Assembly (NCBI RefSeq): GCF_963678165.1
Contig: NZ_OY782755.1
Span: 2,480,001-2,544,000 of the forward strand
Length of the DNA stretch: 64,000 nt
Direction: 5' to 3'
Origin: an uncultured Acetobacteroides sp.
GTDB lineage: Bacteria; Bacteroidota; Bacteroidia; Bacteroidales; ZOR0009
The position numbers and the translations under genes were made by a program. The notes beneath the pieces were generated by a model. It was not told the origin of the DNA. It saw only the letters and a list, made by a program, of their open reading frames with translations, and searched no databases. Positions 1-64,000 of this stretch are shown piece by piece; the stretch's first letter is position 1, and each line of letters opens with the position of its first letter.

Positions 1-607
1 TGCTGCTGGCCGGCATGGCCTTGAGCACATCCTTTGCGTTAGCCGACATCAAGGCCGACTCCTTGCCGTTGACGAGGATTTTGTAGCTGCTGGCACCTTT
101 AAGCTTGATGTTATCCTCGCCGTCAACCGTAAGCAAAGGCACCTTACGCATCATGTCTAGCGCGGTTAAGGTCTGCGATTCGGGGTCGGCATCGGTATTG
201 TACGAGATCTTGTCCACATCGATCTTTACCAGCTGCTTTTGGGCCTGAACAACCACCTGGTCGATCTTCGTGGATAGCTCGCTCATCGTAATGGAACCGA
301 GATTTTCCTTGGCTTTGGCGCCCGCCAAGAATTTTACCGTTACGGGTTTATAGCCAACTGCAGAAATAACCACCTCGCCTCTAAGGTTCTCCTTAAGCGA
401 AAACTCGAATGCGCCACTGGCATCGGCGGCTAACCGCTTTAGCACCTTACTCTGCGAGTCCTGAACCGTAACGGTTACAAATGGAACGCCTTTTCGTGAA
501 AGAGAATCAACGACTTTTCCTGAAATGAGCGTAGAGACCGAATCGCCAAAGGTGCGTAGCGGGAACGCCCCAGCGAGAAGCAGAAAAACGAAAAAGAACC
601 GACACAT
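1..607 (-). CDS. TonB-dependent receptor, N-terminal part (cut by window edge)
   Basis: The reading frame runs off the left edge, so only about 202 N-terminal residues are present. They comprise a signal peptide (hydrophobic stretch after MCRFFF), a carboxypeptidase-regulatory-like beta-sandwich and the start of the plug, ending near the motif NGKESALMS. The sequence is closely similar, residue by residue, to the next gene (839-3295), so the two are tandem paralogs. The family takes up large ligands across the outer membrane using TonB energy; no substrate can be inferred. The start is the ATG at 607-605. A short block just upstream (minus-strand word AGGTTTGTACG) is shared with the paralog and probably belongs to the promoter. 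Confidence 0.9.
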   Translation of the reverse strand, partial: MCRFFFVFLLLAGAFPLRTFGDSVSTLISGKVVDSLSRKGVPFVTVTVQDSQSKVLKRLAADASGAFEFSLKENLRGEVVISAVGYKPVTVKFLAGAKAKENLGSITMSELSTKIDQVVVQAQKQLVKIDVDKISYNTDADPESQTLTALDMMRKVPLLTVDGEDNIKLKGASSYKILVNGKESALMSANAKDVLKAMPASS

Positions 608-762
608 GATTATGCTATTTGGGGTTATTCGTTAAAAACATCCGTACAAACCTCTAGCATTCCATGCTTAGTTTCAACTTTAATCGATATACGCCCATTA
701 TTTGCCGATGAAGCAGGAGGCTTGGATGATCTTCCCGAAAACAGGACGGCTTAAACAGCAAA

Positions 763-792
763 AACGGGAATCCCTCAGTTGGGATTCCCGTT
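763..792 (-). terminator. Intrinsic terminator after the TonB receptor
   Basis: A perfect 12-bp stem (AACGGGAATCCC, 6-nt loop) lies just past the stop codon of the receptor at 839. On the minus strand it is followed by a short T-run, so it should end that transcript before the upstream paralog. Confidence 0.85.
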
Positions 793-838
793 CTTTTATC
801 ATAGTGATGTGTCGGTATAAATCGGGTAGTTAGGCAGA

Positions 839-3295
839 CTAGTTGCCACCGCCGCCGTTACCGCCTTTGCTGCCGCCACTCTTAACGTCGTCGTTATTGA
901 TGCCGCGCTGAGCCTTCTTAACCATGGCGCCCATCTTACCGAAGCGGTAGCTGATGCCGAAGCTAAAGGTGCGGTTAAGGGATCGATTCTCGTTGTGCGA
1001 GCTGAAGGTATCATCCCTCATATCAGACTTCCAGGTTCTGTACTCCTGGAAAGGATTGCTTACCGAAATGCTCACGTTCATCTTGCTCTTGAGTAAATCC
1101 TTTCGGAGGCTAACTCCATTGTAGAAGAATCCTTTTGATTTTCCCTGAAGCTGCAGCCAGCCGGTACTTCCGCCGCCGTAGGTCGATAGCGAAAGCCCCT
1201 TTATGATGGTCCAGCGAATCGATCCGCCCATGTAGGTTTCCCATCCTTCCTTACGGAGCTTTTCGCCGTTGCTATTGCGCTCCATAATGGAGTAGGAAGT
1301 CTCGCCGTGTATATCGAGCGATAGAATTGACCAAGGACGGTAGGAGCCGTACAGGTTTCCCCCAAAGGAGTTGTTGATGCCGCTATTCTCGTAGGTTTGA
1401 ACCTGAACACCATCGCTGCGCACGGAGATAATGCTTTGGATGGCGTTATCATTCAAACGCGTCGACAGACCTGCTTCGAGGTTTGCTTTTCCGCTAAAGT
1501 AGCTGTAGCTGATATCGAAGGCGTTAACCTTTTCCGTCTTTAGGTTAGGGTTACCGTAGGATATCATTTTAGGCTTGGAGTCGTCGACGTAAGGGTTGAG
1601 GTACCAGATGCCGGGACGCTGCAGGCGCTGGGTGTAGTTGAACTTCACGCTGCTAGATTCCGCTAGCTTGTAGGAGAGGGTGAAGTAGGGAACCACATCC
1701 GTTACGTTATTGTTGAATGGGGTTTTGGTAGCAACACCCTGCTTAGAGTTGGCATCGGTGTAGGCACCTTCGAGCCTGAAGCCCGTTTTGAGCGATACCT
1801 TCTTCATCTTGTACAGGTAACCGGCATAGGCGGCAACAATGTTCTGGGTGTAGGTAAGCTTATTATAGCGGGTAGGGTCGTCAACCCAATCGCTATTTAC
1901 GAAGTTGTAGTAGTCCGTTTCGCTGGGGTTGGTGCGTAGGATATACTTGGTGCCCACCTCATACTGGTGCCTTTCGGTGATGGGGTTAACGAAGTCGACC
2001 TGAAAGGTGTGCTCGTACGATGCAGCATCGTTCTTCGACTTATTCTGTATGTCAGTATAGTTTTTTATGCCTTTAACCTCATACTCGTTTTCGGTTCCGC
2101 TGGGGTTGTAGTCGAGCTTGTACGAAACGGTAAACAGCTTATCTGGCTTCTTAAACGAGCGCTGATAGTCGAGGTTGCCCGACATCGACCCAAAGGTCCT
2201 CTTGTAGGTGTTCTGCTGGTTGAACTGCTGAAATAGGACTCCCTGGTCGTCGTATACAGAGGTAATTCCATCGGGGTTGCTCTTCCACTTGCCGCCATAT
2301 CCCCAAAACGACATGCTGATGAGATTTAGGGAGTCGATCTCGTAGCTCATCTCCCCCGACCCGAAGTGGGAGTACGAGCTGCCGTTGGATGACGAGAAGG
2401 TCTCGGTTCTGTGGTTCGTTGGGCTCAGGAAGTTTTCCATAATGGAGCTGCTAGTGCTCTCCTTCTCCTTTCGGCGGTTTGGTCCATAGTTTACCGAGAA
2501 GGAGAACTTTCCAATCTTAGCCGTGGTGTAGATGCTACCGCCAAACCCTCCGATGTTGTCGGCTCGGAGGTTCACATTACCGGTTACTCCTTCGAGCGTC
2601 TTCTTGGTGGTCACGATGTTGATGATACCGCCAACGCCTTCGGCGCTGTACTTCGATGATGGGTTGGTAATAACCTCCACGTTCTTAATGCTGCTGGCGG
2701 GCATCCCTTTTAGAATATCCTTAGGGCTGCTAGACATCAGCGTAGACTCCTTGCCGTTAACCAATATCTTGAAGCTGGATGATCCCTTGAGGGTGATGTT
2801 ATCTTCGCCGTCAACCGTTACCAGAGGTACTTTGCGAAGCATATCCAGCGCATTGGAAGTTTGCGCTTCGGGGTCGGCATCGGTGTTGTAGGAGATCTTA
2901 TCCACATCGATCTTAACCAGCTGCTTTTGTGCCTGAACAACCACCTGTCCAAGCTTGGCAGATGCCTCGCTCATCATTATCGAGCCTAAGCTTTCTTTTG
3001 ACTTACTACCTGCCGCAAACTTTACCCTTACAGGGTTGTAGCCAACGGCGGAGATAACCACCTCGCCTTTGAGGTTTTCCTTAAGCGAAAACTCGAACGT
3101 ACCGTTGGCATCGGAAGCCAATCGTTTTAAAACCTTACTTTGTGCGTTTTGAACCGTAACGGTTACAAAGGGAACCCCCTTTCGTGAAAGTGAATCAACA
3201 ACCTTACCTGAAATAAGCGTAGTCCCCGTATCTCCAAAGGAGCTTAGAGGTGATGCTCCGAGTAGAAGCAGAAAAAAGATAAGCAATCGATACAT
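839..3295 (-). CDS. TonB-dependent receptor / outer-membrane beta-barrel protein
   Basis: 818 residues. A signal peptide (about 1-21) is followed by a carboxypeptidase-regulatory-like domain (about 25-105, ISGKVVDSLSRKGVPFVTV), a plug domain (about 120-235) and a large beta-barrel of the OMP_b-brl_3 type. It lacks the usual SusC length and no SusD partner is adjacent, so it is probably a smaller receptor or transport barrel of unknown ligand. Oddly, the final barrel strand (FGISYRF) is not C-terminal: about 34 more residues follow, rich in Lys, Gly and Asn and ending in a run of glycines. The gene sits 3' to a paralog cut by the window edge. The ATG at 3295 is followed by a good signal peptide. 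Confidence 0.93.
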   Translation of the reverse strand: MYRLLIFFLLLLGASPLSSFGDTGTTLISGKVVDSLSRKGVPFVTVTVQNAQSKVLKRLASDANGTFEFSLKENLKGEVVISAVGYNPVRVKFAAGSKSKESLGSIMMSEASAKLGQVVVQAQKQLVKIDVDKISYNTDADPEAQTSNALDMLRKVPLVTVDGEDNITLKGSSSFKILVNGKESTLMSSSPKDILKGMPASSIKNVEVITNPSSKYSAEGVGGIINIVTTKKTLEGVTGNVNLRADNIGGFGGSIYTTAKIGKFSFSVNYGPNRRKEKESTSSSIMENFLSPTNHRTETFSSSNGSSYSHFGSGEMSYEIDSLNLISMSFWGYGGKWKSNPDGITSVYDDQGVLFQQFNQQNTYKRTFGSMSGNLDYQRSFKKPDKLFTVSYKLDYNPSGTENEYEVKGIKNYTDIQNKSKNDAASYEHTFQVDFVNPITERHQYEVGTKYILRTNPSETDYYNFVNSDWVDDPTRYNKLTYTQNIVAAYAGYLYKMKKVSLKTGFRLEGAYTDANSKQGVATKTPFNNNVTDVVPYFTLSYKLAESSSVKFNYTQRLQRPGIWYLNPYVDDSKPKMISYGNPNLKTEKVNAFDISYSYFSGKANLEAGLSTRLNDNAIQSIISVRSDGVQVQTYENSGINNSFGGNLYGSYRPWSILSLDIHGETSYSIMERNSNGEKLRKEGWETYMGGSIRWTIIKGLSLSTYGGGSTGWLQLQGKSKGFFYNGVSLRKDLLKSKMNVSISVSNPFQEYRTWKSDMRDDTFSSHNENRSLNRTFSFGISYRFGKMGAMVKKAQRGINNDDVKSGGSKGGNGGGGN

Positions 3296-3778
3296 AAACT
3301 ATTATTTAGAATTTGTCAGTAAAAAATTCGTACAAACCTCTATCACCAAATGAAGAGGTGCAACTTTTTTCGATAAACAGCATTTTTTTGAGGATAAAAC
3401 GCCCCAATAGGATGTGAAATCTTCGTAAACCGTCAACCTTTTCACTCAATTATTGTCTTTGCTTTTTTTGAAGCGAAAGACCAACGGAATACCCTAAAAA
3501 ATGATTTGCCTTTGCAAGGCGAGACGAAAAGAAAATTAATTGTTAAGCTAAAATTTTAGGTTAATATTTATTGCCATAACAACGTTACGACCTTTTTGAA
3601 AACGGCGTAAATGTAGAGGAAATTGTCTACCGCGATGAACGGGTAACCCTAATGTGAGCTAAACTTACTATAAATATAGTAGAAACCTTTGAATAGCTTC
3701 ATTTAACGGCAAACCTTACACCTGCAATCACCATGTAAAATAAGTTGGCTAATTTTGAAGGTTTTCCAAAAATGCACG
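3296..3778. other. Intergenic region between divergent TonB receptor and uvrA
   Basis: A+T-rich stretch of 483 bp with no supported gene. It should hold the minus-strand promoter of the receptor (conserved word AGGTTTGTACG near 3327-3340, also upstream of the paralog) and the plus-strand promoter of uvrA, with a TAATTTTG box at 3750-3757. Confidence 0.6.
3750..3757 (+). promoter_or_regulatory. Candidate -7 box of uvrA
   Basis: TAATTTTG fits the Bacteroidota -7 consensus TAnnTTTG. It overlaps an upstream in-frame TTG codon at 3755, so that codon cannot be the start; the ATG at 3779, about 21 nt downstream, fits. Confidence 0.6.
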
Positions 3779-6583
3779 ATGTCAGAGAAAAAAAACTCCA
3801 AATATATCTCCGTTAAGGGAGCTAGGGTACACAACCTCAAAAATATCAGCATTGATATTCCCCGTAATAAGCTAATCGTTGTAACCGGCCTATCGGGGTC
3901 GGGCAAGTCGACCCTTGCGTTTGATACCATCTTTGCCGAAGGGCAGCGCCGCTACGTAGAGAGCCTCTCGGCCTACGCCCGCCAGTTTCTTGGCCGCGTT
4001 AACAAGCCCGATGTCGACAACATTGCCGGAATACCACCTGCCATTGCCATCGAGCAAAAGGTAAATACCCGTAATCCCCGTTCTACCGTGGGCACCTCTA
4101 CCGAGGTGTACGACTACATCAAGCTGCTATATGCCCGCATCGGCAAAACCTACTCGCCTGTAAGCGGAGTGGAGGTTAAGTCGCACTCGGTGTCGGATGT
4201 GGTAGACTTCATCATCAGCCAGCCCGAAGGAACGCGCATACAGATTATGTCGCCCTTCTGCTACGATGCCCAAACGGGCGTTATCGCCAAGCTAACCCTT
4301 CTGATGAAGGAGGGCTTGCAGCGCCTAGAGGTTAACGGCGTGCCAATGCGCATAGAAGAGGTTATTAAAAATGCTGACAGCATCGATCCCAATACCATCT
4401 TTGTTATCATCGACCGTATTGCAGCCAGCAAGGATGAAGATTCGGTTAGCCGATATGGCGACTCGGTACAAACGGCATTTGGCGAAGGGAATGGAAGGAC
4501 TACCGTTAAGGTATTTCCCGCAGAAGGCGAACCTTTTGTTGAGGAGTTCTCGAACCTCTTTGAGGTCGATGGCATGCAGTTCGAGGAACCTAACGTGCAT
4601 ATGTTTAGCTTCAACAGTCCGCTTGGGGCTTGCCCCAAATGCGAGGGCTACGGCAAGGTGATTGGCATCGACGAGGATTTGGTAATTCCCGACAAAACGC
4701 TATCGGTTTACGACGATGCCGTTGCCCCTTGGCGCGGCGAGGGCATGAAGGTGTGGAAGGAGGAGCTGATCTACAATGCGGCCAGCTTCGATTTTCCAAT
4801 ACATCGCCCCTACTGCGACCTTACGCCCGATCAGCAACGGCTGATTTGGAAGGGTAACAGCCACTTTACCGGAATAGATGGTTTCTTCGAATATCTCGAA
4901 GAAAAGAAGTATAAAATACAGTATCGCGTAATGCTATCGCGATATATGGGTAAAACCATCTGCCCCGTCTGTAACGGTGCAAGGCTAAAGCCCGAAGCCA
5001 GCTACGTAAAGGTTGGCGGCACCACCATCAGCGAGCTGGTGCTGATGCCCATCGATGAGCTGCACGTATTCTTCGATGCGCTCCAAATCGACGAGCATCA
5101 GGCAAAGGTTGCCAAGCGAATACTGGTTGAAATCCGCAATAGGCTTCAATTCCTAACCGATGTTGGACTGGGATACCTAACGCTCAACCGTCTTTCGGCT
5201 ACCCTTTCGGGGGGAGAGTCGCAGCGCATCAACTTGGCAACATCGCTGGGCAGCAGTTTAGTTGGTTCGCTATACATTCTCGATGAGCCAAGCATTGGCC
5301 TACATCCTCGCGACACCAACCGCCTTATTAAGGTGCTAAAGCAGCTGCGCGACCTGGGCAACTCGGTTATTGTGGTAGAGCACGAGGAGGAGATTATGCG
5401 AGCTGCCGACGAGATAATAGACATTGGTCCGATGGCTGGGCAGCATGGCGGCGAGGTGGTATTCCAGGGCCCACATACCAAGCTACCTGAAGCCGAACGC
5501 TCGCTAACGGCGAAGTATCTTTTGGGCATCGAAAAGATTCCGGTACCAACCATTCATCGCAAGTCGAGCAGCTACATCGAGGTACAAAAGGCATCGGAGA
5601 ACAACCTTAAAAACGTATCGGTACGATTCCCGCTTGGCGTAATGACCGCTGTAACGGGTGTCAGCGGTTCGGGAAAGTCGACGCTAGTTCGAACAATTCT
5701 TCATCCTGCACTTAACCGAGCCATAATGGGTACTGGCGATAAGCCCGGCAAGCATGCTGGGCTAGCTGGCGATATCCGGATGGTAAAGGGCGTTGAGATG
5801 GTTGACCAAAACCCTATAGGCAAGTCGTCGCGCTCGAACCCGGTTACCTACATAAAGGCCTACGACGAAATTCGCAAGCTTTTTGCCGACCAGCAGTACG
5901 CCAAGCAGAATGGCTTTACCCCATCGCACTTTTCGTTTAACATCGACGGTGGCCGATGCGAAGAGTGCCAAGGCGAAGGCGTAATTAAGGTGGAGATGCA
6001 GTTTATGGCCGATGTCACCCTCGTTTGCGAGAGCTGCGGTGGAAAACGCTTTAAGCAGGAGGTACTGGAGGTTCGCTACAAGGATAAATCGATATACGAT
6101 ATCCTGGAGATGACCGTAGACGAAGCCATCGACTTTTTTGGCAAGCAGGATAACAGCACCGCCAAAAAGGTGGCCGAGAAGTTACAGCCGCTTCAGGATG
6201 TTGGCTTAGGCTACGTGAGGCTTGGGCAATCGTCGAGCACGCTTTCGGGCGGCGAGGCGCAGCGCATCAAGCTGGCATCGTTCCTCGGCAAGGATAGCGC
6301 CAACGGGCCTATCCTCTTTATCTTCGACGAACCCACCACCGGGCTGCACTTCCACGACATCCGCAAGCTGCTTGATGCCTTTCAGGCTCTGCTGTCCAAC
6401 GGACATACCATCATCATCGTAGAGCACAACATGGACGTGATAAAGTGTGCCGACTGGGTAGTAGACCTCGGTCCAGAGGGGGGCGAAAAGGGCGGCAACC
6501 TCGTCTTTGAAGGTACCCCCGAGGAGCTCGCCATGAGAACAGACCTTCATACGGGGAAGTTTTTGGCCGAGCACATTAAATAG
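3779..6583 (+). CDS. uvrA: Excinuclease ABC subunit UvrA
   Basis: 934 residues; damage-recognition ATPase of nucleotide excision repair, working with UvrB (encoded at 32.8 kb) and UvrC. Two ABC modules are visible: Walker A GLSGSGKS at about 37-44 and GVSGSGKS at about 626, signatures LSGGESQR at about 476 and LSGGEAQR at about 821. The second zinc module is complete (CEEC about 727, CESC about 750) and the signature-domain CPVC pair is at about 395. In the first zinc module only CPKC at about 285 remains; the partner CxxC expected some 25 residues earlier is replaced by a VDGM segment. The ATG at 3779 is chosen because a promoter box covers the earlier TTG and conserved homology begins at [11 protein letters not shown]. 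Confidence 0.97.
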
Positions 6584-6907
6584 GAGTTAGACGAAGTTAA
6601 CCGAAGAAACACAAGCCCTAAAGGGGCGTAATCATAAAGCCTAGCCTGTAAGGGCTAGGCGGAGATGGACGAAGGAAGATATACGAAGTTATTTCAGGGG
6701 TTAGAAGGAGTTAGAGGAAGAATATTGAAGTTGGTATAAACGAACCAACCCACCCCTCCAAGGAGGGGATAACGTGCTGCTATTAGACGTTTGCCCTTTT
6801 GAATTCAACCGTAGCCTAATAACAGCAACAAGCAGAGCCTGCGCTTAGCACGCCTTAGCGTAGAGTTAGACGGAACTCACATCAAGTAGAAACATAAGAA
6901 ACCATCA
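6584..6907. other. Intergenic region with short hairpins
   Basis: 324 bp without a gene. It holds a GCCTAGCC/GGGCTAGGC hairpin at about 6639-6660 and a CCCCTCC-AA-GGAGGGG hairpin at about 6754-6770; the latter word recurs near 41.1 and 55.9 kb. Several dispersed GAAGTTA words lie around them. The first hairpin lacks a clear T-run, so it is a weak terminator candidate for uvrA. Confidence 0.5.
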
Positions 6908-7465
6908 ATGGATAAGAATATTCAGCTAGACAACGAGATTAAGAAGCTGCTAGAGCTGGTTCAGCAGCTGCGCAAGGAAGACAACGAGGCGTTTAAGGAG
7001 CATATCGAGCAGGTGCGCACCTCCAGCGACATCCAGATTATTCCATTCCTTGTTGAGCTACTTGCCGACGAAAAGGTTGACGAGGAGAAGAAGGAGGCCA
7101 TCCTATCGCTAATCATGGACATCAAGCACCAGGATGCCCCTAAGCTGCTGGTGCAGGGTATCGCCTACCTTAAGGGTACCGACCAGCTGCAGCCCTACCT
7201 TTCGGCGCTGTGGCAGAACTCGCTCTCGTTTGCCCCCTACATGGATAAATTTGTGGATATCGCCCTTACGGCCGACTACCTTACCGCCTACGATGCGTTT
7301 ACGGTTATCGAGAACTCGTGCAGCGATGCTACGGTGGAGATGCTGGATGCGGCCATCCTTAAGCTGAAGAGCGGATACGCCACCGAAGACGAAAGCAAAA
7401 GGCCGATGATACAGGAGCTAATCAAGGTACTGGAGGATATCAAAGTTCTTCCGAAGGAGGAGTAG
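6908..7465 (+). CDS. HEAT-repeat-like helical protein, unknown function
   Basis: 185 residues, acidic, no signal peptide and no membrane segment. After a charged helical N-terminus, helix pairs repeat about every 35-40 residues (IIPFLVELLADEKVDEEKK; APKLLVQGIAYL; SFAPYMDKFVDIAL), which looks like a small HEAT/ARM-type solenoid and suggests a cytoplasmic protein-binding role. It stands alone between uvrA and a strong terminator shared with the convergent WYL regulator. The start is the ATG at 6908; codon use matches uvrA. The function is not recognised and the fold is inferred from sequence pattern only. Confidence 0.85.
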   Translation: MDKNIQLDNEIKKLLELVQQLRKEDNEAFKEHIEQVRTSSDIQIIPFLVELLADEKVDEEKKEAILSLIMDIKHQDAPKLLVQGIAYLKGTDQLQPYLSALWQNSLSFAPYMDKFVDIALTADYLTAYDAFTVIENSCSDATVEMLDAAILKLKSGYATEDESKRPMIQELIKVLEDIKVLPKEE

Positions 7466-7553
7466 GTATCCATCTAGTAGAAGAAGTTAATCGGAAATAA
7501 ACCGGAGTTAATCAGAAGTTAATCGGAAAAAGTTAACGAAGACTCCTTACCAT

Positions 7554-7599
7554 AAAGCATCAGCCCCAACAGAGAAGTCCTGTTGGGGCTGATGCTTTT
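7554..7599. terminator. Bidirectional terminator between convergent genes
   Basis: An 18-bp perfect stem (7554-7571 with 7581-7598; core CATCAGCCCCAACA) has a 9-nt loop and flanking A and T runs. It serves the 6908 gene on the plus strand and the WYL gene on the minus strand, whose stop codon overlaps the T-run. Confidence 0.95.
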
Positions 7600-8555
7600 T
7601 ATTCGCACTGATAGGCTTGCGCCAGCTCGCTTACAAGGTCTCGGATCAGCACCTTTAACTCCTGGGGCTCCTCTATCCTAACGTTGCTTCCGCCGAGGAT
7701 CACCCAGCGTGAGAATCCCCAAAGGTCGGAGTTGCGAAAGTGCAGCCTCAGCCATTGGTCGTCGTACTCCTCGTCGTAGGTGAAGCCGTACCAGTACTTC
7801 GACTCCTTGATGTGGTGCTGGCAATCGCGGGCAACCAGCAGCGTGATCTTCTGCATGCCATCGCGGTTCTGCATCCGCTCGAAGTACTCGTCGAGGCTGA
7901 TGTGGCACTTCCTCGAGAAAGGGATATCCTGCCGTTCGAGGCTTAGGATGCGGTCGATGCGCAGATCGCGGTAGTCTTTGCGCAGCTGGCAGAAGCCAAT
8001 TAGGTGCCAGCTGCTGCCGTAGTAGATCATCCCAATCGGCTCCACGCGCCGTACGGTCCGCTGGTTGGTGTAGCCGGCATGGTACTCGATGTCGAGCACC
8101 GTTTGGCCGACGATGGCCTGCTGAACGTCGGCCAGCAGCGCCTTCTCGCGGTTATCGTTATGGTTCTGCTGTCCAAAAACTAGGATATTATCCTGCAGCT
8201 TCTCCAGCGCATCCTTCTCCTTGGCGTTGAGCACCGACTTGATCTTGAAGAGCGCCGACTGGTAGGCCTCGCGCGTTTGCGAGTCGCTCATCTGCTCCAC
8301 AAACTTGGCCCCAATCAGCAGCGCCGACGCCTCGCTATTGGTAAACCTTACCGGGGGAAGGTGGTAACTATCTGAAAGGAAGTACCCCACCCCCGCCTCC
8401 GAGCCGATGGGTACACCCGCCTCCTCCAGCGCCCGGATGTCGCGGTACACGGTGCGGATGCTCAGCTCAAAGCGGTCGGCCAGCTCGGCGGCCGTTACCA
8501 CTTTCTTGCTTTGCAGATGGATGAGGATGGCCTGTAGGCGATCTATTCGGTTCAT
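7599..8555 (-). CDS. WYL-domain (YafY-type) transcriptional regulator
   Basis: 318 residues. The N-terminal helix-turn-helix of the HTH_11 type (about 1-60: LQSKKVVTAAELADRFELS, then SIRTVYRDIRALEEAGVPIG) is followed by a WYL ligand-binding domain (about 140-210: PIGMIYYGSSWHLIGFC) and a C-terminal WCX-like extension (about 240-318). Family members are DNA-binding repressors or activators, sometimes responding to nucleotides or DNA damage. It sits near two small genes on the same strand (DUF3795 and GyrI-like), common company for YafY regulators, but a 41-bp repeat array separates them, so co-transcription is doubtful. Start at ATG 8555, in register with the HTH. Confidence 0.93.
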   Translation of the reverse strand: MNRIDRLQAILIHLQSKKVVTAAELADRFELSIRTVYRDIRALEEAGVPIGSEAGVGYFLSDSYHLPPVRFTNSEASALLIGAKFVEQMSDSQTREAYQSALFKIKSVLNAKEKDALEKLQDNILVFGQQNHNDNREKALLADVQQAIVGQTVLDIEYHAGYTNQRTVRRVEPIGMIYYGSSWHLIGFCQLRKDYRDLRIDRILSLERQDIPFSRKCHISLDEYFERMQNRDGMQKITLLVARDCQHHIKESKYWYGFTYDEEYDDQWLRLHFRNSDLWGFSRWVILGGSNVRIEEPQELKVLIRDLVSELAQAYQCE

Positions 8556-8579
8556 CGGATGAATTTACGTGAAGGAAAG

Positions 8580-8830
8580 ACGGGGCGACTTTTCTGCCTT
8601 TACAAAGCTGCATGAAGCTTCCAAGTCGACTTTTTGACCTCAAAAACTTTTTTTGGAGCCTCCAAGTCAACTTTTTTCCTCAAAATATTTTTTTTGAGCC
8701 CTCCAAGTCGACTTTTTAACCTCAAAAACTTTTTTTAGAGCTTCCAAGTCGACTTTTTTGCCTCAAAAACTTTTTTTGAGGCCGCCAAGTCGACTTTTTT
8801 GCCTCAAATGTTTTTTTTGAGGCCGCCAAA
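8580..8830. repeat. Tandem array A: 41-bp units with terminator-like dyads
   Basis: Five copies with an exact 41-bp period start at 8621, 8662, 8703, 8744 and 8785. A degenerate copy precedes them at 8580 and a 4-bp remnant (CCAA) is at 8826. Each unit begins CCAAGTCGACTTTTTT (GTCGAC is itself a palindrome) and then carries a dyad CCTCAAAAA / TTTTTGAGG, so each unit resembles a small intrinsic terminator. The array fills the whole gap between the DUF3795 gene and the WYL gene. Copies 4 and 5 are nearly identical. Confidence 0.95.
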
Positions 8831-8848
8831 CCAGCTGTATCGTACGCG

Positions 8849-9193
8849 CTACTTCCGCTTGATGGTTTGCATCTTCCTATCGGCCATCTCTACGGCGTAG
8901 GCTAGGTAGCCCACCTCCTTGATGCGCGCGATGCACTTCGATCGGTCGGAGTTAAAGACCAACCCGAACATCTTAGCCATAAAGTTATTGAAGAGCTTGC
9001 AGCGTTCGTGCCCACCCGTCTTGCAGTCGGCACAGCTGGCAATACCGTTGCTGATGCAGCAGCTGCGCACCTTGCACCAGGTAGCCTTTTGGTTATCGGC
9101 ACAACCGGGGCACTTCCCGCTCAGCAGCCTTCGGCAGGCGCCGCAGTAGAGGCCGCAGTAGGCCACATACTTCCTATCGGCAACAACATCCAT
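8849..9193 (-). CDS. DUF3795 cysteine-rich protein
   Basis: 114 residues with 13 cysteines. They cluster as YCGLYCGACRR, KCPGC, CKVRSCC, CADC and CKLF, the pattern of DUF3795 proteins, which are thought to bind metal; their biochemical role is unknown. No signal peptide or membrane segment is visible. The start ATG at 9193 is supported by a TACTTTTG promoter box at 9223-9216. Downstream lies repeat array A, so transcription probably ends within it. The family call rests on the cysteine pattern and length. Confidence 0.88.
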   Translation of the reverse strand: MDVVADRKYVAYCGLYCGACRRLLSGKCPGCADNQKATWCKVRSCCISNGIASCADCKTGGHERCKLFNNFMAKMFGLVFNSDRSKCIARIKEVGYLAYAVEMADRKMQTIKRK

Positions 9194-9215
9194 AATCGAT
9201 ATTTTTAGTGGTAAA

Positions 9216-9223
9216 CAAAAGTA
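9216..9223 (-). promoter_or_regulatory. Candidate -7 box of the DUF3795 gene
   Basis: TACTTTTG on the minus strand, 23 nt before the ATG at 9193, matches TAnnTTTG. Confidence 0.5.
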
Positions 9224-9250
9224 AATAAAAGGAAGGGGGAATGCTACAGC

Positions 9251-9703
9251 TTACCGCACCTCCAGCTGAATTTCGGTAAGGCAGTTGGCAGGATTCTCGA
9301 AATCGCAGCGGTGGTAAACCTCGCGCGAAGCTGCCCCCATTTGTAGCCCTGCAGCCACCATATCGCCCATCAGCGCCTCGTAGGCCTTGCCAAGGTCGTT
9401 CCACGACCCCTCGTGCATGGCGCAGGCGCACCTAAACGAGCCAAGGGTGATGAACTCGAAACCGCCCCTATCCTGCCCCTTGCGCTCTACCGGAACGCAT
9501 ATCAGCAGGTCGAACTCCGTTTCGGGATTCCCATCGCAGCCGGCATAGTGCCAAATCTGGCTTCCCGTAGGATTAATTCCCTGCGATGCCAGCTCCGCCA
9601 TCAGCCGCTCGGGCGTACTACCAACAAATTCGTGAATGGCGCTAAGCGATGTACGCACCTTCGTACCGCAAACAAGCATTGTCTCAACAACTTTAACTTC
9701 CAT
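9251..9703 (-). CDS. GyrI-like / effector-binding-domain protein
   Basis: 150 residues, a stand-alone GyrI-like fold as found in the C-terminal drug-binding half of AraC- and MerR-type activators (TRASH/SOUL-like beta-alpha-beta repeats). Visible features are a first half with GINPTGSQIWHYAG and a second half with SFRCACAMHEGSWNDLGKAY; the 'his/glu near WNDL' layout is typical of the family. It may bind small hydrophobic or cationic compounds. It lies in the same direction as the DUF3795 gene, 57 bp upstream of that gene's start, but both have their own promoter boxes. Start ATG at 9703; promoter box TAGTTTTG at 9737-9730. Confidence 0.82.
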   Translation of the reverse strand: MEVKVVETMLVCGTKVRTSLSAIHEFVGSTPERLMAELASQGINPTGSQIWHYAGCDGNPETEFDLLICVPVERKGQDRGGFEFITLGSFRCACAMHEGSWNDLGKAYEALMGDMVAAGLQMGAASREVYHRCDFENPANCLTEIQLEVR

Positions 9704-9729
9704 AATGTTTTGCTTAAATGATTACAGTA

Positions 9730-9737
9730 CAAAACTA
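9730..9737 (-). promoter_or_regulatory. Candidate -7 box of the GyrI-like gene
   Basis: TAGTTTTG on the minus strand, 26 nt upstream of the start at 9703, matches TAnnTTTG. Confidence 0.5.
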
Positions 9738-9873
9738 CGACAGGCTACTGACAACAGTATGTCAGCATTGAAAAGAGTACAGGAGAAAATACGACAATTA
9801 CCCAAAATAATGACGAAAAGAGCTGACATGTCGCAGGGCAATTTCATAACTTGATCAACAAAAACGGCATGGT

Positions 9874-10863
9874 ATGAAAGCAGTAACGTTTAATCCAACA
9901 ACCGACATCTACTCCATTAAGGACCTCCCCTTCCCCAAGCTCGGCAACAACGATGTAATGGTAAAGGTTAAGGCCTGCGGGCTCAACCCCTTCGATGCAA
10001 AGATATCGCTATGGAAAAGCCTCGTACCCAACATGACCGACACCTGGGTGCCCGGCCTCGACGTTTCGGGCGAGGTGGTTGAAATCGGCAAGAAGGTAAC
10101 GCGCTGGAAACCCGGCGATCGGGTGCTATACCACGGCTACATGCTCCGCCCGCATGGAGGCTTCGCCGAATACGCCGTGCAAAACGAGGAGGCCATCCTG
10201 CACAATCCGGTACTTCCCCACGATATTGCAGCAGCAACGCCCTGCTCGGGGTGGACGGCCTTCCGTGGCATAAAGGATAAGCTAAACCTACGATCTACCG
10301 ACACGCTCCTTATCATTGGGGGATCGGGTGGAGTTGGCAGTTTTGCCACACAGATAGCCCGCTACATAGGGGTAAAGAAAATCATCGTAACCTGCTCGGA
10401 GCATAACTTTTCGTTTGTTAAGGAGATGGGAGCAACCCACTTTATCGACTACACCAAGGAGGATATCGTAAAAAGGGTGATGGAGATTACCGATGGCGTT
10501 GGCGCCACCAAGGCCATTGATACGGTTGGTCCAGACTACGACATTGTGGCAGCCAACTCGCTATCGTTTAACGGGCAGCTGCTCGAGCTGGTAAACTTTG
10601 CCAGGCCAACCAAGTACCACGATGCCTTTATGAAATCGCTCACCTTCCACCAGTTTAGCCTTGGCGGCGGCTACGGCTATGGCATTCGCGGCCTACTATC
10701 CATACTCGAAACGGGCAGAAACTTTACCGATCTGGTAGAACGAAATTTTATTGATGTTCCCCTCAAAAAGGTGATATCTATAGAAGAGGTTCCCCATCAG
10801 CTTTCCGAAATGGTTAAGGGGAAAACGGTTGGCAAAATCGTAATGGAGCTTAAAGGCAAGTAG
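9874..10863 (+). CDS. MDR-family NAD(P)-dependent oxidoreductase (quinone reductase-like)
   Basis: 329 residues. The N-terminal GroES-like domain (about 1-125, with GLDVSGEVVEIG and KPGDRVLYHG) is followed by a Rossmann domain with the glycine motif IIGGSGGVGSFATQ at about 148. The zinc-binding cysteines of classical alcohol dehydrogenases are absent, which puts it with quinone oxidoreductase/enoyl-reductase-type MDR enzymes; the substrate is unknown. No signal peptide, cytosolic. It is transcribed divergently from the GyrI-like gene and ends at its own terminator. Start ATG at 9874. Confidence 0.9.
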   Translation: MKAVTFNPTTDIYSIKDLPFPKLGNNDVMVKVKACGLNPFDAKISLWKSLVPNMTDTWVPGLDVSGEVVEIGKKVTRWKPGDRVLYHGYMLRPHGGFAEYAVQNEEAILHNPVLPHDIAAATPCSGWTAFRGIKDKLNLRSTDTLLIIGGSGGVGSFATQIARYIGVKKIIVTCSEHNFSFVKEMGATHFIDYTKEDIVKRVMEITDGVGATKAIDTVGPDYDIVAANSLSFNGQLLELVNFARPTKYHDAFMKSLTFHQFSLGGGYGYGIRGLLSILETGRNFTDLVERNFIDVPLKKVISIEEVPHQLSEMVKGKTVGKIVMELKGK

Positions 10864-10886
10864 CATTAATATCATACAATCAAACA

Positions 10887-10916
10887 AAAGCGGCAGATCT
10901 AGCATCGAGCCGCTTT
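10887..10916 (+). terminator. Intrinsic terminator of the MDR oxidoreductase
   Basis: Stem AAAGCGGC / GCCGCTTT with a 14-nt loop, followed by a T-run, 23 nt after the stop codon at 10863. Confidence 0.85.
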
Positions 10917-10968
10917 TTTATGCGATATTTGCAGCCAAATTATTCACCCCAACAATCAGCCACCCAAA

Positions 10969-11382
10969 ATGTACGGTAACATCCGCAGCAGAGACTTTCT
11001 TCCCGAGCTCACCTTTAGCGCCTCGCGCAGCAGCGGTGCAGGCGGGCAAAATGTAAACAAGGTAAACACCAAGGTCGAACTCCGATTCGACATTGCCAAC
11101 TCGTCCATCCTCACCGAAGACGAGAAGAGCCGGCTGCTCGCTAAGCTCGCCAAAAGGCTCACCCAAGATGGAACGCTGATAATTGTTTCGCAAACCGAGC
11201 GTACCCAGCTAAAGAACAAGGCTCAGTGCCTCCTGAAATTCTACGAGCTGCTCGAGAGCTCCCTCACCGTGCAGAAAAAGAGAAAGCCAACCAAGCCAAC
11301 GCTTGCCTCTAAAGTCAAAAAGATGGAAGCCAAGAAGCACCAGTCGGAGCGAAAGGCTACAAGGCGCAGCATAGATTACTAA
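10969..11382 (+). CDS. arfB: Alternative ribosome-rescue factor ArfB (peptidyl-tRNA hydrolase)
   Basis: 137 residues, the usual length of ArfB/YaeJ. The catalytic GGQ motif is at 25-27 in SSGAGGQNVNK, inside a class-I release-factor catalytic domain. A basic, probably disordered tail follows (KKRKPTKPTLASKVKKMEAKK) that in the family enters the empty mRNA channel of stalled ribosomes. It hydrolyses peptidyl-tRNA on non-stop complexes. The tail shows why this is ArfB and not RF1/RF2, which are far longer. It stands alone, with a strong hairpin 6 bp after its stop shared with the convergent kinase gene. Confidence 0.95.
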   Translation: MYGNIRSRDFLPELTFSASRSSGAGGQNVNKVNTKVELRFDIANSSILTEDEKSRLLAKLAKRLTQDGTLIIVSQTERTQLKNKAQCLLKFYELLESSLTVQKKRKPTKPTLASKVKKMEAKKHQSERKATRRSIDY

Positions 11383-11388
11383 CAAAAA

Positions 11389-11409
11389 AGGTCGGGGACT
11401 CCCCGACCT
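11389..11409 (-). terminator. Terminator between arfB and the nucleotide kinase
   Basis: Stem AGGTCGGGG / CCCCGACCT with a 3-nt loop. On the minus strand it is followed by six T residues, so it mainly ends the kinase transcript; on the plus strand it lacks a T-run. Confidence 0.85.
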
Positions 11410-11429
11410 GAAATTGATTCAAATAAGAC

Positions 11430-11993
11430 CTAAATACTGGCAAGAATTCGCTCTGCAACCTCTTCAATATCGCCGATACCGCTAATGGTAACCGTCATAT
11501 TTTTATCGATGTAGTACTTCCCAACCGGCTTTGTCTCCTTTCGGTAAATCTCAATGCGCTTATTCATAATAGCAGGATCCTTGTCATCGATTCTATCGGA
11601 GTCTAGCCCCCGGTGAATTCCTCGTGCAATAAGTTCGTCGTGCGGTACGTCTAGGAATAGCACGCGCCGTATGGCAACTCCGTGCTTTTGGGCAAGCGAG
11701 TGCAGCGTGTGAGCCTGATTAATGGTACGGGGATAGCCATCCAGTATAATCCCTTTGCTGCTTTTGCACTTGATGATCTCGTGTTCAATCATCTCGTCGA
11801 GCAGCTCGTCGGGCACCAAATGCCCCTGGCGAATGTAGGTCTCTGCCTTCAACCCTAATTCGGTATGATTTTGCCGCTCAGCACGCAGAATGTCCCCTGT
11901 TGAGACATGCTGAAACCCGATCTTCTGGGAAAGGATCTTCCCCTGCGTTCCCTTTCCCGAGAAAGGGGCACCAAAAAGTATAAGTATCTCCAT
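11430..11993 (-). CDS. Short adenylate kinase-like nucleoside monophosphate kinase
   Basis: 187 residues. The family transfers phosphate from a nucleoside triphosphate to a monophosphate. The P-loop at 8-17 reads GAPFSGKGTQ, with Phe where adenylate kinases normally have Gly. The NMP-binding region (HVSTGDILR about 32-40) and DGYPRTINQAH (about 85-95) are present. The 27-residue LID with its zinc site is missing, as in short-form kinases; the catalytic arginines appear in RGLDSDRIDD. It may be an accessory AMP or other NMP kinase rather than the essential Adk, which would be encoded elsewhere. Single-gene unit with its own terminator. Confidence 0.85.
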   Translation of the reverse strand: MEILILFGAPFSGKGTQGKILSQKIGFQHVSTGDILRAERQNHTELGLKAETYIRQGHLVPDELLDEMIEHEIIKCKSSKGIILDGYPRTINQAHTLHSLAQKHGVAIRRVLFLDVPHDELIARGIHRGLDSDRIDDKDPAIMNKRIEIYRKETKPVGKYYIDKNMTVTISGIGDIEEVAERILASI

Positions 11994-12207
11994 GGCCGAC
12001 TGTTTTTATTAACACCACCTCAAATACCCTTAAAGCAACGACAAGTTAAAGAATCTCACCCCTAATGTCAGCTTTTTGAGGTTTATTTTATAAAGATCTT
12101 TACCCAAAGCTCCATGCTGCTCCCAATCGGGAGTGCATGTGGAGATCATCGTCGAGGAAAGCGGCCAAAACGCTCGAACCCAACCGTTCTGTTGCTGCAT
12201 AAAAAAA

Positions 12208-12223
12208 GGGAGCCGAAGCTCCC
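12208..12223 (-). terminator. Terminator of the 12.2-kb TonB receptor
   Basis: On the minus strand GGGAGC-TTCG-GCTCCC is followed by seven T residues, starting 8 nt after the stop codon at 12231. The UUCG tetraloop is typical of strong terminators. Confidence 0.9.
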
Positions 12224-12230
12224 CTATTTC

Positions 12231-14192
12231 CTAAAATGTTACCGCGATCCCCGCCTTAAACCAGCGTTGCGGCTGTGGGATATTCCCCAAGTCGTAGTAC
12301 CGCTTGTTAAGCAGGTTCGAGGCCTCGGCAAAGGTTGATATGCTTTTGTAGGTGTACATCAGCTTGGCATCGAGGGTAAAAAAGGGATCGTAGGCCTCCT
12401 CCACCCCTTTAGGATCGGTGTAGGTTCCCTTTCTATCCTGATAGCAGCCTCTAACATTCAGCGTAACGTTCTTAATCAAACCAATAGTGCCAGAAAGGGT
12501 CGCCTTGTAGCTGAGGTAGTCGAGCACATACATCGATATATACTTGCTGCTATCCTTACCCTGAGTTTGGTAGGTGTAGGATGCTGCAATGCCCTTAAAG
12601 AACCTGCCGTTGGGGCTGTACGAAGTGGTTAGCTCAACACCCGTGGTGTGAATATCTGTCAGGTTTCGGGTTGTTGTTTTTGCCTCGGTGGGTAGCTTTA
12701 CCCTATCTATAGAGTTATCGGCCAAGCGGCGGTATACCGATGCCTGCGCCATCCAGAAGCTCTTCTCGAACTTAAGCCCGCCCTCGTAGGTAATGGCCTT
12801 CTCGGGCTTTAGGTTAGGATTGCCATCGTGTACCGAGCTTTTGTAGTACAGGTCGGTAAAGGTTGGCAGGCGGTACGACTGGTTGGCCGAGGCAAACACC
12901 TTCAGGCCAGACTGCCCTAGCAGGTAGCTGGCATCGGCCCCCCAGTACCAGCTGCTTCCAAAATCGTTCGAGTTGTTGAACATCAAACCCGCCGAGAGGA
13001 ACAGGTTTCTATAATTGTAGGAGTGCTCCACAAATGCGCTGGTGTTAAACCGATCGACGCCATTCGTATAGAATAGGTTGGTTCCAATAATCTTAACAGG
13101 CTTGCTCAGCACATCGCCGAGCACGTTGGAGAGGATATCCTCCTCGCGCAGCTCGGCGCCCACTAGCGTTTTACCGAGCAACGAGAAGATGGTTAGCTTC
13201 AGGTTGCCGCCGTAAACATCGGTACGGTGGTAGTTATGGTTCTTGTAGAAAGGAAGCGGATCGTACCGAAAAAGCTCGAAACGGTCGAAATGGCGACGCC
13301 AGTACCCGGTTGCCGACAGGTCGAATGCCCCGAAATCTTTGCCCCAGCGTAAGCTGCTGAAGTAGGTTTTGGTGGCCTCGTACTCGTTCGGATACTTTAC
13401 CGAGTAAAAGCTGTTTGCCCCGAATCCCTTATCCTGAACGCCGGTGCTTAAATCCCAATCGCCCACCTTCTGGTTCTTGTAGGTGAAGCTGCCGTAGAAG
13501 TTGTTAACCTCGAAATCGGTATTGCTGACGTAGCCCGACGACTGCTGGCGATTGGCCGAAATAAACACGCCCAAATCGCCCTTGGTTGCCGAGGTGGTTG
13601 CCCCAAGCGAGAGGTATCCGAAGTCGCCTCCAGCAACGCTAACCCTGGTTTGATGGCTGGCCGTAGATGTGGTTATAAAGTTGATGGCACCGCTAAAGGC
13701 ATTGGGTCCGAAGCTACGGGCGCCAGGTCCCTGAAGAATCTCAATGCGCTCGATGGCCGAGATATCGACCGGTAGGTTGAGGTTATGGTGCCCTGTTTGA
13801 GGGTCGGTAATGTTTACGCCGTTAAGGAGGATCAGCACCTGATCGAACGACCCTCCCCGAACCGAGATATCAGCCTGCACACCTACAGGACCTCTGGTAC
13901 GAATATCAACACCCGCCGCATACGCAAGGACATCGGCCACGCTCTGGATGGGCGAAGCCTTTAGCTCCTCCTTGGTTATGGTAGATACAACACGGGTAAG
14001 CTTCGAGAAGGCATTCTTGCGCTGCGTGGCCTTAACAACAACCTCATCGAGCTTCCTCGACGAGACAATGGTGGTATCGCTTTGCGCCATGCCCTGCACG
14101 CTCACCAGCGAGAGCAGCATCAATCCAGCACAGCAGCTACGGCTAACCTTTACGCGAGCAGAACGCTCGAACCTTGGGGATTCAAAATCCAT
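12231..14192 (-). CDS. TonB-dependent receptor (BtuB-like architecture)
   Basis: 653 residues from the chosen start. A signal peptide (basic N-terminus, then GLMLLSLVSVQGMAQS) is followed by a TonB-box-like stretch (LDEVVVKATQ), a plug domain with SVRGGSFDQVLILLNGV and IERIEILQGPGARSFGPNAFSGA, and a 22-strand-type barrel ending in AGIAVTF, the expected C-terminal aromatic. The length and the lack of a carboxypeptidase-like domain resemble BtuB/siderophore receptors; the ligand is not determinable and no cobalamin riboswitch was seen. An in-frame extension to 14396 is open but runs through repeat array B. The ATG at 14192 is preferred because a TATATTTG box lies 21 nt upstream and a signal peptide follows. 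Confidence 0.92.
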   Translation of the reverse strand: MDFESPRFERSARVKVSRSCCAGLMLLSLVSVQGMAQSDTTIVSSRKLDEVVVKATQRKNAFSKLTRVVSTITKEELKASPIQSVADVLAYAAGVDIRTRGPVGVQADISVRGGSFDQVLILLNGVNITDPQTGHHNLNLPVDISAIERIEILQGPGARSFGPNAFSGAINFITTSTASHQTRVSVAGGDFGYLSLGATTSATKGDLGVFISANRQQSSGYVSNTDFEVNNFYGSFTYKNQKVGDWDLSTGVQDKGFGANSFYSVKYPNEYEATKTYFSSLRWGKDFGAFDLSATGYWRRHFDRFELFRYDPLPFYKNHNYHRTDVYGGNLKLTIFSLLGKTLVGAELREEDILSNVLGDVLSKPVKIIGTNLFYTNGVDRFNTSAFVEHSYNYRNLFLSAGLMFNNSNDFGSSWYWGADASYLLGQSGLKVFASANQSYRLPTFTDLYYKSSVHDGNPNLKPEKAITYEGGLKFEKSFWMAQASVYRRLADNSIDRVKLPTEAKTTTRNLTDIHTTGVELTTSYSPNGRFFKGIAASYTYQTQGKDSSKYISMYVLDYLSYKATLSGTIGLIKNVTLNVRGCYQDRKGTYTDPKGVEEAYDPFFTLDAKLMYTYKSISTFAEASNLLNKRYYDLGNIPQPQRWFKAGIAVTF

Positions 14193-14212
14193 GATAAAGA
14201 AAATTTTGGCTG

Positions 14213-14220
14213 CAAATATA
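14213..14220 (-). promoter_or_regulatory. Candidate -7 box of the TonB receptor gene
   Basis: TATATTTG on the minus strand, 21 nt upstream of the ATG at 14192, a perfect TAnnTTTG match; it decides that start. Confidence 0.65.
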
Positions 14221-14336
14221 AGGGAAACCCGCCAATATAAGGTGGTGCACCGGCATTTGCCCGGGATTTCGACCCTACGCTTGCCCCTACCCGCCTTCAG
14301 CCGGCAACCATGAGCCTCAAGCCCTACGTCCAAGGT

Positions 14337-14530
14337 GGCATCAACCTGCCTCAAGCAGCTAATAAGCTGCTCCGAACTGGTTATTACCCCCTTCATAGGG
14401 GGCTACAACCACCTCCAAGCAGGTTATTACCCCCCTTGTAGGGGGTAATAACCACCCCAAAGGGGGTTACCAACCACCTCCGAGGGGGATATTACCCCTT
14501 CGAAGGTGGTTACCGCCACTAGTGGTTCCC
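14337..14530. repeat. Tandem array B: degenerate 21-22-bp units, GC-rich
   Basis: Units beginning GG(C/T)TA start at about 14337, 14358, 14379, 14401, 14422, 14444, 14465, 14487 and 14509 (steps 21, 21, 22, 21, 22, 21, 22, 22). The words alternate between GGTTATTACCCCC and CAACCACCTCC types, and neighbouring units pair: 14422-14434 with 14441-14453 forms a 13-bp perfect stem. The array lies in the 477-bp gap between the divergent TonB receptor and the ECF sigma factor. Confidence 0.85.
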
Positions 14531-14621
14531 CAACGAGCGAGCTTCCCCGGGTAAAATACCTAAAGGTGATCCCCCGAACTTTTGCTAATTTTGAAATCTC
14601 GTAAAAAAAGGGAGTTAACCT

Positions 14622-14648
14622 GTAACGTTTCGTTTTTTGGCAACGTCT
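14622..14648 (+). promoter_or_regulatory. ECF-type promoter of the sigma factor operon
   Basis: GTAAC at 14622-14626 and CGTCT at 14644-14648 are separated by 17 bp. This is the classic ECF -35/-10 arrangement, suggesting the sigma factor drives its own operon. The start codon follows 22 nt later. Confidence 0.7.
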
Positions 14649-14669
14649 TTAGGCTAGAAAAGTAAAGAT

Positions 14670-15242
14670 ATGGAACCAGAATCCTGCTTTAAAAACATAC
14701 ATCAGGAGCTAATTGAAGGATGCAAGGTATTCCGATCCGATAGTCAAATGGAGGTCTACAAGATCTACTACAAGACTATGTACAATACGGCCTACCGCAT
14801 GGTGCACCATAGCGCCGAGGCGGAGGATTGCATGCAGGAGGCGTTTCTGAAGGCATTTACCAAGATTGGCAGCTACCAAAACGAGGTTAGCTTCGGGGCT
14901 TGGCTAAAGCGCATCGTCGTGAACACCTGTCTGGACAAGCTGCGCCAGCGCAGGCTGGAGTTTGCCCCCGACGACCAGTTCCCCGACAAGGAGGACGAAC
15001 CATCATCGGATATCGACTGCGACGAAAACATGACGGTGGAGTGCATCAAGCGGTGCATCGAGATGCTGCCGGAAAGCTACCGGATAATCATCAACCTCTT
15101 TTTGATTGAGGGGTACGATCACGAGGAAATCGCCGACATCCTGCACATATCGAACGCAGCGTCGAGAACCCAGCTGCATCGTGCCAAGCAAAAGCTGGGA
15201 CTACTAATTAAGGAAAAACAAAAAACAATATACAATGGCTAG
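14670..15242 (+). CDS. ECF-type RNA polymerase sigma factor
   Basis: 190 residues. Region 2 (about 25-95: YKIYYKTMYNTAYRMVHHSAEAEDCMQEAF, split here as YKTMYNTAYRMV and DCMQEAFLKAF) and region 4 (about 128-180: LPESYRIIINLFLIEGY, EEIADILHISNAASRT, LHRAKQKL) are both complete. It directs RNA polymerase to a restricted regulon. An ECF-type promoter precedes it, and its end overlaps the next gene by 8 bp, indicating translational coupling with a membrane protein of anti-sigma type. The third gene of the operon, a surface protein, is a likely output. Start ATG at 14670. Confidence 0.95.
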   Translation: MEPESCFKNIHQELIEGCKVFRSDSQMEVYKIYYKTMYNTAYRMVHHSAEAEDCMQEAFLKAFTKIGSYQNEVSFGAWLKRIVVNTCLDKLRQRRLEFAPDDQFPDKEDEPSSDIDCDENMTVECIKRCIEMLPESYRIIINLFLIEGYDHEEIADILHISNAASRTQLHRAKQKLGLLIKEKQKTIYNG

Positions 15243-15762
15243 GATTGAGGATTACATCAACCGTCACCGCGAGGAGTTCGATAGCGAAAGCCCATCGGAC
15301 GAGCACTTCAAAAGCTTTGAGCAGAAGCTGCGTTTCGCTGGCTCATCCCTACAACCCAAAAAGCAACGGAGGCTCCCCTTTGCCCAAGTGGCAGCAGTAG
15401 CCGTGCTTCTGGTAGCCTCTGCCCTGCTATACGACCAGCTCTTCGTCGCCAACACCAACGAGTACAGCAACGAAATCAAGGTGATAAGGAGCAGCTACAA
15501 CGAGGTGCTAGATGCCAAGTACAACCAAATCAATATTGCCGTAGATAAGCTTCCCGAGTCCGTGCGCAAGGATTACGAAAAGCAGGTCGAAAGCATCAAA
15601 AAGCAAACATCAATCATGGAAAAGGCTTCCGAGATGTCGGCTAATAACCCCGAAATGCGCCAGGCTCTTATGATGCACTACCGCAAAACGGACAGAATCC
15701 TTACCCGAATGGCCATTAAAGCCGAAAAAAACGAACAACAAAACGCACAAAACTCGAAGTAA
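15235..15762 (+). CDS. Putative membrane-anchored anti-sigma partner
   Basis: 175 residues. A charged N-terminal cytoplasmic part (about 1-45) is followed by one membrane helix (about 49-70: VAAVAVLLVASALLYD) and a C-terminal, probably periplasmic, helical region rich in Lys, Glu and Met. The gene overlaps the sigma gene by 8 bp and is followed 2 bp later by a secreted protein gene. That position and topology suggest an anti-sigma or signal-relay protein, but no known anti-sigma motif (such as ZAS H-C-C) is visible, so the role is inferred from context. Confidence 0.8.
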   Translation: MARIEDYINRHREEFDSESPSDEHFKSFEQKLRFAGSSLQPKKQRRLPFAQVAAVAVLLVASALLYDQLFVANTNEYSNEIKVIRSSYNEVLDAKYNQINIAVDKLPESVRKDYEKQVESIKKQTSIMEKASEMSANNPEMRQALMMHYRKTDRILTRMAIKAEKNEQQNAQNSK

Positions 15763-15763
15763 A

Positions 15764-16834
15764 ATGAAAACCTTTTATAGAATTGCACCACTCTGCACCT
15801 TACTCCTAATGGTTCTACTTTGCTCATCGTTTACAGCTTTCGAGCAAAGCTTTAACTCCGACTACGAGAACGACGCTAAAGCCGAAAAGGTGGCGTCTAA
15901 GGAGTTTGCCTACAGCAGCAACACCGCCTTAGAGGTCAACAACTCCTACGGAAACGTTAAGGTGACCACCTGGAAAAGCGACAAAGTAAGGGTCGACGCC
16001 TACGTAAAGTACGATGCCAGCATCTCCGACACCAAAGGGTACGCATCGAAGAACTACCGCATCAGCATCGCGCAAAGCGGAAACGAGATCAAGGTCAATA
16101 CGCAGCATCTGCGCAACAACATCAAGCACACCATTAGCTACGTCATCTACGCGCCCGCATCCATAAAGTCGAAGATCACCGTAAAGTATGGCGATATCGC
16201 GCTTGGCGACCTAAGCGGCTACGTAAATGTAAACCTTAGGTATGGCGATCTCTTCGCCGAGAAGCTCAGCTACGGCAACGCCAAGCAAGCCAACAGCATT
16301 ACAGCGGCCTATGGCGATGTCGCCATAAAGGAGGTGACCTGGCTCAACCTAACCATCGACTACGGCAACTTTGCCCTCCAAAATGGGTTTGCAATTGGGC
16401 TAAACGGAGCCTACTCCGACTTTAAGATCGACCGCGTAAAGTTCGTAAACTCCGCGCTCAGCTACTCCGACCTCAAGTTTGGCACACTTAGCTCCATTAA
16501 GGGCAAGCTGACAAACTCCGATATTAAAATTGACAAGCTATCCGAGAACATGGCGCTTTCGCTTCTCTACAGCAACGTCATTGTCTACAGCATCGATGGA
16601 GGCTTTAACAATATCGACCTGCAAGGCAGCTACTCCGATGGCAAGCTAACCTTCCCAAATGATGCCTCGTTTAAGCTTAACGTTAAGTCAAAATACTCCG
16701 ACTTTAAGCTGTACAACCTGATAAATGGGGCACAGAACATCGAGGGGTCGTTCAGCAAAGCTATCGGAAGCAATCCAACCAAGAATGTCAAGATTATTTG
16801 CACCTACGGCGACTGGACCTTACGAAAAAACTAG
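15764..16834 (+). CDS. Secreted beta-helix-like (DUF4097/GIN-type) surface protein
   Basis: 356 residues with a signal peptide (LCTLLLMVLLCSSFTAF). The mature part consists of short repeated strands with the recurring words YGD, YSD and YGN roughly every 20-25 residues (for example KYGDIALGDLSGYVNV, RYGDLFAEKLSYGN), the pattern of DUF4097/head-GIN 'putative adhesin' beta-helices. It is the last gene of the ECF operon, so it is probably made under the control of that sigma factor and displayed in the envelope. It ends at a strong terminator. A binding function is inferred from fold only. Confidence 0.82.
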   Translation: MKTFYRIAPLCTLLLMVLLCSSFTAFEQSFNSDYENDAKAEKVASKEFAYSSNTALEVNNSYGNVKVTTWKSDKVRVDAYVKYDASISDTKGYASKNYRISIAQSGNEIKVNTQHLRNNIKHTISYVIYAPASIKSKITVKYGDIALGDLSGYVNVNLRYGDLFAEKLSYGNAKQANSITAAYGDVAIKEVTWLNLTIDYGNFALQNGFAIGLNGAYSDFKIDRVKFVNSALSYSDLKFGTLSSIKGKLTNSDIKIDKLSENMALSLLYSNVIVYSIDGGFNNIDLQGSYSDGKLTFPNDASFKLNVKSKYSDFKLYNLINGAQNIEGSFSKAIGSNPTKNVKIICTYGDWTLRKN

Positions 16835-16859
16835 AGTAAGCTTTATTCATACAATTGCA

Positions 16860-16891
16860 AAAGAGCGCATCGGTTTTCCGGTGCGCTCTTT
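16860..16891. terminator. Bidirectional terminator between ECF operon and M1 peptidase
   Basis: A 14-bp stem (AAAGAGCGCATCGG with CCGGTGCGCTCTTT, one G-T pair) has a TTTT loop. It ends the plus-strand operon and the convergent peptidase gene. Confidence 0.92.
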
Positions 16892-16912
16892 ACTTTTCGA
16901 TATCAATATCCG

Positions 16913-19513
16913 CTAATGCTTTTCATTCCTATTATTCAGGATGCTTATCGATCGATTAAGCATATCGGTTCCCTGGTAAACCTTCGATAGAAGCGAAGGC
17001 GACAGCGACTTTTCCTCCTTGCTGATGTAGCCATTCACTATCGAGTAGTCGTCCATCGAGGTATGGCCGTATAGCAGCGATGTAATCCAGCTCTTAGGGA
17101 AGAAGATATCGCCGGTTTGCTGGATTTCGGGTAAAATCATCAGCCCTTTAGCAAGATACTCCTTCGAATCGTCATTGCGTAAAGGATGGTTTAGGAGCTT
17201 AAGCGCATCAGCAACCCAAGCCTCTTGCTTTCTATTATCGACATGCAGAAGCGATTCAAAGACCTTATCTCTGATAATCTTTTCGGGGCTTACCGCTTTC
17301 GAAACAAAATCGAAACGGCGCAGGTTATCTGTACTTTTAACTCCTCTTCGGGCAAGGCTAAGGATAGCGCTAGCATCATCCGGCATCCTTACGCACAGCT
17401 CAAACGCAATGTTCTGAAGGTCCACTTCCGAAATCCATCTCTTATCTTTTACCACTTCGCCCTTCCAAATCTGGAGCATCTTCTTCACGGATTCCTCGGA
17501 ATTCATCAACTTAGAGATTGTTCTTAGGTACTGAATTTGGAGTTTCTTATCGCCTGATGTCGAGTAGGCTTTCCAAAGCGAATTCTCGACCATCACTCTC
17601 GTTCTAATATCATCTTTAGGAACAAAGTAAAGCTGAGATGTGAAGAGGTAATCCAGGATTAGGCTAACAAGTTGCTCGTTCTTTTCCTTCACTACCGCTT
17701 GGCTCAGCAGGGAAAGCATCGATCTACCATCAAAATTGCCGTTAAGCATATTCTCGTGTAGGGTGATTAAGCAGGAAGCCCGATGTACGGGGTTATCCAT
17801 TTTGGGATAGCATCGAGCAATTGAGGCACATCTAGCGGAATCCATCTCAAAGTTTCCGTACGCCAAGCCACTCGAATTGGGTATTAAGCACTCATCCGTC
17901 CCTTTGCAGCCTCGAAACTTTAGCATTTGATCACGATCTCCTTCCTTCCCAATTAAAACCGTTTGAGCAACTGCTCTCCCTTTAGGAATCCTAGAAAATT
18001 CTATGAGCTGGAGGAAGGGAATTTTACTGATGGACGGAGACTTTTGTCTCAGTATAATTCCGCAATCTGCGCCATCGTTATGAAGTTCATCGTAGGCATA
18101 CGTCGGCATGCCTGCACTTTCTATCCAGCTTTTACTCCAGCTCGTAACGCTAAACTTGGCATGCTTATCGAAGATTTTCACCAAATCGTTCCAATCTGCA
18201 TTCCCCAACGTGTATGTCTTTAAGTACTCGCGCAAGGCATTTTGAAAGGCATGCTGCCCCATCAGATTTTCCAGCGAACGAATTGCAATGGGTGCCTTAT
18301 GGTAGATAATATTGCCGTACATTGTTCCTGCAAGATTCAGGTTGTCGAGTTTCTGCCGAATTGGGTTTGTACCCTTTGTACGATCTTCGCTATAAGCCTT
18401 AGGCGTATGCGCAATCACAAACTGAAGATCGCTGTTTACAGCAGGGAATAATTCCTTCACGATTTTATCAGCAAAGAAACCGGCAAAAACCTCCTTCATC
18501 CACACATCGTCAAACCATTTCATGGTAACCAAATCGCCAAACCACAAATGAGCAGTTTCGTGCGCAATAAGTTCGGCTCTAGCGAGCTTCTCTGGCATGG
18601 TGGCATTCTCGCCAAGCCACATTTTAGAATCAGTAAAGTAAACCGAACCAGGATGCTCCATCCCGCTAAACTGGAAATATGGGATTATCGCCAAGTCGTA
18701 CTTCGAGAATGGATACAGAATGCCCGTGTAGCGCTCCATCCACCGCACCGAATAATCCACCATGTAAAATATGGAATCGAGGCTTTGGGCGACTTTATCC
18801 TCATCGGTCTCACGGTAAAGGATGTTGTACTTTTTCCCATTAATCTCCTTCGATGCTTTGAAGAACCTACCCGCAGTAAACGAAAAGAGGTAGGTACTTA
18901 TAAGATCCGATCGCTCGAATCGGAGAGAGGTCCGCGTATTAGAGATAGCAGCAGAATCGGCAATACGAGTATTCGAAATGGCAGTCCATCCCCGAGGCAC
19001 CTCCAACTCTAGCTCGAAACGAGCCTTTAAGTCTGGTTGATCGAAACAAGGGAAAACAGTTCGTGCCCTATCGGGAACAAAAAGCGTATACATGAAATCA
19101 TCCTTGCGGTTTAGCGCCTTATCCCCTGCCACAAATTCGATAGCTACCGTGTTCCCCTTCTTCTGAAAGTACTTCGATCGAAAGACAATATGCTCCTTAG
19201 CCAACTCGTACTTTACCGATTTACCATTGCATTCTACACTCTTTATGCTAGTGAAGTTCCCCGTAAAGTCCAAGACAACACGTCCAACATCATCCTTAAA
19301 ATCGAATGAGATAGTTTCACGGCCTTGAACTGGCTCCGAAACCGCTTCAGGAATACTAAATCGAATGCTGTAGGAAAGGTTGCAGATGCTCTTTTCCCTT
19401 TCTTGAACTAGTTGATGCGAAACGCCAGCTTGTAAGTCGGCATTGTTTACTATTTTGTCGCACCCAAAAAGCATGGGCATCAGCAACAACAGGAGAGCAC
19501 TTTTAACTCGCAT
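16913..19513 (-). CDS. M1-family zinc aminopeptidase, lipoprotein
   Basis: 866 residues. The signal ends in a lipobox-like LMPMLFGC, so Cys18 is probably lipidated and the enzyme acts in the periplasm or on the cell surface. The M1 zinc site is intact: HETAH at 318-322 and the third ligand Glu341 (VWMKEVFAGF). The exopeptidase motif usually written GAMEN appears as SGMEHPG at about 283-289, the Glu being present. A long C-terminal helical domain follows, as in the ERAP/aminopeptidase N group. It removes N-terminal residues from peptides, probably nutritional. The gene stands alone, convergent with the ECF operon. The signal peptide supports the ATG at 19513. Confidence 0.93.
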   Translation of the reverse strand: MRVKSALLLLLMPMLFGCDKIVNNADLQAGVSHQLVQEREKSICNLSYSIRFSIPEAVSEPVQGRETISFDFKDDVGRVVLDFTGNFTSIKSVECNGKSVKYELAKEHIVFRSKYFQKKGNTVAIEFVAGDKALNRKDDFMYTLFVPDRARTVFPCFDQPDLKARFELELEVPRGWTAISNTRIADSAAISNTRTSLRFERSDLISTYLFSFTAGRFFKASKEINGKKYNILYRETDEDKVAQSLDSIFYMVDYSVRWMERYTGILYPFSKYDLAIIPYFQFSGMEHPGSVYFTDSKMWLGENATMPEKLARAELIAHETAHLWFGDLVTMKWFDDVWMKEVFAGFFADKIVKELFPAVNSDLQFVIAHTPKAYSEDRTKGTNPIRQKLDNLNLAGTMYGNIIYHKAPIAIRSLENLMGQHAFQNALREYLKTYTLGNADWNDLVKIFDKHAKFSVTSWSKSWIESAGMPTYAYDELHNDGADCGIILRQKSPSISKIPFLQLIEFSRIPKGRAVAQTVLIGKEGDRDQMLKFRGCKGTDECLIPNSSGLAYGNFEMDSARCASIARCYPKMDNPVHRASCLITLHENMLNGNFDGRSMLSLLSQAVVKEKNEQLVSLILDYLFTSQLYFVPKDDIRTRVMVENSLWKAYSTSGDKKLQIQYLRTISKLMNSEESVKKMLQIWKGEVVKDKRWISEVDLQNIAFELCVRMPDDASAILSLARRGVKSTDNLRRFDFVSKAVSPEKIIRDKVFESLLHVDNRKQEAWVADALKLLNHPLRNDDSKEYLAKGLMILPEIQQTGDIFFPKSWITSLLYGHTSMDDYSIVNGYISKEEKSLSPSLLSKVYQGTDMLNRSISILNNRNEKH

Positions 19514-19737
19514 ATATTATTAATGTATTTTTTTGCGAGATTAAAGGTAGCCTTTATTTCAATAACAAGTAAAAAGACGATGATATTTCTGCTATCTCAG
19601 ACATACTACAGCCGTTACATTACGTTTTAGGCAATTCTCGAAGCAAAGAGTTGCAGCTTCATTTTTAACACTTTTAGATGTTGATTTAAAATAAAAAGAG
19701 TTTTACTTTAACCATATCAAATTTTCCCGAAGAAACC

Positions 19738-20025
19738 ATGGCAAGTGTAAAACAGCTAAAGAAAAAGGTAAAGTCGCTTTGCGACAACGTGCAAAATGAA
19801 TGCTACGTAGAGTTGCTATTTGGTACAAGCAATGAGGTTGAGCTAATATGGAGCATCATGTCCCGCTGCGATAAGCTCCAGCAGGAAACCATTCGAAAGA
19901 TAAACTCGAAGGAGTCGAAGAGGCTTCCGGCAAAAGAGCGGAGGGCTTACTTCAAAACGCTTTCCGATAGCTTTTACAGCAAAACGATGGGGTTCATCAA
20001 CGACATGAACACCATTATCCCCTAG
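19738..20025 (+). CDS. Small hypothetical helical protein
   Basis: 95 residues, basic (many Lys), no signal peptide or membrane segment, predicted mostly helical (QLKKKVKSLCDNVQNEC; ETIRKINSKESKRLPAKE). The start ATG at 19738 follows an A+T-rich 224-bp leader, and the stop overlaps the end of the convergent YgjP-type gene by 4 bp. Family not recognised. It is kept as real because it is well placed, has normal codon use and no better ORF lies on either strand. Confidence 0.65.
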   Translation: MASVKQLKKKVKSLCDNVQNECYVELLFGTSNEVELIWSIMSRCDKLQQETIRKINSKESKRLPAKERRAYFKTLSDSFYSKTMGFINDMNTIIP

Positions 20026-20756
20026 AAGTAGCGCGTACTATAGTGCTTCATTTCCTTTGCAAGCATTTTTGCCTTGGCGCCTGTGTGCTTATCGAGCAAT
20101 GCCCAGAAGCTTGGTCCGTGGTTCTTTTCCACCGTATGGCATAGCTCGTGAAGGATTACATAATCGACCAAATAATCGGGCAGCTGCATTAGGTAAACGC
20201 TGAGGTTGATGTTGTTCTGATGCGAGCAGCTGCCCCACCGCGACTTTATCTTCTTTACCGCAACGTTGCCGTAGGTAAATCCGCAGCCCGATGCCAGCTG
20301 CGCAACGCGCTGGGGGAACATTTCTTTTGCCTCCAACGTCCATGCCCGCTCGATAGCCTTTACCGTTATATCCTGCACGGTTGGGTGCTCGGTATCGACT
20401 CCTTCGGGAACTGATATCAGGATTTCGTTTTGCAGGATGCGGCACGAGACAACGCCCTTTTCTGCCGCATGCCGTACGAAGGTGAGGGTTCTCTTTTTCG
20501 TCCTAAACGAGGAGGACTCGTTGAACACCGTCTTCCGGGTTTCGAGGTTAGCCATCTTCTTCCTGGCCATCTCAATCCAATCGGCCTTTTGGAGCACAAA
20601 ATGCTCGGCATCCTCGAACCTGACGCTGTAGGGCATGGTTACCACGACCCCCTTGAATGGCTTTACCACGATGGAGACGCGCCGTACCCCCTTCTTTTTC
20701 TGGTAGCAGACCTCTCCTACCTCGGCATACGTAACCACCTTCGCGCTTTTCTCCAT
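20022..20756 (-). CDS. YgjP-type (DUF45) zinc metallopeptidase
   Basis: 244 residues from the preferred start. The C-terminal half has the zincin motif HELCHTVEKNHG (HExxH, then His about 10 residues on) inside the YgjP/WLM domain with SRWGSCSHQNNINLSVYLMQLP just before it (cut here: RWGSCS and INLSVYLMQLP). The family is related to M48 peptidases; the physiological substrate is unknown and at least some members act with type I restriction systems, which are not seen here. The ATG at 20756 overlaps the stop of the upstream gene as TAATG, a translational coupling. A second ATG at 20774 would give six more residues. Confidence 0.9.
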   Translation of the reverse strand: MEKSAKVVTYAEVGEVCYQKKKGVRRVSIVVKPFKGVVVTMPYSVRFEDAEHFVLQKADWIEMARKKMANLETRKTVFNESSSFRTKKRTLTFVRHAAEKGVVSCRILQNEILISVPEGVDTEHPTVQDITVKAIERAWTLEAKEMFPQRVAQLASGCGFTYGNVAVKKIKSRWGSCSHQNNINLSVYLMQLPDYLVDYVILHELCHTVEKNHGPSFWALLDKHTGAKAKMLAKEMKHYSTRYF

Positions 20757-22027
20757 TACTTTGAGCTTATCCATCCGTCAACCCCCAGCGATTTTGCGCG
20801 TTCCTGCTCCGCCTGCGCCTCCTCGTAGGTCTTGTAGGTTGCGGTTACCACCGAGTAAACGGTACTTCGATGAAGCACATGCCCCTTTATCTTCTTTTTT
20901 GCCAGGTTTTCTACGTGCTTGTCTGCACCTTCGCTGGTTTGGAACGAGCCGAGCACCACCACGTAGGTTTTACCGGCTGTGCTGGACGATTCCTTGGCTC
21001 CCTTTTTGGGGTCGGCGGCAGCAACCTTCTTGCTATCGGCTGACTTAGGGGCTTCCACCTTCTTGGCTGGCTCGGCATCCTTTACGGGCTTCTCCTGATC
21101 GGTGCTGGTGGGCTTGTTGACCGTTTTTTCTACCGTAGAGACAACCTGGTCGTCGATGGCATCCTGGGCAACCTCCTTGGCCTCCAGCTTCTCGGTTTCG
21201 GCAGCCTTCTGCTCCGAATCTATTGGATCGAGCACAATCTTTGGCTTTGAAGCGTCGGATTGGCTTCCGAAGATATCTGACCAGAAAAAGTTGAGCACGA
21301 AAAGCGCACCCGCAAGCAGAATAAAGCTAACCAGCAGCGCTTTTGGCTTTCGCCTTGGCGCGGTGGGGGTGCTTGTCTCGCTCGCGCGCGTCACTTGCTC
21401 CTGCTTCTTTTCCTCCTTGATCGGCTTCGATGGCCGGCTTTCCACCTTTTTCTCGGCCTTCACTTCGGCTGCGGCAGGCTTCTGCTCGATTTGCTCGAGG
21501 ACAGGTTCAACCTCCTTACCCGTATCGGCTGCGGGGGCCTCCGCCTGCGAGGGCGAGAATATGATGTTGGGGATGGCGCTTGCCGCCTCCTCTACTGGCT
21601 TTCCGACCAGCTCGGGCTCCACCGGAGCGCTGGGGGCTACCTCGGCTACGGGCATGCTAGCAGCAGCCTTAACAGGTGCCTCCTCGGAAGGTGAGGTGAT
21701 GGAGAATGCCGCATTCCCCTGCTTATCCTTGTAGAAGAAGCCCAGCCCAGGAATCTCGTAGGCCTTCTTATCGACGTTTAGGGCCGTCTTCACGGCCTCC
21801 ACGAAGGCTGCCACCTGCAGGCGGGCATCGTCCTTAGGCAGCCCGTGCGCGTGGGCCAGCTCGCCCTCCAGAAAGCCATCGTTGTACTTCAGGAAGGGGC
21901 TAAACGTTATGTTTTCTTTCGTAAGGATGCTGCTAAGGGTGCTATCTTTTATCAGGAATGCGCCAAAATCGGGTATGATGACCCTTTTACCTTGCGATAC
22001 GAGTGATTTGATGACAGTTCCTACCAT
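20756..22027 (-). CDS. HU-like (CCDC81-type) and SPOR-domain membrane protein
   Basis: 423 residues from ATG 22027. Two small HU-like/CCDC81 domains (about 1-110: KRVIIPDFGAFLIK, GFFYKDKQGNAAF) precede a Pro/Ala/Glu-rich linker, a membrane helix (about 230-250: LLVSFILLAGALFVLNFFW), an acidic periplasmic linker and a C-terminal SPOR domain (about 345-423: TYVVVLGSFQTSEGADKHV) that in the family binds denuded peptidoglycan at division sites. It probably links the cytoplasm to septal wall. The frame stays open upstream to 22531, but only because it runs through array C, whose 21-bp units lack stops. The ATG at 22027 has a TACCTTTG box 27 nt upstream. Confidence 0.9.
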   Translation of the reverse strand: MVGTVIKSLVSQGKRVIIPDFGAFLIKDSTLSSILTKENITFSPFLKYNDGFLEGELAHAHGLPKDDARLQVAAFVEAVKTALNVDKKAYEIPGLGFFYKDKQGNAAFSITSPSEEAPVKAAASMPVAEVAPSAPVEPELVGKPVEEAASAIPNIIFSPSQAEAPAADTGKEVEPVLEQIEQKPAAAEVKAEKKVESRPSKPIKEEKKQEQVTRASETSTPTAPRRKPKALLVSFILLAGALFVLNFFWSDIFGSQSDASKPKIVLDPIDSEQKAAETEKLEAKEVAQDAIDDQVVSTVEKTVNKPTSTDQEKPVKDAEPAKKVEAPKSADSKKVAAADPKKGAKESSSTAGKTYVVVLGSFQTSEGADKHVENLAKKKIKGHVLHRSTVYSVVTATYKTYEEAQAEQERAKSLGVDGWISSK

Positions 22028-22053
22028 TACTTTATTGCTATTACAGAGGTAAG

Positions 22054-22061
22054 CAAAGGTA
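22054..22061 (-). promoter_or_regulatory. Candidate -7 box of the HU-SPOR gene
   Basis: TACCTTTG on the minus strand, 27 nt before the ATG at 22027; it rules out the longer open frame that continues into array C. Confidence 0.65.
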
Positions 22062-22134
22062 TTGTTTATTTCATTTTTTGGTGCAGCCTCGGAGCAGCGC
22101 CAAGCTAAAAAGTTAAAGCCACCCGAGCCGCTAC

Positions 22135-22596
22135 CGCAATCGGCCCTGCCGCTGGTGCAACGGCGTATGACCGCTTCGCAATTGACCTTGGCCATGACGC
22201 AATGACATGTGGCAGTCTCGCAATCGAGTTTGGCCATGACGCAATGACATATGCCGGTCTCGCAATTGAGTTTAGCCATGACGCAATGGCATGTACCGGT
22301 CTCGCAATTGAGTTTAACCATGACGCAATGACATGTGGCGGTCTCGCAATTGAGCTTGGCCATAACGCAATGACATGTGGAGGCCTCGCAATCGAGCTTA
22401 CCCCTGACGCAATCGCATCTGGCGCGAGCGCAATCGGCCTTAACCATAACGCAAAGGCATGTGGCGACTTCGCAATTGCATCTGCCGTAAACGCAACCGT
22501 ATCTGACGCGAGCACAATCGACCCTGACCATAACGCAATGGCATGTGGCGGCTCCGCAATTGCACCTGCACCTAGCACAATCTGACCTAAAAACGC
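22135..22596. repeat. Tandem array C: 22 units of exactly 21 bp
   Basis: The word CGCAAT (or a one- or two-base variant: TGCAAC, CGCAAA, CGCAAC, CACAAT) recurs at 22135, 22156, 22177 and every 21 bp up to 22576, with no insertion or deletion over more than 440 bp. Two unit types mostly alternate, one like CGCAATTGAGTTTGGCCATGA split by 21, the other like CGCAATGACATGTGGCGGTCT, giving a 42-bp higher-order period. The ends are more diverged than the middle. The array fills the gap between the divergent HU-SPOR and porin genes. Confidence 0.97.
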
Positions 22597-22641
22597 CCCC
22601 CGGGGATTCACCCGAAGGATTGGAGAAGTCCCTTTAAAGGA

Positions 22642-22649
22642 TAACTTTG
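22642..22649 (+). promoter_or_regulatory. Candidate -7 box of the porin gene
   Basis: TAACTTTG, 25 nt before the ATG at 22675, matches TAnnTTTG. It lies just after the end of array C. Confidence 0.65.
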
Positions 22650-22674
22650 CAGCCTCCAATTAAAATCGTTAAGA

Positions 22675-23913
22675 ATGGTAAAGAGACTTATGCTTACTGC
22701 CACCGCGGCCGTTTCCGCCTTTTGCGCCACCGCGCAGAGCGATGACATTAAGGTAAAGCTTTCGGGATTTGTGAAGGCCGACGGCTGGATAGACACCCGC
22801 AGGAATACCGATGGGGTCGACGGGCTATTCACCTACTTCCCGCTTGCCCCAGAGTACGACGCCGCCGGGAACGACCTGAATAAGGTGGCCACCACCAACA
22901 CCACCGCCCTCTCCACTAGGCTCCGCGTTACCGCTGCTGGCCCCGACATCTTTGGGGCAAAAGCCAACGCCATTGTCGAGGCCGACTTCACCGGCACCAC
23001 CGAGGTGTCCCTGCTCCGCCTCCGTCTGGCCAACCTAAACCTGACGTGGAGCCGCTCCACGCTGATCGTGGGCCAGGCGTGGCACCCGCTCAGCATCCCA
23101 CAATTTCTGCCCCGGACGCTCTCGCTGAATACGGGCGCCCCCTTCCAGTGCTTCAGCCGCAACCCACAGGTTACCTATATATATAATGCTGGCAGCGGGG
23201 TTAAGCTGCTTGGCTCCATCAACTACCAGAGCGGCTACGAGAGCCTTGGCCCAAGCGGCAAGAGCTCCATCTACCTAAGGAACGCCGTGATCCCCAACCT
23301 CGACTTCCAGGTGAGCAAGACCTTCGGGAGATCGACCATCGGCCTCACCTACGACTTCAAGATGCTCCGCCCCAACGTGTACAACATGGCCCCCGACGGC
23401 AAAAAGTACCAAAACGACAACACCGTAAGCTCGCATGCGGTGCTGGGGTACTACAACTACACCTCCGAGAAGCTGTTTGTGATCGCCAAGCAGCTCTTCG
23501 GGCAAAACCTCACCGAGTTCCTGATGCAGGGCGGGTACGGTGTTTCTGAAATCGATCCAATTACAGGCGTTCAGCAATACGCACCGTCAAAGGGAACATC
23601 AATTCTAATCAACTTTAGCTACGGCACAAAGTACCGTATTGGTGGAACCTTTGGCTACCTAAGCAATAATGGTTTTACCAAAAATATAGTTGAAAATAAG
23701 GACCTAGTATACGGTCGTGCTTTAAACCTCAAGGAGATGATCCGCATTGCGCCCAGCTTCACCTACGCGTACAAGAACTTCACGCTGGGCGTCGAGGGCG
23801 AGCTCAACCGGGCCTACTGGGGTACTGCCGATTATAGCAACAAGGGGAAAGTGGCCAACGCAAAGGCCGTAAATGGGTTTAGATTTTTAACTTCTTTACA
23901 GTACAATTTCTAA
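22675..23913 (+). CDS. Outer-membrane porin-like beta-barrel protein
   Basis: 412 residues with a signal peptide (TATAAVSAFCATAQS). The mature chain begins with a KLSGFVKADGWIDTR strand and consists of alternating amphipathic strands, ending in TSLQYNF with the C-terminal Phe typical of outer-membrane barrels. The length and N-terminal SGFVKAD motif resemble DcaP/porin-4-type trimeric porins that pass small solutes; the substrate is unknown. The gene is monocistronic with its own promoter box, divergent from the HU-SPOR gene. The segment from about 23540 to 23720 is less G+C-rich than the rest, which may mark a recombined loop. Confidence 0.85.
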   Translation: MVKRLMLTATAAVSAFCATAQSDDIKVKLSGFVKADGWIDTRRNTDGVDGLFTYFPLAPEYDAAGNDLNKVATTNTTALSTRLRVTAAGPDIFGAKANAIVEADFTGTTEVSLLRLRLANLNLTWSRSTLIVGQAWHPLSIPQFLPRTLSLNTGAPFQCFSRNPQVTYIYNAGSGVKLLGSINYQSGYESLGPSGKSSIYLRNAVIPNLDFQVSKTFGRSTIGLTYDFKMLRPNVYNMAPDGKKYQNDNTVSSHAVLGYYNYTSEKLFVIAKQLFGQNLTEFLMQGGYGVSEIDPITGVQQYAPSKGTSILINFSYGTKYRIGGTFGYLSNNGFTKNIVENKDLVYGRALNLKEMIRIAPSFTYAYKNFTLGVEGELNRAYWGTADYSNKGKVANAKAVNGFRFLTSLQYNF

Positions 23914-23981
23914 GATTTAATTGAAGAATATTTTTTTCTTTGCATTAGAATATTCAAACCTATCCATCAAAAAAGTTTGTG

Positions 23982-26249
23982 ATGAGGGATAACGCAACCA
24001 TGCTTTCCAAAAAGTATGCCTTTTACCTGTTTTTAATTGGCTGTGGAATGTGGCTTTTGGCCATCGTCGTAGAGGCAATCGTAACCAACCAGGCCCTTTC
24101 GTTAGGCCTGATAGGTGACATCCATGCCCGAAGTATTTCTTTCCTATTTGTAGATATCCTGCCATTCGCGCTCGGGTTCTGCGGGTACCGCTGGGGCCTA
24201 CGCACCGGTATGAAGGAGGATGCGCTCGCCGAGATTGTCGAGAAGGACAAGCAGCGCAACACCAAGCTCATTTCGCTTGTAGACGAGATCAAGAAGGGAA
24301 ATTTTGAAGTCAGCAACGGCTTTGACAAGAAGGATCAGCTGATCACCTCGATCCTCGACCTCCGCGACTCCCTTAAGACCAGCACCGAGGAAGAGGGAAT
24401 TCGCAAGAGCGAAGACGAGCAGCGCCACTGGGTCGCCCAAGGGCTTGCCAAGTTTGGCGAAATCCTTCGAGCCAACAACGATGATATGGCCGAGCTCTCG
24501 TACAACATCATCAGCCAGCTGGTGAAGTACGTTGGCGCCAACCAAGGAGGCCTCTACCTGCTTACCGAAAACGAGGAAGGCCAAAAGGTTTACGAGATGA
24601 AGGCCTGCTACGCCTACGAGCGCCGCAAGTTTGTCGAAAAGTTCATCAACCTAGGCGAGGGCCTCGTTGGCGCATGCGCCAAGGAAGGGAAGACCGTTAA
24701 CCTTAAAAAGGTGCCCGACTCCTACCTATCCATCACCTCGGGGCTGGGGCATGCCAACCCCAAGTTCCTGCTGCTGGTTCCGCTGAAGTTCAACGACGAA
24801 ACCCACGGCGTACTCGAAATAGCCTCGTTCAACGAGTTCAAGCCTCATGCAGTAGAATTCGTAGAGAAAGTTGCCGAGAGCATCGCGTCAACCATTGCCA
24901 ACGTAAAGATCAACATCCGCACCGCCACGCTTCTCCGCGATTCGCAGGAGCAGGCCGAAATGCTCGCCTCGCAGGAGGAGGAGATGCGCCAGAATATGGA
25001 GGAGCTGCAGGCTACTCAGGAAGATTCCGTACGCCAAACCGAGCGCCTTTCCGGGTACATCAGCGCGCTAGACAGCGTGCACATGCGTGCAGAGTTCGAC
25101 TCCGACGGAAACCTTGTTGCAGCCAACGAGCTCTTCCTCGAAAAGTTTGAAGTCCCCCACTTCGACGATGTCTACGAAAAGAATATCACCTCATTTATCC
25201 ATCCCGATGCACTTGCCTCGTTCCGTAACAGCTGGGCAAACCTTGTAGCAGAGGACAAATGCCACGATGGCGAGCTGAAGTGCGTAAACTTCATCAACAA
25301 AACCATCTACCTGGTTACCTCCATGAGCCGCATAAACCGCAGCAGCGGAGAAATGGACAAGGTGCTTTTCCTTGCCCTTGAGGTTACAGAGCAGAAAAAG
25401 GAAGAACTCGAAATGAGGGCTGTAGTATCGGCGGTAAACACCTCGCTGCTTCAGGCCGAGCTCACCAATACCGGCGACCTGGTTGTGGTAAACGACAAGC
25501 TCAAAGCCGAGCTTGCCTACACAGATCCTCAAGCCATCTACAACATCAACGAATTCATCAACGACCTCGACAAGCCTCAGTTCGAAAAGGCTTGGATGAA
25601 GCTCATCAACCAAGGCTCCTTCGATGGAATCATCAACTTCACCAGCTTCGACGGGCAGGTAAAGGCGCTAGACGTCACCCTGATCGGCATCCGAAACTTT
25701 AACGACGACATCGTTAAGATTGTACTTATCGGCACCGACAAGTCGGCAATAAAGGCTGTCGAAGACAAGTACGCGCAGCTTCAGGAAACTACCGAGCAGC
25801 TCAAGAATACCCTTTCGAAGACCGAAGAGGAAATCAACCGAAAAGTTCGAGAGGTGCGCGAGCAGCTGGCCCATCAGTACAAGGAGGTTGAAAGAATCCG
25901 CATCCGTAACGATAAAACAGTTGACAACGCCCCTATCGCCATGGTATGCTTCAACTCGCAAGGCATCATCGAGGTATTCAACAAAAAGGCAGCAGAGCTA
26001 TGGGGGTATCAACCTTCGGAGGTTATCAATACACCCGTAAGCAAACTATTCCCCAAGGAGCTCGTTCAGGGCGAAGGCTTCGTTAACGCCATCTGCGATG
26101 TGGATAAAATTAAGCCGCTCAACCAGAAGGAAAGCGTAAAGATTGAAGACAACACCAGCAAGAAGCAGGCAGCCTACATCACGCTTGCAGATGCTAGGGT
26201 AACCAAAGAGCATAACTACGTTGCCTACGTCGAGGTGCTAAGCAACTAG
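23982..26249 (+). CDS. Membrane GAF/PAS sensor protein without output domain
   Basis: About 755 residues. Two membrane helices near the N-terminus (about 12-35 and 48-68) are followed by a short linker/coiled coil, a GAF domain (about 150-310: LVKYVGANQGGLYLLTENEEG), a coiled coil (about 320-350), two diverged PAS-like domains (about 360-480 and 485-590), a second long coiled coil (about 592-640) and a final PAS domain (about 640-756: IAMVCFNSQGIIEVFNKKAAELWGY). No histidine kinase, GGDEF, EAL or methyl-accepting domain is present, so it must act through a partner or by assembly. Candidate starts are the ATGs at 23982 and 24000. It is followed by a terminator. Confidence 0.88.
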   Translation: MRDNATMLSKKYAFYLFLIGCGMWLLAIVVEAIVTNQALSLGLIGDIHARSISFLFVDILPFALGFCGYRWGLRTGMKEDALAEIVEKDKQRNTKLISLVDEIKKGNFEVSNGFDKKDQLITSILDLRDSLKTSTEEEGIRKSEDEQRHWVAQGLAKFGEILRANNDDMAELSYNIISQLVKYVGANQGGLYLLTENEEGQKVYEMKACYAYERRKFVEKFINLGEGLVGACAKEGKTVNLKKVPDSYLSITSGLGHANPKFLLLVPLKFNDETHGVLEIASFNEFKPHAVEFVEKVAESIASTIANVKINIRTATLLRDSQEQAEMLASQEEEMRQNMEELQATQEDSVRQTERLSGYISALDSVHMRAEFDSDGNLVAANELFLEKFEVPHFDDVYEKNITSFIHPDALASFRNSWANLVAEDKCHDGELKCVNFINKTIYLVTSMSRINRSSGEMDKVLFLALEVTEQKKEELEMRAVVSAVNTSLLQAELTNTGDLVVVNDKLKAELAYTDPQAIYNINEFINDLDKPQFEKAWMKLINQGSFDGIINFTSFDGQVKALDVTLIGIRNFNDDIVKIVLIGTDKSAIKAVEDKYAQLQETTEQLKNTLSKTEEEINRKVREVREQLAHQYKEVERIRIRNDKTVDNAPIAMVCFNSQGIIEVFNKKAAELWGYQPSEVINTPVSKLFPKELVQGEGFVNAICDVDKIKPLNQKESVKIEDNTSKKQAAYITLADARVTKEHNYVAYVEVLSN

Positions 26250-26286
26250 CAGTAATCCGGCAACAAATTGTTTCGATAAAAATAGC

Positions 26287-26314
26287 ATAGGGTGGGAATT
26301 TAATCTCACCCTAT
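26287..26314 (+). terminator. Intrinsic terminator of the GAF/PAS gene
   Basis: Stem ATAGGGTGGGA with TCTCACCCTAT (one G-T pair) and a T-run, 37 nt after the stop codon; it separates this gene from dnaX. Confidence 0.88.
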
Positions 26315-26339
26315 ATTTTTGAAATGCGGCATGGGTGAC

Positions 26340-26347
26340 TATCTTTG
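26340..26347 (+). promoter_or_regulatory. Candidate -7 box of dnaX
   Basis: TATCTTTG, 27 nt before the ATG at 26375, matches TAnnTTTG. A TTG at 26363 in frame is too close to serve. Confidence 0.6.
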
Positions 26348-26374
26348 TCGTGAACAAAGATTTTGGACAAAAGA

Positions 26375-27481
26375 ATGGGAGAGTTTATTGTATCAGCGCG
26401 CAAATACCGTCCGGCAAGCTTCGACACCGTTGTTGGTCAAGGGTCTATCACATCAACCCTGAAAAATGCCATCCAACGAAAGCAGCTAGCGCACGCCTAC
26501 CTATTCTGCGGTCCACGTGGTGTTGGAAAGACCACCTGCGCCCGCATCTTTGCCAAAACCATCAACTGCTTTAACCCAACCGCCGACATGGAGCCATGCG
26601 GCGAGTGCGAATCGTGCAAGGCCTTCAACGAAGGCCGCTCGTACAACATTCACGAGCTCGATGCCGCATCGAACAACTCGGTTGAAGATATCCGTACCCT
26701 GACCGATCAGGTGCGCATTCCCCCACAGATAGGCAAGTATAAGGTGTACATCATCGACGAGGTTCACATGCTCTCGTCGGGTGCGTTCAACGCGTTCCTT
26801 AAAACGCTGGAGGAACCACCAGCACATGCCATCTTTATCCTTGCCACCACCGAAAAGCATAAAATTCTACCCACCATTCTGTCGCGCTGTCAGATTTACG
26901 ACTTCAACAGAATGGGGATTGAAGATACCGTAAAGCACCTTACCCAGATTGCCCAAAAGGAGGGCATAACTTTCGAGGAAGAGGCGCTAAACATTATTGC
27001 GCACAAGGCTGATGGTGCCATGCGCGACGCGCTGTCAATCTTCGACCAGGTGGTTGCATTTTGCGGCACCCACCTCAGCTACGCCAAGGTTATCGAAAAC
27101 CTTAACGTGCTCGACTACGACTACTACTTCCAGCTAACCGACTCGTTCTTAGCAAAGGATCATGTCAAGGCCCTTGTGCTTTTCGACGAAATTCTAGCAA
27201 AGGGATTCGATGCACAACACTTTATAATTGGGCTTTGCATCCACTTCCGCGACCTGCTCGTTTGCAAAGACCCACAATCGACAAAGCTGCTCGAAGTTGG
27301 AGCCAGCATCGCCAACCGCTACAAAGATCAGGCTGCACGTTGCAGCGTCACCTACCTCTACGAGGCAATGGCGGCTGCCAATAAATGCGACGTTGGCTAT
27401 CGAGCCAGCAGTAATCCCCGGCTCCATGTAGAACTTGCGCTGCTTCACCTTTGCTACATTGGTGAAGAAAAAAAAAATTAG
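26375..27481 (+). CDS. dnaX: DNA polymerase III subunit gamma (dnaX, zero-frame product)
   Basis: 368 residues: the clamp-loader ATPase. AAA+ domain I has P-loop GPRGVGKT at about 46-53, zinc cysteines at about 65, 75, 78 and 81 (MEPCGECESC), the DEVHMLS Walker B and the SRC sensor motif, followed by domains II and III. The frame then stops at a TAG directly after a run of ten A (27468-27477). The +1 frame continues with a typical DnaX C-terminal region to 28172. In other bacteria the same site gives both tau and gamma by ribosomal or transcriptional slippage, so this ORF would be gamma. Start ATG 26375 (MGEFIVSARKYRPASF is the conserved beginning). Confidence 0.93.
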   Translation: MGEFIVSARKYRPASFDTVVGQGSITSTLKNAIQRKQLAHAYLFCGPRGVGKTTCARIFAKTINCFNPTADMEPCGECESCKAFNEGRSYNIHELDAASNNSVEDIRTLTDQVRIPPQIGKYKVYIIDEVHMLSSGAFNAFLKTLEEPPAHAIFILATTEKHKILPTILSRCQIYDFNRMGIEDTVKHLTQIAQKEGITFEEEALNIIAHKADGAMRDALSIFDQVVAFCGTHLSYAKVIENLNVLDYDYYFQLTDSFLAKDHVKALVLFDEILAKGFDAQHFIIGLCIHFRDLLVCKDPQSTKLLEVGASIANRYKDQAARCSVTYLYEAMAAANKCDVGYRASSNPRLHVELALLHLCYIGEEKKN

Positions 27482-28172
27482 CGAACGAAATCTAGGCGAT
27501 CTAATGAGCGGTGTAGACACCGCTAGTTCTGTTCAAGTAACTCCAGCAAGCAATTCAGCGGCATCATCGCAGCCCCAAGCAAGCAGCACCAGAAGTGTAC
27601 CTGCCCCAAAGCAGGAAGAGGCAAAACCTCAAGCACGTCCATCACTGCCATCGCTAAAGCGAACCCCTTCCTTCTCGGTTAAGGATGCAATCGCGGGGAA
27701 AGTAACCCCACCTGCACCTACCCCATCGTCAACAAACGATACAGGTGCCGACGCATCGGATAGCATTGATGAGGTTGAAGAGCCCTTCGAATCAATGGTA
27801 GAGGAGGTCGATTTCACACCCAAAAACATGGAACAGGTGTGGAATCGTTTTGCAAACCACATTAAAGCGTCAAGACCCCGAATCGGAAACGCCCTCCTCT
27901 CCAGCAAGCCCAACATTATTGACGATAACCACATCTCCTTCGACGTTGTAAATCAACAGCAAAAGGAAGAGATAATGACCATCTGCAACGAACTTGTCGG
28001 GTTTATTCGCAAATCGCTAGGAAGCCCAATGCTTGAACTTGAGTTTAATGTTGTAGAGGCAGATAGCACAAACTCACGCCCCTATACCATCGACGAGAAG
28101 TTTAAGTTTATGATCCAAAAGAATCCCGCTGTTCTGACGCTTAAACAAGCCCTAGGGCTCGATTTTGAATAA
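27478..28172 (+). CDS. dnaX: DnaX tau-specific C-terminal segment, reached by a +1 frame change at A10
   Basis: This frame has no start codon of its own that makes sense; it begins in phase right after the A10 run (KKISERNLGDLMSG) and runs 230 residues. The first part is a Pro/Ser/Ala-rich linker (domain IV-like). The last 110 residues (from NMEQVWNRF through VLTLKQALGLDFE) are a folded domain typical of the end of Bacteroidota DnaX. One A fewer, or slippage by one base, joins it to the upstream frame as a tau protein of about 598 residues. In the E. coli family this part contacts DnaB and the polymerase. Either programmed slippage or a homopolymer count error explains the split. Confidence 0.88.
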
Positions 28173-28264
28173 TCCCTGAGAAACTTATTCTATTTTATTT
28201 TAAAAGAATTAGCTGTTCGATGCTGTACTTACAGCATTTAGAAGTGTACACTCGCTATTTTTGC

Positions 28265-28272
28265 TATCTTTG
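28265..28272 (+). promoter_or_regulatory. Candidate -7 box of secA
   Basis: TATCTTTG matches TAnnTTTG and lies 59 nt before the ATG at 28332, leaving a leader of about 50 nt. Confidence 0.55.
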
Positions 28273-28331
28273 GTGCCGCTTACATTAAGCGAACAACTAT
28301 TTGTGCTCAATAACAAAATATTATAGGTCTA

Positions 28332-31300
28332 ATGAGTATAGTAAACGCTCTATTGAAAGCCTTTTTAGGAGGTAGTAAGTCTGATCGAGACATAAAGGAG
28401 GTTATGCCTTATGTTCAGAAGGCTTTGGAAATTTACCCCAGCCTTGCTCAAATTAGCAACGATGAGCTAAGGTTAAGAAGCAAAAGGCTTCGTGAAATCA
28501 TCAAGGAAAGAATTTCTGAAGATGAAATTAAAATTGCTGATCTGAAGTTACAGATGGAATCGGATGCTATTAGCATCGAAGAGAAGGAAACAGTTTACAC
28601 CCAAATTGACAAGCTAACCAAGCAGGTTGACGACACAATCGAGGTTGTCCTACTTGAGGTTCTACCTGAAGCCTTCGCCATTGTAAAGGAAACAGCTCGA
28701 CGTTTTAAGGAAAGCACCGAGCTTGAAGTAACAGCCACCGATTTTGACCGCAATATAGCCGCAAAAAAGGAAAACGTAGTAATTAAAGGTGATAAGGCAA
28801 TTTGGGCCAACAGCTGGATGGCTGGAGGAACTATGATTACCTGGGATATGGTGCACTACGATGTACAGCTTATTGGTGGTGTAGTTCTTCACAATGGCAA
28901 AATTGCCGAAATGACAACTGGTGAAGGTAAAACCCTTGTTGCTACCTTACCTGTATTCCTAAATGCACTTACCGGAAAGGGTGTTCACGTTGTAACCGTG
29001 AACGACTACCTTGCCCGACGCGACTCGGAATGGATGGGACCAATCTACGAATTCCACGAGTTATCGGTTGACTGCATCGACAAGTATGAGCCACACTCAG
29101 AGGCTCGCCGTGCCGCATACAACAGCGATATCACCTTTGGTACAAACAACGAGTTTGGCTTCGACTACCTTCGCGACAACATGTCGTTTAACCCAGAAGA
29201 TCTCGTTCAGCGCAAGCATCACTTTGCCATCGTCGATGAGGTTGACTCCGTTCTTATTGATGATGCCCGTACTCCGCTGATCATTTCTGGTCCAGTTCCA
29301 AAGGGCGAAGATCAGCTATTTAACGAGTATAATCCCAATATAGAAAGGCTATACAACGTTCAGCAGAAATTGGCAACCCAGCTGCTTTCTGATGCAAAAA
29401 AGCTTATAACCGACGGAAACTCTGAAGAAGGTGGCAAACTTCTACTAAGAGCACATAAAGGGCTTCCTAAATACAAGCCATTAATTAAATACCTCAGCGA
29501 GCCAGGCGTTAAATCCCTGTTACTTAAAACTGAGAACTTCTACATGCAAGACAATAACAAGAACATGCACATCATCACCGATGATCTGTACTTTGTTATT
29601 GACGAAAAACAAAATTCTGTAGAATTAACCGACAAGGGGATTGACCTAATCTCTAAGTCTTTTGACGATAAGAGTTTCTTTATCCTCCCTGACATAGGAA
29701 GTATAATTGCAGATCTTGAGAAAAACATCCAAGATCCTACAGAAAAACTTGCTGCTAAGGATAGGCTACTCGAAGAATACGCCATCAAATCGGAGCGCGT
29801 ACACACGGTTAACCAGCTGCTCAAAGCCTACGCGATGTTCGAAAAGGACACAGAATACGTGGTTATGGACAACAAGGTTAAAATTGTTGACGAGCAAACA
29901 GGACGTATCCTAGAAGGAAGGCGCTACTCTGATGGATTACACCAAGCAATTGAAGCAAAAGAAAAAGTTACTGTAGAAGCAGCAACTCAAACCTTTGCAA
30001 CTGTTACCCTACAGAACTACTTCCGTATGTACCACAAGCTTGCAGGTATGACCGGTACTGCCGAAACTGAGGCAGGTGAGCTTTGGTCAATCTACAAGTT
30101 AGATGTAGTTGTGATCCCAACCAACCGCCCAATTGTCCGCAAGGATATGGAGGATATGGTTTACAAGACAAAGAGAGAAAAGTACAACGCTGTTATCGAT
30201 GAGATTGATGTCCTTACCAAAGCAGGACGTCCAGTCCTTGTAGGAACAACCTCTGTAGAAATCTCGGAATTACTTTCGCGTATGCTTAAACTACGCGGCA
30301 TTAAGCATAACGTACTTAACGCAAAGCAGCACCAACGCGAAGCCGAAATCGTAGCAGAAGCAGGACGTCCTAGTCAGGTAACTATTGCAACGAATATGGC
30401 AGGTCGTGGTACCGACATTAAGCTAGCCCCAGAGGTTAAGGAAGCTGGTGGTTTGGCAATTATTGGTACAGAACGCCACGAATCTCGCCGTGTAGACCGC
30501 CAGCTACGTGGTCGTGCAGGACGTCAAGGAGACCCAGGAACTTCGCTCTTCTACGTTTCGCTAGAAGATGACTTGATGCGTCTATTTGGCTCCGATAGAA
30601 TGTCGAAAATGATGGATCGCCTTGGTCTAAAGGAGGGTGAAGTAATTCAACACTCTTGGATTTCAAAATCCATCGAGCGTGCTCAAAAGAAGGTTGAGGA
30701 GAATAACTTCGGTATTCGTAAGCGCTTGCTCGAATACGACGATGTGATGAATTCTCAACGTGAAGTTATCTACACCCGTCGCCGTCACGCATTAAACGGC
30801 GAACGCGTTGAAATAGATATCGACAACATGATGAGCGATTTCTCACTTACCATTGCCGAGCAAGTTCATGGTAAGATGAATTACGAGGATTATCAACTAG
30901 AACTCATCAGGCAACTCGGAATTGAAACCTCAATAACCGAAGAGGAATTCAAATCGCTAAGCGAGTCAGCACTTTCCGATCGTATTTACGAAAACATAAA
31001 GGGCGTATACGAACGTAAAACACAGCAAATAGCAGATCAGGCTTGGCCCGTAGTAAAGGATGTTTACGAACATCAGGCGGCTCAATACCAAAATATAGTT
31101 GTCCCAATTACCGATGGACATAAGGGCTTCAACATCCTTTCAAACCTCAAGAAAGCATACGAGTCAAAGGGTAAAGAGGTAATAAAGTCGTACTCCAAAA
31201 CCATAATGCTGGTCACCATAGACGAGCACTGGATGGAGCACCTTCGTGAAATGGATGAATTAAAGCAATCCGTTCAGAATGCGACTTACGAGCAAAAAGA

Positions 31301-31628
31301 TCCGCTTTTGATCTACAAGTTCGAGTCATACAACCTATTCCGCTCAATGCTCGAAAAGGTTAACCGCGACGTGCTTTCGTCACTGCTTCGTGGTCACATT
31401 CCATTCCGCGAAAACGAGGAGCAAAGACCTCAAATGCAGGAACAACACGAAAATCGCCAAAAGGTAGACCTTAACCGTTTAAGCACTAGCCGTAACGAAC
31501 TATCATCGAACGCTAGCGAACCAAAGCACAACGAACCTGTAAAGGTTGGGAAGCAAATTGGTCGTAACGATCCTTGTCCTTGCGGAAGCGGCAAGAAGTA
31601 CAAAGCTTGTCACGGTAAAAACGAATAG
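28332..31628 (+). CDS. secA: Preprotein translocase ATPase SecA
   Basis: 1098 residues, longer than E. coli SecA (901), as usual in Bacteroidota because of insertions in the N-terminal and nucleotide-binding regions. Visible are the Walker A region [14 protein letters not shown], the DEAD-type [19 protein letters not shown] (split: [18 protein letters not shown]), the helicase motif GRGTDIKLA, and [14 protein letters not shown]. The C-terminal SEC-C zinc motif [13 protein letters not shown] binds SecB or ribosomes in the family. It drives protein export through SecYEG. The gene is monocistronic with its own promoter and a 13-bp terminator. Codon use is slightly more A+T-rich than uvrA but ordinary. 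Confidence 0.98.
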
Positions 31629-31645
31629 CATTTACCTACAAATAA

Positions 31646-31678
31646 AAAGAGAGGTCTGAAAATTACAGACCTCTCTTT
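31646..31678 (+). terminator. Intrinsic terminator of secA
   Basis: A 13-bp perfect stem (AAAGAGAGGTCTG with CAGACCTCTCTTT, 7-nt loop), 17 nt after the stop codon. Confidence 0.93.
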
Positions 31679-31735
31679 GTTTAAATATGGAATAATTACT
31701 ACAACGTTCGACGTTGAATAGTAAAACACATAAAT

Positions 31736-31773
31736 AAAAGGACAGAGATTCACTTTTGAAAATCTGTCCTTTT
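31736..31773 (-). terminator. Terminator of the 31.8-kb hypothetical gene
   Basis: Arms AAAAGGACAGA and TCTGTCCTTTT enclose 16 nt, with A and T runs on both sides. The same hairpin with nearly the same loop recurs at 32762-32800 after uvrB. Confidence 0.85.
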
Positions 31774-31809
31774 TATTTTAGCAAATAAATAATACGGAGA
31801 AGAATCGAA

Positions 31810-32217
31810 CTAAATTTTCTTACTATTAAAGTAATGAATAGAAGCATCTACCGACTTCCAATTTTTATTATTATCCAAAATAAAAGTGTGAGTTACCTCG
31901 ATATTATTATCGATATGGTAAACAAGAGTAACTTCCGCTTGCACCTTATCATTCATGGTCATTTCAACATTCTGAACATGAACCATAGTCATGCTGCTAT
32001 CTAGTTCCCTATTCAATTTAGCTTTCGAATAAATGAAGATAGGCTTCAAATTTCCATCGCCATCTTTTGAAAGAGCAGCCTTTACCTCGTTAGTAATTAA
32101 GGACTTTTGTAGGAAATAATTGCCTACTAGATTACTTTCTTTTGCTGTAATTGCACTTGCATAACTTCCAACCAGAATAAGCATTCCAATTAGAAAACAT
32201 TTCATCGTTTTCATCAC
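31810..32217 (-). CDS. Small secreted hypothetical protein
   Basis: 135 residues with a clear signal peptide (CFLIGMLILVGSYASAITA). The mature part of about 110 residues is beta-rich, with alternating strands such as AEVTLVYHIDNNIEVTHTFIL cut at VTLVYHI and THTFILD; it somewhat resembles NTF2/lipocalin-like periplasmic proteins but no family is recognised. It is convergent with secA and lies on the same strand as uvrB, 618 bp away, so it is probably its own unit. Start ATG at 32217; A+T-rich codon use. Confidence 0.75.
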   Translation of the reverse strand: MMKTMKCFLIGMLILVGSYASAITAKESNLVGNYFLQKSLITNEVKAALSKDGDGNLKPIFIYSKAKLNRELDSSMTMVHVQNVEMTMNDKVQAEVTLVYHIDNNIEVTHTFILDNNKNWKSVDASIHYFNSKKI

Positions 32218-32835
32218 TATAATTGTTTTTGTAAAACAAAAAACTAATTCATTTAATCAATGAATGTAGATGAATTAAGATGTGCACAACTATTCTACTA
32301 CAACACTTGGAACTTCTAGGAACGACCTTCGATAATTTAGATTGTTCTTTCTGATGATTCCACCTATAAGACGCATCAGAAATAAAAATGTAACCTCGTA
32401 AGTCCCCATTTAACAATATTTAGTCGCCAAACCATGTATTGCGTTGAAATACCATCTTTTAATGTTATCGTACATAAAAAACAACACCAATAAACAGCAT
32501 TCCACACTTTTGAATCACACATTTTCTCAACATGTGGAATGTCTTCAACACTTTTTTATTCAATTCAAATCCCCGAGAATAACTGAAACTTTTATTATTT
32601 ATCGCATACAAATAGGAATCAACCAATTGATGGTTCAAGTTTATTATTAAGTATATATTTACAGAACGAAGAATGATGGTAGGCATCCTTCTTGCAGTAA
32701 TAGTATTGTTGCCGTATAGAAGCAATAGACATTAATTAGCCCCATTTTTCACACACACGATAAAAGGACAGAGATTCATTAGATGAAAATCTGTCCTTTT
32801 TACCTTTTAATAAGTTCGAAAGAATTGAAGCAGCC
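32218..32835. other. Intergenic region downstream of uvrB
   Basis: 618 bp, strongly A+T-rich. Short ORFs on both strands (for example 32465-32725 minus) have no signal, no promoter and no recognisable family, and I do not call them. The only supported element is the uvrB terminator at 32762-32800. The rest presumably contains the promoter of the minus-strand gene ending at 31810. Confidence 0.5.
32762..32800 (-). terminator. Terminator of uvrB
   Basis: AAAAGGACAGA / TCTGTCCTTTT hairpin with a T-run, 36 nt beyond the uvrB stop codon. It is a near copy of the hairpin at 31736-31773. Confidence 0.87.
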
Positions 32836-34857
32836 CTACTTCGTTTTCTTATCTGCTATTTCTATCAGGGCAAACATCTCATCACGGTACTTTGCAGCTT
32901 CAATAAAGTCGAGATTCTTAGCGGCCTTCTCCATATTCTCTTTTGCCAGTTGAATTGACTTTTGAATTTCATTTTTAGACATATAACCAATAATAGGATC
33001 GGCAGCAACGCTAACCTTTTCGGGTTCAACGTAGGCCTTCCCTTCGGCTGATTTAGAAAGTAAATCGCTACTTAATGCACCTTTTGACGATTTGTAAACC
33101 TGACGAGGCGTAATATTATGCTCGATATTGTAACGAGCCTGCTTTTCGCGGCGTCGGTTGGTTTCGCTAATGGTCTTCTCCATCGAATCGGTAATCTTAT
33201 CGGCATACATAATTACCAGACCATTAATATTACGGGCTGCACGGCCTGCCGTTTGGGTTAGCGAACGTGCAGAACGAAGAAATCCTTCCTTATCGGCATC
33301 AAGAATAGCAACCAAAGAGACTTCCGGTAAATCGAGCCCTTCGCGAAGAAGGTTAACTCCTACCAGCACATCAAACAATCCGGCTTGCAGATCCTCCATA
33401 ATTTGAATGCGCTCAAGCGTTTCTACATCGGAGTGAATATAGCGCGTTCTGATGCCCATACGAACAAGATACTTGGTTAACTCCTCTGCCATACGCTTGG
33501 TAAGCGTAGTTACAAGGATTCGCTCCTCCTTCTCTGTCCGCTTGTAGATCTCTTCGAGCAAATTATCTATTTGATTTGCTGTTGGACGGACGTCAATAAC
33601 AGGATCGAGCAACCCTGTTGGGCGAATAACCTGCTCCACAATTACGCCTTCGCTCTTTTTTAGCTCGTAATCAGCCGGAGTTGCGCTTACAAATACCGCC
33701 TGGTTCACCAGCGTCTCAAACTCATCGAACTTTAATGGACGGTTATCGATTGCTGCAGGAAGTCGGAAACCGTATTCAACCAGGTTATTTTTTCGGGAGA
33801 AATCGCCGCCGTACATTGCACGCACCTGCGGAATTGTCACGTGGCTCTCGTCAATTATTATTAAGCGATCGTTAGGGAAGTAATCGAGCAAGCAGAATGG
33901 ACGCATGCCCGCTTTACGTCCATCAAAGTAGCGAGAGTAGTTTTCGATGCCAGTACAGTACCCTAGTTCCTTTAGCATCTCCATATCGTACTCAACCCGC
34001 TGCTTTATGCGCTTTGCTTCAGCAAACTTTCCAACGCTATTGAAGAACTCTACCTGATGCACCAAATCATCCTGTATTTGACGAATGGCATTGTTCATTC
34101 GCTCCTTGGTGGTAACGAATAGGTTTGCTGGATAGATAAGTACCTCATCTGGCTCATCGATAACCGAACCAGTAACAGGATCGAATATCTCAAGGCTTTC
34201 TATTTCATCACCCCAAAAGGAGATACGGTATGCGCTATCGCTGTAGGCGAGGTAAACATCAACCGTATCGCCCTTAACCCTAAAGCGACCACGGGCAAAC
34301 TCCACCTCGTTGCGCGAGTAGAGCGCATCTACCAAACCGTACAGCAACTTATTTCGGCTAAGCAGCTGACCGCGTTGGAGTTTTATGGTTGTTGCATGAA
34401 AGTCTTCGGGATTACCAATACCATATAAACATGATACTGACGACACAACAATAACATCTCTCCTACCCGACAGCAACGCCGATGTAGTGCTTAGCCTTAG
34501 TTTCTCCAGTTCGTCGTTAATAGCCAAATCCTTTTCAATGTAGACATCGGTAGTAGGAATATACGCTTCGGGCTGATAGTAATCGTAGTACGATACGAAG
34601 TACTCCACCGCATTCTCGGGGAAGAAGGTTTTAAACTCACCGTAAAGCTGCGCAGCCAACGTCTTGTTGTGGCTAAGGATAAGCGTAGGTCGGTTAAGCT
34701 GCGCCACCACGTTAGCCATGGTAAATGTTTTGCCCGAACCCGTTACTCCAAGAAGCACGCTATACTTACTATCTCCCTTAATATTTTCCACCAGCTGACG
34801 AATGGCTTCGGGCTGATCGCCCGTTGGCTTAAATTCGGATGTGAGCTTAAAATCCAT
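32836..34857 (-). CDS. uvrB: Excinuclease ABC subunit UvrB
   Basis: 673 residues; the helicase-like damage-verification subunit that receives DNA from UvrA and recruits UvrC. Walker A GVTGSGKTFTMANV (about 38), the beta-hairpin YYDYYQPEAYIP that clamps DNA, DESHVTIPQ, the helicase motif ATPADYE, and the C-terminal UVR domain (ENMEKAAKNLDFIEAAKYRDEM, cut at KNLDFIEAAKYRDEM) are present. The upstream in-frame ATG at 34899 would add 14 residues across the promoter. The ATG at 34857 is preferred because AAGGAG lies just before it and a TATTTTTG box is 23 nt upstream. Divergent from mntP. Confidence 0.97.
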   Translation of the reverse strand: MDFKLTSEFKPTGDQPEAIRQLVENIKGDSKYSVLLGVTGSGKTFTMANVVAQLNRPTLILSHNKTLAAQLYGEFKTFFPENAVEYFVSYYDYYQPEAYIPTTDVYIEKDLAINDELEKLRLSTTSALLSGRRDVIVVSSVSCLYGIGNPEDFHATTIKLQRGQLLSRNKLLYGLVDALYSRNEVEFARGRFRVKGDTVDVYLAYSDSAYRISFWGDEIESLEIFDPVTGSVIDEPDEVLIYPANLFVTTKERMNNAIRQIQDDLVHQVEFFNSVGKFAEAKRIKQRVEYDMEMLKELGYCTGIENYSRYFDGRKAGMRPFCLLDYFPNDRLIIIDESHVTIPQVRAMYGGDFSRKNNLVEYGFRLPAAIDNRPLKFDEFETLVNQAVFVSATPADYELKKSEGVIVEQVIRPTGLLDPVIDVRPTANQIDNLLEEIYKRTEKEERILVTTLTKRMAEELTKYLVRMGIRTRYIHSDVETLERIQIMEDLQAGLFDVLVGVNLLREGLDLPEVSLVAILDADKEGFLRSARSLTQTAGRAARNINGLVIMYADKITDSMEKTISETNRRREKQARYNIEHNITPRQVYKSSKGALSSDLLSKSAEGKAYVEPEKVSVAADPIIGYMSKNEIQKSIQLAKENMEKAAKNLDFIEAAKYRDEMFALIEIADKKTK

Positions 34858-34880
34858 TATGTTCTCCTTATCGTGATCTG

Positions 34881-34888
34881 CAAAAATA
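34881..34888 (-). promoter_or_regulatory. Candidate -7 box of uvrB
   Basis: TATTTTTG on the minus strand, 23 nt before the ATG at 34857, with AAGGAG between. It faces the mntP promoter about 45 bp away, so the two promoters share one short divergent region. Confidence 0.65.
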
Positions 34889-34932
34889 CAAAGATGCATG
34901 AAGCTTTATGCCTGCATATCCACCCTTTTTGG

Positions 34933-34940
34933 TACTTTTG
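34933..34940 (+). promoter_or_regulatory. Candidate -7 box of mntP
   Basis: TACTTTTG matches TAnnTTTG and lies 35 nt before the ATG at 34976. Confidence 0.6.
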
Positions 34941-34975
34941 CCGCGAATTTACAACATTATAGCAGTCATTTTATT

Positions 34976-35536
34976 ATGGAATTCCTCACCCTTTTTGCCC
35001 TCGCCGTTGGACTTTGCTTTGATACCTTTGCCGTTTCGGTATCAAGCGGACTGATGAAACGAGAGATTACCTTTAATCAAGCGCTTCGAATTGCCTTTGT
35101 ACTGGGAACTTTTCAAGGGTTAATGCCTGCTATCGGGTGGTTTTTAGGAACAAGCATTAAGGGATTTATCGAAGAGTGGGATCATTGGATTGCCTTTATT
35201 CTACTTGGTGCACTTGGCGCTAAAATGATCTACGAGAGTTTCAGCAAAGATGATGATAAGGAGTTCGATCCGCTTAATGTAAAGGTGATGGTTGGAATGG
35301 CAATTGCCACCAGCATCGACGCGCTAATTGTTGGCGTTAGCTTCGGGATGTTCGACGTTAACCTTCCGCTTGCCGTTATCGTTATTGGAGGGGTTACAGT
35401 GCTAGCCTCGATGCTCGGCATCTTTTTTGGGAAGAAAACTGGTGCGCATTACGGTGAGAAAATTGAAATTCTAGGAGGAATAATCCTGATTGTCATTGGT
35501 ATAAAAATAGTGGTGCAGCATATTTGGTTTTCGTAA
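34976..35536 (+). CDS. mntP: Putative manganese efflux pump MntP
   Basis: 186 residues with six membrane helices in two related halves (DUF204 twice). The family markers are conserved acidic residues within helices: LCFDTFAVSVSSG in helix 1 and TSIDALIVGVSFG in the second half. It is thought to export Mn(II). No yybP-ykoY riboswitch is visible in the short leader. An upstream in-frame ATG at 34898 would add 26 residues with no membrane topology and would cross the promoter, so the ATG at 34976 is chosen. Divergent from uvrB and apparently monocistronic. Confidence 0.93.
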   Translation: MEFLTLFALAVGLCFDTFAVSVSSGLMKREITFNQALRIAFVLGTFQGLMPAIGWFLGTSIKGFIEEWDHWIAFILLGALGAKMIYESFSKDDDKEFDPLNVKVMVGMAIATSIDALIVGVSFGMFDVNLPLAVIVIGGVTVLASMLGIFFGKKTGAHYGEKIEILGGIILIVIGIKIVVQHIWFS

Positions 35537-35636
35537 CCTAATCTATATTCAGAGTTAGGCGGCATTAAGTATAGGTGCAAACTAGGATAGATTAATAAGT
35601 AGCACTTACTTATAGTTTCAGCAAATATTTAGCGAT

Positions 35637-36542
35637 ATGCAAGACATAAAATCTATCGAAGATCTCATCGAAATTCAAAAAGCGTGTGGAATATCTTCCG
35701 AACTAATTGATAATTCGACTCTGCATTCCGATGGCGGCACCATCTACATTATTCGTCGTGAGGATTTTTACAACAAGCAAGTTCCATATAGCCGCAGAGA
35801 TTTCTTCAAGATATCGCTAATGATAGGCGATGGCACGCTATGCTATGCCAGCAAAGGAATAAAAATAGATCAAGCCGCCCTTGTGTTCTTCAATCCTCTA
35901 GTGCCATACGCTTGGGAAACAGTGTCTGAAAACCAATCGGGCTACTGCTGCCTATTTACCGAAGAGTTCGTTACGCAAAATAAGCTGCTAAACGATTCGC
36001 CTTTCTTTAAAATTGGAGCCGACCCTGTATTCTTTTTAAGCGAGCAGCAAAAGGCAACGCTAAGCATACTATTCGAAAAGATGCTTGCTGAGATTGGCAG
36101 CGAATACAGGTACAAGTCGCTTCTTCTCCAAAACTACCTGGAGCTAATAGTACACGAAGCGCTTAAGATGAAGCCATCCGACAGCTACTTTACCTATACC
36201 GATGCATCAACCCGTATTACAAACCTATTTTTAGAGCTGCTCGAACGCCAATTTCCGGTTGATCCAATAAAGCATCCGCTAAAGCTAAAAGCGGCAAACG
36301 ACTTTGCCTGTTCGCTATCGGTGCACGTTAACCACCTTAATCGTGCAGTTAAGGAAATTACCAATCACACCACATCGTGGCATATTGCCGATCGGGTTAT
36401 ACGCGAAGCAAGATTGCTGCTTAAAAATACCGACTGGTCCATTGCCGATGTTGCCTATAGCCTCGGTTTCGAATACCCTGCCTACTTTAATAGCTTTTTT
36501 AAGAAACAAACAGGATTGACACCGCTTATCGTACGCAAGTAG
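35637..36542 (+). CDS. AraC-family transcriptional regulator
   Basis: 301 residues. The N-terminal cupin-like sensor domain (about 1-170) is not related to a known ligand class. The C-terminal double HTH_18 domain (about 200-301) includes CSLSVHVNHLNRAVKEITNH (cut at VNHLNRAVKEIT) and the signature WSIADVAYSLGFEYPAYFNSF followed by FKKQTGLTP (cut here). It directly precedes an aldo/keto reductase gene on the same strand, a common pair in which the regulator controls the reductase. The reductase also has its own promoter box between the genes. Confidence 0.92.
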   Translation: MQDIKSIEDLIEIQKACGISSELIDNSTLHSDGGTIYIIRREDFYNKQVPYSRRDFFKISLMIGDGTLCYASKGIKIDQAALVFFNPLVPYAWETVSENQSGYCCLFTEEFVTQNKLLNDSPFFKIGADPVFFLSEQQKATLSILFEKMLAEIGSEYRYKSLLLQNYLELIVHEALKMKPSDSYFTYTDASTRITNLFLELLERQFPVDPIKHPLKLKAANDFACSLSVHVNHLNRAVKEITNHTTSWHIADRVIREARLLLKNTDWSIADVAYSLGFEYPAYFNSFFKKQTGLTPLIVRK

Positions 36543-36602
36543 CAGCTTGAATTTTATAGCTATCTGTTTGAATTCTGTTATGCAACTCAAACCTCCATAG
36601 CC

Positions 36603-36610
36603 TATTTTTG
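36603..36610 (+). promoter_or_regulatory. Candidate -7 box of the aldo/keto reductase gene
   Basis: TATTTTTG, 25 nt before the ATG at 36636, matches TAnnTTTG. Confidence 0.6.
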
Positions 36611-36635
36611 CGTTACAAATCAACAAGATAAAAAG

Positions 36636-37616
36636 ATGAAATATCGCGAATTAGGACAAACCGGCGAAAAGGTATCTGCTATTGGGTTAGGCTGCATGGG
36701 CATGAGCCATGCCTACACGGGTAAAAACGACGAGGAATCGGTGGCAACTCTTCAACGCGCTATTGAGCTTGGGGTAAACTTTTGGGATACCGCAGACTTT
36801 TACGGCAGCGGCGCTAACGAGGAGCTAATATCCAAGGTGCTAGTCCCCAATAGAGATAAAATTATTATTGCCACCAAATTCGGGTTTAGCGCTACACAAG
36901 AAAATGCATTCAAACTCGATGTATCGCCTGCATATATGCGCAAAGCAGTAGAGGCCAGCCTTCGCAGGCTTAAGATTGAAACCATCGACCTGTACTACGC
37001 ACACCGTATTGATCCTAACGTACCAATTGAGGAAATGGTGGGTGCCATGAGCGAGCTGGTAAAAGAGGGTAAGGTGCGCTATTTAGGACTATCGGAAGCA
37101 TCGGCAACATCCATCCGCAAGGCAAACGCGGTGCATCCCATTACGGCTTTGCAGAGCGAATACTCGCTACTAACGCGCGATGTAGAAAAGGAGATTATTC
37201 CCCTTTGCAAAGAACTCGGCATATCGTTTATTCCATTTAGCCCACTAGCACGTGGCTTAGTTACCAACACCATTGATAGGGAAAAGATGGATAGTAACGA
37301 CTGGAGAACAACACTTCCTCGCTTTTCGGGCAAGAATTGGGAGAACAACCAGCACCTAGCAGCCGCATTTGCCGATATGGCCTCAGCCAAGGGATGTACG
37401 CCAGCCCAGCTAGCGCTAGCGTGGGTACTTGCTCAAGGAGACAACATTATTCCTATTCCTGGAACTAAGCAAAGAGCAAAGCTGGAGGATAATGCAGGAG
37501 CGGTAGACGTAAGCCTTACTCCTACCGACATTGAGGAGATAGAAGCATTGCTCGCCCATTTCCCCAACGTGGGATCGCGCTACCCCGAAGAATTGGAGAA
37601 GCTAACCAAAAAGTAA
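36636..37616 (+). CDS. Aldo/keto reductase
   Basis: 326 residues, NADPH-dependent (beta/alpha)8 barrel. Catalytic tetrad residues are visible: Asp in [12 protein letters not shown] (about 50-60), Tyr in the same motif, Lys in IIIATKFGF (about 83), and His in DLYYAHRID (about 120). The C-terminal cofactor loop [15 protein letters not shown] is typical of the YakC/AKR13-like group. It reduces carbonyls of unknown identity, probably detoxification. The adjacent AraC regulator is a plausible controller. It ends at a 20-bp perfect hairpin. Confidence 0.94.
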
Positions 37617-37648
37617 AATGTAAGGCCATACGGCATGATCATCCTAAT

Positions 37649-37690
37649 AAAGTAGGACTGGCAGCACTAAAGTGCTGCCAGTCCTACTTT
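37649..37690. terminator. Strong bidirectional terminator
   Basis: A 20-bp perfect stem (37649-37668 with 37671-37690; core AGGACTGGCAGCACT) closes on an AA loop, with A and T runs on both sides. It serves the aldo/keto reductase and the convergent esterase. Confidence 0.95.
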
Positions 37691-37745
37691 TATATCTGTG
37701 ATACAACGGCTAATATATTCCTGCGAAGTAGCGTCCTCTGAAATT

Positions 37746-38690
37746 TTACTTTAAATTATCCACCATAAACTCCTTAACCGAATAGGAAACATCCTGCTCC
37801 AATTTCGTCTTTTTACTATAGATGTACATGTAATGCCTAACGTTCTTCTTCGCCAGCTCTTTCGATAGCACCATTGCATGCCCCCTGTGATGCTCTATAA
37901 TATCAAAATCTTTGGGGAAGCGCTTCTTCTGCATGTTAATCACATATACCGGAGGATCGTCAGGCGAAATCATTCGAAGCATATCGTACTGCTTTGGGAT
38001 GCTATCAATTAACGGCTTAAAGCCATTATAGGTTGGGTAGCCGTAAAAATTAGCCATAGAGGAGTAGAATTGCTTCTTCTTTAGCCAAGCCACCATGCCA
38101 AGATTCGGAATAAAATCGAACCATCGGAATAGGTTGTAGGTAGCCTGAGTGGAGATTGCCCCTACACATCGTAGTCTAGTCGATTCGCCGAGCAACGTTG
38201 AATCACCCTTAATGGCGAAATCGTCGTGAAAGGCGAGGTATAAGCTCGATCCGGCTCCTGCCGAGATGCCGTAGCTGCCAATACGCTGCTTATCGATGTT
38301 ATACTTTGAGGCATTATGGCGGATGTACTGAATAGCCCGTTTTACATCGTTCAGGCATCTTCCTACACCTAGTGAATCGTCAGACTTATAGAACTGGTAG
38401 CTAATGGTGGCAAATGCAATATTGTGCTGCAGAAAGTAGGCGATATCCTCCTTTCTCCTTTCGTACGCCTCCTGCTTATCGCCCCAAAGGAAACCTCCAC
38501 CATGAATATAAACGACCAATGCCGTCGGCTGCCCGCTCTTAGGCATAATAATGTCGAATACGTTGCGCTTTGCCGCACCATACCGCTCGTTGCTAAGCAT
38601 CTTGCAACCGATGCCGCTTAAGAAGTCTGGCTTTTGCGCTGCTGCCGATAGCGAAATAAGCAGAAGAACTAGTATTGCTCGATATTTCAT
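37746..38690 (-). CDS. Secreted alpha/beta-hydrolase (esterase/lipase-like)
   Basis: 314 residues with a signal peptide (AILVLLLISLSAAAQ). The oxyanion-hole motif HGGGFLWG is at about 63-70 and the nucleophile elbow SYGISAGAGSS (GxSAG) near 145. Asp and His of the triad are probably in PDDPPVYVIN and HHRGHAMVL. It belongs to the hormone-sensitive lipase/BD-FAE-like group, which often removes acyl groups from sugars or small esters; the substrate is unknown. Export suggests a periplasmic role. It stands alone between a terminator and an unrelated gene. Confidence 0.9.
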   Translation of the reverse strand: MKYRAILVLLLISLSAAAQKPDFLSGIGCKMLSNERYGAAKRNVFDIIMPKSGQPTALVVYIHGGGFLWGDKQEAYERRKEDIAYFLQHNIAFATISYQFYKSDDSLGVGRCLNDVKRAIQYIRHNASKYNIDKQRIGSYGISAGAGSSLYLAFHDDFAIKGDSTLLGESTRLRCVGAISTQATYNLFRWFDFIPNLGMVAWLKKKQFYSSMANFYGYPTYNGFKPLIDSIPKQYDMLRMISPDDPPVYVINMQKKRFPKDFDIIEHHRGHAMVLSKELAKKNVRHYMYIYSKKTKLEQDVSYSVKEFMVDNLK

Positions 38691-38754
38691 GGATGCTATG
38701 TTGTTATTAACTAAATCTGTTGCAAATAAAATATGAAAGATAATGAGATGTATG

Positions 38755-39384
38755 CTACTTCAGCAGCCCCCTTTCGCGTAAATTCTTATAGATATCGGCA
38801 ATATTTACAGGTATATCGAACCGAATTAGCCAGTTAACGTCTAAGCCATTATGAATGGCGGCTTTCATTAAGCTGCTATTATTGCCCACCAAATTTCCTA
38901 TGGATTCTATATCATCCCTAAACTCCAGGTGCAGATCTTCATGCTGCTTTTGGATAAGCATTAGGATCTTAAAGATGCGTGCCACAATATAGATGATTAA
39001 AGTATAGGCCTTGCCGTACCTTTCGGCAGCAATGCGCCCATTATTTAGCTCCATAAGCTGTCGTAACAAGGTACAATTCAGGCTTATTTCGCCAACCTTA
39101 TCCTTAGCAATGTAAACATGCTCGTTTATCTTTCCGCTTATGGTGCGAGCATCCATCAGTAAGTATCCGGGAGAGTAGTAGGTATCGGAAGCATGCTTAA
39201 TGTCCTTTATTATTTCGCTTTTAAGCTGCTCTCTTTTATCCTGAACCGAATCGGTATCAACCAGCTCGAAACGGAGCTTACTTGCCAGCTTCATGTCTTT
39301 CTTTAGCAGCCTTAGTATCAGCTTATCCTTTTCCTTGCTGGGTAGCAGCTCTAGGGCTCTTTTAAATTCTGGATCAAAAGTCAT
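38755..39384 (-). CDS. Hypothetical cytoplasmic helical protein
   Basis: 209 residues with no signal peptide. A charged N-terminal helical part (EFKRALELLPSKEKDKLILRL cut at PSKEKDKLILRLL) is followed by a central region and a C-terminal helix RIFKILMLIQKQHEDLHLEF. The word WLIRFDIPVNIADIYKNL near the end looks like a small conserved motif. Conserved unknowns of this type occur in Bacteroidota, but I assign no function. It is followed downstream by the esterase gene on the same strand, with 64 bp between, so they could be co-transcribed. Confidence 0.8.
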   Translation of the reverse strand: MTFDPEFKRALELLPSKEKDKLILRLLKKDMKLASKLRFELVDTDSVQDKREQLKSEIIKDIKHASDTYYSPGYLLMDARTISGKINEHVYIAKDKVGEISLNCTLLRQLMELNNGRIAAERYGKAYTLIIYIVARIFKILMLIQKQHEDLHLEFRDDIESIGNLVGNNSSLMKAAIHNGLDVNWLIRFDIPVNIADIYKNLRERGLLK

Positions 39385-39802
39385 ATTCTTCTTTTTGGGT
39401 CAATCAACCTTCCGTAAGGCATACCTACATCACCTATCCGCTTGGCCGATTCCTTATTTTCAATAAAAGGAATTATTGCATTAGCGGTACCACTAAACTA
39501 TTGCTACCAACGGAGCATCTATACTGCTAAGCTAAAACTTTTACCTCTTTTATCCTAACTCGGCTAGATAAAATCGAAGGGATTGCGCGCTTAGGAATCC
39601 CATGATTACGCGTATTCCCTCGCCATTTCGATTGTAATTAAACCTTTAGGTTTCGGGCTACCTTGTTGTTGTTTGCGATTGTATATCTCCTACGGAGAAA
39701 AATGCAGATGGGAGAATGCTATTCTACAAGACTGTAACCACTACGTGGTATTCCCACCACTCAAAATTTGTCCTTAGGACATTACTATTTGTAGTAGGTA
39801 AG
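39385..39802. other. Intergenic region, no gene seen
   Basis: 418 bp between the minus-strand hypothetical gene and the acyltransferase. It contains a CCACTACGTGGT dyad near 39740 and the word GGTTTCGGGCT near 39650, but nothing that I can classify. The start-side promoter of the 39384 gene should lie at its left end. Confidence 0.4.
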
Positions 39803-40912
39803 CTACTGCCCTACACCTTTACCTTGAGGAGAGAATCGCGATCGCGCAAATACGATTAGGTGTTGAGCCTTGCTACTATTCTTTAGTCTAGACGTAATTC
39901 GTTCGATGAGCGCCTCGCTTACCTGCTTTCGAATTAGCTCGATAATAGCACCGGTAACAAAAATAGACAGAACCAGCAGTCCAATAGCGCCAGCAAATAG
40001 CACCTCGGAATCGCCATAGGTAGCCTTTAGGCTAGATACCCAAGCAACAAGGATGCATCGGATGCTGCTATATTCGTGAATCATATATACCCCAAGTACC
40101 GTGCTTGCCGCTACATTAATTCGACGGCTATACCGAATATCAAGATTTTTAAATATAAAGAAGAACGATATTGAGGAGATGATTAGCAACGGGTTGTTAT
40201 ACGCAAAGAGCCAGACAACGGTGCTCTGCTTTTGGTAGTGCAACAGCAGCATCGTTAGGCAAAAGATAACCGAGCTAATCGCAATAAAGAAAGCCAGAGG
40301 CGACTTAAAGCTTATGGAGTACTGCCTTACGTAGCGCCCAATTAGGTATATGACAATAAAGTTGAATATGGAATATCCCTTCTCCGAGATAGTTCCAAAG
40401 AAGAATCCCGAAAAGCAATTGATGAAGAGCAGGCCAACCATAATCAACTTAAACTGTCTTCGATCCAGCGACTGCACGCCGCTGTTTAGTATCGGCGAAA
40501 GGATGTACAGCCCAATATAGGTAGAAATAAACCACCACATGTTTCGGGATATCGGTAGCAGCGAGTTCACTACGTTAGTAGCATTCCAGATAGACGGATT
40601 AATGGTTGCAAACAGCACGAAGAGCAAAAACGAGTAGGATGCCGCCTGAAAGAATAGCGAGAAAAGGGTGCGTAGCCTAAACTTTATCCCAAAGTAGCCC
40701 GAGATAAACACAAACACGTTAACCGCTACCACCACTATGCAGTTTGCTGCTATTGCCCAGTAGGTGAGATTATCAAAATGAAACGAACGCCTCCCTATAT
40801 TTGCCAAACCCAAGCCATGTACTATAACATGGTGGGTAATAATCATAATCATTAGAGCTATTCGAAGCAGCTCTATATTCGATTGCCTCTCCGGCTTATC
40901 CATTCTGCTCAT
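39803..40912 (-). CDS. Membrane acyltransferase (acyltransferase 3 family)
   Basis: 369 residues with about ten membrane helices, starting with RQSNIELLRIALMIMIITHH (cut at IELLRIALMIMIITHH). The family's essential His is in MIITHHVIVHG near residue 27, and an Arg-rich turn follows (FGIKFRLRTLF). Such enzymes move acyl groups (acetyl, succinyl) to surface sugars or other envelope molecules. No polysaccharide cluster is adjacent, so the acceptor is unknown. It marks the left border of the repeat-rich accessory block. Start ATG at 40912. Confidence 0.88.
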   Translation of the reverse strand: MSRMDKPERQSNIELLRIALMIMIITHHVIVHGLGLANIGRRSFHFDNLTYWAIAANCIVVVAVNVFVFISGYFGIKFRLRTLFSLFFQAASYSFLLFVLFATINPSIWNATNVVNSLLPISRNMWWFISTYIGLYILSPILNSGVQSLDRRQFKLIMVGLLFINCFSGFFFGTISEKGYSIFNFIVIYLIGRYVRQYSISFKSPLAFFIAISSVIFCLTMLLLHYQKQSTVVWLFAYNNPLLIISSISFFFIFKNLDIRYSRRINVAASTVLGVYMIHEYSSIRCILVAWVSSLKATYGDSEVLFAGAIGLLVLSIFVTGAIIELIRKQVSEALIERITSRLKNSSKAQHLIVFARSRFSPQGKGVGQ

Positions 40913-41456
40913 AAACGGTTGCTTGCTAGCGCCACGATATACCCGATGGGCGCTGTTCTTACCTCTGTTGGACGAAGGTTGCTTCCGATAGAAGTCAATG
41001 CTAAGAATAATTTCTAAAACAGAGATTCATAATCGCAATAACTTATCCTCCCGCTTTGACGAAAGGCTGTGGTGGGTTAAGACGTTATCACCCACCCCCA
41101 ACCCCTCCCAAGGAGGGGATAAACAGTTTCAATCATGAACTAGTACTTAATATCTATCCTTTTTTTCAAAATCTCAGTTCTATAAAGGCTTAGCTTAACG
41201 GCTATGAGGCATAGCCTTAGCCCAGCTGAGAAAAAGATAGAGCCCTACTATCGCGAACATTCCCTCGGCTATCAGTAAGCCGACAAAAGTAGCAATAATG
41301 ACCTCAGATAAACGCTGCTTTACAGCACATTTTGGGGCAAGCAGCCTATACCTATATTCGTTAATCCGTATTGATACAAACAGAGCCGCACGACGGTACG
41401 GCTCTTCTTCTTTGCATCGAGGCTTGCTTATTGAACTTCCCACGCCTGGTGATAAA
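40913..41456. other. Intergenic region with hairpin repeat and a doubtful 82-codon ORF
   Basis: 544 bp. A CCCCTCCC-AA-GGAGGGG hairpin at about 41103-41119 is of the same family as those near 6.76 and 55.9 kb. An ORF at 41195-41443 (minus, 82 codons) has one membrane-like stretch (VIIATFVGLLIAEGMFAIVG). The underlying DNA resembles, with an internal deletion, the relics at 52.9 and 54.4 kb (shared word AAAGTAGCAATAAT), so I regard it as a decayed copy rather than a gene. Confidence 0.45.
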
Positions 41457-41885
41457 CTATCTCGTCATTTTCAATAAAATACCTGATTCATCTATCAAAA
41501 AATACACATCGTTATTGACAATCCCATATTCTATTTGCATTAATGAATATCCATCCGACTTACTACCAATCTTAATGGTATGGTTCTTTTCTGAAATTAT
41601 CCATTTGGAATTCTTCGGAATGTATAACTCCTTAAAGAATGCTGCTGTATTAGGCGGAAAGATAAGGGTAAAGTTTCCAGAAGCCGAAAATTCAAAAACG
41701 GCATTTGTAAAACCTTGCTTCACCGCATCAATCTGCTTTTGCATCTCAGGATTATCTGGCTTTATCGATATCTTAGCCTCCGCTACAATCCAAGAACCCA
41801 CAATTTGATCTTTACCCAAATTCTGAGCATTACTGCTGAATGAAAGAAGCAGTAAGGCTAAAAAGAAATAAGTCCTCATGTACAT
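41457..41885 (-). CDS. Secreted lipocalin-like protein
   Basis: 142 residues with a signal peptide (YFFLALLLLSFSSNAQN). The mature domain begins IVGSWIVAEAKIS and continues with strands NAVFEFSASGNFTLIFP and SKWIISEKNHTIKIG, ending YFLIDESGILLKMTR. This is the lipocalin-like (lipocalin_4/5) pattern common in Bacteroidota: a small beta-barrel that may bind hydrophobic molecules. It is the first gene (left end) of the minus-strand accessory block. Start ATG 41885, or the next ATG two codons later. Confidence 0.78.
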   Translation of the reverse strand: MYMRTYFFLALLLLSFSSNAQNLGKDQIVGSWIVAEAKISIKPDNPEMQKQIDAVKQGFTNAVFEFSASGNFTLIFPPNTAAFFKELYIPKNSKWIISEKNHTIKIGSKSDGYSLMQIEYGIVNNDVYFLIDESGILLKMTR

Positions 41886-41992
41886 TGTATTACTTTACGC
41901 TACGATATACCGCAAGGCGGCTATAAACACTATACTAATCGTGATAAAACTTACTTGATCTTTTTACGCAAGGCTACTTTAAACCAAATATT

Positions 41993-42460
41993 CTATAGCG
42001 ACTCTGTCGTAAAGGTTATATGAGTAAATTTTAGGTGATGAGAGATTTCACGCAACAGTAGAATCACCGCAAAGTTTACCGAGTTTAACTCAAGACCTTC
42101 AGGTAAATGTCGACTCATAACCACCCTTGCTGCTAGGCTAAATAAGTCCTCAATTTCCTGCCGCTGAATAGTTGGTTGATTAATAGCATATTTTCTGAAT
42201 ACCTCTTCAACAATTGGGCTTAGAATAGCTAGCCCCTCATTGTCACCTACGAGCTTTTTATTGCTCATCAGCTCATCCTCAATAAAGTTAATGGCATAAT
42301 CTGTTTCACCTTCAGTAGGAATATTGCTTTTAAAAAAGCGATCAGCAATAAGCTGATAACCTGCGTTCAAAACTACCTCGTCCTGCTTTTGACCGTTACT
42401 AAAGAATTGAAAAGTAAGTTTCTCCTTTTCAACGTACAAAACACGACTACTTTCTTTCAT
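41993..42460 (-). CDS. Hypothetical protein
   Basis: 155 residues, acidic, with no signal peptide or membrane segment. It looks alpha/beta at the N-terminus (SSRVLYVEKEKLTFQFFSNGQ cut at VEKEKLTFQFF) and helical at the C-terminus (FAVILLLREISHHLKF). The family is not recognised. It is on the same strand as its neighbours but 107 bp upstream of the lipocalin-like gene, without a structured repeat in between, so those two could form one unit. Confidence 0.7.
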   Translation of the reverse strand: MKESSRVLYVEKEKLTFQFFSNGQKQDEVVLNAGYQLIADRFFKSNIPTEGETDYAINFIEDELMSNKKLVGDNEGLAILSPIVEEVFRKYAINQPTIQRQEIEDLFSLAARVVMSRHLPEGLELNSVNFAVILLLREISHHLKFTHITFTTESL

Positions 42461-42838
42461 GTATCAATCCATTTTAGATGAAAACAGCTGGCAAAAAGCT
42501 ATATATAAATTTATCTTCCTATTCTATAGATCAAAGAAGAACCGTAAAGGTATAAAATGTTCGAGAATCGGTATTAATGGCTGAAATATGTTACCCCTAT
42601 TGGAATAACCCAATAGGCTACTGTGGCTATCCTTCAATATAGGTTCAACAGATTCGCTTATCCTTCTTCCACCCGCGTTAGGCGAAGACTTCTACCTTCG
42701 CCATTTCTATCATTGCAGGCTATAGCCTGCAAAATAGATTCGTCTGAGGCTGTGCCTCAGACGAACAGAACCTTGCACTCGAGTAAACTTCGCTTAGCGA
42801 AGGCAAGATGGACAATGTGCTTTTCAGCAAACCCTAAA
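42461..42838. repeat. Intergenic region with a diverged copy of the block element
   Basis: 378 bp. From about 42671 to 42810 it carries a diverged copy of the element repeated through the block: CGCGTTAGGCGAAGACT at its left end, the palindrome GCAGGCTATAGCCTGC, then different right-hand hairpins (TCGTCTGAGG / CCTCAGACGA and CTTCGC / GCGAAG). A 91-codon plus-strand ORF across it is not a gene. Confidence 0.75.
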
Positions 42839-44725
42839 TTAAATCCAAGTAGGAATGCCAATCAAACCTGTGTATATAAAGTAAATCATAATAATTAGAT
42901 TTAACACAGTAGCTAATGCTGAATGAAAATAGAATATTTTAGACATCTTTTCGCGTCGCTTTTTGAAGATGTAGTACGCCGACCAAATTGCTGCAGCAGA
43001 GTAAATAATCCCGCAAATAAATACGACTATCGATATTGGGTTCATGGTTCCAAATATTTGAAAAGCATCGTACCTATTATGAATTGACAACATTAACAAA
43101 GCAGCAGCAGCTAAGATGAACGAATAGGTAATAATTGGAAGTAAGCCTACGAACATGGCAACTTTACTTTTCTTTTTCCCAAACAAAAAGACCAAAACCG
43201 CTAGAAGGCCAAAAATAACCGAACTAAATAGGACGATAGGTAGTGAATAGAATATGCCAAGTAGGGTGTAAGCCCATAGCGGTGAAATCTTTTTTAAATT
43301 AGGCCATATTATGCTACCATTTAATGGATCGTTTACAACAAAAAGTGTAATTCCATTTGTATCAACTGATCTAAACTTGTTATTGCCTGCATAAACATAT
43401 TTATTTAATGAACCACCGTCGTTAAGTCTCTTAGTATAAATCGTATCGTCTTTCACCCAAACTTTGCAAACACTTTTAGGAAGGTCTAGCGCTTTGGTTA
43501 AGTCAAATTTAGGATAAATACAGGAGTAATAACCCGATGGATTTATATCAAGCTTATACTTTTTAGTAGCTATTTCGACCGATTTTTGTTTTAGATTTTT
43601 TGTTTGATAGCCCCTTATTACATCGACTATTTTTTTCAACGATTCTTCATCACCGTCGTTAATCATAACAGCATACCCCAACCGGCTTTCTTTAATATAC
43701 CCAAAATTGGCATTTCCACCAGGAAGACTTCCCCCATAACCGCGATATCTAAATCCATTAAACGCTTCAGCATAATTGGAAAAACCACAATCGTTCACAA
43801 ATTCTTTCGGTACAATTTTTTGAAAGCTTTCCCCCCGTTCCATCCTGCAAATAGACGAATCGGATAGTATTCGAACCTTGTTGACCTTACCTCGACTAGT
43901 AAGAAACGTAATAAATTTTGACATGTCGGCCGCCGAGCTATTGAGCGCTGCTGCAGGTCGATAAAGCAGGTTTAAGTAGCTTAATTTAATGCCATTTTCG
44001 TATAAAGTAGCCCCTCTTTTTTTGTACTGTTCGGTTTGAAGAAAGGACGTAGATTCCATACCCATTGGCTTGAAAAAATTAACGTCCATATATTTATCAA
44101 AGGTAAGACCAGATACTTTTTCGACAATATAAGCTGCAACAGCACTCCCTACATTGCTTTCACTAGACTTTGTTCCAGGAACAAATATGGATGTTCTGGT
44201 TTTAGGATAAAAATCGAGCGCCTCCTTTAGCGTTTTTGGTGTTGGATTATCGTAGCCTAGCTCTGCCATACTCCAGTATTTCCAGCCAGAAGTGTACTCA
44301 AGTAAATTTTCTATTCTAATGGGATGGGTAGCCTCCCATGGATTGTTAAACTTAATTTCCGGGATGATATCTTTTATCTTATCTTTTAGGTTTAGCCGCC
44401 CCTCTTCTTGCAATTTTAGTATTGCCAATGCAACAAAAGTCTTCGAAACTGATCCGAGTCGAAATATTGTATTCTCATTTGCATTGATGTTCTTTTCGAG
44501 ACTTGCTTTACCAAACCCTTCGTCCATGATTGTCTTATCACCAGAGACTAAAACCACACCGGCACCGGGTGTTTTTGTTTCTCTTAATATCTTTCGAATT
44601 GAGTTTTTTAACTCTGTCAGACTTTGGGGTTTCTTATTATCAGCTGCTTTTTGAGCGAAAGAATCTAACCCATTACAAATAATAAGCAGCAATACTAGTA
44701 CTATTGCCTTTTTTACTCTTTCCAT
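42839..44725 (-). CDS. Serine hydrolase (class C beta-lactamase / penicillin-binding-protein-like) with C-terminal membrane region
   Basis: 628 residues. After a signal peptide (IVLVLLLIICNGLDSFAQ), the catalytic domain (about 45-380) has the SxxK motif in GSVSKTFVALAIL, a SESN-type second motif and a YGGSLPG-like third region. About 120 residues of linker and four to five C-terminal membrane helices follow (from PLWAYTLLGIFYSLPIVLFS cut at TLLGIFYSLPIVLF). This layout is typical of ABC-operon-type esterases/peptidases, which cleave beta-lactams or D-amino-acid/ester bonds. The open frame continues upstream to 44827 through a duplicated leader, but the ATG at 44725 starts the signal peptide. 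The gene is relatively A+T-rich. Confidence 0.9.
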   Translation of the reverse strand: MERVKKAIVLVLLLIICNGLDSFAQKAADNKKPQSLTELKNSIRKILRETKTPGAGVVLVSGDKTIMDEGFGKASLEKNINANENTIFRLGSVSKTFVALAILKLQEEGRLNLKDKIKDIIPEIKFNNPWEATHPIRIENLLEYTSGWKYWSMAELGYDNPTPKTLKEALDFYPKTRTSIFVPGTKSSESNVGSAVAAYIVEKVSGLTFDKYMDVNFFKPMGMESTSFLQTEQYKKRGATLYENGIKLSYLNLLYRPAAALNSSAADMSKFITFLTSRGKVNKVRILSDSSICRMERGESFQKIVPKEFVNDCGFSNYAEAFNGFRYRGYGGSLPGGNANFGYIKESRLGYAVMINDGDEESLKKIVDVIRGYQTKNLKQKSVEIATKKYKLDINPSGYYSCIYPKFDLTKALDLPKSVCKVWVKDDTIYTKRLNDGGSLNKYVYAGNNKFRSVDTNGITLFVVNDPLNGSIIWPNLKKISPLWAYTLLGIFYSLPIVLFSSVIFGLLAVLVFLFGKKKSKVAMFVGLLPIITYSFILAAAALLMLSIHNRYDAFQIFGTMNPISIVVFICGIIYSAAAIWSAYYIFKKRREKMSKIFYFHSALATVLNLIIMIYFIYTGLIGIPTWI

Positions 44726-44761
44726 CGTATCATTTTTTAATAAATTCCTAAAGCTGTTATT

Positions 44762-44861
44762 CTGTTTTTTCTTTTTTGTAAAGCGAAATAGTCCCATGGT
44801 AAGCGATCGCTTTACTTGTTTTTGCAAAACCGCATGCCTATACGTACATGTCGGCGCAATA
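44762..44861 (-). repeat. Duplicated leader and 5' end of the 56.2-kb gene
   Basis: Read on the minus strand this 100-bp stretch matches 56160-56258 on the plus strand: the word TATTGCGCCGAC, then a TGCG..TTTTGCAA core, then ACCATGGGACTATT and a lysine-rich coding start (MGLF-FTKKK). It is therefore a copy of the leader and first about 12 codons of the unrelated gene at 56223. Its ATG is in frame with the serine hydrolase gene. Confidence 0.88.
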
Positions 44862-45294
44862 ACAGTAGATAAGACAAACAGGATAGTTTAACGTTACAAT
44901 AAATAATGTTAAATAAATATGATTAAATGAAGTTCGGCGGAGTAAAAATGCGAAACCAATGAAGCTAAAGAATAGAAGGCTACCGACGCTCAGCTGCGGA
45001 CTTACTCAATAATTCGGAGCATAGCCCCGCGTTAGGCTAAGACTCCTGCCCATAGCCGTCAAACTAAGAGATACCCTACTTAAAGGAAGTGCTTATGGCA
45101 TGCCTATTTTCGACTCACCCCTAAATTCCCTCTCTTAGCCGAGTGGTTGGGTAGCCAGTAAAACAACGGTTACTTCTTCTACCTATTTTGCTTAAGCAAT
45201 GCCTGCTCGGCTAAAAAGAGGGGAATTCCAGCGCTCCGATTAGGCAGTAGTTATATCCGTACCACATCCCAATCGCTTTAATAAAGTATCTGCC
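44828..45294. repeat. Intergenic region with left copy of a 246-bp direct repeat
   Basis: 467 bp. Positions 45025-45270 match 46656-46901 base for base at most positions (about 90% by eye), both 246 bp. The left end is CCCCGCGTTAGGC, like the start of the block element. It includes the word AGCCGAGTGGTTGGGTAGCC. A second shared word, TACTCAATAATTCGGAGCAT, is at 45004 and again at about 46199. Confidence 0.88.
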
Positions 45295-46176
45295 TTATAC
45301 TTTATGCATTTTTTCCTTCATTGGCTTTGAATAGCTACTTGATAGCTGGTATTTATCCCTTAGCTCATTAACCATTTTATATAGATTATCCTTGTACTCC
45401 CTGTTTGCCCCGCCTTTTTTATATAAATCAAGAAAATACTGGTAAAGCTCAGGAAATTGGGTTTGTATAAAGCTGAAAAATGATGTCCTGGTTTTACCCC
45501 TTAAGTACAATGTGCCGGGTAACATATAATGAACCTTAGCATCGCAGGCATAATAACAGAGTGAGTTCAGATTCTCATAGCCATCCGTTAAATATGGAAT
45601 TATGGGCATTACGTGTAGTCCTACAGAAGCATTTGTTTTCCTGAAAGCTTTGAGCATTTCGAATCGTTTCAAGCTTTCGGCAGCACCTGGCTCAATCAGC
45701 TGTCGTATTTTCTCATCGGTAGTTGTTATTGTAGAGGCAATATTTACATATGTTATCCTCGATAGCTCATCAACTAATTCGTAATCGCGTAAACCCAAAT
45801 CTGATTTTGTCGAAATAATGGCAGGTGTTTTATACTTTATCAATAGCTTCAAAACCTCCGGCATTATTTTATACGTTGCCTCACAAGGTTGATAGCTGTC
45901 GGTAACACCCCCAATATTAATAATCTCACGATTCCAACTTTTGCTGCGAAGTTCAACCTCTAGCATCTCAACAATGTTGGATTTTATATAAATATTCTCT
46001 GAGAAATTATCATCGTCTAAGTATTCGTGAGAATACATGGCATAACAGTATTGGCATTTATGCTCACACCCCCGATAGATATTCAAATCCCAACCATACG
46101 GATATTTCCGCTTAAGTGGGTTTAAAGCAGCTTGACAACTTGTCTCGATATAATTGGCTGTTCGTTTTGCTTCCAT
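45295..46176 (-). CDS. SPL-like (Rv2578c-type) radical SAM protein
   Basis: 293 residues. The iron-sulfur cluster motif is CEHKCQYC (Cx3Cx2C, at about 36-43) in YRGCEHKCQYCYAMYS. The spacing and the following residues identify the spore-photoproduct-lyase-like radical SAM family. Further family marks are IGGVTDSYQPCE and STKSDLGLRDYELV. It would use S-adenosylmethionine and a 4Fe-4S cluster; the substrate is unknown and photolyase activity is not implied. It is flanked by the two copies of a 246-bp direct repeat, which suggests it came or could move as a unit. Start ATG at 46176. Confidence 0.9.
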   Translation of the reverse strand: MEAKRTANYIETSCQAALNPLKRKYPYGWDLNIYRGCEHKCQYCYAMYSHEYLDDDNFSENIYIKSNIVEMLEVELRSKSWNREIINIGGVTDSYQPCEATYKIMPEVLKLLIKYKTPAIISTKSDLGLRDYELVDELSRITYVNIASTITTTDEKIRQLIEPGAAESLKRFEMLKAFRKTNASVGLHVMPIIPYLTDGYENLNSLCYYACDAKVHYMLPGTLYLRGKTRTSFFSFIQTQFPELYQYFLDLYKKGGANREYKDNLYKMVNELRDKYQLSSSYSKPMKEKMHKV

Positions 46177-46357
46177 TACAATATATTTGGTTAGGATTTA
46201 CTCAATAATTCGGAGCATAGCTCAACAGGATAGCCCTCAGTATTTCTTAAATGTACATCCGCATCTTCCGATCAGCCAAACTAATTGGTCCGCTGATAGA
46301 ATTCACGGCTTTGATCCGCCCACCCTTGTGCATATTATATGACGAGCAAGGGGCATT

Positions 46358-46543
46358 CTACATTAAGTCTTTTCTATGAAGTGTAATGAAGGCTGTAGGC
46401 ATCCACCACATGTTTACCCCAAACGAAACGGATACGATTTCATATCCTTCAAGAGTTTTCTTGTTAAGAACCTCTTCAACCTTTCTAATCAGCGAACTCA
46501 TCGACCATGAGGCTGAGATTTTAATTATAGTATACCTCTTCAT
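46358..46543 (-). CDS. Small DUF4177-like protein
   Basis: 61 residues, pattern MKRYTIIKISA..., VEEVLNKKTLEGYEIVSVSFG, then TAFITLHR, the layout of the small 'LN..eGyelvsv' DUF4177-type family. No function is known. It is very short, but codon use is normal, an A-rich leader precedes the ATG at 46543, and the family pattern is good. It lies inside the same pair of 246-bp repeats as the radical SAM gene. Confidence 0.65.
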   Translation of the reverse strand: MKRYTIIKISASWSMSSLIRKVEEVLNKKTLEGYEIVSVSFGVNMWWMPTAFITLHRKDLM

Positions 46544-47199
46544 TTTCTTTTAATTTTTCATCTTTCAATTTTTCGCTTACCGCTATTCCAGTAAAAATCA
46601 AGTCAATCTATCATTAAGGTTCACGCCCTAGGCAAAGCCTCCTTCCTTTGTTGCGCCCCGCGTTAGGCGAAGGCTCCTAACCATAGCCGACAGGCTAAGA
46701 GATACCCTACTTAAAGGAAGTGCTTATGGCATGCCTATTTTCGACTCACCCCTAAATCCCCTCTCTTAGCCGAGTGGTTGGGTAGCCAGTAAAACAACGG
46801 TTACTTCTTCTACCTCTTTTGCTCAGGCGATGCCAACTCGTCTAAAAGAGGTGACTTCCAGCGCTCCGATTAGGCAGCAGCTTATATCCGTGCCACATCC
46901 CCCTCTTTGCGAATGGCTGGCATGGGCTTACAGCCTCGCCAGGCTTTCTAATGCCATTCGGAGAGAGGGGGATTGGGGGTGAGTCGAAATTGCTAAGCGG
47001 TTAGCACCTTTTTTGTCGCTTACATATGCTTAGCTTGACGGCTGAAGCACAGCCTCGCCCGAACAGAGTATATTCACTTACTTGTTTGTGCCACTGACCG
47101 CGCGGGAGCTAAACTCCCAAAGCCCACAAAAGTTAGGGCTACTTTATGATGTCTTGTTAGCTGCAGGGCTTTCTTTTTAATTCCTCCCACAGTACACAT
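46544..47199. repeat. Repeat-rich intergenic region with right copy of the 246-bp repeat
   Basis: 656 bp. It holds the right copy of the direct repeat (46656-46901) and then a long imperfect hairpin (46899-46971) with arms CCCCCTCTTTGCGAATGGC and GCCATTCGGAGAGAGGGGG. Next is the word GCGGGAGCTAAACTCCC near 47103, and finally TTATGATGTCTTGTTAGCTG at 47144-47163, which recurs at the other end of the cupin gene. No ORF here is supported. Confidence 0.8.
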
Positions 47200-47655
47200 T
47201 TACAAATCCTTATATGAGTACATTTTATCTTGTCCTGATTCACCTGAAATCAACCCTATCTTATTATCTGCGGGCATAAATACTACATCAGGTAAGTTTG
47301 TTGTTCCTAAATCTAGATATTTTAGTGTTTCACTATCTGATGTATTCTTTAATTGATGTACCCCTTTTTCTCCGGCGGGAAATCTTAAAATATCGCCCGA
47401 CTTAACTTTTAATACTCCATTTTCCGTTATCACTTCCCCATACCCTTCAATAATATAGAAAACTTCCTCGTTGCAGGTATGATAATGGAGTGGCCAATTG
47501 GCTTTCATTGGCGGAATTTCATATATATCACAGTACAATTTATTGACGTGCTCATCATCAATTAATCTTTTTCTGTGATGTTCTATGTCATCAGCCTTCG
47601 ACCAGCTATTCCATTCTACTTCACTTTCATTGAATTTTAATGTTTCATCTTTCAT
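47200..47655 (-). CDS. Cupin-domain protein
   Basis: 151 residues. The cupin motif 1 is WPLHYHTCNEEVFYIIEGYG at about 55-74 (G(X)5HXH(X)3,4E) and motif 2 lies in LRFPAGEKGVHQL at about 92-104, which has one of the usual His. Two His, a Glu and a later His could bind a metal. Single-domain cupins of this kind include isomerases, dioxygenases and sugar-binding proteins, and the substrate here is not known. A 20-bp imperfect repeat flanks the gene on both sides (47144-47163 and 47651-47671). A+T-rich codon use. Confidence 0.85.
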   Translation of the reverse strand: MKDETLKFNESEVEWNSWSKADDIEHHRKRLIDDEHVNKLYCDIYEIPPMKANWPLHYHTCNEEVFYIIEGYGEVITENGVLKVKSGDILRFPAGEKGVHQLKNTSDSETLKYLDLGTTNLPDVVFMPADNKIGLISGESGQDKMYSYKDL

Positions 47656-47697
47656 AACGTCTTGTTATCTGATTATAGATTATGCTTATCTCGACAG

Positions 47698-47849
47698 CTC
47701 CCTCGCTAGGCGTAGCCTCCTACCCTCGTCAATTCTATCATTGCAGGATACAGCCAATGCTTTTTCTTACGCCCTCTGGTCTTAAATAACAGGCTAGAAG
47801 CCTTGCCTACTTGAGCGTAGCGAGGACGCTACGCTCAGCTGCGGCACCG
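47698..47849. repeat. Block element (gene-associated ~150-bp repeat)
   Basis: One of the well-preserved copies, ending 8 bp after the stop of the 47857 gene. On the plus strand it has a CTAGGCGTAGCC-type left end, CAATTCTATCATTGCAGG, CTTTTTCTTACGCCCTCTGG, GGCTAGAAGCC, and the hairpin GAGCGTAGC / GCTACGCTC, ending CAGCTGCGG. Other conserved copies are at about 50081-50223, 51045-51196, 52095-52241 and 53061-53208; degenerate copies are at about 48543-48662 and 49182-49218. Confidence 0.9.
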
Positions 47850-47856
47850 TATTTTC

Positions 47857-48513
47857 TTAATTGTATATTTTTGAAGTAAAAAGTGGAGGAAACATCTTTA
47901 GCCATTCATCACTTTCTCTAATGGATTTTCCATCTTTTTCGAACTTTTCTCGAATCATTTTATACTCGCTTGTTTGCTGAAATAACCCAAATTGTGAATC
48001 CTTAAATTTTTCATATTCATCAAATGACATTTTTTGTTCACCAAGTATTTCGCCTTTAACTACTTTAATTACATAATACTTTTCATAAACAGATGCATAA
48101 CTCATATCTACATTCTTTATTTTTTTACCGTACGAAAGAACTAAATATCCACTATACCAATCACAAGAAAATAGGGTTTGACCTGGAAAAACAACATTCA
48201 TTGCACTAACAAATGCTAATGAATCACGATTCTTAGAATCTTTAACTTGATCTAGGTATTCTATATTCTTAACATATAATCTATTATTAATAATGCTGAA
48301 TGACCCTACATAAGCTCGTAATAAACATGATGCTTTTGAACCAATTCCCAACATTGGACGCTTTTCGGGATGTTCTTTAAAGTAATATACCAATGGATTT
48401 GTCTCTAATGAATATGTTGAATCTTTATAGAAAATCTTATCTGGCAGCTGAGTTGAGCAATAAACCGATAATGAAAAAGCAAAGTTTGCTAATAGTAAAA
48501 GTAATGATCTCAT
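47857..48513 (-). CDS. Secreted hypothetical protein
   Basis: 218 residues with a signal peptide (LLLLANFAFSLSVYCS). The mature part is mixed alpha/beta with charged segments (KEHPEKRPMLGIGSKASCLL) and near the end DEYEKFKDSQFGLFQ. No membrane segment or known family is seen. It is one of the lone minus-strand genes of the accessory block and is followed by a block element 8 bp after the stop. A+T-rich codon use. Confidence 0.72.
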   Translation of the reverse strand: MRSLLLLLANFAFSLSVYCSTQLPDKIFYKDSTYSLETNPLVYYFKEHPEKRPMLGIGSKASCLLRAYVGSFSIINNRLYVKNIEYLDQVKDSKNRDSLAFVSAMNVVFPGQTLFSCDWYSGYLVLSYGKKIKNVDMSYASVYEKYYVIKVVKGEILGEQKMSFDEYEKFKDSQFGLFQQTSEYKMIREKFEKDGKSIRESDEWLKMFPPLFTSKIYN

Positions 48514-48542
48514 AGATTCTTTTTTAAGTTGTATTTTTTTTC

Positions 48543-48662
48543 GACAGTCCGCTAAGCGTAGGCTCAGCCTACGCTTTTATTCCTTACGGCCTCCGCCCGT
48601 ACTAAGCAGGCTAGAAGCCTTGGCTACTAGGGCGTAACTATGACGCAATGCCTAACTGTGGC
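48543..48662. repeat. Degenerate block element
   Basis: A shortened copy with CGCTAAGCGTAGGC, CAGGCTAGAAGCCTTGGCTACT, and GACGCAATGCCTAACTGTGGC at its right end. It ends 9 bp after the stop of the 48672 gene. The GCCTAAC heptamer fits the attC-like RYYYAAC core. Confidence 0.75.
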
Positions 48663-48671
48663 AATTGAATT

Positions 48672-49094
48672 TTACCTATTTTGCAATTCAATTTTATCGA
48701 CATTATTAAGATTAATTGGAGTAATATTCACTCCAAAAAAATGATCATTCTTCCCCGTTATAGTACTATCTTTTACTAGTAATGTGTCAAAATAAAACGT
48801 TTTACGAGTACCGTCCTTTTTGGTAATTCTTACACCAGTCTGTCTTGAGACAGGAATTATACATTCATGCTCATCTTTATCGAATACCTTTATTTCTTTC
48901 AACGAATTACCAGTCACAACCCCAGGAAAAACAATTGGAAGTGCAACTATATAATTGATTTTCTTTTCAGGCTGAGACGTTGCAAGCTGCTCTAGTAAGC
49001 TTGTAGTTGTAATATGGTATGTAGCACAACCTGACATTACAACTAGTGAAACAAACATAATAGCAACGCGTTTAACTTTCATTTTCTGCTTCAT
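48672..49094 (-). CDS. Small lipoprotein, unknown function
   Basis: 140 residues with a lipoprotein signal (VAIMFVSLVVMSGCATYH; Cys23). The mature part is beta-rich with the words YIVALPIVFPGVVTGN, KDGTRKTFYFD and FFGVNITPINLNNVDKIEL. No family is recognised. It would be an envelope lipoprotein. It is one of the lone minus-strand genes of the accessory block, followed by a degenerate block element. Confidence 0.72.
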   Translation of the reverse strand: MKQKMKVKRVAIMFVSLVVMSGCATYHITTTSLLEQLATSQPEKKINYIVALPIVFPGVVTGNSLKEIKVFDKDEHECIIPVSRQTGVRITKKDGTRKTFYFDTLLVKDSTITGKNDHFFGVNITPINLNNVDKIELQNR

Positions 49095-49181
49095 AATTCT
49101 AAAAAATACTTTTAACGTGTAAAATAGCTATCAAACCTACAGCTTTAGTATAATACTCTCGTTGGAACAGCATACCCTTTA

Positions 49182-49218
49182 CATCCGCGTTAGACTGAGG
49201 CACAGCATCAGACGAACA
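49182..49218. repeat. Fragment of block element
   Basis: CCGCGTTAGACTGAGGCACA is the left end of the element family; the hairpin part is lost. It lies at the 3' side of the 49223 gene. Confidence 0.6.
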
Positions 49219-49222
49219 AATA

Positions 49223-50002
49223 TCAGCTAAACTTAAATCTAATTGGTATAGCAAATTCTGTTTTAACATTTTCACCTTCAAATCTACCAGGTTTCCACTT
49301 AGGCATTGCAGTAACAATCCTCAATGCTTCGCTATTAAGATGCTCCTCGACACCTTCTCTTATCTTTACATTGGTAATTGACCCATCAACATCTACAATA
49401 AAAAAAACATAAACAACACCTTCTATCCCATTCTTCAAAGCATAATCGGGATATTGCAATGTTTTACCAATAAACTCATACAATTCATATAATCCCCCTA
49501 CATATTCAGCAGGTTCAGAATAGGGACAGTACTCCTTTTTATTCCCATTTTCATCATAGCACTCGCCATACAAGCACTCCCCACCTTTCCATTTCTCCGA
49601 TCTTTTAAGCTTACCGTTAGGGTAGTATGCCGTAAAATCGCCATTAAGCTTATCTCCCGAATAGGAGCATGACACTCTTTTCGACCCATCAATATACCAT
49701 TCATCATACTTGCCAGTCTTAACCGGAATATATGAGGAAATACTACCTTTACTATATCTCTTATCGAACACTTCGTACTCAACCATTTTAGTGTTGGTGT
49801 GTAAGTACGAGATTTTGTACAGGTAAACATTCGAATTATTTGGAACAGTTGTGCTATATCCTTCAGCCTTATTCTTATCGCATGGGACAATCAAACCATT
49901 TTGAAATTTATAAAATACAGTATCGCTTGTGCTACTTGCTGGATTTGCCTGTGCTAAAGCAGAAATAGCAGATAATACGAATACTAAAATCACAGTCCTC
50001 AT
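49223..50002 (-). CDS. TonB-C-terminal-domain protein (energy-transducer-like)
   Basis: 259 residues with a signal peptide (ILVFVLSAISALAQA). An N-terminal part has the MORN-like word YYPNGKLKRSEKW. The last 90 residues (about 165-259) match the TonB C-terminal fold: YPDYALKNGIEGVVYVFFIV (cut at GIEGVVYVFFIV), then ITNVKIREGVEEHLNSEAL and MPKWKPGRFEGENV. It lacks the N-terminal membrane anchor and Pro-rich spacer of TonB, so it is not a true energy transducer but a secreted cousin of the kind common in Bacteroidota. It is an accessory-block gene followed by an element fragment. Confidence 0.85.
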   Translation of the reverse strand: MRTVILVFVLSAISALAQANPASSTSDTVFYKFQNGLIVPCDKNKAEGYSTTVPNNSNVYLYKISYLHTNTKMVEYEVFDKRYSKGSISSYIPVKTGKYDEWYIDGSKRVSCSYSGDKLNGDFTAYYPNGKLKRSEKWKGGECLYGECYDENGNKKEYCPYSEPAEYVGGLYELYEFIGKTLQYPDYALKNGIEGVVYVFFIVDVDGSITNVKIREGVEEHLNSEALRIVTAMPKWKPGRFEGENVKTEFAIPIRFKFS

Positions 50003-50080
50003 TATATGTCAAGTTTTTTAATTGTAAATAATTCAGCACCAGTCAATGGCAAGAAATGTAGCGAAGCTCAGTGCAGCCAT

Positions 50081-50223
50081 CCCCCGCGTTATACAAAGAC
50101 TTCTTCCCTCGTCAATTCTACCGTTGCAGGCTATAGCCTACGCTTTTTCTTACGCCCTCTGGCCTTAAATAACAAGCTAGAAGCCTTGGCTACTTGAGCG
50201 TAGCGAGGACGCTCAGCACAGGG
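50081..50223. repeat. Block element
   Basis: A conserved copy: CCCCGCGTTATACAAAGAC at the left, TACCGTTGCAGGCTATAGCC, ACGCCCTCTGGCCTTAAATA, and GAGCGTAGCG / CGCTC at the right. It ends 20 bp after the stop of the 50244 gene. Confidence 0.88.
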
Positions 50224-50243
50224 GTACTGTTTTTCTTCCATTT

Positions 50244-51023
50244 TCAAAGCTTTATTCCGAAATTCTCATATGCAAATGTTCCGCTTCCATGTTTCAATTT
50301 GCCCCTTTCATATAATTCTGAAAAAGCCTTATCCATATCCCTTATAATAGACAATGGAATATCAAGGTCGTGGTGTGCCGGCAAAACTCTCTTTACGTTT
50401 AAACCCAACAATTTTTTTATTGAATTCATATAGGCAATCGGATCCGTTGATGGAAAATATGCAAACAATTCGCCAATATAAATTAAATCACCAGTATATA
50501 AGTAACCTTTATCCTTTTCATAAAAACACATATGTCCTGGTGAATGACCAGGAGTGTGTAATATTTGAATTGTTCGTTGTCCTAACTCAATAGTATCATT
50601 GTCTTTCAGAACTCTCGTTGGAGCTCCTTCAAAAAGGTAATAATTATTAACATCAAAATCTTTAGGGAAATCGCAGGGTTCTTCTACCAAAAAATTTCTA
50701 ACCTGTTCTAAAGTCAAAGGAAATCCGCCATTTATCCATTCTTTTTCGGCTTCGTGTACATAAAAGTCAGGAAAATACTTATGTCCACCAAAGTGATCGT
50801 AATGTACGTGTGTTGTAACTACAGTAATAGGTTTGTTTGTCAATTTCTGTACAGGTTCCCAAATATTTTCTACACCAAGTCCCGTATCAATTAATAAACA
50901 TCTTTCGGTTCCATTTAGTACATAGCAATGTGTTTCTTCCCAATGCTTGTATTCACTTATTACAGATGTGTTATCATCTATTTTTTCGATTGTAAACCAA
51001 TCGCTTTCATTGTCATAAGTCAT
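50244..51023 (-). CDS. Metallo-beta-lactamase-fold hydrolase
   Basis: 259 residues. The MBL metal-binding motif HVHYDH is at 72-77 (HxHxDH) in VVTTHVHYDHFGG; further ligands are in HTPGHSPGHMCFY (about 145-157), TGDLIYIG and LPAHHDLD (about 215). Such enzymes hydrolyse thioesters, lactones or other small esters (glyoxalase II-like). No signal peptide is present, so it is probably cytosolic. It is an accessory-block gene with a conserved block element at its 3' side. Start ATG at 51023, just after a short A+T-rich leader. Confidence 0.9.
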   Translation of the reverse strand: MTYDNESDWFTIEKIDDNTSVISEYKHWEETHCYVLNGTERCLLIDTGLGVENIWEPVQKLTNKPITVVTTHVHYDHFGGHKYFPDFYVHEAEKEWINGGFPLTLEQVRNFLVEEPCDFPKDFDVNNYYLFEGAPTRVLKDNDTIELGQRTIQILHTPGHSPGHMCFYEKDKGYLYTGDLIYIGELFAYFPSTDPIAYMNSIKKLLGLNVKRVLPAHHDLDIPLSIIRDMDKAFSELYERGKLKHGSGTFAYENFGIKL

Positions 51024-51044
51024 TGTTAATTCTACTTTTATTAG

Positions 51045-51196
51045 TTACCCCCGCGTTAGTTAAAGGCTCCTGCCCTCGTCAATTCTACCATTGCAGGCTA
51101 TAGCCTGCGCTTTTTCTTATGCCATATAGCCTTAAATAACAGGCTAGAAGCCTTGGCTACTTGAGCGTAGCGAGGACGCTACGCTCAGCTGCGGGC
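51045..51196. repeat. Block element
   Basis: A full copy: CGCGTTAGTTAAAGGCTCCT at the left, the palindrome GCAGGCTATAGCCTGC, then GGCTAGAAGCC, the hairpin GAGCGTAGC / GCTACGCTC, and CAGCTGCGGGC at the right end, 26 bp from the stop of the 51222 gene. Confidence 0.92.
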
Positions 51197-51221
51197 ACCT
51201 GCCGTTGTCAATGCTATTAAA

Positions 51222-52049
51222 TCAATATTCAATACCATAAACAGCATCCTTTTCGCCTTCTCTTTTAAAAGTTAAGCTGATTTCTCCTTTATCTATTCTA
51301 TAGGATTTAAGATTATCCTTTGATTCTGAAGCCCGTATCTCACCAATTTCTCTTTCAAAAAGCCAATACTTGTTTTCATAAATCGAATAGGAGTAACCAC
51401 CATAAAGCAAGCCTGTTGCATTATTCTTAATTTTATAATTTCCATCTGAAACAACAGTTGTAGGTCCAGTAAAAAAGAAGAAGAATAAAGATAATAATAG
51501 CCCCCCAACAATACCTTCAATGCTTAATAATATTATTGATAAAACAGGAAGGAGTAGATATACATACAAGTATATAGAAATTATAGTTAAAGGCCTTGAC
51601 AGATTAAAACATAATAGCAACGCAGAGGTATATAATGCAATTTTTAATACGTAAACTATATTAGATAAAAAACCAACATCCAGATTACTAACTAATAGAA
51701 TATTTACAAGCAATAAAAAAAATGAAAAAAAATGAATTCTTAATAGCCTTATAACAAACCTATTACAATTGGCATTTTTTACAGTTATAAAACCATTCCA
51801 AACATATCCTTTACCTCTTCGCCTATTCCTTTTATTTATCAAATCTTCAATTTCTAAGCCCAATAGTTTACGGAATAACCTACTTAAAAGTATAAATACT
51901 TTACTTTTTCTTTTACTATAACTTATTCCTCTTCTTTCAAGCTCAAACTTTGCTTGTTCAACGGCCTCAGATTGCCATCCTTCGCCATTAACAATTTCAA
52001 TCAGTTCATTAGTATCTCTACTTGATATAGGCGGTGTAAAATCTACCAT
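51222..52049 (-). CDS. Hypothetical membrane protein
   Basis: 275 residues. A soluble N-terminus (DTNELIEIVNGEGWQSEAVE, then AKFELERRGI) is a short helical motif often found in front of membrane regions in Bacteroidota. It is followed by four membrane helices (about 105-215) and a soluble, mixed C-terminus. The family is not recognised. It lies alone between two block elements. Strongly A+T-rich codon use is unlike the core genes and suggests transfer. Confidence 0.7.
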   Translation of the reverse strand: MVDFTPPISSRDTNELIEIVNGEGWQSEAVEQAKFELERRGISYSKRKSKVFILLSRLFRKLLGLEIEDLINKRNRRRGKGYVWNGFITVKNANCNRFVIRLLRIHFFSFFLLLVNILLVSNLDVGFLSNIVYVLKIALYTSALLLCFNLSRPLTIISIYLYVYLLLPVLSIILLSIEGIVGGLLLSLFFFFFTGPTTVVSDGNYKIKNNATGLLYGGYSYSIYENKYWLFEREIGEIRASESKDNLKSYRIDKGEISLTFKREGEKDAVYGIEY

Positions 52050-52094
52050 GCTCTAAAATGCTTTCTATTATATTATCTGGTCTTATTGCAATCT

Positions 52095-52241
52095 ACCCGC
52101 GTTAGACAAAGACTTCTGTTCTCGTCAATACTACCATTGCAAGCTATAGCCTACGCTTTTTCTTACGCCCTCCGGCCTTAAATAACAGGCTAGAAGCCTT
52201 GGCTACTTGAGCGTAGCGAGGACGCTACGCTCAGCACAGAG
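52095..52241. repeat. Block element
   Basis: A full copy: CCCGCGTTAGACAAAGACTT at the left, CTACCATTGCAAGCTATAGCC, GGCTAGAAGCC, GAGCGTAGC / GCTACGCTC, ending CAGCACAGAGCAC. It lies 3' of the 52337 gene. The left GTTAGAC heptamer fits GTTRRRY. Confidence 0.9.
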
Positions 52242-52336
52242 CACTACGTGCCGCTTAAAGCCCTATTTATTGTGCGGCGTTTTTATTATAACTCATTTCA
52301 GTTTTCCTCATATCAGATCCAAGTTTGTAATTCCAT

Positions 52337-52723
52337 CTAAGTTTTATCAAGTTGCCAACAATCAATATTCAACACTATTCCACTTTCACCAAGTCGTTTC
52401 ATCTCTTCCGGATGAAATTCCATTGCACATTGTTGATCATATTCATATAAAAGCCAAAAAAGTATATCGTTCTTCTTAACACCAAGTTTTTTTAAATCTT
52501 CAAATTTTGGTTCGAGAATGTTTAAAAACTTATTAATGAAGTCAAAATATGGTTCTTCATCTTCAGTTTCTACAGAATATGCCCACAAATCATATTTGTT
52601 GTCAGGTTCCTTTGATGTCTTATATTTCTCAAACTTTGTAGGTTTAACGCCTAATAAATCTGTAATCTTATTATAAGTTTCAATATTGTCATCTATGTAA
52701 ATATACAGATGATGGTATTTCAT
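52337..52723 (-). CDS. DUF4279-like protein
   Basis: 128 residues, no signal peptide. It shows the DUF4279 layout: an N-terminal strand then ITDLLGVKPTKFEK, DLWAYSVETEDEE, an EPKFEDLKKLGVKK helix and a C-terminal CAMEFHPEEMKRLGESGIVL, ending DIDCW-like (NIDCWQLD). DUF4279 proteins are often found near polymorphic toxins or as immunity-type genes, but no toxin is adjacent here. The block element 3' of it lies about 95 bp away, with a GCCGCTTAAAGCCC word between. The role is not known. Confidence 0.8.
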   Translation of the reverse strand: MKYHHLYIYIDDNIETYNKITDLLGVKPTKFEKYKTSKEPDNKYDLWAYSVETEDEEPYFDFINKFLNILEPKFEDLKKLGVKKNDILFWLLYEYDQQCAMEFHPEEMKRLGESGIVLNIDCWQLDKT

Positions 52724-52859
52724 AAGTCTTCAAATGTTATTATGTCAATTTCGTATGACTAGTTTTCTTTAATGCCGCATAACTAGTATATATATCTGAC
52801 TTTATCAGTCCTATCCACCCATTATTGGATGAGTATGTCTGATTAAGAGCTAGACTTTA

Positions 52860-52985
52860 CCATCTACAAGCAGTAAGCCCACCACCCCGAACGGGATGCA
52901 AACGAGGGGAAATACCCAAATCTGTACTAGTAGGCTTACGATTATAAATAGTGCGCCTAAAGTAGCAATAATAGCCTACAGCTAG
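52860..52985 (-). pseudogene. Relic of a small two-helix membrane protein
   Basis: Reads AIIATLGALFIIVSLLVQIW and then VFPLVCIPFGVVGLLLVDGKV to a stop. Two in-frame stops lie immediately upstream, so no start exists. The pattern recalls superinfection-immunity-type two-helix proteins. The copy at about 54.45 kb is frameshifted. Confidence 0.5.
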
Positions 52986-53060
52986 CGCTGCTTAGCTGTG
53001 TTTTTTTAAGAAAAGAGGAGGAAAACAGGTGAATGGGATAGATAAGGGGCTCTTAATTCA

Positions 53061-53208
53061 GCAGGCTACCCATGCTAAGCGTAGTCTCTGCCTACGCTTT
53101 TTCTTACGCCCTCTGGCCTTAAATAACAGGCTTGAAGCCTTGGCTACTTGAGCGTAGCGAGGACGCTACGCTCAGCACAGGGACTATACGCTCAGCTGCG
53201 GAACCGCT
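53061..53208. repeat. Block element
   Basis: A conserved copy fused to the right end of the 275-bp repeat: CTAAGCGTAGTCTCTGCC at the left, ACGCCCTCTGGCC, GGCTTGAAGCC, GAGCGTAGC / GCTACGCTC, and a second CTACGCTCAGCTGCGG at the right end, 46 bp from the stop of the RelA/SpoT-domain gene. Confidence 0.88.
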
Positions 53209-53254
53209 TTTTATATTCGACGATTAGCAAGTAGCACTACATGCCCTTAAAGCC

Positions 53255-54295
53255 CTAATTATTAGCGGTTGTAATTTTCATTGTGTTACAACCTTCACTA
53301 ATTTTCTCAAGAGCATATATAAAATGTGATGTATCCAAAAAGTAACTAGGGTATGCATCTTTTAGAGATTTAATTGAATTTGATGAAACAAGTACTACTG
53401 CATTCGATGAACCTTGAATCGATTTTTCAATTTTCAAATATTCATTAGAAGCTCTTTCTAAATCATTTTTTTTAAACGAAAGTATCTGAACTTTCTTCTC
53501 TTGTGCTTTGATTAAAACTATATAATAATCACCAGGATAATTATTCTCGTCAATTTTATTCGCAGAAATTCTTAGCCCTTTTAATATATTTATAACATTT
53601 AACTTACTTAGCAAATACTCACATTCTAACATTAATTCCTCAATCGTTTTTGACGCATGTTCTTGTATTACAGGTAAATTTTCAATTATTGCAAATAATG
53701 AACTTACTACTTTGAAAAAATAAAGCCACTCATCTGGTCCTTGACTAGATTTTAGAGATGTTTTTGTAATTAGGCCAACTGTTTCAACGGCAGTAGCCCA
53801 ATTATGTTGTAATTTAGTTCTAATCTGCAATTCTAATCTTAACCCATTATACTTTTCAATCTTAGAATTATAACTATATATTAAATGAATACTTCGATAA
53901 CCAGAAAATTTTGGCTTTTCTATGTAATCATTAATTTTTATAAGTTTGTGATTTCTATTTTTCTGCAAAACCATTTTTAATTTTATTAAATCCTTTGTGT
54001 CTCTTAACACAACACGATAACCTCCTATATCTTGCATACCTCCTAATCCCATGCTATCATTAAGGTCTATTTTATATATAATTGATTCAAGTCGTTTTAA
54101 TCTTTGAGAAACTAAAACTGGATTTATTTTATTTTTAATCATTAAACGAACAACAGAATTTTTCATGATATTCAAAGGATGCATATGATTATACCTCCAT
54201 ATATTTATTATATCTAATGCATCATTTATTTCATCTTGACTTTTTGATGTAATCAAGGTTATTCCTGCTTTAGTAATTCGCTTCTTACTTACCAT
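53255..54295 (-). CDS. RelA/SpoT-domain nucleotide (pyro)phosphokinase-like protein
   Basis: 346 residues. Synthetase-domain motifs are visible: MQDIGGYRVVL at about 87-97, KPKFSGYRSIHLIY at 127-140, ELQIRTKLQHNWATAVE at 155-171. The HD hydrolase and regulatory TGS/ACT domains of Rel are absent, and the C-terminal 170 residues are unrelated to them (helical, then SSNAVVLVSSN). Small enzymes with this arrangement include (p)ppGpp synthetases and toxSAS toxins that pyrophosphorylate tRNA or make other alarmones. No antitoxin-like neighbour is seen, so function is uncertain. The gene is very A+T-rich and lies exactly between two 275-bp direct repeats, which suggests recent acquisition. Confidence 0.87.
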   Translation of the reverse strand: MVSKKRITKAGITLITSKSQDEINDALDIINIWRYNHMHPLNIMKNSVVRLMIKNKINPVLVSQRLKRLESIIYKIDLNDSMGLGGMQDIGGYRVVLRDTKDLIKLKMVLQKNRNHKLIKINDYIEKPKFSGYRSIHLIYSYNSKIEKYNGLRLELQIRTKLQHNWATAVETVGLITKTSLKSSQGPDEWLYFFKVVSSLFAIIENLPVIQEHASKTIEELMLECEYLLSKLNVINILKGLRISANKIDENNYPGDYYIVLIKAQEKKVQILSFKKNDLERASNEYLKIEKSIQGSSNAVVLVSSNSIKSLKDAYPSYFLDTSHFIYALEKISEGCNTMKITTANN

Positions 54296-54329
54296 TATTA
54301 ATATTTTGGCATGTTGGATAATTCGCTTA

Positions 54330-54604
54330 TATGTCTAACCTTATCAGTTCTTTCCACCCATTTTAGGGTGAGTATGTCTGATTAGAGCTAGACTATTCCA
54401 TCTACAAGCAGTAAACCCACCACCCCGAACGGGATGCAAATGAAGGGAACGTACCCAAATCTGTACTAGTAGGCTTACGATTATAAATAGTGCGCCTAAA
54501 GTAGCAATAATAGCCTACAGCTAGCACTGCTTAGCTCTGTTTTTTTAAGAAAAGAGGAGGAAAACGGGTGAATGGGCTAGAAAAGGGGCGCTTAATTCAG
54601 CAGG
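54330..54604. repeat. Right 275-bp direct repeat
   Basis: Pairs with 52791-53065 and flanks the RelA/SpoT-domain gene. Differences are scattered substitutions plus one extra base that breaks the relic ORF. It ends at TTAATTCAGCAGG, from which array D continues. Confidence 0.9.
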
Positions 54605-54907
54605 CGACTGAATTTAATTCAGTAACCTACTGCGGTTAATTCAGTAGCCGACTGAGCTTAATTCAGTAGCCGACTGCGGTGAATTCAGTAGACGACTAAG
54701 CTTAATTCAGTAACCTACTGCGGTGAATTCAGTAGCCGACTGAGCTTAATTCAGTAACCTACTGCGGTTAATTCAGTAGCCGACTGAGCTTAATTCAGTA
54801 ACCTACTGCGATGAATTCAGTAGCCGACTGCGGTTAATTCAGTAACCTACTGCGATGAATTCAGTAGTCGACTGCGGTTAATTCAGTAACTTACTGAATT
54901 AATTTAG
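54595..54907. repeat. Tandem array D: 14 units of exactly 22 bp
   Basis: ATTCAG starts at 54595, 54617, 54639 and so on every 22 bp to 54881, with a variant at about 54902-54903. There are 14 units and no indel. Each unit carries CAGTA..ACTG as a small dyad (CAGTAGCCGACTG or CAGTAACCTACTG) and a variable tail (CGGTGA, CGGTTA, AGCTTA). EcoRI half-sites recur. The array is noncoding: 22 is not a multiple of 3. Confidence 0.97.
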
Positions 54908-55137
54908 GACATCTACTGCGACGAATATTCACTTAAACAGCGCATTAGGCTACAGGCAAACCATTAAGCAGGCAGGATTACTCTGTAACGGGGCAAACCA
55001 ACCTTATGTAGATTAAATCTAAACAACCACGACAGCCTAAAATTTTCTTCTTCGCAAATTACCATTTTTAAGCAACCTCTGTTATTCTTTTAAAACGGAC
55101 CGAAATTTTTGTATAACGTTTAAAAAGAAAAATAAAG

Positions 55138-55641
55138 ATGTCAAAGCCGCAGTTTATTTCTCGCTTTGTTGATAAGGATTTTGAAGACTACAACAAGCTG
55201 CTAACCGACCTAGAGGCAATAGATAAGGGGAAGCTCGATAGCCTAACGCCATCCGAGCGGCAGCAGTACGGCAAGGTGGGTAACTCAGTGCTCGAATGGG
55301 ACGACAGGGTGTACGGCTACATTAACCAGAAGCCGGAGTTTGCCCCAATATTCTTAGATAAGGTAGCCTTTGCTGACAAGCTGAATCTGCACAAGAAGAT
55401 TCGTCCGATTGTCAACCGCCTAAAGGCCATTTTGGAGAACTGGGAGGACACTGAATCGCTGGTTAGCTTCGACCTCGACACTGAGGCCCGTAGCTACTAC
55501 CAAAACGTAAAGATGCTTGCCTCTAAGAATGTACCAAGCGCCAAAACTATCTACGACGACCTATCGTCGCGCTTTAACAACGCCGGTCGTAAGGATAAAA
55601 AGGATGCTCCAAAAGATAACAAGAAGAGCTTAGTTGATTAG
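55138..55641 (+). CDS. Hypothetical protein
   Basis: 167 residues, charged, probably helical, no signal peptide. An N-terminal FISRFVDKDFEDYNKLLTDLE is followed by a SLTPSERQQYG turn and a Lys/Asp-rich disordered C-terminus (KDKKDAPKDNKKS). The family is not recognised. Codon use is like the core genes, unlike the A+T-rich block to its left, so it marks the right edge of that block. Start ATG at 55138. It is monocistronic. Confidence 0.75.
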   Translation: MSKPQFISRFVDKDFEDYNKLLTDLEAIDKGKLDSLTPSERQQYGKVGNSVLEWDDRVYGYINQKPEFAPIFLDKVAFADKLNLHKKIRPIVNRLKAILENWEDTESLVSFDLDTEARSYYQNVKMLASKNVPSAKTIYDDLSSRFNNAGRKDKKDAPKDNKKSLVD

Positions 55642-56222
55642 TAGTTCTTTTCTTTAGTGCCTTGCCATTAAAAGCGGGACTCAGCAATGGGTTTCGCTTT
55701 TTCTTTTATAGCTTTCAGCACAGAGACGCAGAGGGCACGGAGGCACACAGAGCTTCTTCTTATCCTTTATGCGCTTTGCGCTACCCTTTGTGGTATTTGT
55801 GATAAAAACAGGTAGGATTCCTATTCAACACGGAGACGCGGAGGTACAGAGGGCACAGCGTTTTTTCTACTCACTATTCCCTACTCACCACATAACCCAC
55901 CCCTGCCCCTCCCTAGGAGGGGAAAATGCGCCTTGATTAGGGTTAGCCCATAATTCTTTAGCTTCTTTGCATTCGCATTCTTCTTCCGAATAGCTTCAGC
56001 ATAACTTCCGTTTATTCCTGTTTAACTTCTTTCCCCAACACATAGTCACGGAGACACGGAGGGCACGGAGTTTCTTCTACTCCCTATTCCCTATTCCCTA
56101 CTCCCTATTTAACACATTTTACTGCAACATTAAGCTATCCCGTGCGTCTTATTTGCTGATATTGCGCCGACTTGTACGCCTACGAATGCGTTTTTGCAAC
56201 AACAAATAAAGGGATCCTTACC
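55642..56222. repeat. Intergenic region with low-complexity repeat words
   Basis: 581 bp without a gene. It contains several copies of CACGGAGACACGGAGG-type words (near 55730, 55830 and 56050), repeated CTATTCCCTACTC words near 55870 and 56080-56110, and a CCCCTCC / GGAGGGG hairpin at about 55913-55922, the family seen near 6.76 and 41.1 kb. The end holds the leader that is duplicated at 44.8 kb. Confidence 0.7.
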
Positions 56223-56765
56223 ATGGGACTATTCAGCTTTACGAAAAAGAAAGAACAGGTTAACACCAGCTTAGCGGGTGCCAATATTCCAATGCTCGAG
56301 CGAAGCATGGCGCCTCAGCCCATCAACGAGCCAGCGGCTACGCCCGAAGCACCGCTGCTGGGAATCGATGCCATTTACGCCTTCCTTCAGGCCAACTACG
56401 AAACGAGGGGCTACAACGATGCGCTCACCAACCCCGACGAGAGCTACAAGAACGACAACATTAAGCTTTTCCAGTACGATTTGCAGATACTCATTCAGCG
56501 CTCGTTCATGTACTACGACGATAAGATTAAGGAGATTGACTTCCACATCGGGTCGCGCACGCGAGCAGGGCTAATCGACCTGGTGGAGGAGCTTAAGATT
56601 AAGCGCGAGCTGGTGGTGGAGCATATCAGCAAGGTAAACCAGCTGAAGCAGGAAACCGAAAGCAACGCCGGGATGAGCGAGCGCATCAAGCTCTCGTACC
56701 AGCGCGGCTTTATGCGCGGGCTAGCCGCCATCAGCCAAACCAAAGTAATGAACATCACCCTATAG
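56223..56765 (+). CDS. Hypothetical protein upstream of DUF4407 gene
   Basis: 180 residues, no signal peptide. It begins MGLFSFTKKKEQ and has a helical C-terminal half (DLVEELKIKRELVVEHISK, YQRGFMRGLAAISQ). It is 52 bp upstream of the DUF4407 gene on the same strand and probably forms an operon with it, so a joint role at the membrane is possible. An upstream ATG at 56172 would add 17 residues; the ATG at 56223 is preferred because the duplicated leader at 44.8 kb shows the same ATG and N-terminal codons and diverges at the other. Function unknown. Confidence 0.8.
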   Translation: MGLFSFTKKKEQVNTSLAGANIPMLERSMAPQPINEPAATPEAPLLGIDAIYAFLQANYETRGYNDALTNPDESYKNDNIKLFQYDLQILIQRSFMYYDDKIKEIDFHIGSRTRAGLIDLVEELKIKRELVVEHISKVNQLKQETESNAGMSERIKLSYQRGFMRGLAAISQTKVMNITL

Positions 56766-56817
56766 CATATAAAGAAGGAAACACCCAAACCTGCCGAGCG
56801 CAGGCACAAGCCCGTAA

Positions 56818-57816
56818 ATGGCACAAATGGGTGTTCCATCCAACCGCTTACAAAAAATTATTCGGATGAAAGATTGGTGGATAAAGCTGGGCTGCTACCT
56901 CACGGGGTACAACTACAGCATTGTAAAGAGTTCGAGCGAGGCAAGCGCCAAGGCGGTAAAGAAGTTTACCTCTGCCCTATTAATCATCAGCATGGTGTGG
57001 TGCTTCATCGGCTTCGAGTTTACCAGCCGCTACCTGCACGGCAATGCGCTGGTCTCGTCCATTGGCGCCATCATTATGGTGGTTGTGGTTATCCAGATAG
57101 AGCGCCAAATTATCCTTACGATAGGTAAAAACAGCTCGGTAAAGCGCTTCCGTATCATCATTGGTATTGTAATGGCCATCATCGGTTCGGTGATTATCGA
57201 CCAGGTGATGTTTAAGGATGATATCGAGCGCGAGCGCATCACCGTCGACCAAATCAAGGTGAACAAGGCGATGGCGATTAAGACTAAGGAGATAGACGAT
57301 CAGATCATGCAGCTCGATTCGTCGATTGCCCGTAAGGAGCGCGAGCGCATGAAGATGATTGCCGAGATTGGCAAGAATCCGACAATTACCACCTACAACA
57401 CGCAAACGCAGGCGAAGACCGACGATAAGGGCAAGATGGTAACGGTTGGCAAAACCACCACCAGCCAGTCGATCCCCAATCCTAAGATTGAAATGCTCGC
57501 CCAGCTCGACGATCAGATAAAGACGCTGCGCACCGCAAAAACGGCCAAGGAGAATAGCCTGCTAACGATACGCGCCACCGTCGAGAAGGATATTAAGAAC
57601 AACAAGCCGTTCCTGGAGGAGCTGTCGATCCTGTTTAGGATACTTGTGTCGAGCCCCATTGCCTTTATCGTTTGGGCGCTAATCTTCACCTTCTTCTTTT
57701 CGATAGAGCTCTTTGTGCTCTACTGCAAGTTTGGCGACGACAAGAACGACTACGACCGTACGATACTGCACCAGATGCAAATCCGCATGCAGATGATCGA
57801 CAAGCTAAACCCGTAA
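56818..57816 (+). CDS. DUF4407 membrane protein
   Basis: 332 residues. Four membrane helices (about 45-67, 72-92, 105-125, and 280-303) surround a long charged helical loop (about 130-270) rich in Lys, Glu and Thr. This is the layout of DUF4407 proteins: a cytoplasmic-facing coiled region between helix pairs. The family has no established function. The start could also be the ATG at 56866, in front of KDWWIKLGCYLTGYN, which is where family similarity begins. It follows the 56223 gene and ends at a weak hairpin. Confidence 0.88.
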   Translation: MAQMGVPSNRLQKIIRMKDWWIKLGCYLTGYNYSIVKSSSEASAKAVKKFTSALLIISMVWCFIGFEFTSRYLHGNALVSSIGAIIMVVVVIQIERQIILTIGKNSSVKRFRIIIGIVMAIIGSVIIDQVMFKDDIERERITVDQIKVNKAMAIKTKEIDDQIMQLDSSIARKERERMKMIAEIGKNPTITTYNTQTQAKTDDKGKMVTVGKTTTSQSIPNPKIEMLAQLDDQIKTLRTAKTAKENSLLTIRATVEKDIKNNKPFLEELSILFRILVSSPIAFIVWALIFTFFFSIELFVLYCKFGDDKNDYDRTILHQMQIRMQMIDKLNP

Positions 57817-57858
57817 CTTTTTTAAGGAGAGCCGGCAGCTTGCTGCCCATAAAATGGT

Positions 57859-57889
57859 AATGCAGCATCTACATCCGTGGTGCTGCATT
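57859..57889 (+). terminator. Possible terminator of the DUF4407 operon
   Basis: Stem AATGCAGCA / TGCTGCATT, 13-nt loop, followed by ATTCTT. Weak T-run, so medium confidence. Confidence 0.6.
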
Positions 57890-57995
57890 ATTCTTAGCAC
57901 CTATCCCCAGCTGCATTTCCAGAGCCATTCCGTCAGCTATCAAAGAATATATTAGAAACAGTAAAAACCGGCATAACCCCCTAAACCAATCGGAG

Positions 57996-58979
57996 ATGAA
58001 AACCTTCAGACATCTAAAATCTACCATTCTAGCTTTAGGAATAATACTTTGCACAAATGCCTTTGCAAAGTCCTACACCATACGAAAAGGAGGAGTAACC
58101 TACGATTTCACCTTTGCCGAGCTGGCCGTTAAGTATCTGGAAAGCGGTGATACTACCTACCTGCACAAAATAGCGGCTTGCGATGGTGCCAAACACATTC
58201 TAAACCATTCGAATTGGAGTAACGGCAACGGAAAGGCAGAGCAGGACGCCTTACCACTGGTAAAAGAGCTGCTTACACCACGCGAGAAGCTGCTGCCCAA
58301 CCTTACGCGAATTAAGCAGAACATTCGGTTTGCTAAAGATAGCATTGCCAGCACCAACCTATCGCAACGATTTGCGCTGGAGTACCTGCCACACGGCTTT
58401 AAATTTGCAAGCCACCTCTACTTTACCGTAGGATACGACTTGGGCGTTGCATTCCAAAATAGCAGCAGCGTAAACCTTGCCCATTCTCACTACCTAAAAG
58501 ATCCGAACGAGATGAGGTACTACTCGATCCACGAGCTTCACCATGCCGGTTTTATTATAACCAAGGGCTATATGCCATCGCTTAACGTCAACACCCACGT
58601 ACAGATGTCCGAGTTAATTGCATACTTAACCCACTTAGAAGGAATGGCAACCTATGCAGCGCTCGATATGAGAACAAAAGAGCATGCACTAGGCAACGAT
58701 AATGACTACGTATCGCTACAGGACAGTACGCTAATGAAAAGCTACAAGGAGGAGTACTTCGAAATATACCGTTACTTTAAGGAAACACCCAACCAACCTG
58801 TAACCGAAGATGATTGGAATAAGATTAGCATACTATCCGATAAGCGTAGGCTTTGGTACAGAGTCGGTGCGCTAATGGCATTAGCTATCGACAAAAAGAT
58901 AGGAAGAGATGCCTTAACCATGCTTATAGCAAAACCATCAGCATGCTTTATTGACACCTACCTCGGCCTAAAGGAGTAG
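57996..58979 (+). CDS. Secreted putative zinc metallopeptidase (DUF5700-like)
   Basis: 327 residues with a signal peptide (ILALGIILCTNAFAKS). The zincin motif HELHH is at 179-183 in YYSIHELHHAGF, and a third ligand Glu may be E215 or nearby in THLEGMATYAAL. It resembles DUF5700/DUF2268-type putative Zn-dependent proteases: mostly helical with a catalytic HExxH. A role as secreted peptidase is inferred from motif and export only. It is a single gene following a terminator-like hairpin; a plain promoter was not picked. Confidence 0.8.
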   Translation: MKTFRHLKSTILALGIILCTNAFAKSYTIRKGGVTYDFTFAELAVKYLESGDTTYLHKIAACDGAKHILNHSNWSNGNGKAEQDALPLVKELLTPREKLLPNLTRIKQNIRFAKDSIASTNLSQRFALEYLPHGFKFASHLYFTVGYDLGVAFQNSSSVNLAHSHYLKDPNEMRYYSIHELHHAGFIITKGYMPSLNVNTHVQMSELIAYLTHLEGMATYAALDMRTKEHALGNDNDYVSLQDSTLMKSYKEEYFEIYRYFKETPNQPVTEDDWNKISILSDKRRLWYRVGALMALAIDKKIGRDALTMLIAKPSACFIDTYLGLKE

Positions 58980-59005
58980 AAATACAAAAGCGATTCGGAT
59001 AACAA

Positions 59006-59260
59006 CTAGCGGTAGTAGGAGTCGGCAAGAAGAGCAATGAAGAGTATCATTATCACAGAAATAACATTAGCCCAGAAGAGAGACTTAAAGTAGCTAGATC
59101 TTTGCGCCTTGGCGTAGCTAAAGAAGTAGAGCAAATCTCTAATGCCGTAAAGCGTTTTTTGCGTCTTTCCCTCCCCTTCGAGAATACGGGCAATGGTATA
59201 GCTCGTAAAAATAAGGATGAAGCCCCAAGCAATCTCTAGAATAATGAATAGGTAGGCCAT
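59006..59260 (-). CDS. Small two-helix membrane protein, unknown function
   Basis: 84 residues. Two membrane helices (about 5-24 and 62-82, FIILEIAWGFILIFTSYTIA and NVISVIMILFIALLA) flank a charged middle (EGEGKTQKTLYGIRDLLYFF). Both termini are probably on the same side. No family is recognised. It is divergent from nothing close and has a normal-looking start. It is kept at moderate confidence because hydrophobic small ORFs can be spurious. Confidence 0.6.
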   Translation of the reverse strand: MAYLFIILEIAWGFILIFTSYTIARILEGEGKTQKTLYGIRDLLYFFSYAKAQRSSYFKSLFWANVISVIMILFIALLADSYYR

Positions 59261-59640
59261 TGCTGTTGTTTTAATGGCAAACGTTAGCCATAGATTAAAA
59301 CAGCTTACGGCAACATTAGTTTCGATTTATCCGCATAATGCGCCTACTGGTGCGGAGTAGTAGCTCCACCTGAAGCATGAAGGAATGGCATCTCGCCATT
59401 TTTTTGATCTATATAGTATTGGTGGATGAGTTCTGTTGTTGCTCAATATTCAACCGCTATTCGGTTGTAATCTTGTGGTACATTACGGTCCCGTATTGCA
59501 GATGGGGCTATTCGAATTCAACCCTTTCGGATTACTGCCTGCTGCATTATTCAAGGACAAGCATAGATACTAGCCAACTATCAGCAATAAAAAAAGGAAA
59601 CCTAAATAGGTTTCCTTTTTACGATATAGGCTTAAAATAA
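59261..59640. other. Intergenic region, no gene supported
   Basis: 380 bp. A plus-strand 87-codon ORF (59377-59640) lacks a signal, leader or recognisable family and runs over the fba terminator, so I do not call it. The rest is A+T-rich sequence in which the promoter of the 59260 gene must lie. Confidence 0.4.
59591..59620 (-). terminator. Terminator of fba
   Basis: Stem AAAAAGGAAACCT / AGGTTTCCTTTTT with an AAAT loop; 21 nt past the aldolase stop codon at 59641. Confidence 0.9.
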
Positions 59641-60717
59641 TTACTTTCCAATAACATTAATAGCCTTAAGGTCGGCAAACGACTCCTTTAAACGGGCAAT
59701 TACAGACTCTTCGCCCTTACGTAACCAAACGCGTGGGTCGTAGTACTTCTTGTTAGGAGCATCTTCGCCTTCTGGGTTACCAAGCTGACCTTGTAGGTAT
59801 GCTTCCTTAGCCTTATAGAAGTTAAGGATGCCTTCCCAGTATGCCCATTGGATATCGGTATCGATGTTCATCTTGATAACACCGTACGAGATTGCTTCGT
59901 GAATCTTTTCCTTTTCCGATCCCGAACCACCGTGGAATACAAAGTCAACAGGCTTTGCAGAAGTGTTGTACTTCTTTTGGATGTAAGCTTGCGAATCTCT
60001 AAGGATTTGTGGGCTTAGCACCACGTTACCTGGCTTGTAAACGCCGTGAACGTTTCCAAACGATGCAGCAACCGTAAAGTTAGGGCTAACCTTGCTTAGC
60101 TCTTCGTAAGCGTAGGCAACATCTTCTGGCTGAGTGTATAGCTTCGAAGCATCAACGTGGCTGTTATCAACGCCATCTTCTTCTCCACCAGTAACACCAA
60201 GCTCAATTTCGAGGGTCATTCCCATTTTGCTCATGCGAGCAAGGTACTTCTTAGAGATTTCGATGTTTTCTTCTAGCGACTCTTCAGAAAGGTCGAGCAT
60301 GTGCGAGCAGAAAAGAGGCTTTCCCTTTTCGGCGAAGAACTTTTCTCCAGCATCTAGCAAACCGTCAATCCAAGGAAGAAGCTTCTTAGCGGCGTGGTCG
60401 GTATGAAGAATTACAGGAATTCCATAAGATTCAGCAACGTTGTGTACGTGAAGAGCAGCGGAAATAGCACCAGCAATAGCCGACTTTTGACCATCGTTGC
60501 TAAGACCTTTTCCTGCAAAGAAAGAAGCACCGCCGTTAGATACTTGAATGATAACAGGAGAGTTTACTTCGCGAGCTGCTTCAAGAACTGCATTTGCAGT
60601 GTTGGTTCCAGTAACGTTAACAGCAGGAATTGCGAATCCTTTTTCCTTTGCATAAGCAAAAAGCTCATGAACGTCAGCGCCGCTGATAACACCTGGCTTG
60701 AAATTGAAAGTTGCCAT
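59641..60717 (-). CDS. fba: Class II fructose-bisphosphate aldolase
   Basis: 358 residues, the FbaA-type length. It cleaves fructose 1,6-bisphosphate to dihydroxyacetone phosphate and glyceraldehyde 3-phosphate with a catalytic zinc. The zinc-binding His is in PVILHTDHAAK (about 105-115); the general acid Asp is in HTDHA; a second zinc site lies near NFTVAASFGNVHGVYKPG (about 222-239), and a third His is in DFVFHGGSGSEKEKI. An upstream in-frame ATG at 60789 would add 24 residues without homology. The ATG at 60717 is chosen because conserved sequence begins there; its promoter, TACCTTTG at 60813-60806, is 89 nt upstream. Confidence 0.97.
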   Translation of the reverse strand: MATFNFKPGVISGADVHELFAYAKEKGFAIPAVNVTGTNTANAVLEAAREVNSPVIIQVSNGGASFFAGKGLSNDGQKSAIAGAISAALHVHNVAESYGIPVILHTDHAAKKLLPWIDGLLDAGEKFFAEKGKPLFCSHMLDLSEESLEENIEISKKYLARMSKMGMTLEIELGVTGGEEDGVDNSHVDASKLYTQPEDVAYAYEELSKVSPNFTVAASFGNVHGVYKPGNVVLSPQILRDSQAYIQKKYNTSAKPVDFVFHGGSGSEKEKIHEAISYGVIKMNIDTDIQWAYWEGILNFYKAKEAYLQGQLGNPEGEDAPNKKYYDPRVWLRKGEESVIARLKESFADLKAINVIGK

Positions 60718-60805
60718 AATGGGATTATTTTGATGTAATAAAAAACTGCTTTCTTTCAGGAATAAGCTCAAAAAGCATATAAAATGCATTCTTAACTTCG
60801 ACCAT

Positions 60806-60813
60806 CAAAGGTA
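60806..60813 (-). promoter_or_regulatory. Candidate -7 box of fba
   Basis: TACCTTTG on the minus strand with a TTTG about 20 bp upstream, the canonical two-part Bacteroidota promoter, 89 nt before the ATG at 60717. Confidence 0.65.
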
Positions 60814-60968
60814 TAACTATAGGCAGTTGCAAACAAATCTATTTTAGAAAATTTACAGAGCCTGAAAACCGGAGCACACCTATGAGAAACAATTAGGGGA
60901 ATCACCTAAAAGGCAACTCCCCTAAAAATTATAGTGACACGACAATTAAAGCCGAAATAAAAGGCTTC

Positions 60969-62123
60969 CTATAAGGTTACAAATAACGAAATAAGCACGT
61001 ATAGCCAGTGGGCAAATATGCCCGCACAAATTCCGCCAATGGTTTGGGCAAGCAACCCTTTAGAGAGCAATCCCCGATAACCAATGGAGTCGTACATCGC
61101 TGTATAGGTGCTGAGGAATCCGCTCCAGCACATGCCCATTGCTGTAAACACGGCAACAACTCCTCCATTAATAAATCCTGATGCTATAAACTGCTTAACC
61201 AAGCCTAGCGCAGCGCCAACGGCACCAAGCGAGGTAATTGGGAATGCAATAAGCTCGGGATGCTGAAATCCGAAAAGACCTTCGAAAAGCCAGTTAACCT
61301 TGCTTGCAAGCCAAGGAAGAACTTTAACACCTTCGTATGCTAAACCTTGATACCCAACAGCAGGATTTGAAGGGCCAAAGGTGAGTATCATTACCATGGT
61401 AGAAATGATGAGCACGCCAGGAATAATGGTAAGCCCTAGCTCTACCCCTGTTTTGCCCCCATCAAGGATGGCATTAAGGAAACGCAAAAAGATGGTTCCC
61501 TCTTTCTTTAAAATGATTTTATCCGTAGCCCCCTTTTCAACTTTTGATTCGCGCAGGAATGGGCTATTCCGAATAGATCGCTGCATTAAGCGGGTAGAAA
61601 TCATGCCTCCGAATGCCGCTCCAACAACGCCAATCAACGCTGCCTTGAAGTAGCCTAAGCTCGCCATAAAGGTGAGGACCACCAATCCCATACCGAATGC
61701 TGTCCCAAAGTTGGTAAGCGATACCAGCTGGTATGGCTTAAAATAGCGGTTAAAGTTTTTATCCTTTAAGAGACCAATGATTGCGGGATTGTCGGAAAAG
61801 AAAGTCATTATCCCCCCCAACGCAGCAACTCCAGGAAGGTTGTAAATGGGACGCATGAGCGGCGAAAACAAGTACTCCAAAAGACGAACAACCCCAAACT
61901 CGATGAGTAATCGGCTGAGCGCTCCGGAAAGCACCGTAATTGCCATAATGTAGAAGACCGTTTTTATCAACAAATCGTACGCCGTAGCCATTATGGTATT
62001 AATCAGGTTTGCTGTTCCCATTCGTCCTCCTAGGAAGCCAAAAATCAGAAAGAAAACGAGAAGGAACGCCCCTGCTTCGATACGTCTACGGGTTAGGAAC
62101 TGCAGGTGAGATATAGGTTTCAT
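60969..62123 (-). CDS. Nucleoside-recognition (Gate)-domain membrane protein
   Basis: 384 residues with about nine membrane helices. Two Gate-type regions are visible (about 50-170: ITVLSGALSRLLIEFGVVRL; and about 225-360: KTGVELGLTIIPGVLIIS). Such proteins include spore maturation proteins SpmA/SpmB and YjiH-type permeases; the substrate here is not known. The start ATG at 62123 is preferred over 62219 because the membrane topology and family similarity begin there. It is monocistronic, with a terminator-like hairpin upstream belonging to the mutase gene. Confidence 0.88.
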   Translation of the reverse strand: MKPISHLQFLTRRRIEAGAFLLVFFLIFGFLGGRMGTANLINTIMATAYDLLIKTVFYIMAITVLSGALSRLLIEFGVVRLLEYLFSPLMRPIYNLPGVAALGGIMTFFSDNPAIIGLLKDKNFNRYFKPYQLVSLTNFGTAFGMGLVVLTFMASLGYFKAALIGVVGAAFGGMISTRLMQRSIRNSPFLRESKVEKGATDKIILKKEGTIFLRFLNAILDGGKTGVELGLTIIPGVLIISTMVMILTFGPSNPAVGYQGLAYEGVKVLPWLASKVNWLFEGLFGFQHPELIAFPITSLGAVGAALGLVKQFIASGFINGGVVAVFTAMGMCWSGFLSTYTAMYDSIGYRGLLSKGLLAQTIGGICAGIFAHWLYVLISLFVTL

Positions 62124-62265
62124 CCTTGTTATGTAGCTTTGAACATTGATGGCACAAATGTATAGGTTTATCCTAATTAACAAACTTAACGTAGCGCTTA
62201 TTTTTAAGTTTAAAAACATACCTAAAGCGTATTTTTATCTATAGATATCACCCCATATCAAACAA

Positions 62266-62293
62266 AAAGCCGAACTATTGTAAGTTCGGCTTT
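62266..62293 (-). terminator. Terminator of the phosphomannomutase gene
   Basis: Stem AAAGCCGAACT / AGTTCGGCTTT with a 6-nt loop and T-run, 52 nt after the stop codon at 62346. Confidence 0.88.
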
Positions 62294-62345
62294 GTATTTA
62301 GCTACATACGGAATTTTCGTTCATATTCCCTGTTGCACAAGACTT

Positions 62346-63692
62346 CTACTTGAAGTTTGCAATGATAGCCTTTACGGCCTTTACCTTTTCAACAAGCAAG
62401 TCCTCCGAGGTTGCCTCTGCAAGAAACCTTAGGTAGGGTTCAGTATTCGAAGGTCGAACGTTAAACCACCAGTCGGCAAATTCTAGGCGGTATCCATCGA
62501 AGTCGTAGAAAGCGGTTACGGTTTCAGCCTCCTCAAAATGCTTCTTGATGGCATCCATTGCCTGCTGCTTCTGCTCAATCTTAAAGTTGATTTCGCCGGA
62601 GTTGTGGTAGCAAGATATGGCTGAAATTGCTTCGCTAAAGGAGATCCCCTTACTCTTAAGCTTAGCAACTACGTTAAGCGTAAGAATAGCCGCAAGCATT
62701 CCCGAATCGGAGTAGAAGAAATCCTTAAAGTAGTAGTGCCCGGCAAGCTCGCCACCGTATATACCATCTATCTCGCGAAGCTTAAGCGCCGCATAGGCAC
62801 GCCCTACGCGCCAGGTGTGAATCTCTGCTCCAAAGTTCTTCTTTAGATACTCTCCTACTGCCTTCGACGAGCGGATATCCTGAAGAACGATCTGCCCGGC
62901 GGGCTTACCTTCGAGGAAGTAATGCCCCAACAACGCAATGATAAGGTCGGGCGATACGAACTTTCCCTTTTCATCAACAAACATTACGCGATCGGCATCG
63001 CCATCGAAGATAACGCCTATATCGCTCTTGGTATGGTTTACCAAAGCCTTTAAATCGGCTACGTTGGGTTCATCGAGAGGGTTGGGCTCATGGTTAGGAA
63101 ACGTTCCATCAACATCATCATAGATATAGGTAGGAGTCTCGCCGAATACCTGCTGCACAAAAAGCCCAGCCATACCGTTAGAGCAATCCACCGCAATCTT
63201 TAAATTCGACACATCCTCCAGCTTCGCCTTAAGGAACTCGAGGTACTCCTCCTTAACCTTAATCGGCGTAATGGAACCGCGCTTAGAGGAAGGCTCTACA
63301 TTTCCGCCCAAAACCAGCGACTCCAGCTCCTTTAGCCCAGAATCGTAACCTACAGGGAGAGCATTCTCGCGCGAGATCTTCAACCCATTATACTCTTTTG
63401 GATTATGCGAAGCCGTAATCTGCACCGAAGCCTTAAAGCCCAACTTCGCGGTGGTGTAGTAAACCAAAGGGGTGGTAGCCAACCCTAGATCGAACACATC
63501 GGCTCCGGCATCGTTGATGCCCTTGGTAAGCGCCTCGTAAATCTCTGGTGATGATTCGCGGGCATCCCTACCCACTAAAATTTTAGAGGTTCCCAACAGC
63601 TGTGGAAGAAAGTAGCCAATGCGGTACACATCCTCCCGGTTAAAATCTTTATTGTAAATGCCTCTAATGTCGTACGCGTGAAAAGCACCCAT
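62346..63692 (-). CDS. Phosphomannomutase/phosphoglucomutase
   Basis: 448 residues in four domains. The phosphoserine loop is TASHNPKEYNG (about 92-102), the magnesium loop DGDADRVM at about 229-236, the sugar-binding loop GELAGHYYF at about 310-318, and the C-terminal phosphate loop RPSNTEPYLRF at about 420-430. It interconverts hexose 1- and 6-phosphates for nucleotide-sugar synthesis (envelope polysaccharides, lipopolysaccharide). An upstream in-frame ATG at 63749 would add 19 residues with no homology, so the ATG at 63692 is chosen (MGAFHAYDIRGIY). Confidence 0.96.
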   Translation of the reverse strand: MGAFHAYDIRGIYNKDFNREDVYRIGYFLPQLLGTSKILVGRDARESSPEIYEALTKGINDAGADVFDLGLATTPLVYYTTAKLGFKASVQITASHNPKEYNGLKISRENALPVGYDSGLKELESLVLGGNVEPSSKRGSITPIKVKEEYLEFLKAKLEDVSNLKIAVDCSNGMAGLFVQQVFGETPTYIYDDVDGTFPNHEPNPLDEPNVADLKALVNHTKSDIGVIFDGDADRVMFVDEKGKFVSPDLIIALLGHYFLEGKPAGQIVLQDIRSSKAVGEYLKKNFGAEIHTWRVGRAYAALKLREIDGIYGGELAGHYYFKDFFYSDSGMLAAILTLNVVAKLKSKGISFSEAISAISCYHNSGEINFKIEQKQQAMDAIKKHFEEAETVTAFYDFDGYRLEFADWWFNVRPSNTEPYLRFLAEATSEDLLVEKVKAVKAIIANFK

Positions 63693-63749
63693 AATCAGAT
63701 TATTTATTTTTGTTTTTATGTTAATTCCCTCCTGAAAAATCGGGCGCAC

Positions 63750-64000
63750 AATCTACCTATAATTACTGGAAAGAAAAAATGGTATTTCAACTTTTCGGAA
63801 ACTTCGTCTAGGAGCTGCGCGTTTAAGGCTGACTAAACGCTGCATTCACCCATAAATATCCAAAGGGGACATTACGGCATCTCTACAATAATGTGATATT
63901 TTCGGGTTAGTACAAACTACCTGATGGAAGTACAAACCTAAGCCCGTGTTAGTACAAACCACCCGACGGAAGTACTAACCCAAACCCGTGTTAGTACAAA
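63750..64000. other. Upstream region of the mutase gene, running off the window
   Basis: 251 bp without a gene. The first 150 bp are plain A+T-rich sequence; array E fills the end. Confidence 0.5.
63906..64000. repeat. Tandem array E: 42-bp units, cut by window edge
   Basis: GTTAGTACAAAC recurs at 63906, 63948 and 63990 (period 42). A half-unit AGTACAAAC or AGTACTAAC also falls at 63909, 63929, 63951, 63971 and 63993, i.e. alternating steps of 20 and 22. The array continues beyond the window. Confidence 0.88.

Follow-up and report, generated by a model that had tools for sequence, protein, structure and literature searches.

Tandem repeats of constant size and variable sequence have been described in bacteria by Subirana and Messeguer, with units of 20-21 nt (range, 20-23) or 52 nt, and a nucleoid or RNA role was proposed for them (PMC8161180). 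As far as that report describes them, most arrays in several species carry a short characteristic sequence, which is not universal to the class (PMC8161180). Minisatellites of about two and four helical turns, the 23-nt BrickBuilt and 41-nt 464/PgRS elements, occupy several loci in Porphyromonas gingivalis, and BrickBuilt elements are described as lying between genes in every case, their unit having both conserved and variable sites (PMC4596501). The TAACTGA heptamer repeats of the Beggiatoaceae, also reported from some Bacteroidetes, are likewise abundant intergenic direct repeats (PMC4679880).

We analyzed a 64,000-nucleotide stretch of an uncultured Acetobacteroides sp. (contig NZ_OY782755.1, positions 2,480,001 to 2,544,000; referred to as the window), in which five arrays belonging to no described family had been predicted. 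That last claim fails, as the arrays are of the constant-size, variable-sequence kind already reported (PMC8161180), to which they add a 42-bp class. As in the repeats described by Subirana and Messeguer, many noncoding arrays per genome combine one repeat size with different sequences, and they form small species-level families partially conserved between strains. However, the basic unit here is 41-44 nt, against 20-23 or 52 nt there, though 48/88 units carry a half-period signal; a third of units have no 21-nt half, and no short motif is common to the species, unlike in several species of that report. BrickBuilt and 464/PgRS, as described, are one sequence family each, whereas here there are many; BrickBuilt also has a leader, a tail, and terminal inverted repeats, whereas general shared ends are missing here (inverted words of at least 9 b in 3/53 arrays) (PMC4596501). 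TAACTGA repeats differ in being a single 7-nt sequence found mostly near start codons in the main species described (PMC4679880). New here are the 42-bp class, the lack of any motif common to the species, a shortage of indels between arrays (though not in every subset), a period kept at orthologous sites, and fast gain and loss.

Five arrays in the window

All five predicted intergenic arrays with periods near 21 bp or its double were confirmed by TRF. Array A (8613..8829) has 5.3 copies of a 41-bp unit with core AAGTCGACTT at spacings of 41, 41, 41, and 41, and a weakly similar 41-bp array lies at 505347 of the same genome (65 b, 74%). Array B (14379..14513), the weakest of the five, has a 43-bp unit with an irregular 21/22 sub-repeat and a relative at 4035519-4035667. 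Array C (22134..22590) is built of 21-bp half-units in 42-bp units with core CGCAA; its TRF core spans 22176-22569, and its outer limits were set by eye. The spacing of 21 holds over 22136-22556 and by eye to about 22577 (22 half-units), the single listed 19/23 step being one mutated core. The gene to the left overlaps array C by 19 bp, with crude start sites. Relatives of array C occur at four further loci in the genome, and in 53 half-units of three paralogs the core is 96-100% kept, with exact cores all in the same phase; the orthologous site of the congener G002 has no array.

Array D (54588..54896) consists of 14 half-units of 22 bp in 44-bp units, with thirteen core steps of 22 and no indel. 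Two paralogs of array D show 52 substitutions and 0 gaps over 309 b and 39 substitutions and 1 gap over 276 b, respectively, and an ortholog is present in G002. Array E (63906..64000) repeats at 42 bp as 20+22 (core spacings of 20, 22, 20, 22, 20, 22, and 20) and runs on past the window's end as far as 64064 (L004 407-565). It has three relatives in the genome, whereas the orthologous sites in G002 and in G001 are both without an array. The arrays were predicted to be unrelated, which is true among A to E, but genome-wide B to E, and weakly A, have relatives. The arrays are not of the CRISPR type: the whole unit repeats without unique spacers, and the window has no CRISPR family match.

A period class confined to intergenic DNA

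The genome seems to carry about 260 short intergenic arrays of different sequences, nearly all with a period of about 42 bp, often as two 21s. We counted tandem arrays from 100 bp upward and assigned to a strict class those whose base period was 20-22 bp or 41-44 bp. Across 36 evenly spaced 20-kb stretches from the window's genome (720 kb; the even G000 sample), 42 of 46 arrays had such a base period and one further array had 63 bp, and all 33 large arrays in the first 460 kb (the window plus evenly placed and chosen stretches) belonged to the period class. The original prediction was to fall if periods were broadly spread or other arrays were lacking; it came through this test, with this class dominant and many further arrays found. 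A looser rule admits L097:2495 (307 bp, G000) and the coding L119:12892 (258 bp, G002), both excluded by the strict rule; the former is still included in the set of 95 arrays used for family, indel, and lag analyses. In this set, the mean best lag within 40-45 bp was 42.17 bp, or 4 x 10.54. Best lags of 84, 105, 126, and 147 bp were frequent, and periods near 31-32 and 52-53 bp were rare (one of 31, one of 54). The half-period signal was present in 48/88 units and absent in 30/88. Because a third of units are without a 21-bp sub-repeat, the basic unit is about 42 bp, four helical turns, rather than the predicted 21, while the class itself stands.

The congener G002 has a similar period class, and array density is about 65 per Mb in two congeneric genomes and 43 in a small sample of the third. 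Other loci (403 kb) gave a broad period spread, with 9 arrays, one of them of 41 bp. Twenty other families of the order, each represented by one stretch (399 kb in all), yielded three arrays, none of 41-44 bp and one of low complexity with 21 among its seven listed periods.

All 40 placeable (non-edge) strict-class arrays in the even G000 sample, 82% of which is coding, are intergenic, as is every one of the 28 from the G002 sample, judged by our own gene caller with its crude start sites. Ten class arrays placed in coding frames by the first gene call were ORFs on the arrays themselves and were gone after masking. No strict-class array lay inside an open coding frame; periods of 22/44, 41, and 43 bp break frame, and strict-class arrays stay out of coding DNA despite 42 bp being frame-neutral. 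In G000 and G002 combined, arrays occupied 21/121 convergent, 16/134 divergent, and 36/428 co-directional gaps (counts without a significance test), and by a hand count from the list, the array in co-directional gaps lay closer to the 3' end of the upstream gene in 18/22. REP/BIME elements are similarly intergenic, near gene 3' ends, in convergent gaps, and partly palindromic; unlike the arrays here, they belong to a single sequence family or a few in each genome and have no constant four-turn period. The proposed check on strand, origin, and terminus gave no pattern in the sampled stretches, and a replication role was rejected on this ground, as was a promoter or operator role for want of a divergent-gap bias.

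Arrays form families of 2-5 at separate loci, and 63/95 have no relative among the sampled arrays. No species-wide k-mer was found: in G000 the commonest 4- to 7-mers are no more frequent than shuffled units allow, in G002 the shuffles are exceeded by the top 7-mer alone (5/35 units versus at most 4), and individual k-mers that surpass their own expectation reflect families. Recognition therefore cannot rest on one common sequence. Gain and loss of arrays is fast, with 11/18 arrays having no above-threshold array at the congener's orthologous site, and the base period was the same in 7/7 retained cases.

Spacing, sequence, and structure

Spacing was predicted to be kept more strictly than sequence. 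Between arrays, this holds on the whole, with 38 gap openings per 1299 substitutions (0.029) in 34 array pairs and 54/1529 (0.035) in 37 pairs involving newly fetched arrays, against 202/2062 (0.098) in other intergenic DNA; pairs within one family are not independent. It does not hold when A, B, C, and E are compared with their relatives in the same genome (31/322, or 0.096), and among own-genome pairs of the window arrays only family D has the deficit; pooling that includes these relatives gives 123/3150 (0.039). In the two longest relatives of C, every exact core keeps one phase, so their gaps cancel. Within arrays (n = 93, after two with a base period above 100 were dropped), gaps per substitution were 79/2165 in G000 and 80/1355 in G002, a deficit of only 1.7- to 2.7-fold. 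Part of the deficit is ascertainment, since TRF and BLAST favor regular arrays. We discarded a per-column indel table without a deficit (0.151 in arrays versus 0.148 in intergenic DNA), in which overlapping matches were double-counted, and an unbanded self-alignment count, in which the alignment slid onto identity.

Column rates in 21/22-bp half-units were heterogeneous in 19/49 arrays (p ≤ 0.05) by a tree-based dispersion test that exchange between half-units may inflate, and a stricter singleton test of column constraint was null. A half-unit comparison (p = 5e-10) was rejected as confounded by exchange between halves. Array phase raises predicted curvature. Unit sequences showed no excess curvature over shuffled units with Bolshoy angles and a slight one with Olson angles, and curvature was set aside as a selected trait. 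Dyads, predicted for most arrays, are confined to a minority (14/88 units).

Selected spacing and its rivals

Our best reading, put forward tentatively, is selection on spacing through a protein assembly whose footprint would span four turns. This selection would hold the unit at its length near four turns of B-DNA, frequently divided into two half-units of two turns each. We infer a DNA-bound assembly that would dock on one helix face along the array and read phase and length rather than one fixed sequence, perhaps helped by a family-specific short core; the best-fitting function would be in the nucleoid or in supercoil handling in gene-end spaces. Ordinary unequal exchange would grow, shrink, and homogenize arrays while keeping units in register, and arrays may occasionally seed new loci. 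The period class, the restriction to intergenic DNA, the base period kept at orthologous sites, and dispersal mostly without flanks are established here, the indel deficit in part. The first three, together with that deficit, the heterogeneous column rates, the lack of a common k-mer, and the positions in gaps, speak for this reading. No candidate protein for array binding emerged. Several observations count against selected spacing: phase alone also permits the rarely seen 31-32 and 52-53 bp; arrays are dispensable, given the 11/18 without a counterpart in the congener; and the own-genome relatives without a deficit, the null singleton test, and the Bolshoy curvature also speak against it.

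A serious rival, possible though on balance doubtful, is a ruler inherent in the copying itself, in which a repair, replication, or integrase complex would copy about 42 bp per step, so that the period reflects the machine and not selection. The common lags of 84 to 147 bp mean that blocks are copied in whole units, and arbitrary sequence without a shared motif, a period heritable within families, and frequent gain and loss are all in keeping with it. Of 41 sub-threshold repeats in the even G000 sample, 14 fall at 20-22 bp, 3 at 41-43, and only 3 between 23 and 40; however, 21 are shorter than 20 bp, and duplications of other lengths therefore arise. Against such a ruler, most pairs of arrays still show the indel deficit long after they arose, and strict-class arrays are absent from coding DNA even though a 42-bp unit would keep the frame. 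It is unlikely that the arrays are dispersed selfish satellites or MITE-like elements, comparable to BrickBuilt and PgRS, whose unit size would be an accident of few founder families. They would account for families at separate loci, for intergenic positions mostly away from gene starts, and for the few terminal inverted words (longest 18; fraction in shuffles 0.006), but 50/53 arrays have no such ends, founders of unrelated sequence all have one length, and the empty sites inspected are not clean insertions. Dispersal is mostly without flanks: the relatives of the window arrays have flanks in common only as far as array-like edges, and among the displayed families a real flank is common only to L017 and L021, with about 15 b at one edge shared by D and L020.

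That the arrays are transcribed hairpins, serving as small RNAs or attenuators and kept for their RNA structure, is very unlikely. Folding gave excess self-complementarity in 18/53 units (in the window, A and B at p ≤ 0.05, but not C, D, and E), 52-nt arrays of Bacillus coagulans are reported as transcribed (PMC8161180, PMC8625621), and a discovery set of homologous arrays, some of them chosen by eye, gave 37 compensatory changes versus 9 (12 independent pairs, both directions counted). The unchanged test on 21 further hold-out pairs gave 11 versus 14 (control, 264 versus 487; p = 0.40), however, and within arrays there were 26 against 25.0 expected; with these failures of covariation, RNA structure was set aside as a general principle. 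On the sense strand there was no excess of G-U over A-C (83 versus 69, p = 0.29), and the antisense strand folds more than the sense strand. We give least credence to operator arrays for locus-specific transcription factors, suggested by a palindromic core, GAAGCTTC, every 21 bp in L105:19251 and another, AACCRTCGAYGGTT, near L004:11617 and its congeners, as arrays have no promoter bias, are richest in convergent gaps, and occupy many loci whose cores are unrelated and have no k-mer in common.

That a common motif is not needed argues against one sequence-specific binding protein. The known sizes would all be whole helical turns (21 bp as two, 42 as four, 52 as five). It is conceivable, if rather doubtful, that one sequence-indifferent four-turn ruler, a general chromatin-like or copying activity measuring length and phase, builds or maintains several hundred unrelated satellites in this lineage, with two and five turns in other bacteria. 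With three congeneric genomes, one size class, fast turnover, and a kept period, the lineage is a strong test case for bacterial constant-size repeats, in which selected spacing versus a copying ruler is now a directly testable question.

Abundance and period class of the arrays

The window occupies positions 2480001 to 2544000 of contig C1 in a single-contig genome of 4.30 Mb (G000), and its proteins (e.g., a TonB receptor and a CCDC81-like HU plus SPOR protein) appear to be of Bacteroidota type. Five intergenic arrays, A to E, are present as originally described, by Tandem Repeats Finder (TRF) and by core spacings, the latter being 41 bp in A, 21 bp in C, 22 bp in D, and 20/22 bp in E. The claim of regular spacing held for these four, B being less regular; as proposed, the register is kept over approximately 22 half-units (21/22-bp sub-repeats) in C and 14 in D. 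The sole Rfam match above the gathering score in the window is an Acido-Lenti-1 RNA (positions 6614 to 6659, minus strand, 43 bits). Beside array D, positions 39400 to 54360 probably form a genomic island, spanning about 15 kb here versus about 1.6 kb in the congener G002 (stretch L077, 4159 to 5793) and ending in a RelA/SpoT-domain gene with closest found relatives in Pontibacter and Flavobacterium.

We sampled 36 stretches of 20 kb evenly across G000 plus five chosen stretches including the window, calling arrays of at least 100 bp in length and 100 in score under one TRF setting throughout. The even sample (720 kb) contained 46 arrays, equal to 64 per Mb and 1.7% of the DNA. A base period of 20 to 22 or 41 to 44 bp (the strict class) was found in 42 of the 46, and periods are broad outside the genus, which bears out genome-wide the period class proposed from the window. 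Another array (L104) has a 63-bp period and also shows rows of 21 and 42 bp. The sample's only out-of-class arrays are three with long periods (196, 213, and 307 bp), all within 8 kb of one stretch (L097, 1191 to 9053). Extrapolating from 43 arrays in 720 kb, the genome would carry approximately 260. In the chosen stretches, 10 of 11 arrays are in class, and the remaining one has a 31-bp period.

The congener G002 is similar, with 65 arrays per Mb in 31 stretches (strict class in 31/40; 63 or 84 bp in four more). Its contigs C2 to C4, which share three stretches with that sample, hold 62 per Mb, with bases of 21, 22, or 40 to 43 bp in 47/53. The congener G001 yielded seven arrays in 164 kb, five in class and the others of 171 and 212 bp. 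Outside the genus, 403 kb at other loci gave nine arrays, with periods of 41, 45, 69, 74, 86, 90, 107, 110, and 263 bp. Across 20 other families in the order, each represented by a single stretch (399 kb in total), three arrays were found, none of 41 to 44 bp; 21 is one of several periods listed for a low-complexity array.

Unit length, sequence, and spacing

The proposed helix-phased period stands as a multiple of about 21 bp, but the basic unit is approximately 42 bp, not 21 bp, since 30 of 88 units give no half-period signal (P > 0.2); the half-period is significant in 48. Among 95 arrays from three species, the best lag within 40 to 45 bp is 42 (63 arrays), 41 (14), 44 (12), or 43 (6), and the mean of 42.17 bp corresponds to 10.54 bp per turn at four turns. 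Clear half-periods are 21+21 in 33 units and 22+22 in 9, with one each among 41- and 43-bp units; lags of 10 or 11 gave no signal in the 59 units that are 42 bp long. A single array has a period close to three turns (31 bp, in L106) and another a period close to five (54 bp, in C2 to C4). The L106 array (7351 to 7498), the sole three-turn array seen, has a matching G002 site without an array.

Of these 95 arrays, 32 group into 11 families, while the other 63 have no relative within that sample. Whole-genome searches found relatives of D (two), C (four further loci), E (three), B (one), and A (one, weak); the ones inspected likewise consist of repeats of about 21/41 to 44 bp, L186 only in the form of short 21-bp pieces. 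Paralogous arrays are alike in the array and mostly not in the flanks, D and L020 having about 15 bases in common at one edge. Two 41-bp arrays (L017, left flank of 2665 to 2944; L021, right flank of 18473 to 18612) share flank as well as array and therefore look like a larger segmental duplication. Adjacent arrays of two unit families abut or switch at L018 (9467 to 9866), where the 42-bp register is preserved through the switch, and at L191 (1192 to 1639).

Gap openings per substitution were 0.098 (202/2062) in 80 non-array intergenic control alignments from G000 and G002, against 0.029 (38/1299) in 34 array pairs, 0.035 (54/1529, 30 gaps coming from two pairs) in 37 pairs with newly fetched arrays, and 0.039 (123/3150) in all array pairs pooled. 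Within arrays, the values were 0.037 in G000 and 0.059 in G002. No deficit was seen for the relatives of A, B, C, and E within G000 (31/322, 0.096), which are included in the pooled value. Every exact CGCAA core in the two longest relatives of C (18 and 16 cores) nevertheless lies in one 21-bp phase, so the gaps there cancel out. The indel deficit is moderate evidence only, because pairs from one family lack independence and detection favors regular arrays.

Tests for short conserved cores gave mixed results: column rates are heterogeneous in 19/49 arrays, the C-family core CGCAA stands at 96 to 100% in 53 half-units, and a singleton test was null. Dyads, originally described in most arrays, proved a minority feature, with excess self-complementarity in 18/53 and 14/88 units. 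Predicted curvature exceeds that of other intergenic DNA and drops on 5-bp respacing of units; unit content contributes nothing (Bolshoy) or little (Olson).

Genomic position and conservation between species

Genes were called with our own caller, with arrays masked and start sites crude. The predicted intergenic location was found for all non-edge strict-class arrays (40/40 in the even G000 sample, 28/28 in G002), in a G000 sample that is 82% coding. By raw counts alone, arrays are commonest in convergent gaps (G000, 11/61; G002, 10/60), followed by divergent gaps (8/66, including L097:2495, and 8/68), where B, C, and D sit, and rarest in co-directional gaps (23/238 and 13/190). In manual counts, co-directional arrays lie closer to the upstream gene's 3' end in 18/22 cases (one omitted, its right gene overlapping) and in 5/5 of the chosen set. 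In an uncontrolled count, a terminator-like hairpin separates gene and array at 32/87 gene ends. Position relative to origin and terminus and strand asymmetry, raised in the original prediction, gave no clustering or consistent skew across sampled stretches.

For 18 G000 arrays, one being a 31-bp array, both flanks were found in a congener. At seven of these sites the congener also carries an array, in every case with an unchanged base period; at the other 11 no array exceeds the threshold. One of the 11, L111, shows a three-copy 21-bp relic by eye. In reverse, 8/9 arrays of G002/G001 are matched by a G000 array at the corresponding site; seven of these repeat the pairs above, and the eighth (G2C11:91083 to L106) is doubtful. 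At L109/L087, a 22-bp array follows close behind the same terminator in both species with hardly recognizable sequence, and near L004:11617, outside the 18, 42-bp arrays in three species have a dyad in common.

Known repeats and possible basis of the spacing

The claim that no such family had been described is contradicted by bacterial tandem repeats of constant size (20 to 21 or 52 nt) and variable sequence, in which 20 to 21 nt represents two helical turns, according to the available portions of Subirana and Messeguer (2021, PMC8161180). Their 2019 survey (PMC6749651) concerns the same class, for which they also report transcription (PMC8625621), as far as the accessible parts of these papers indicate. 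Much the same two size classes appear in another Bacteroidetes species, P. gingivalis, as 23-nt (BrickBuilt) and 41-nt (464/PgRS) minisatellites inside MITE-like elements, per the portion available (PMC4596501). As 20 to 21 and 52 nt have been described and the literature searched, in which few subscription journals were covered and most hits were judged from listings, yielded no report of unrelated sequences sharing a 42-nt unit, the 42-nt class appears new within a known kind of repeat.

One common sequence motif as a universal mark is excluded; the top 4- to 7-mers of G000 units are not above shuffled expectation. Neither promoter bias nor a coding role is seen in array positions. RNA structure is likewise not supported: compensatory changes between homologous arrays seemed strong at first, but the covariation was not replicated in a second set of pairs and is absent within arrays. 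This leaves length and phase. The period might be set by a copying mechanism that carries its own ruler, a serious alternative that we consider somewhat less likely than selection on spacing. Phase alone would permit 31 to 32 and 52 to 53 bp, which are nearly absent, so a fixed four-turn footprint would be needed. We tentatively prefer selection over a copying ruler, as a possibility in which a protein assembly with a fixed four-turn footprint would place array spacing under selection.
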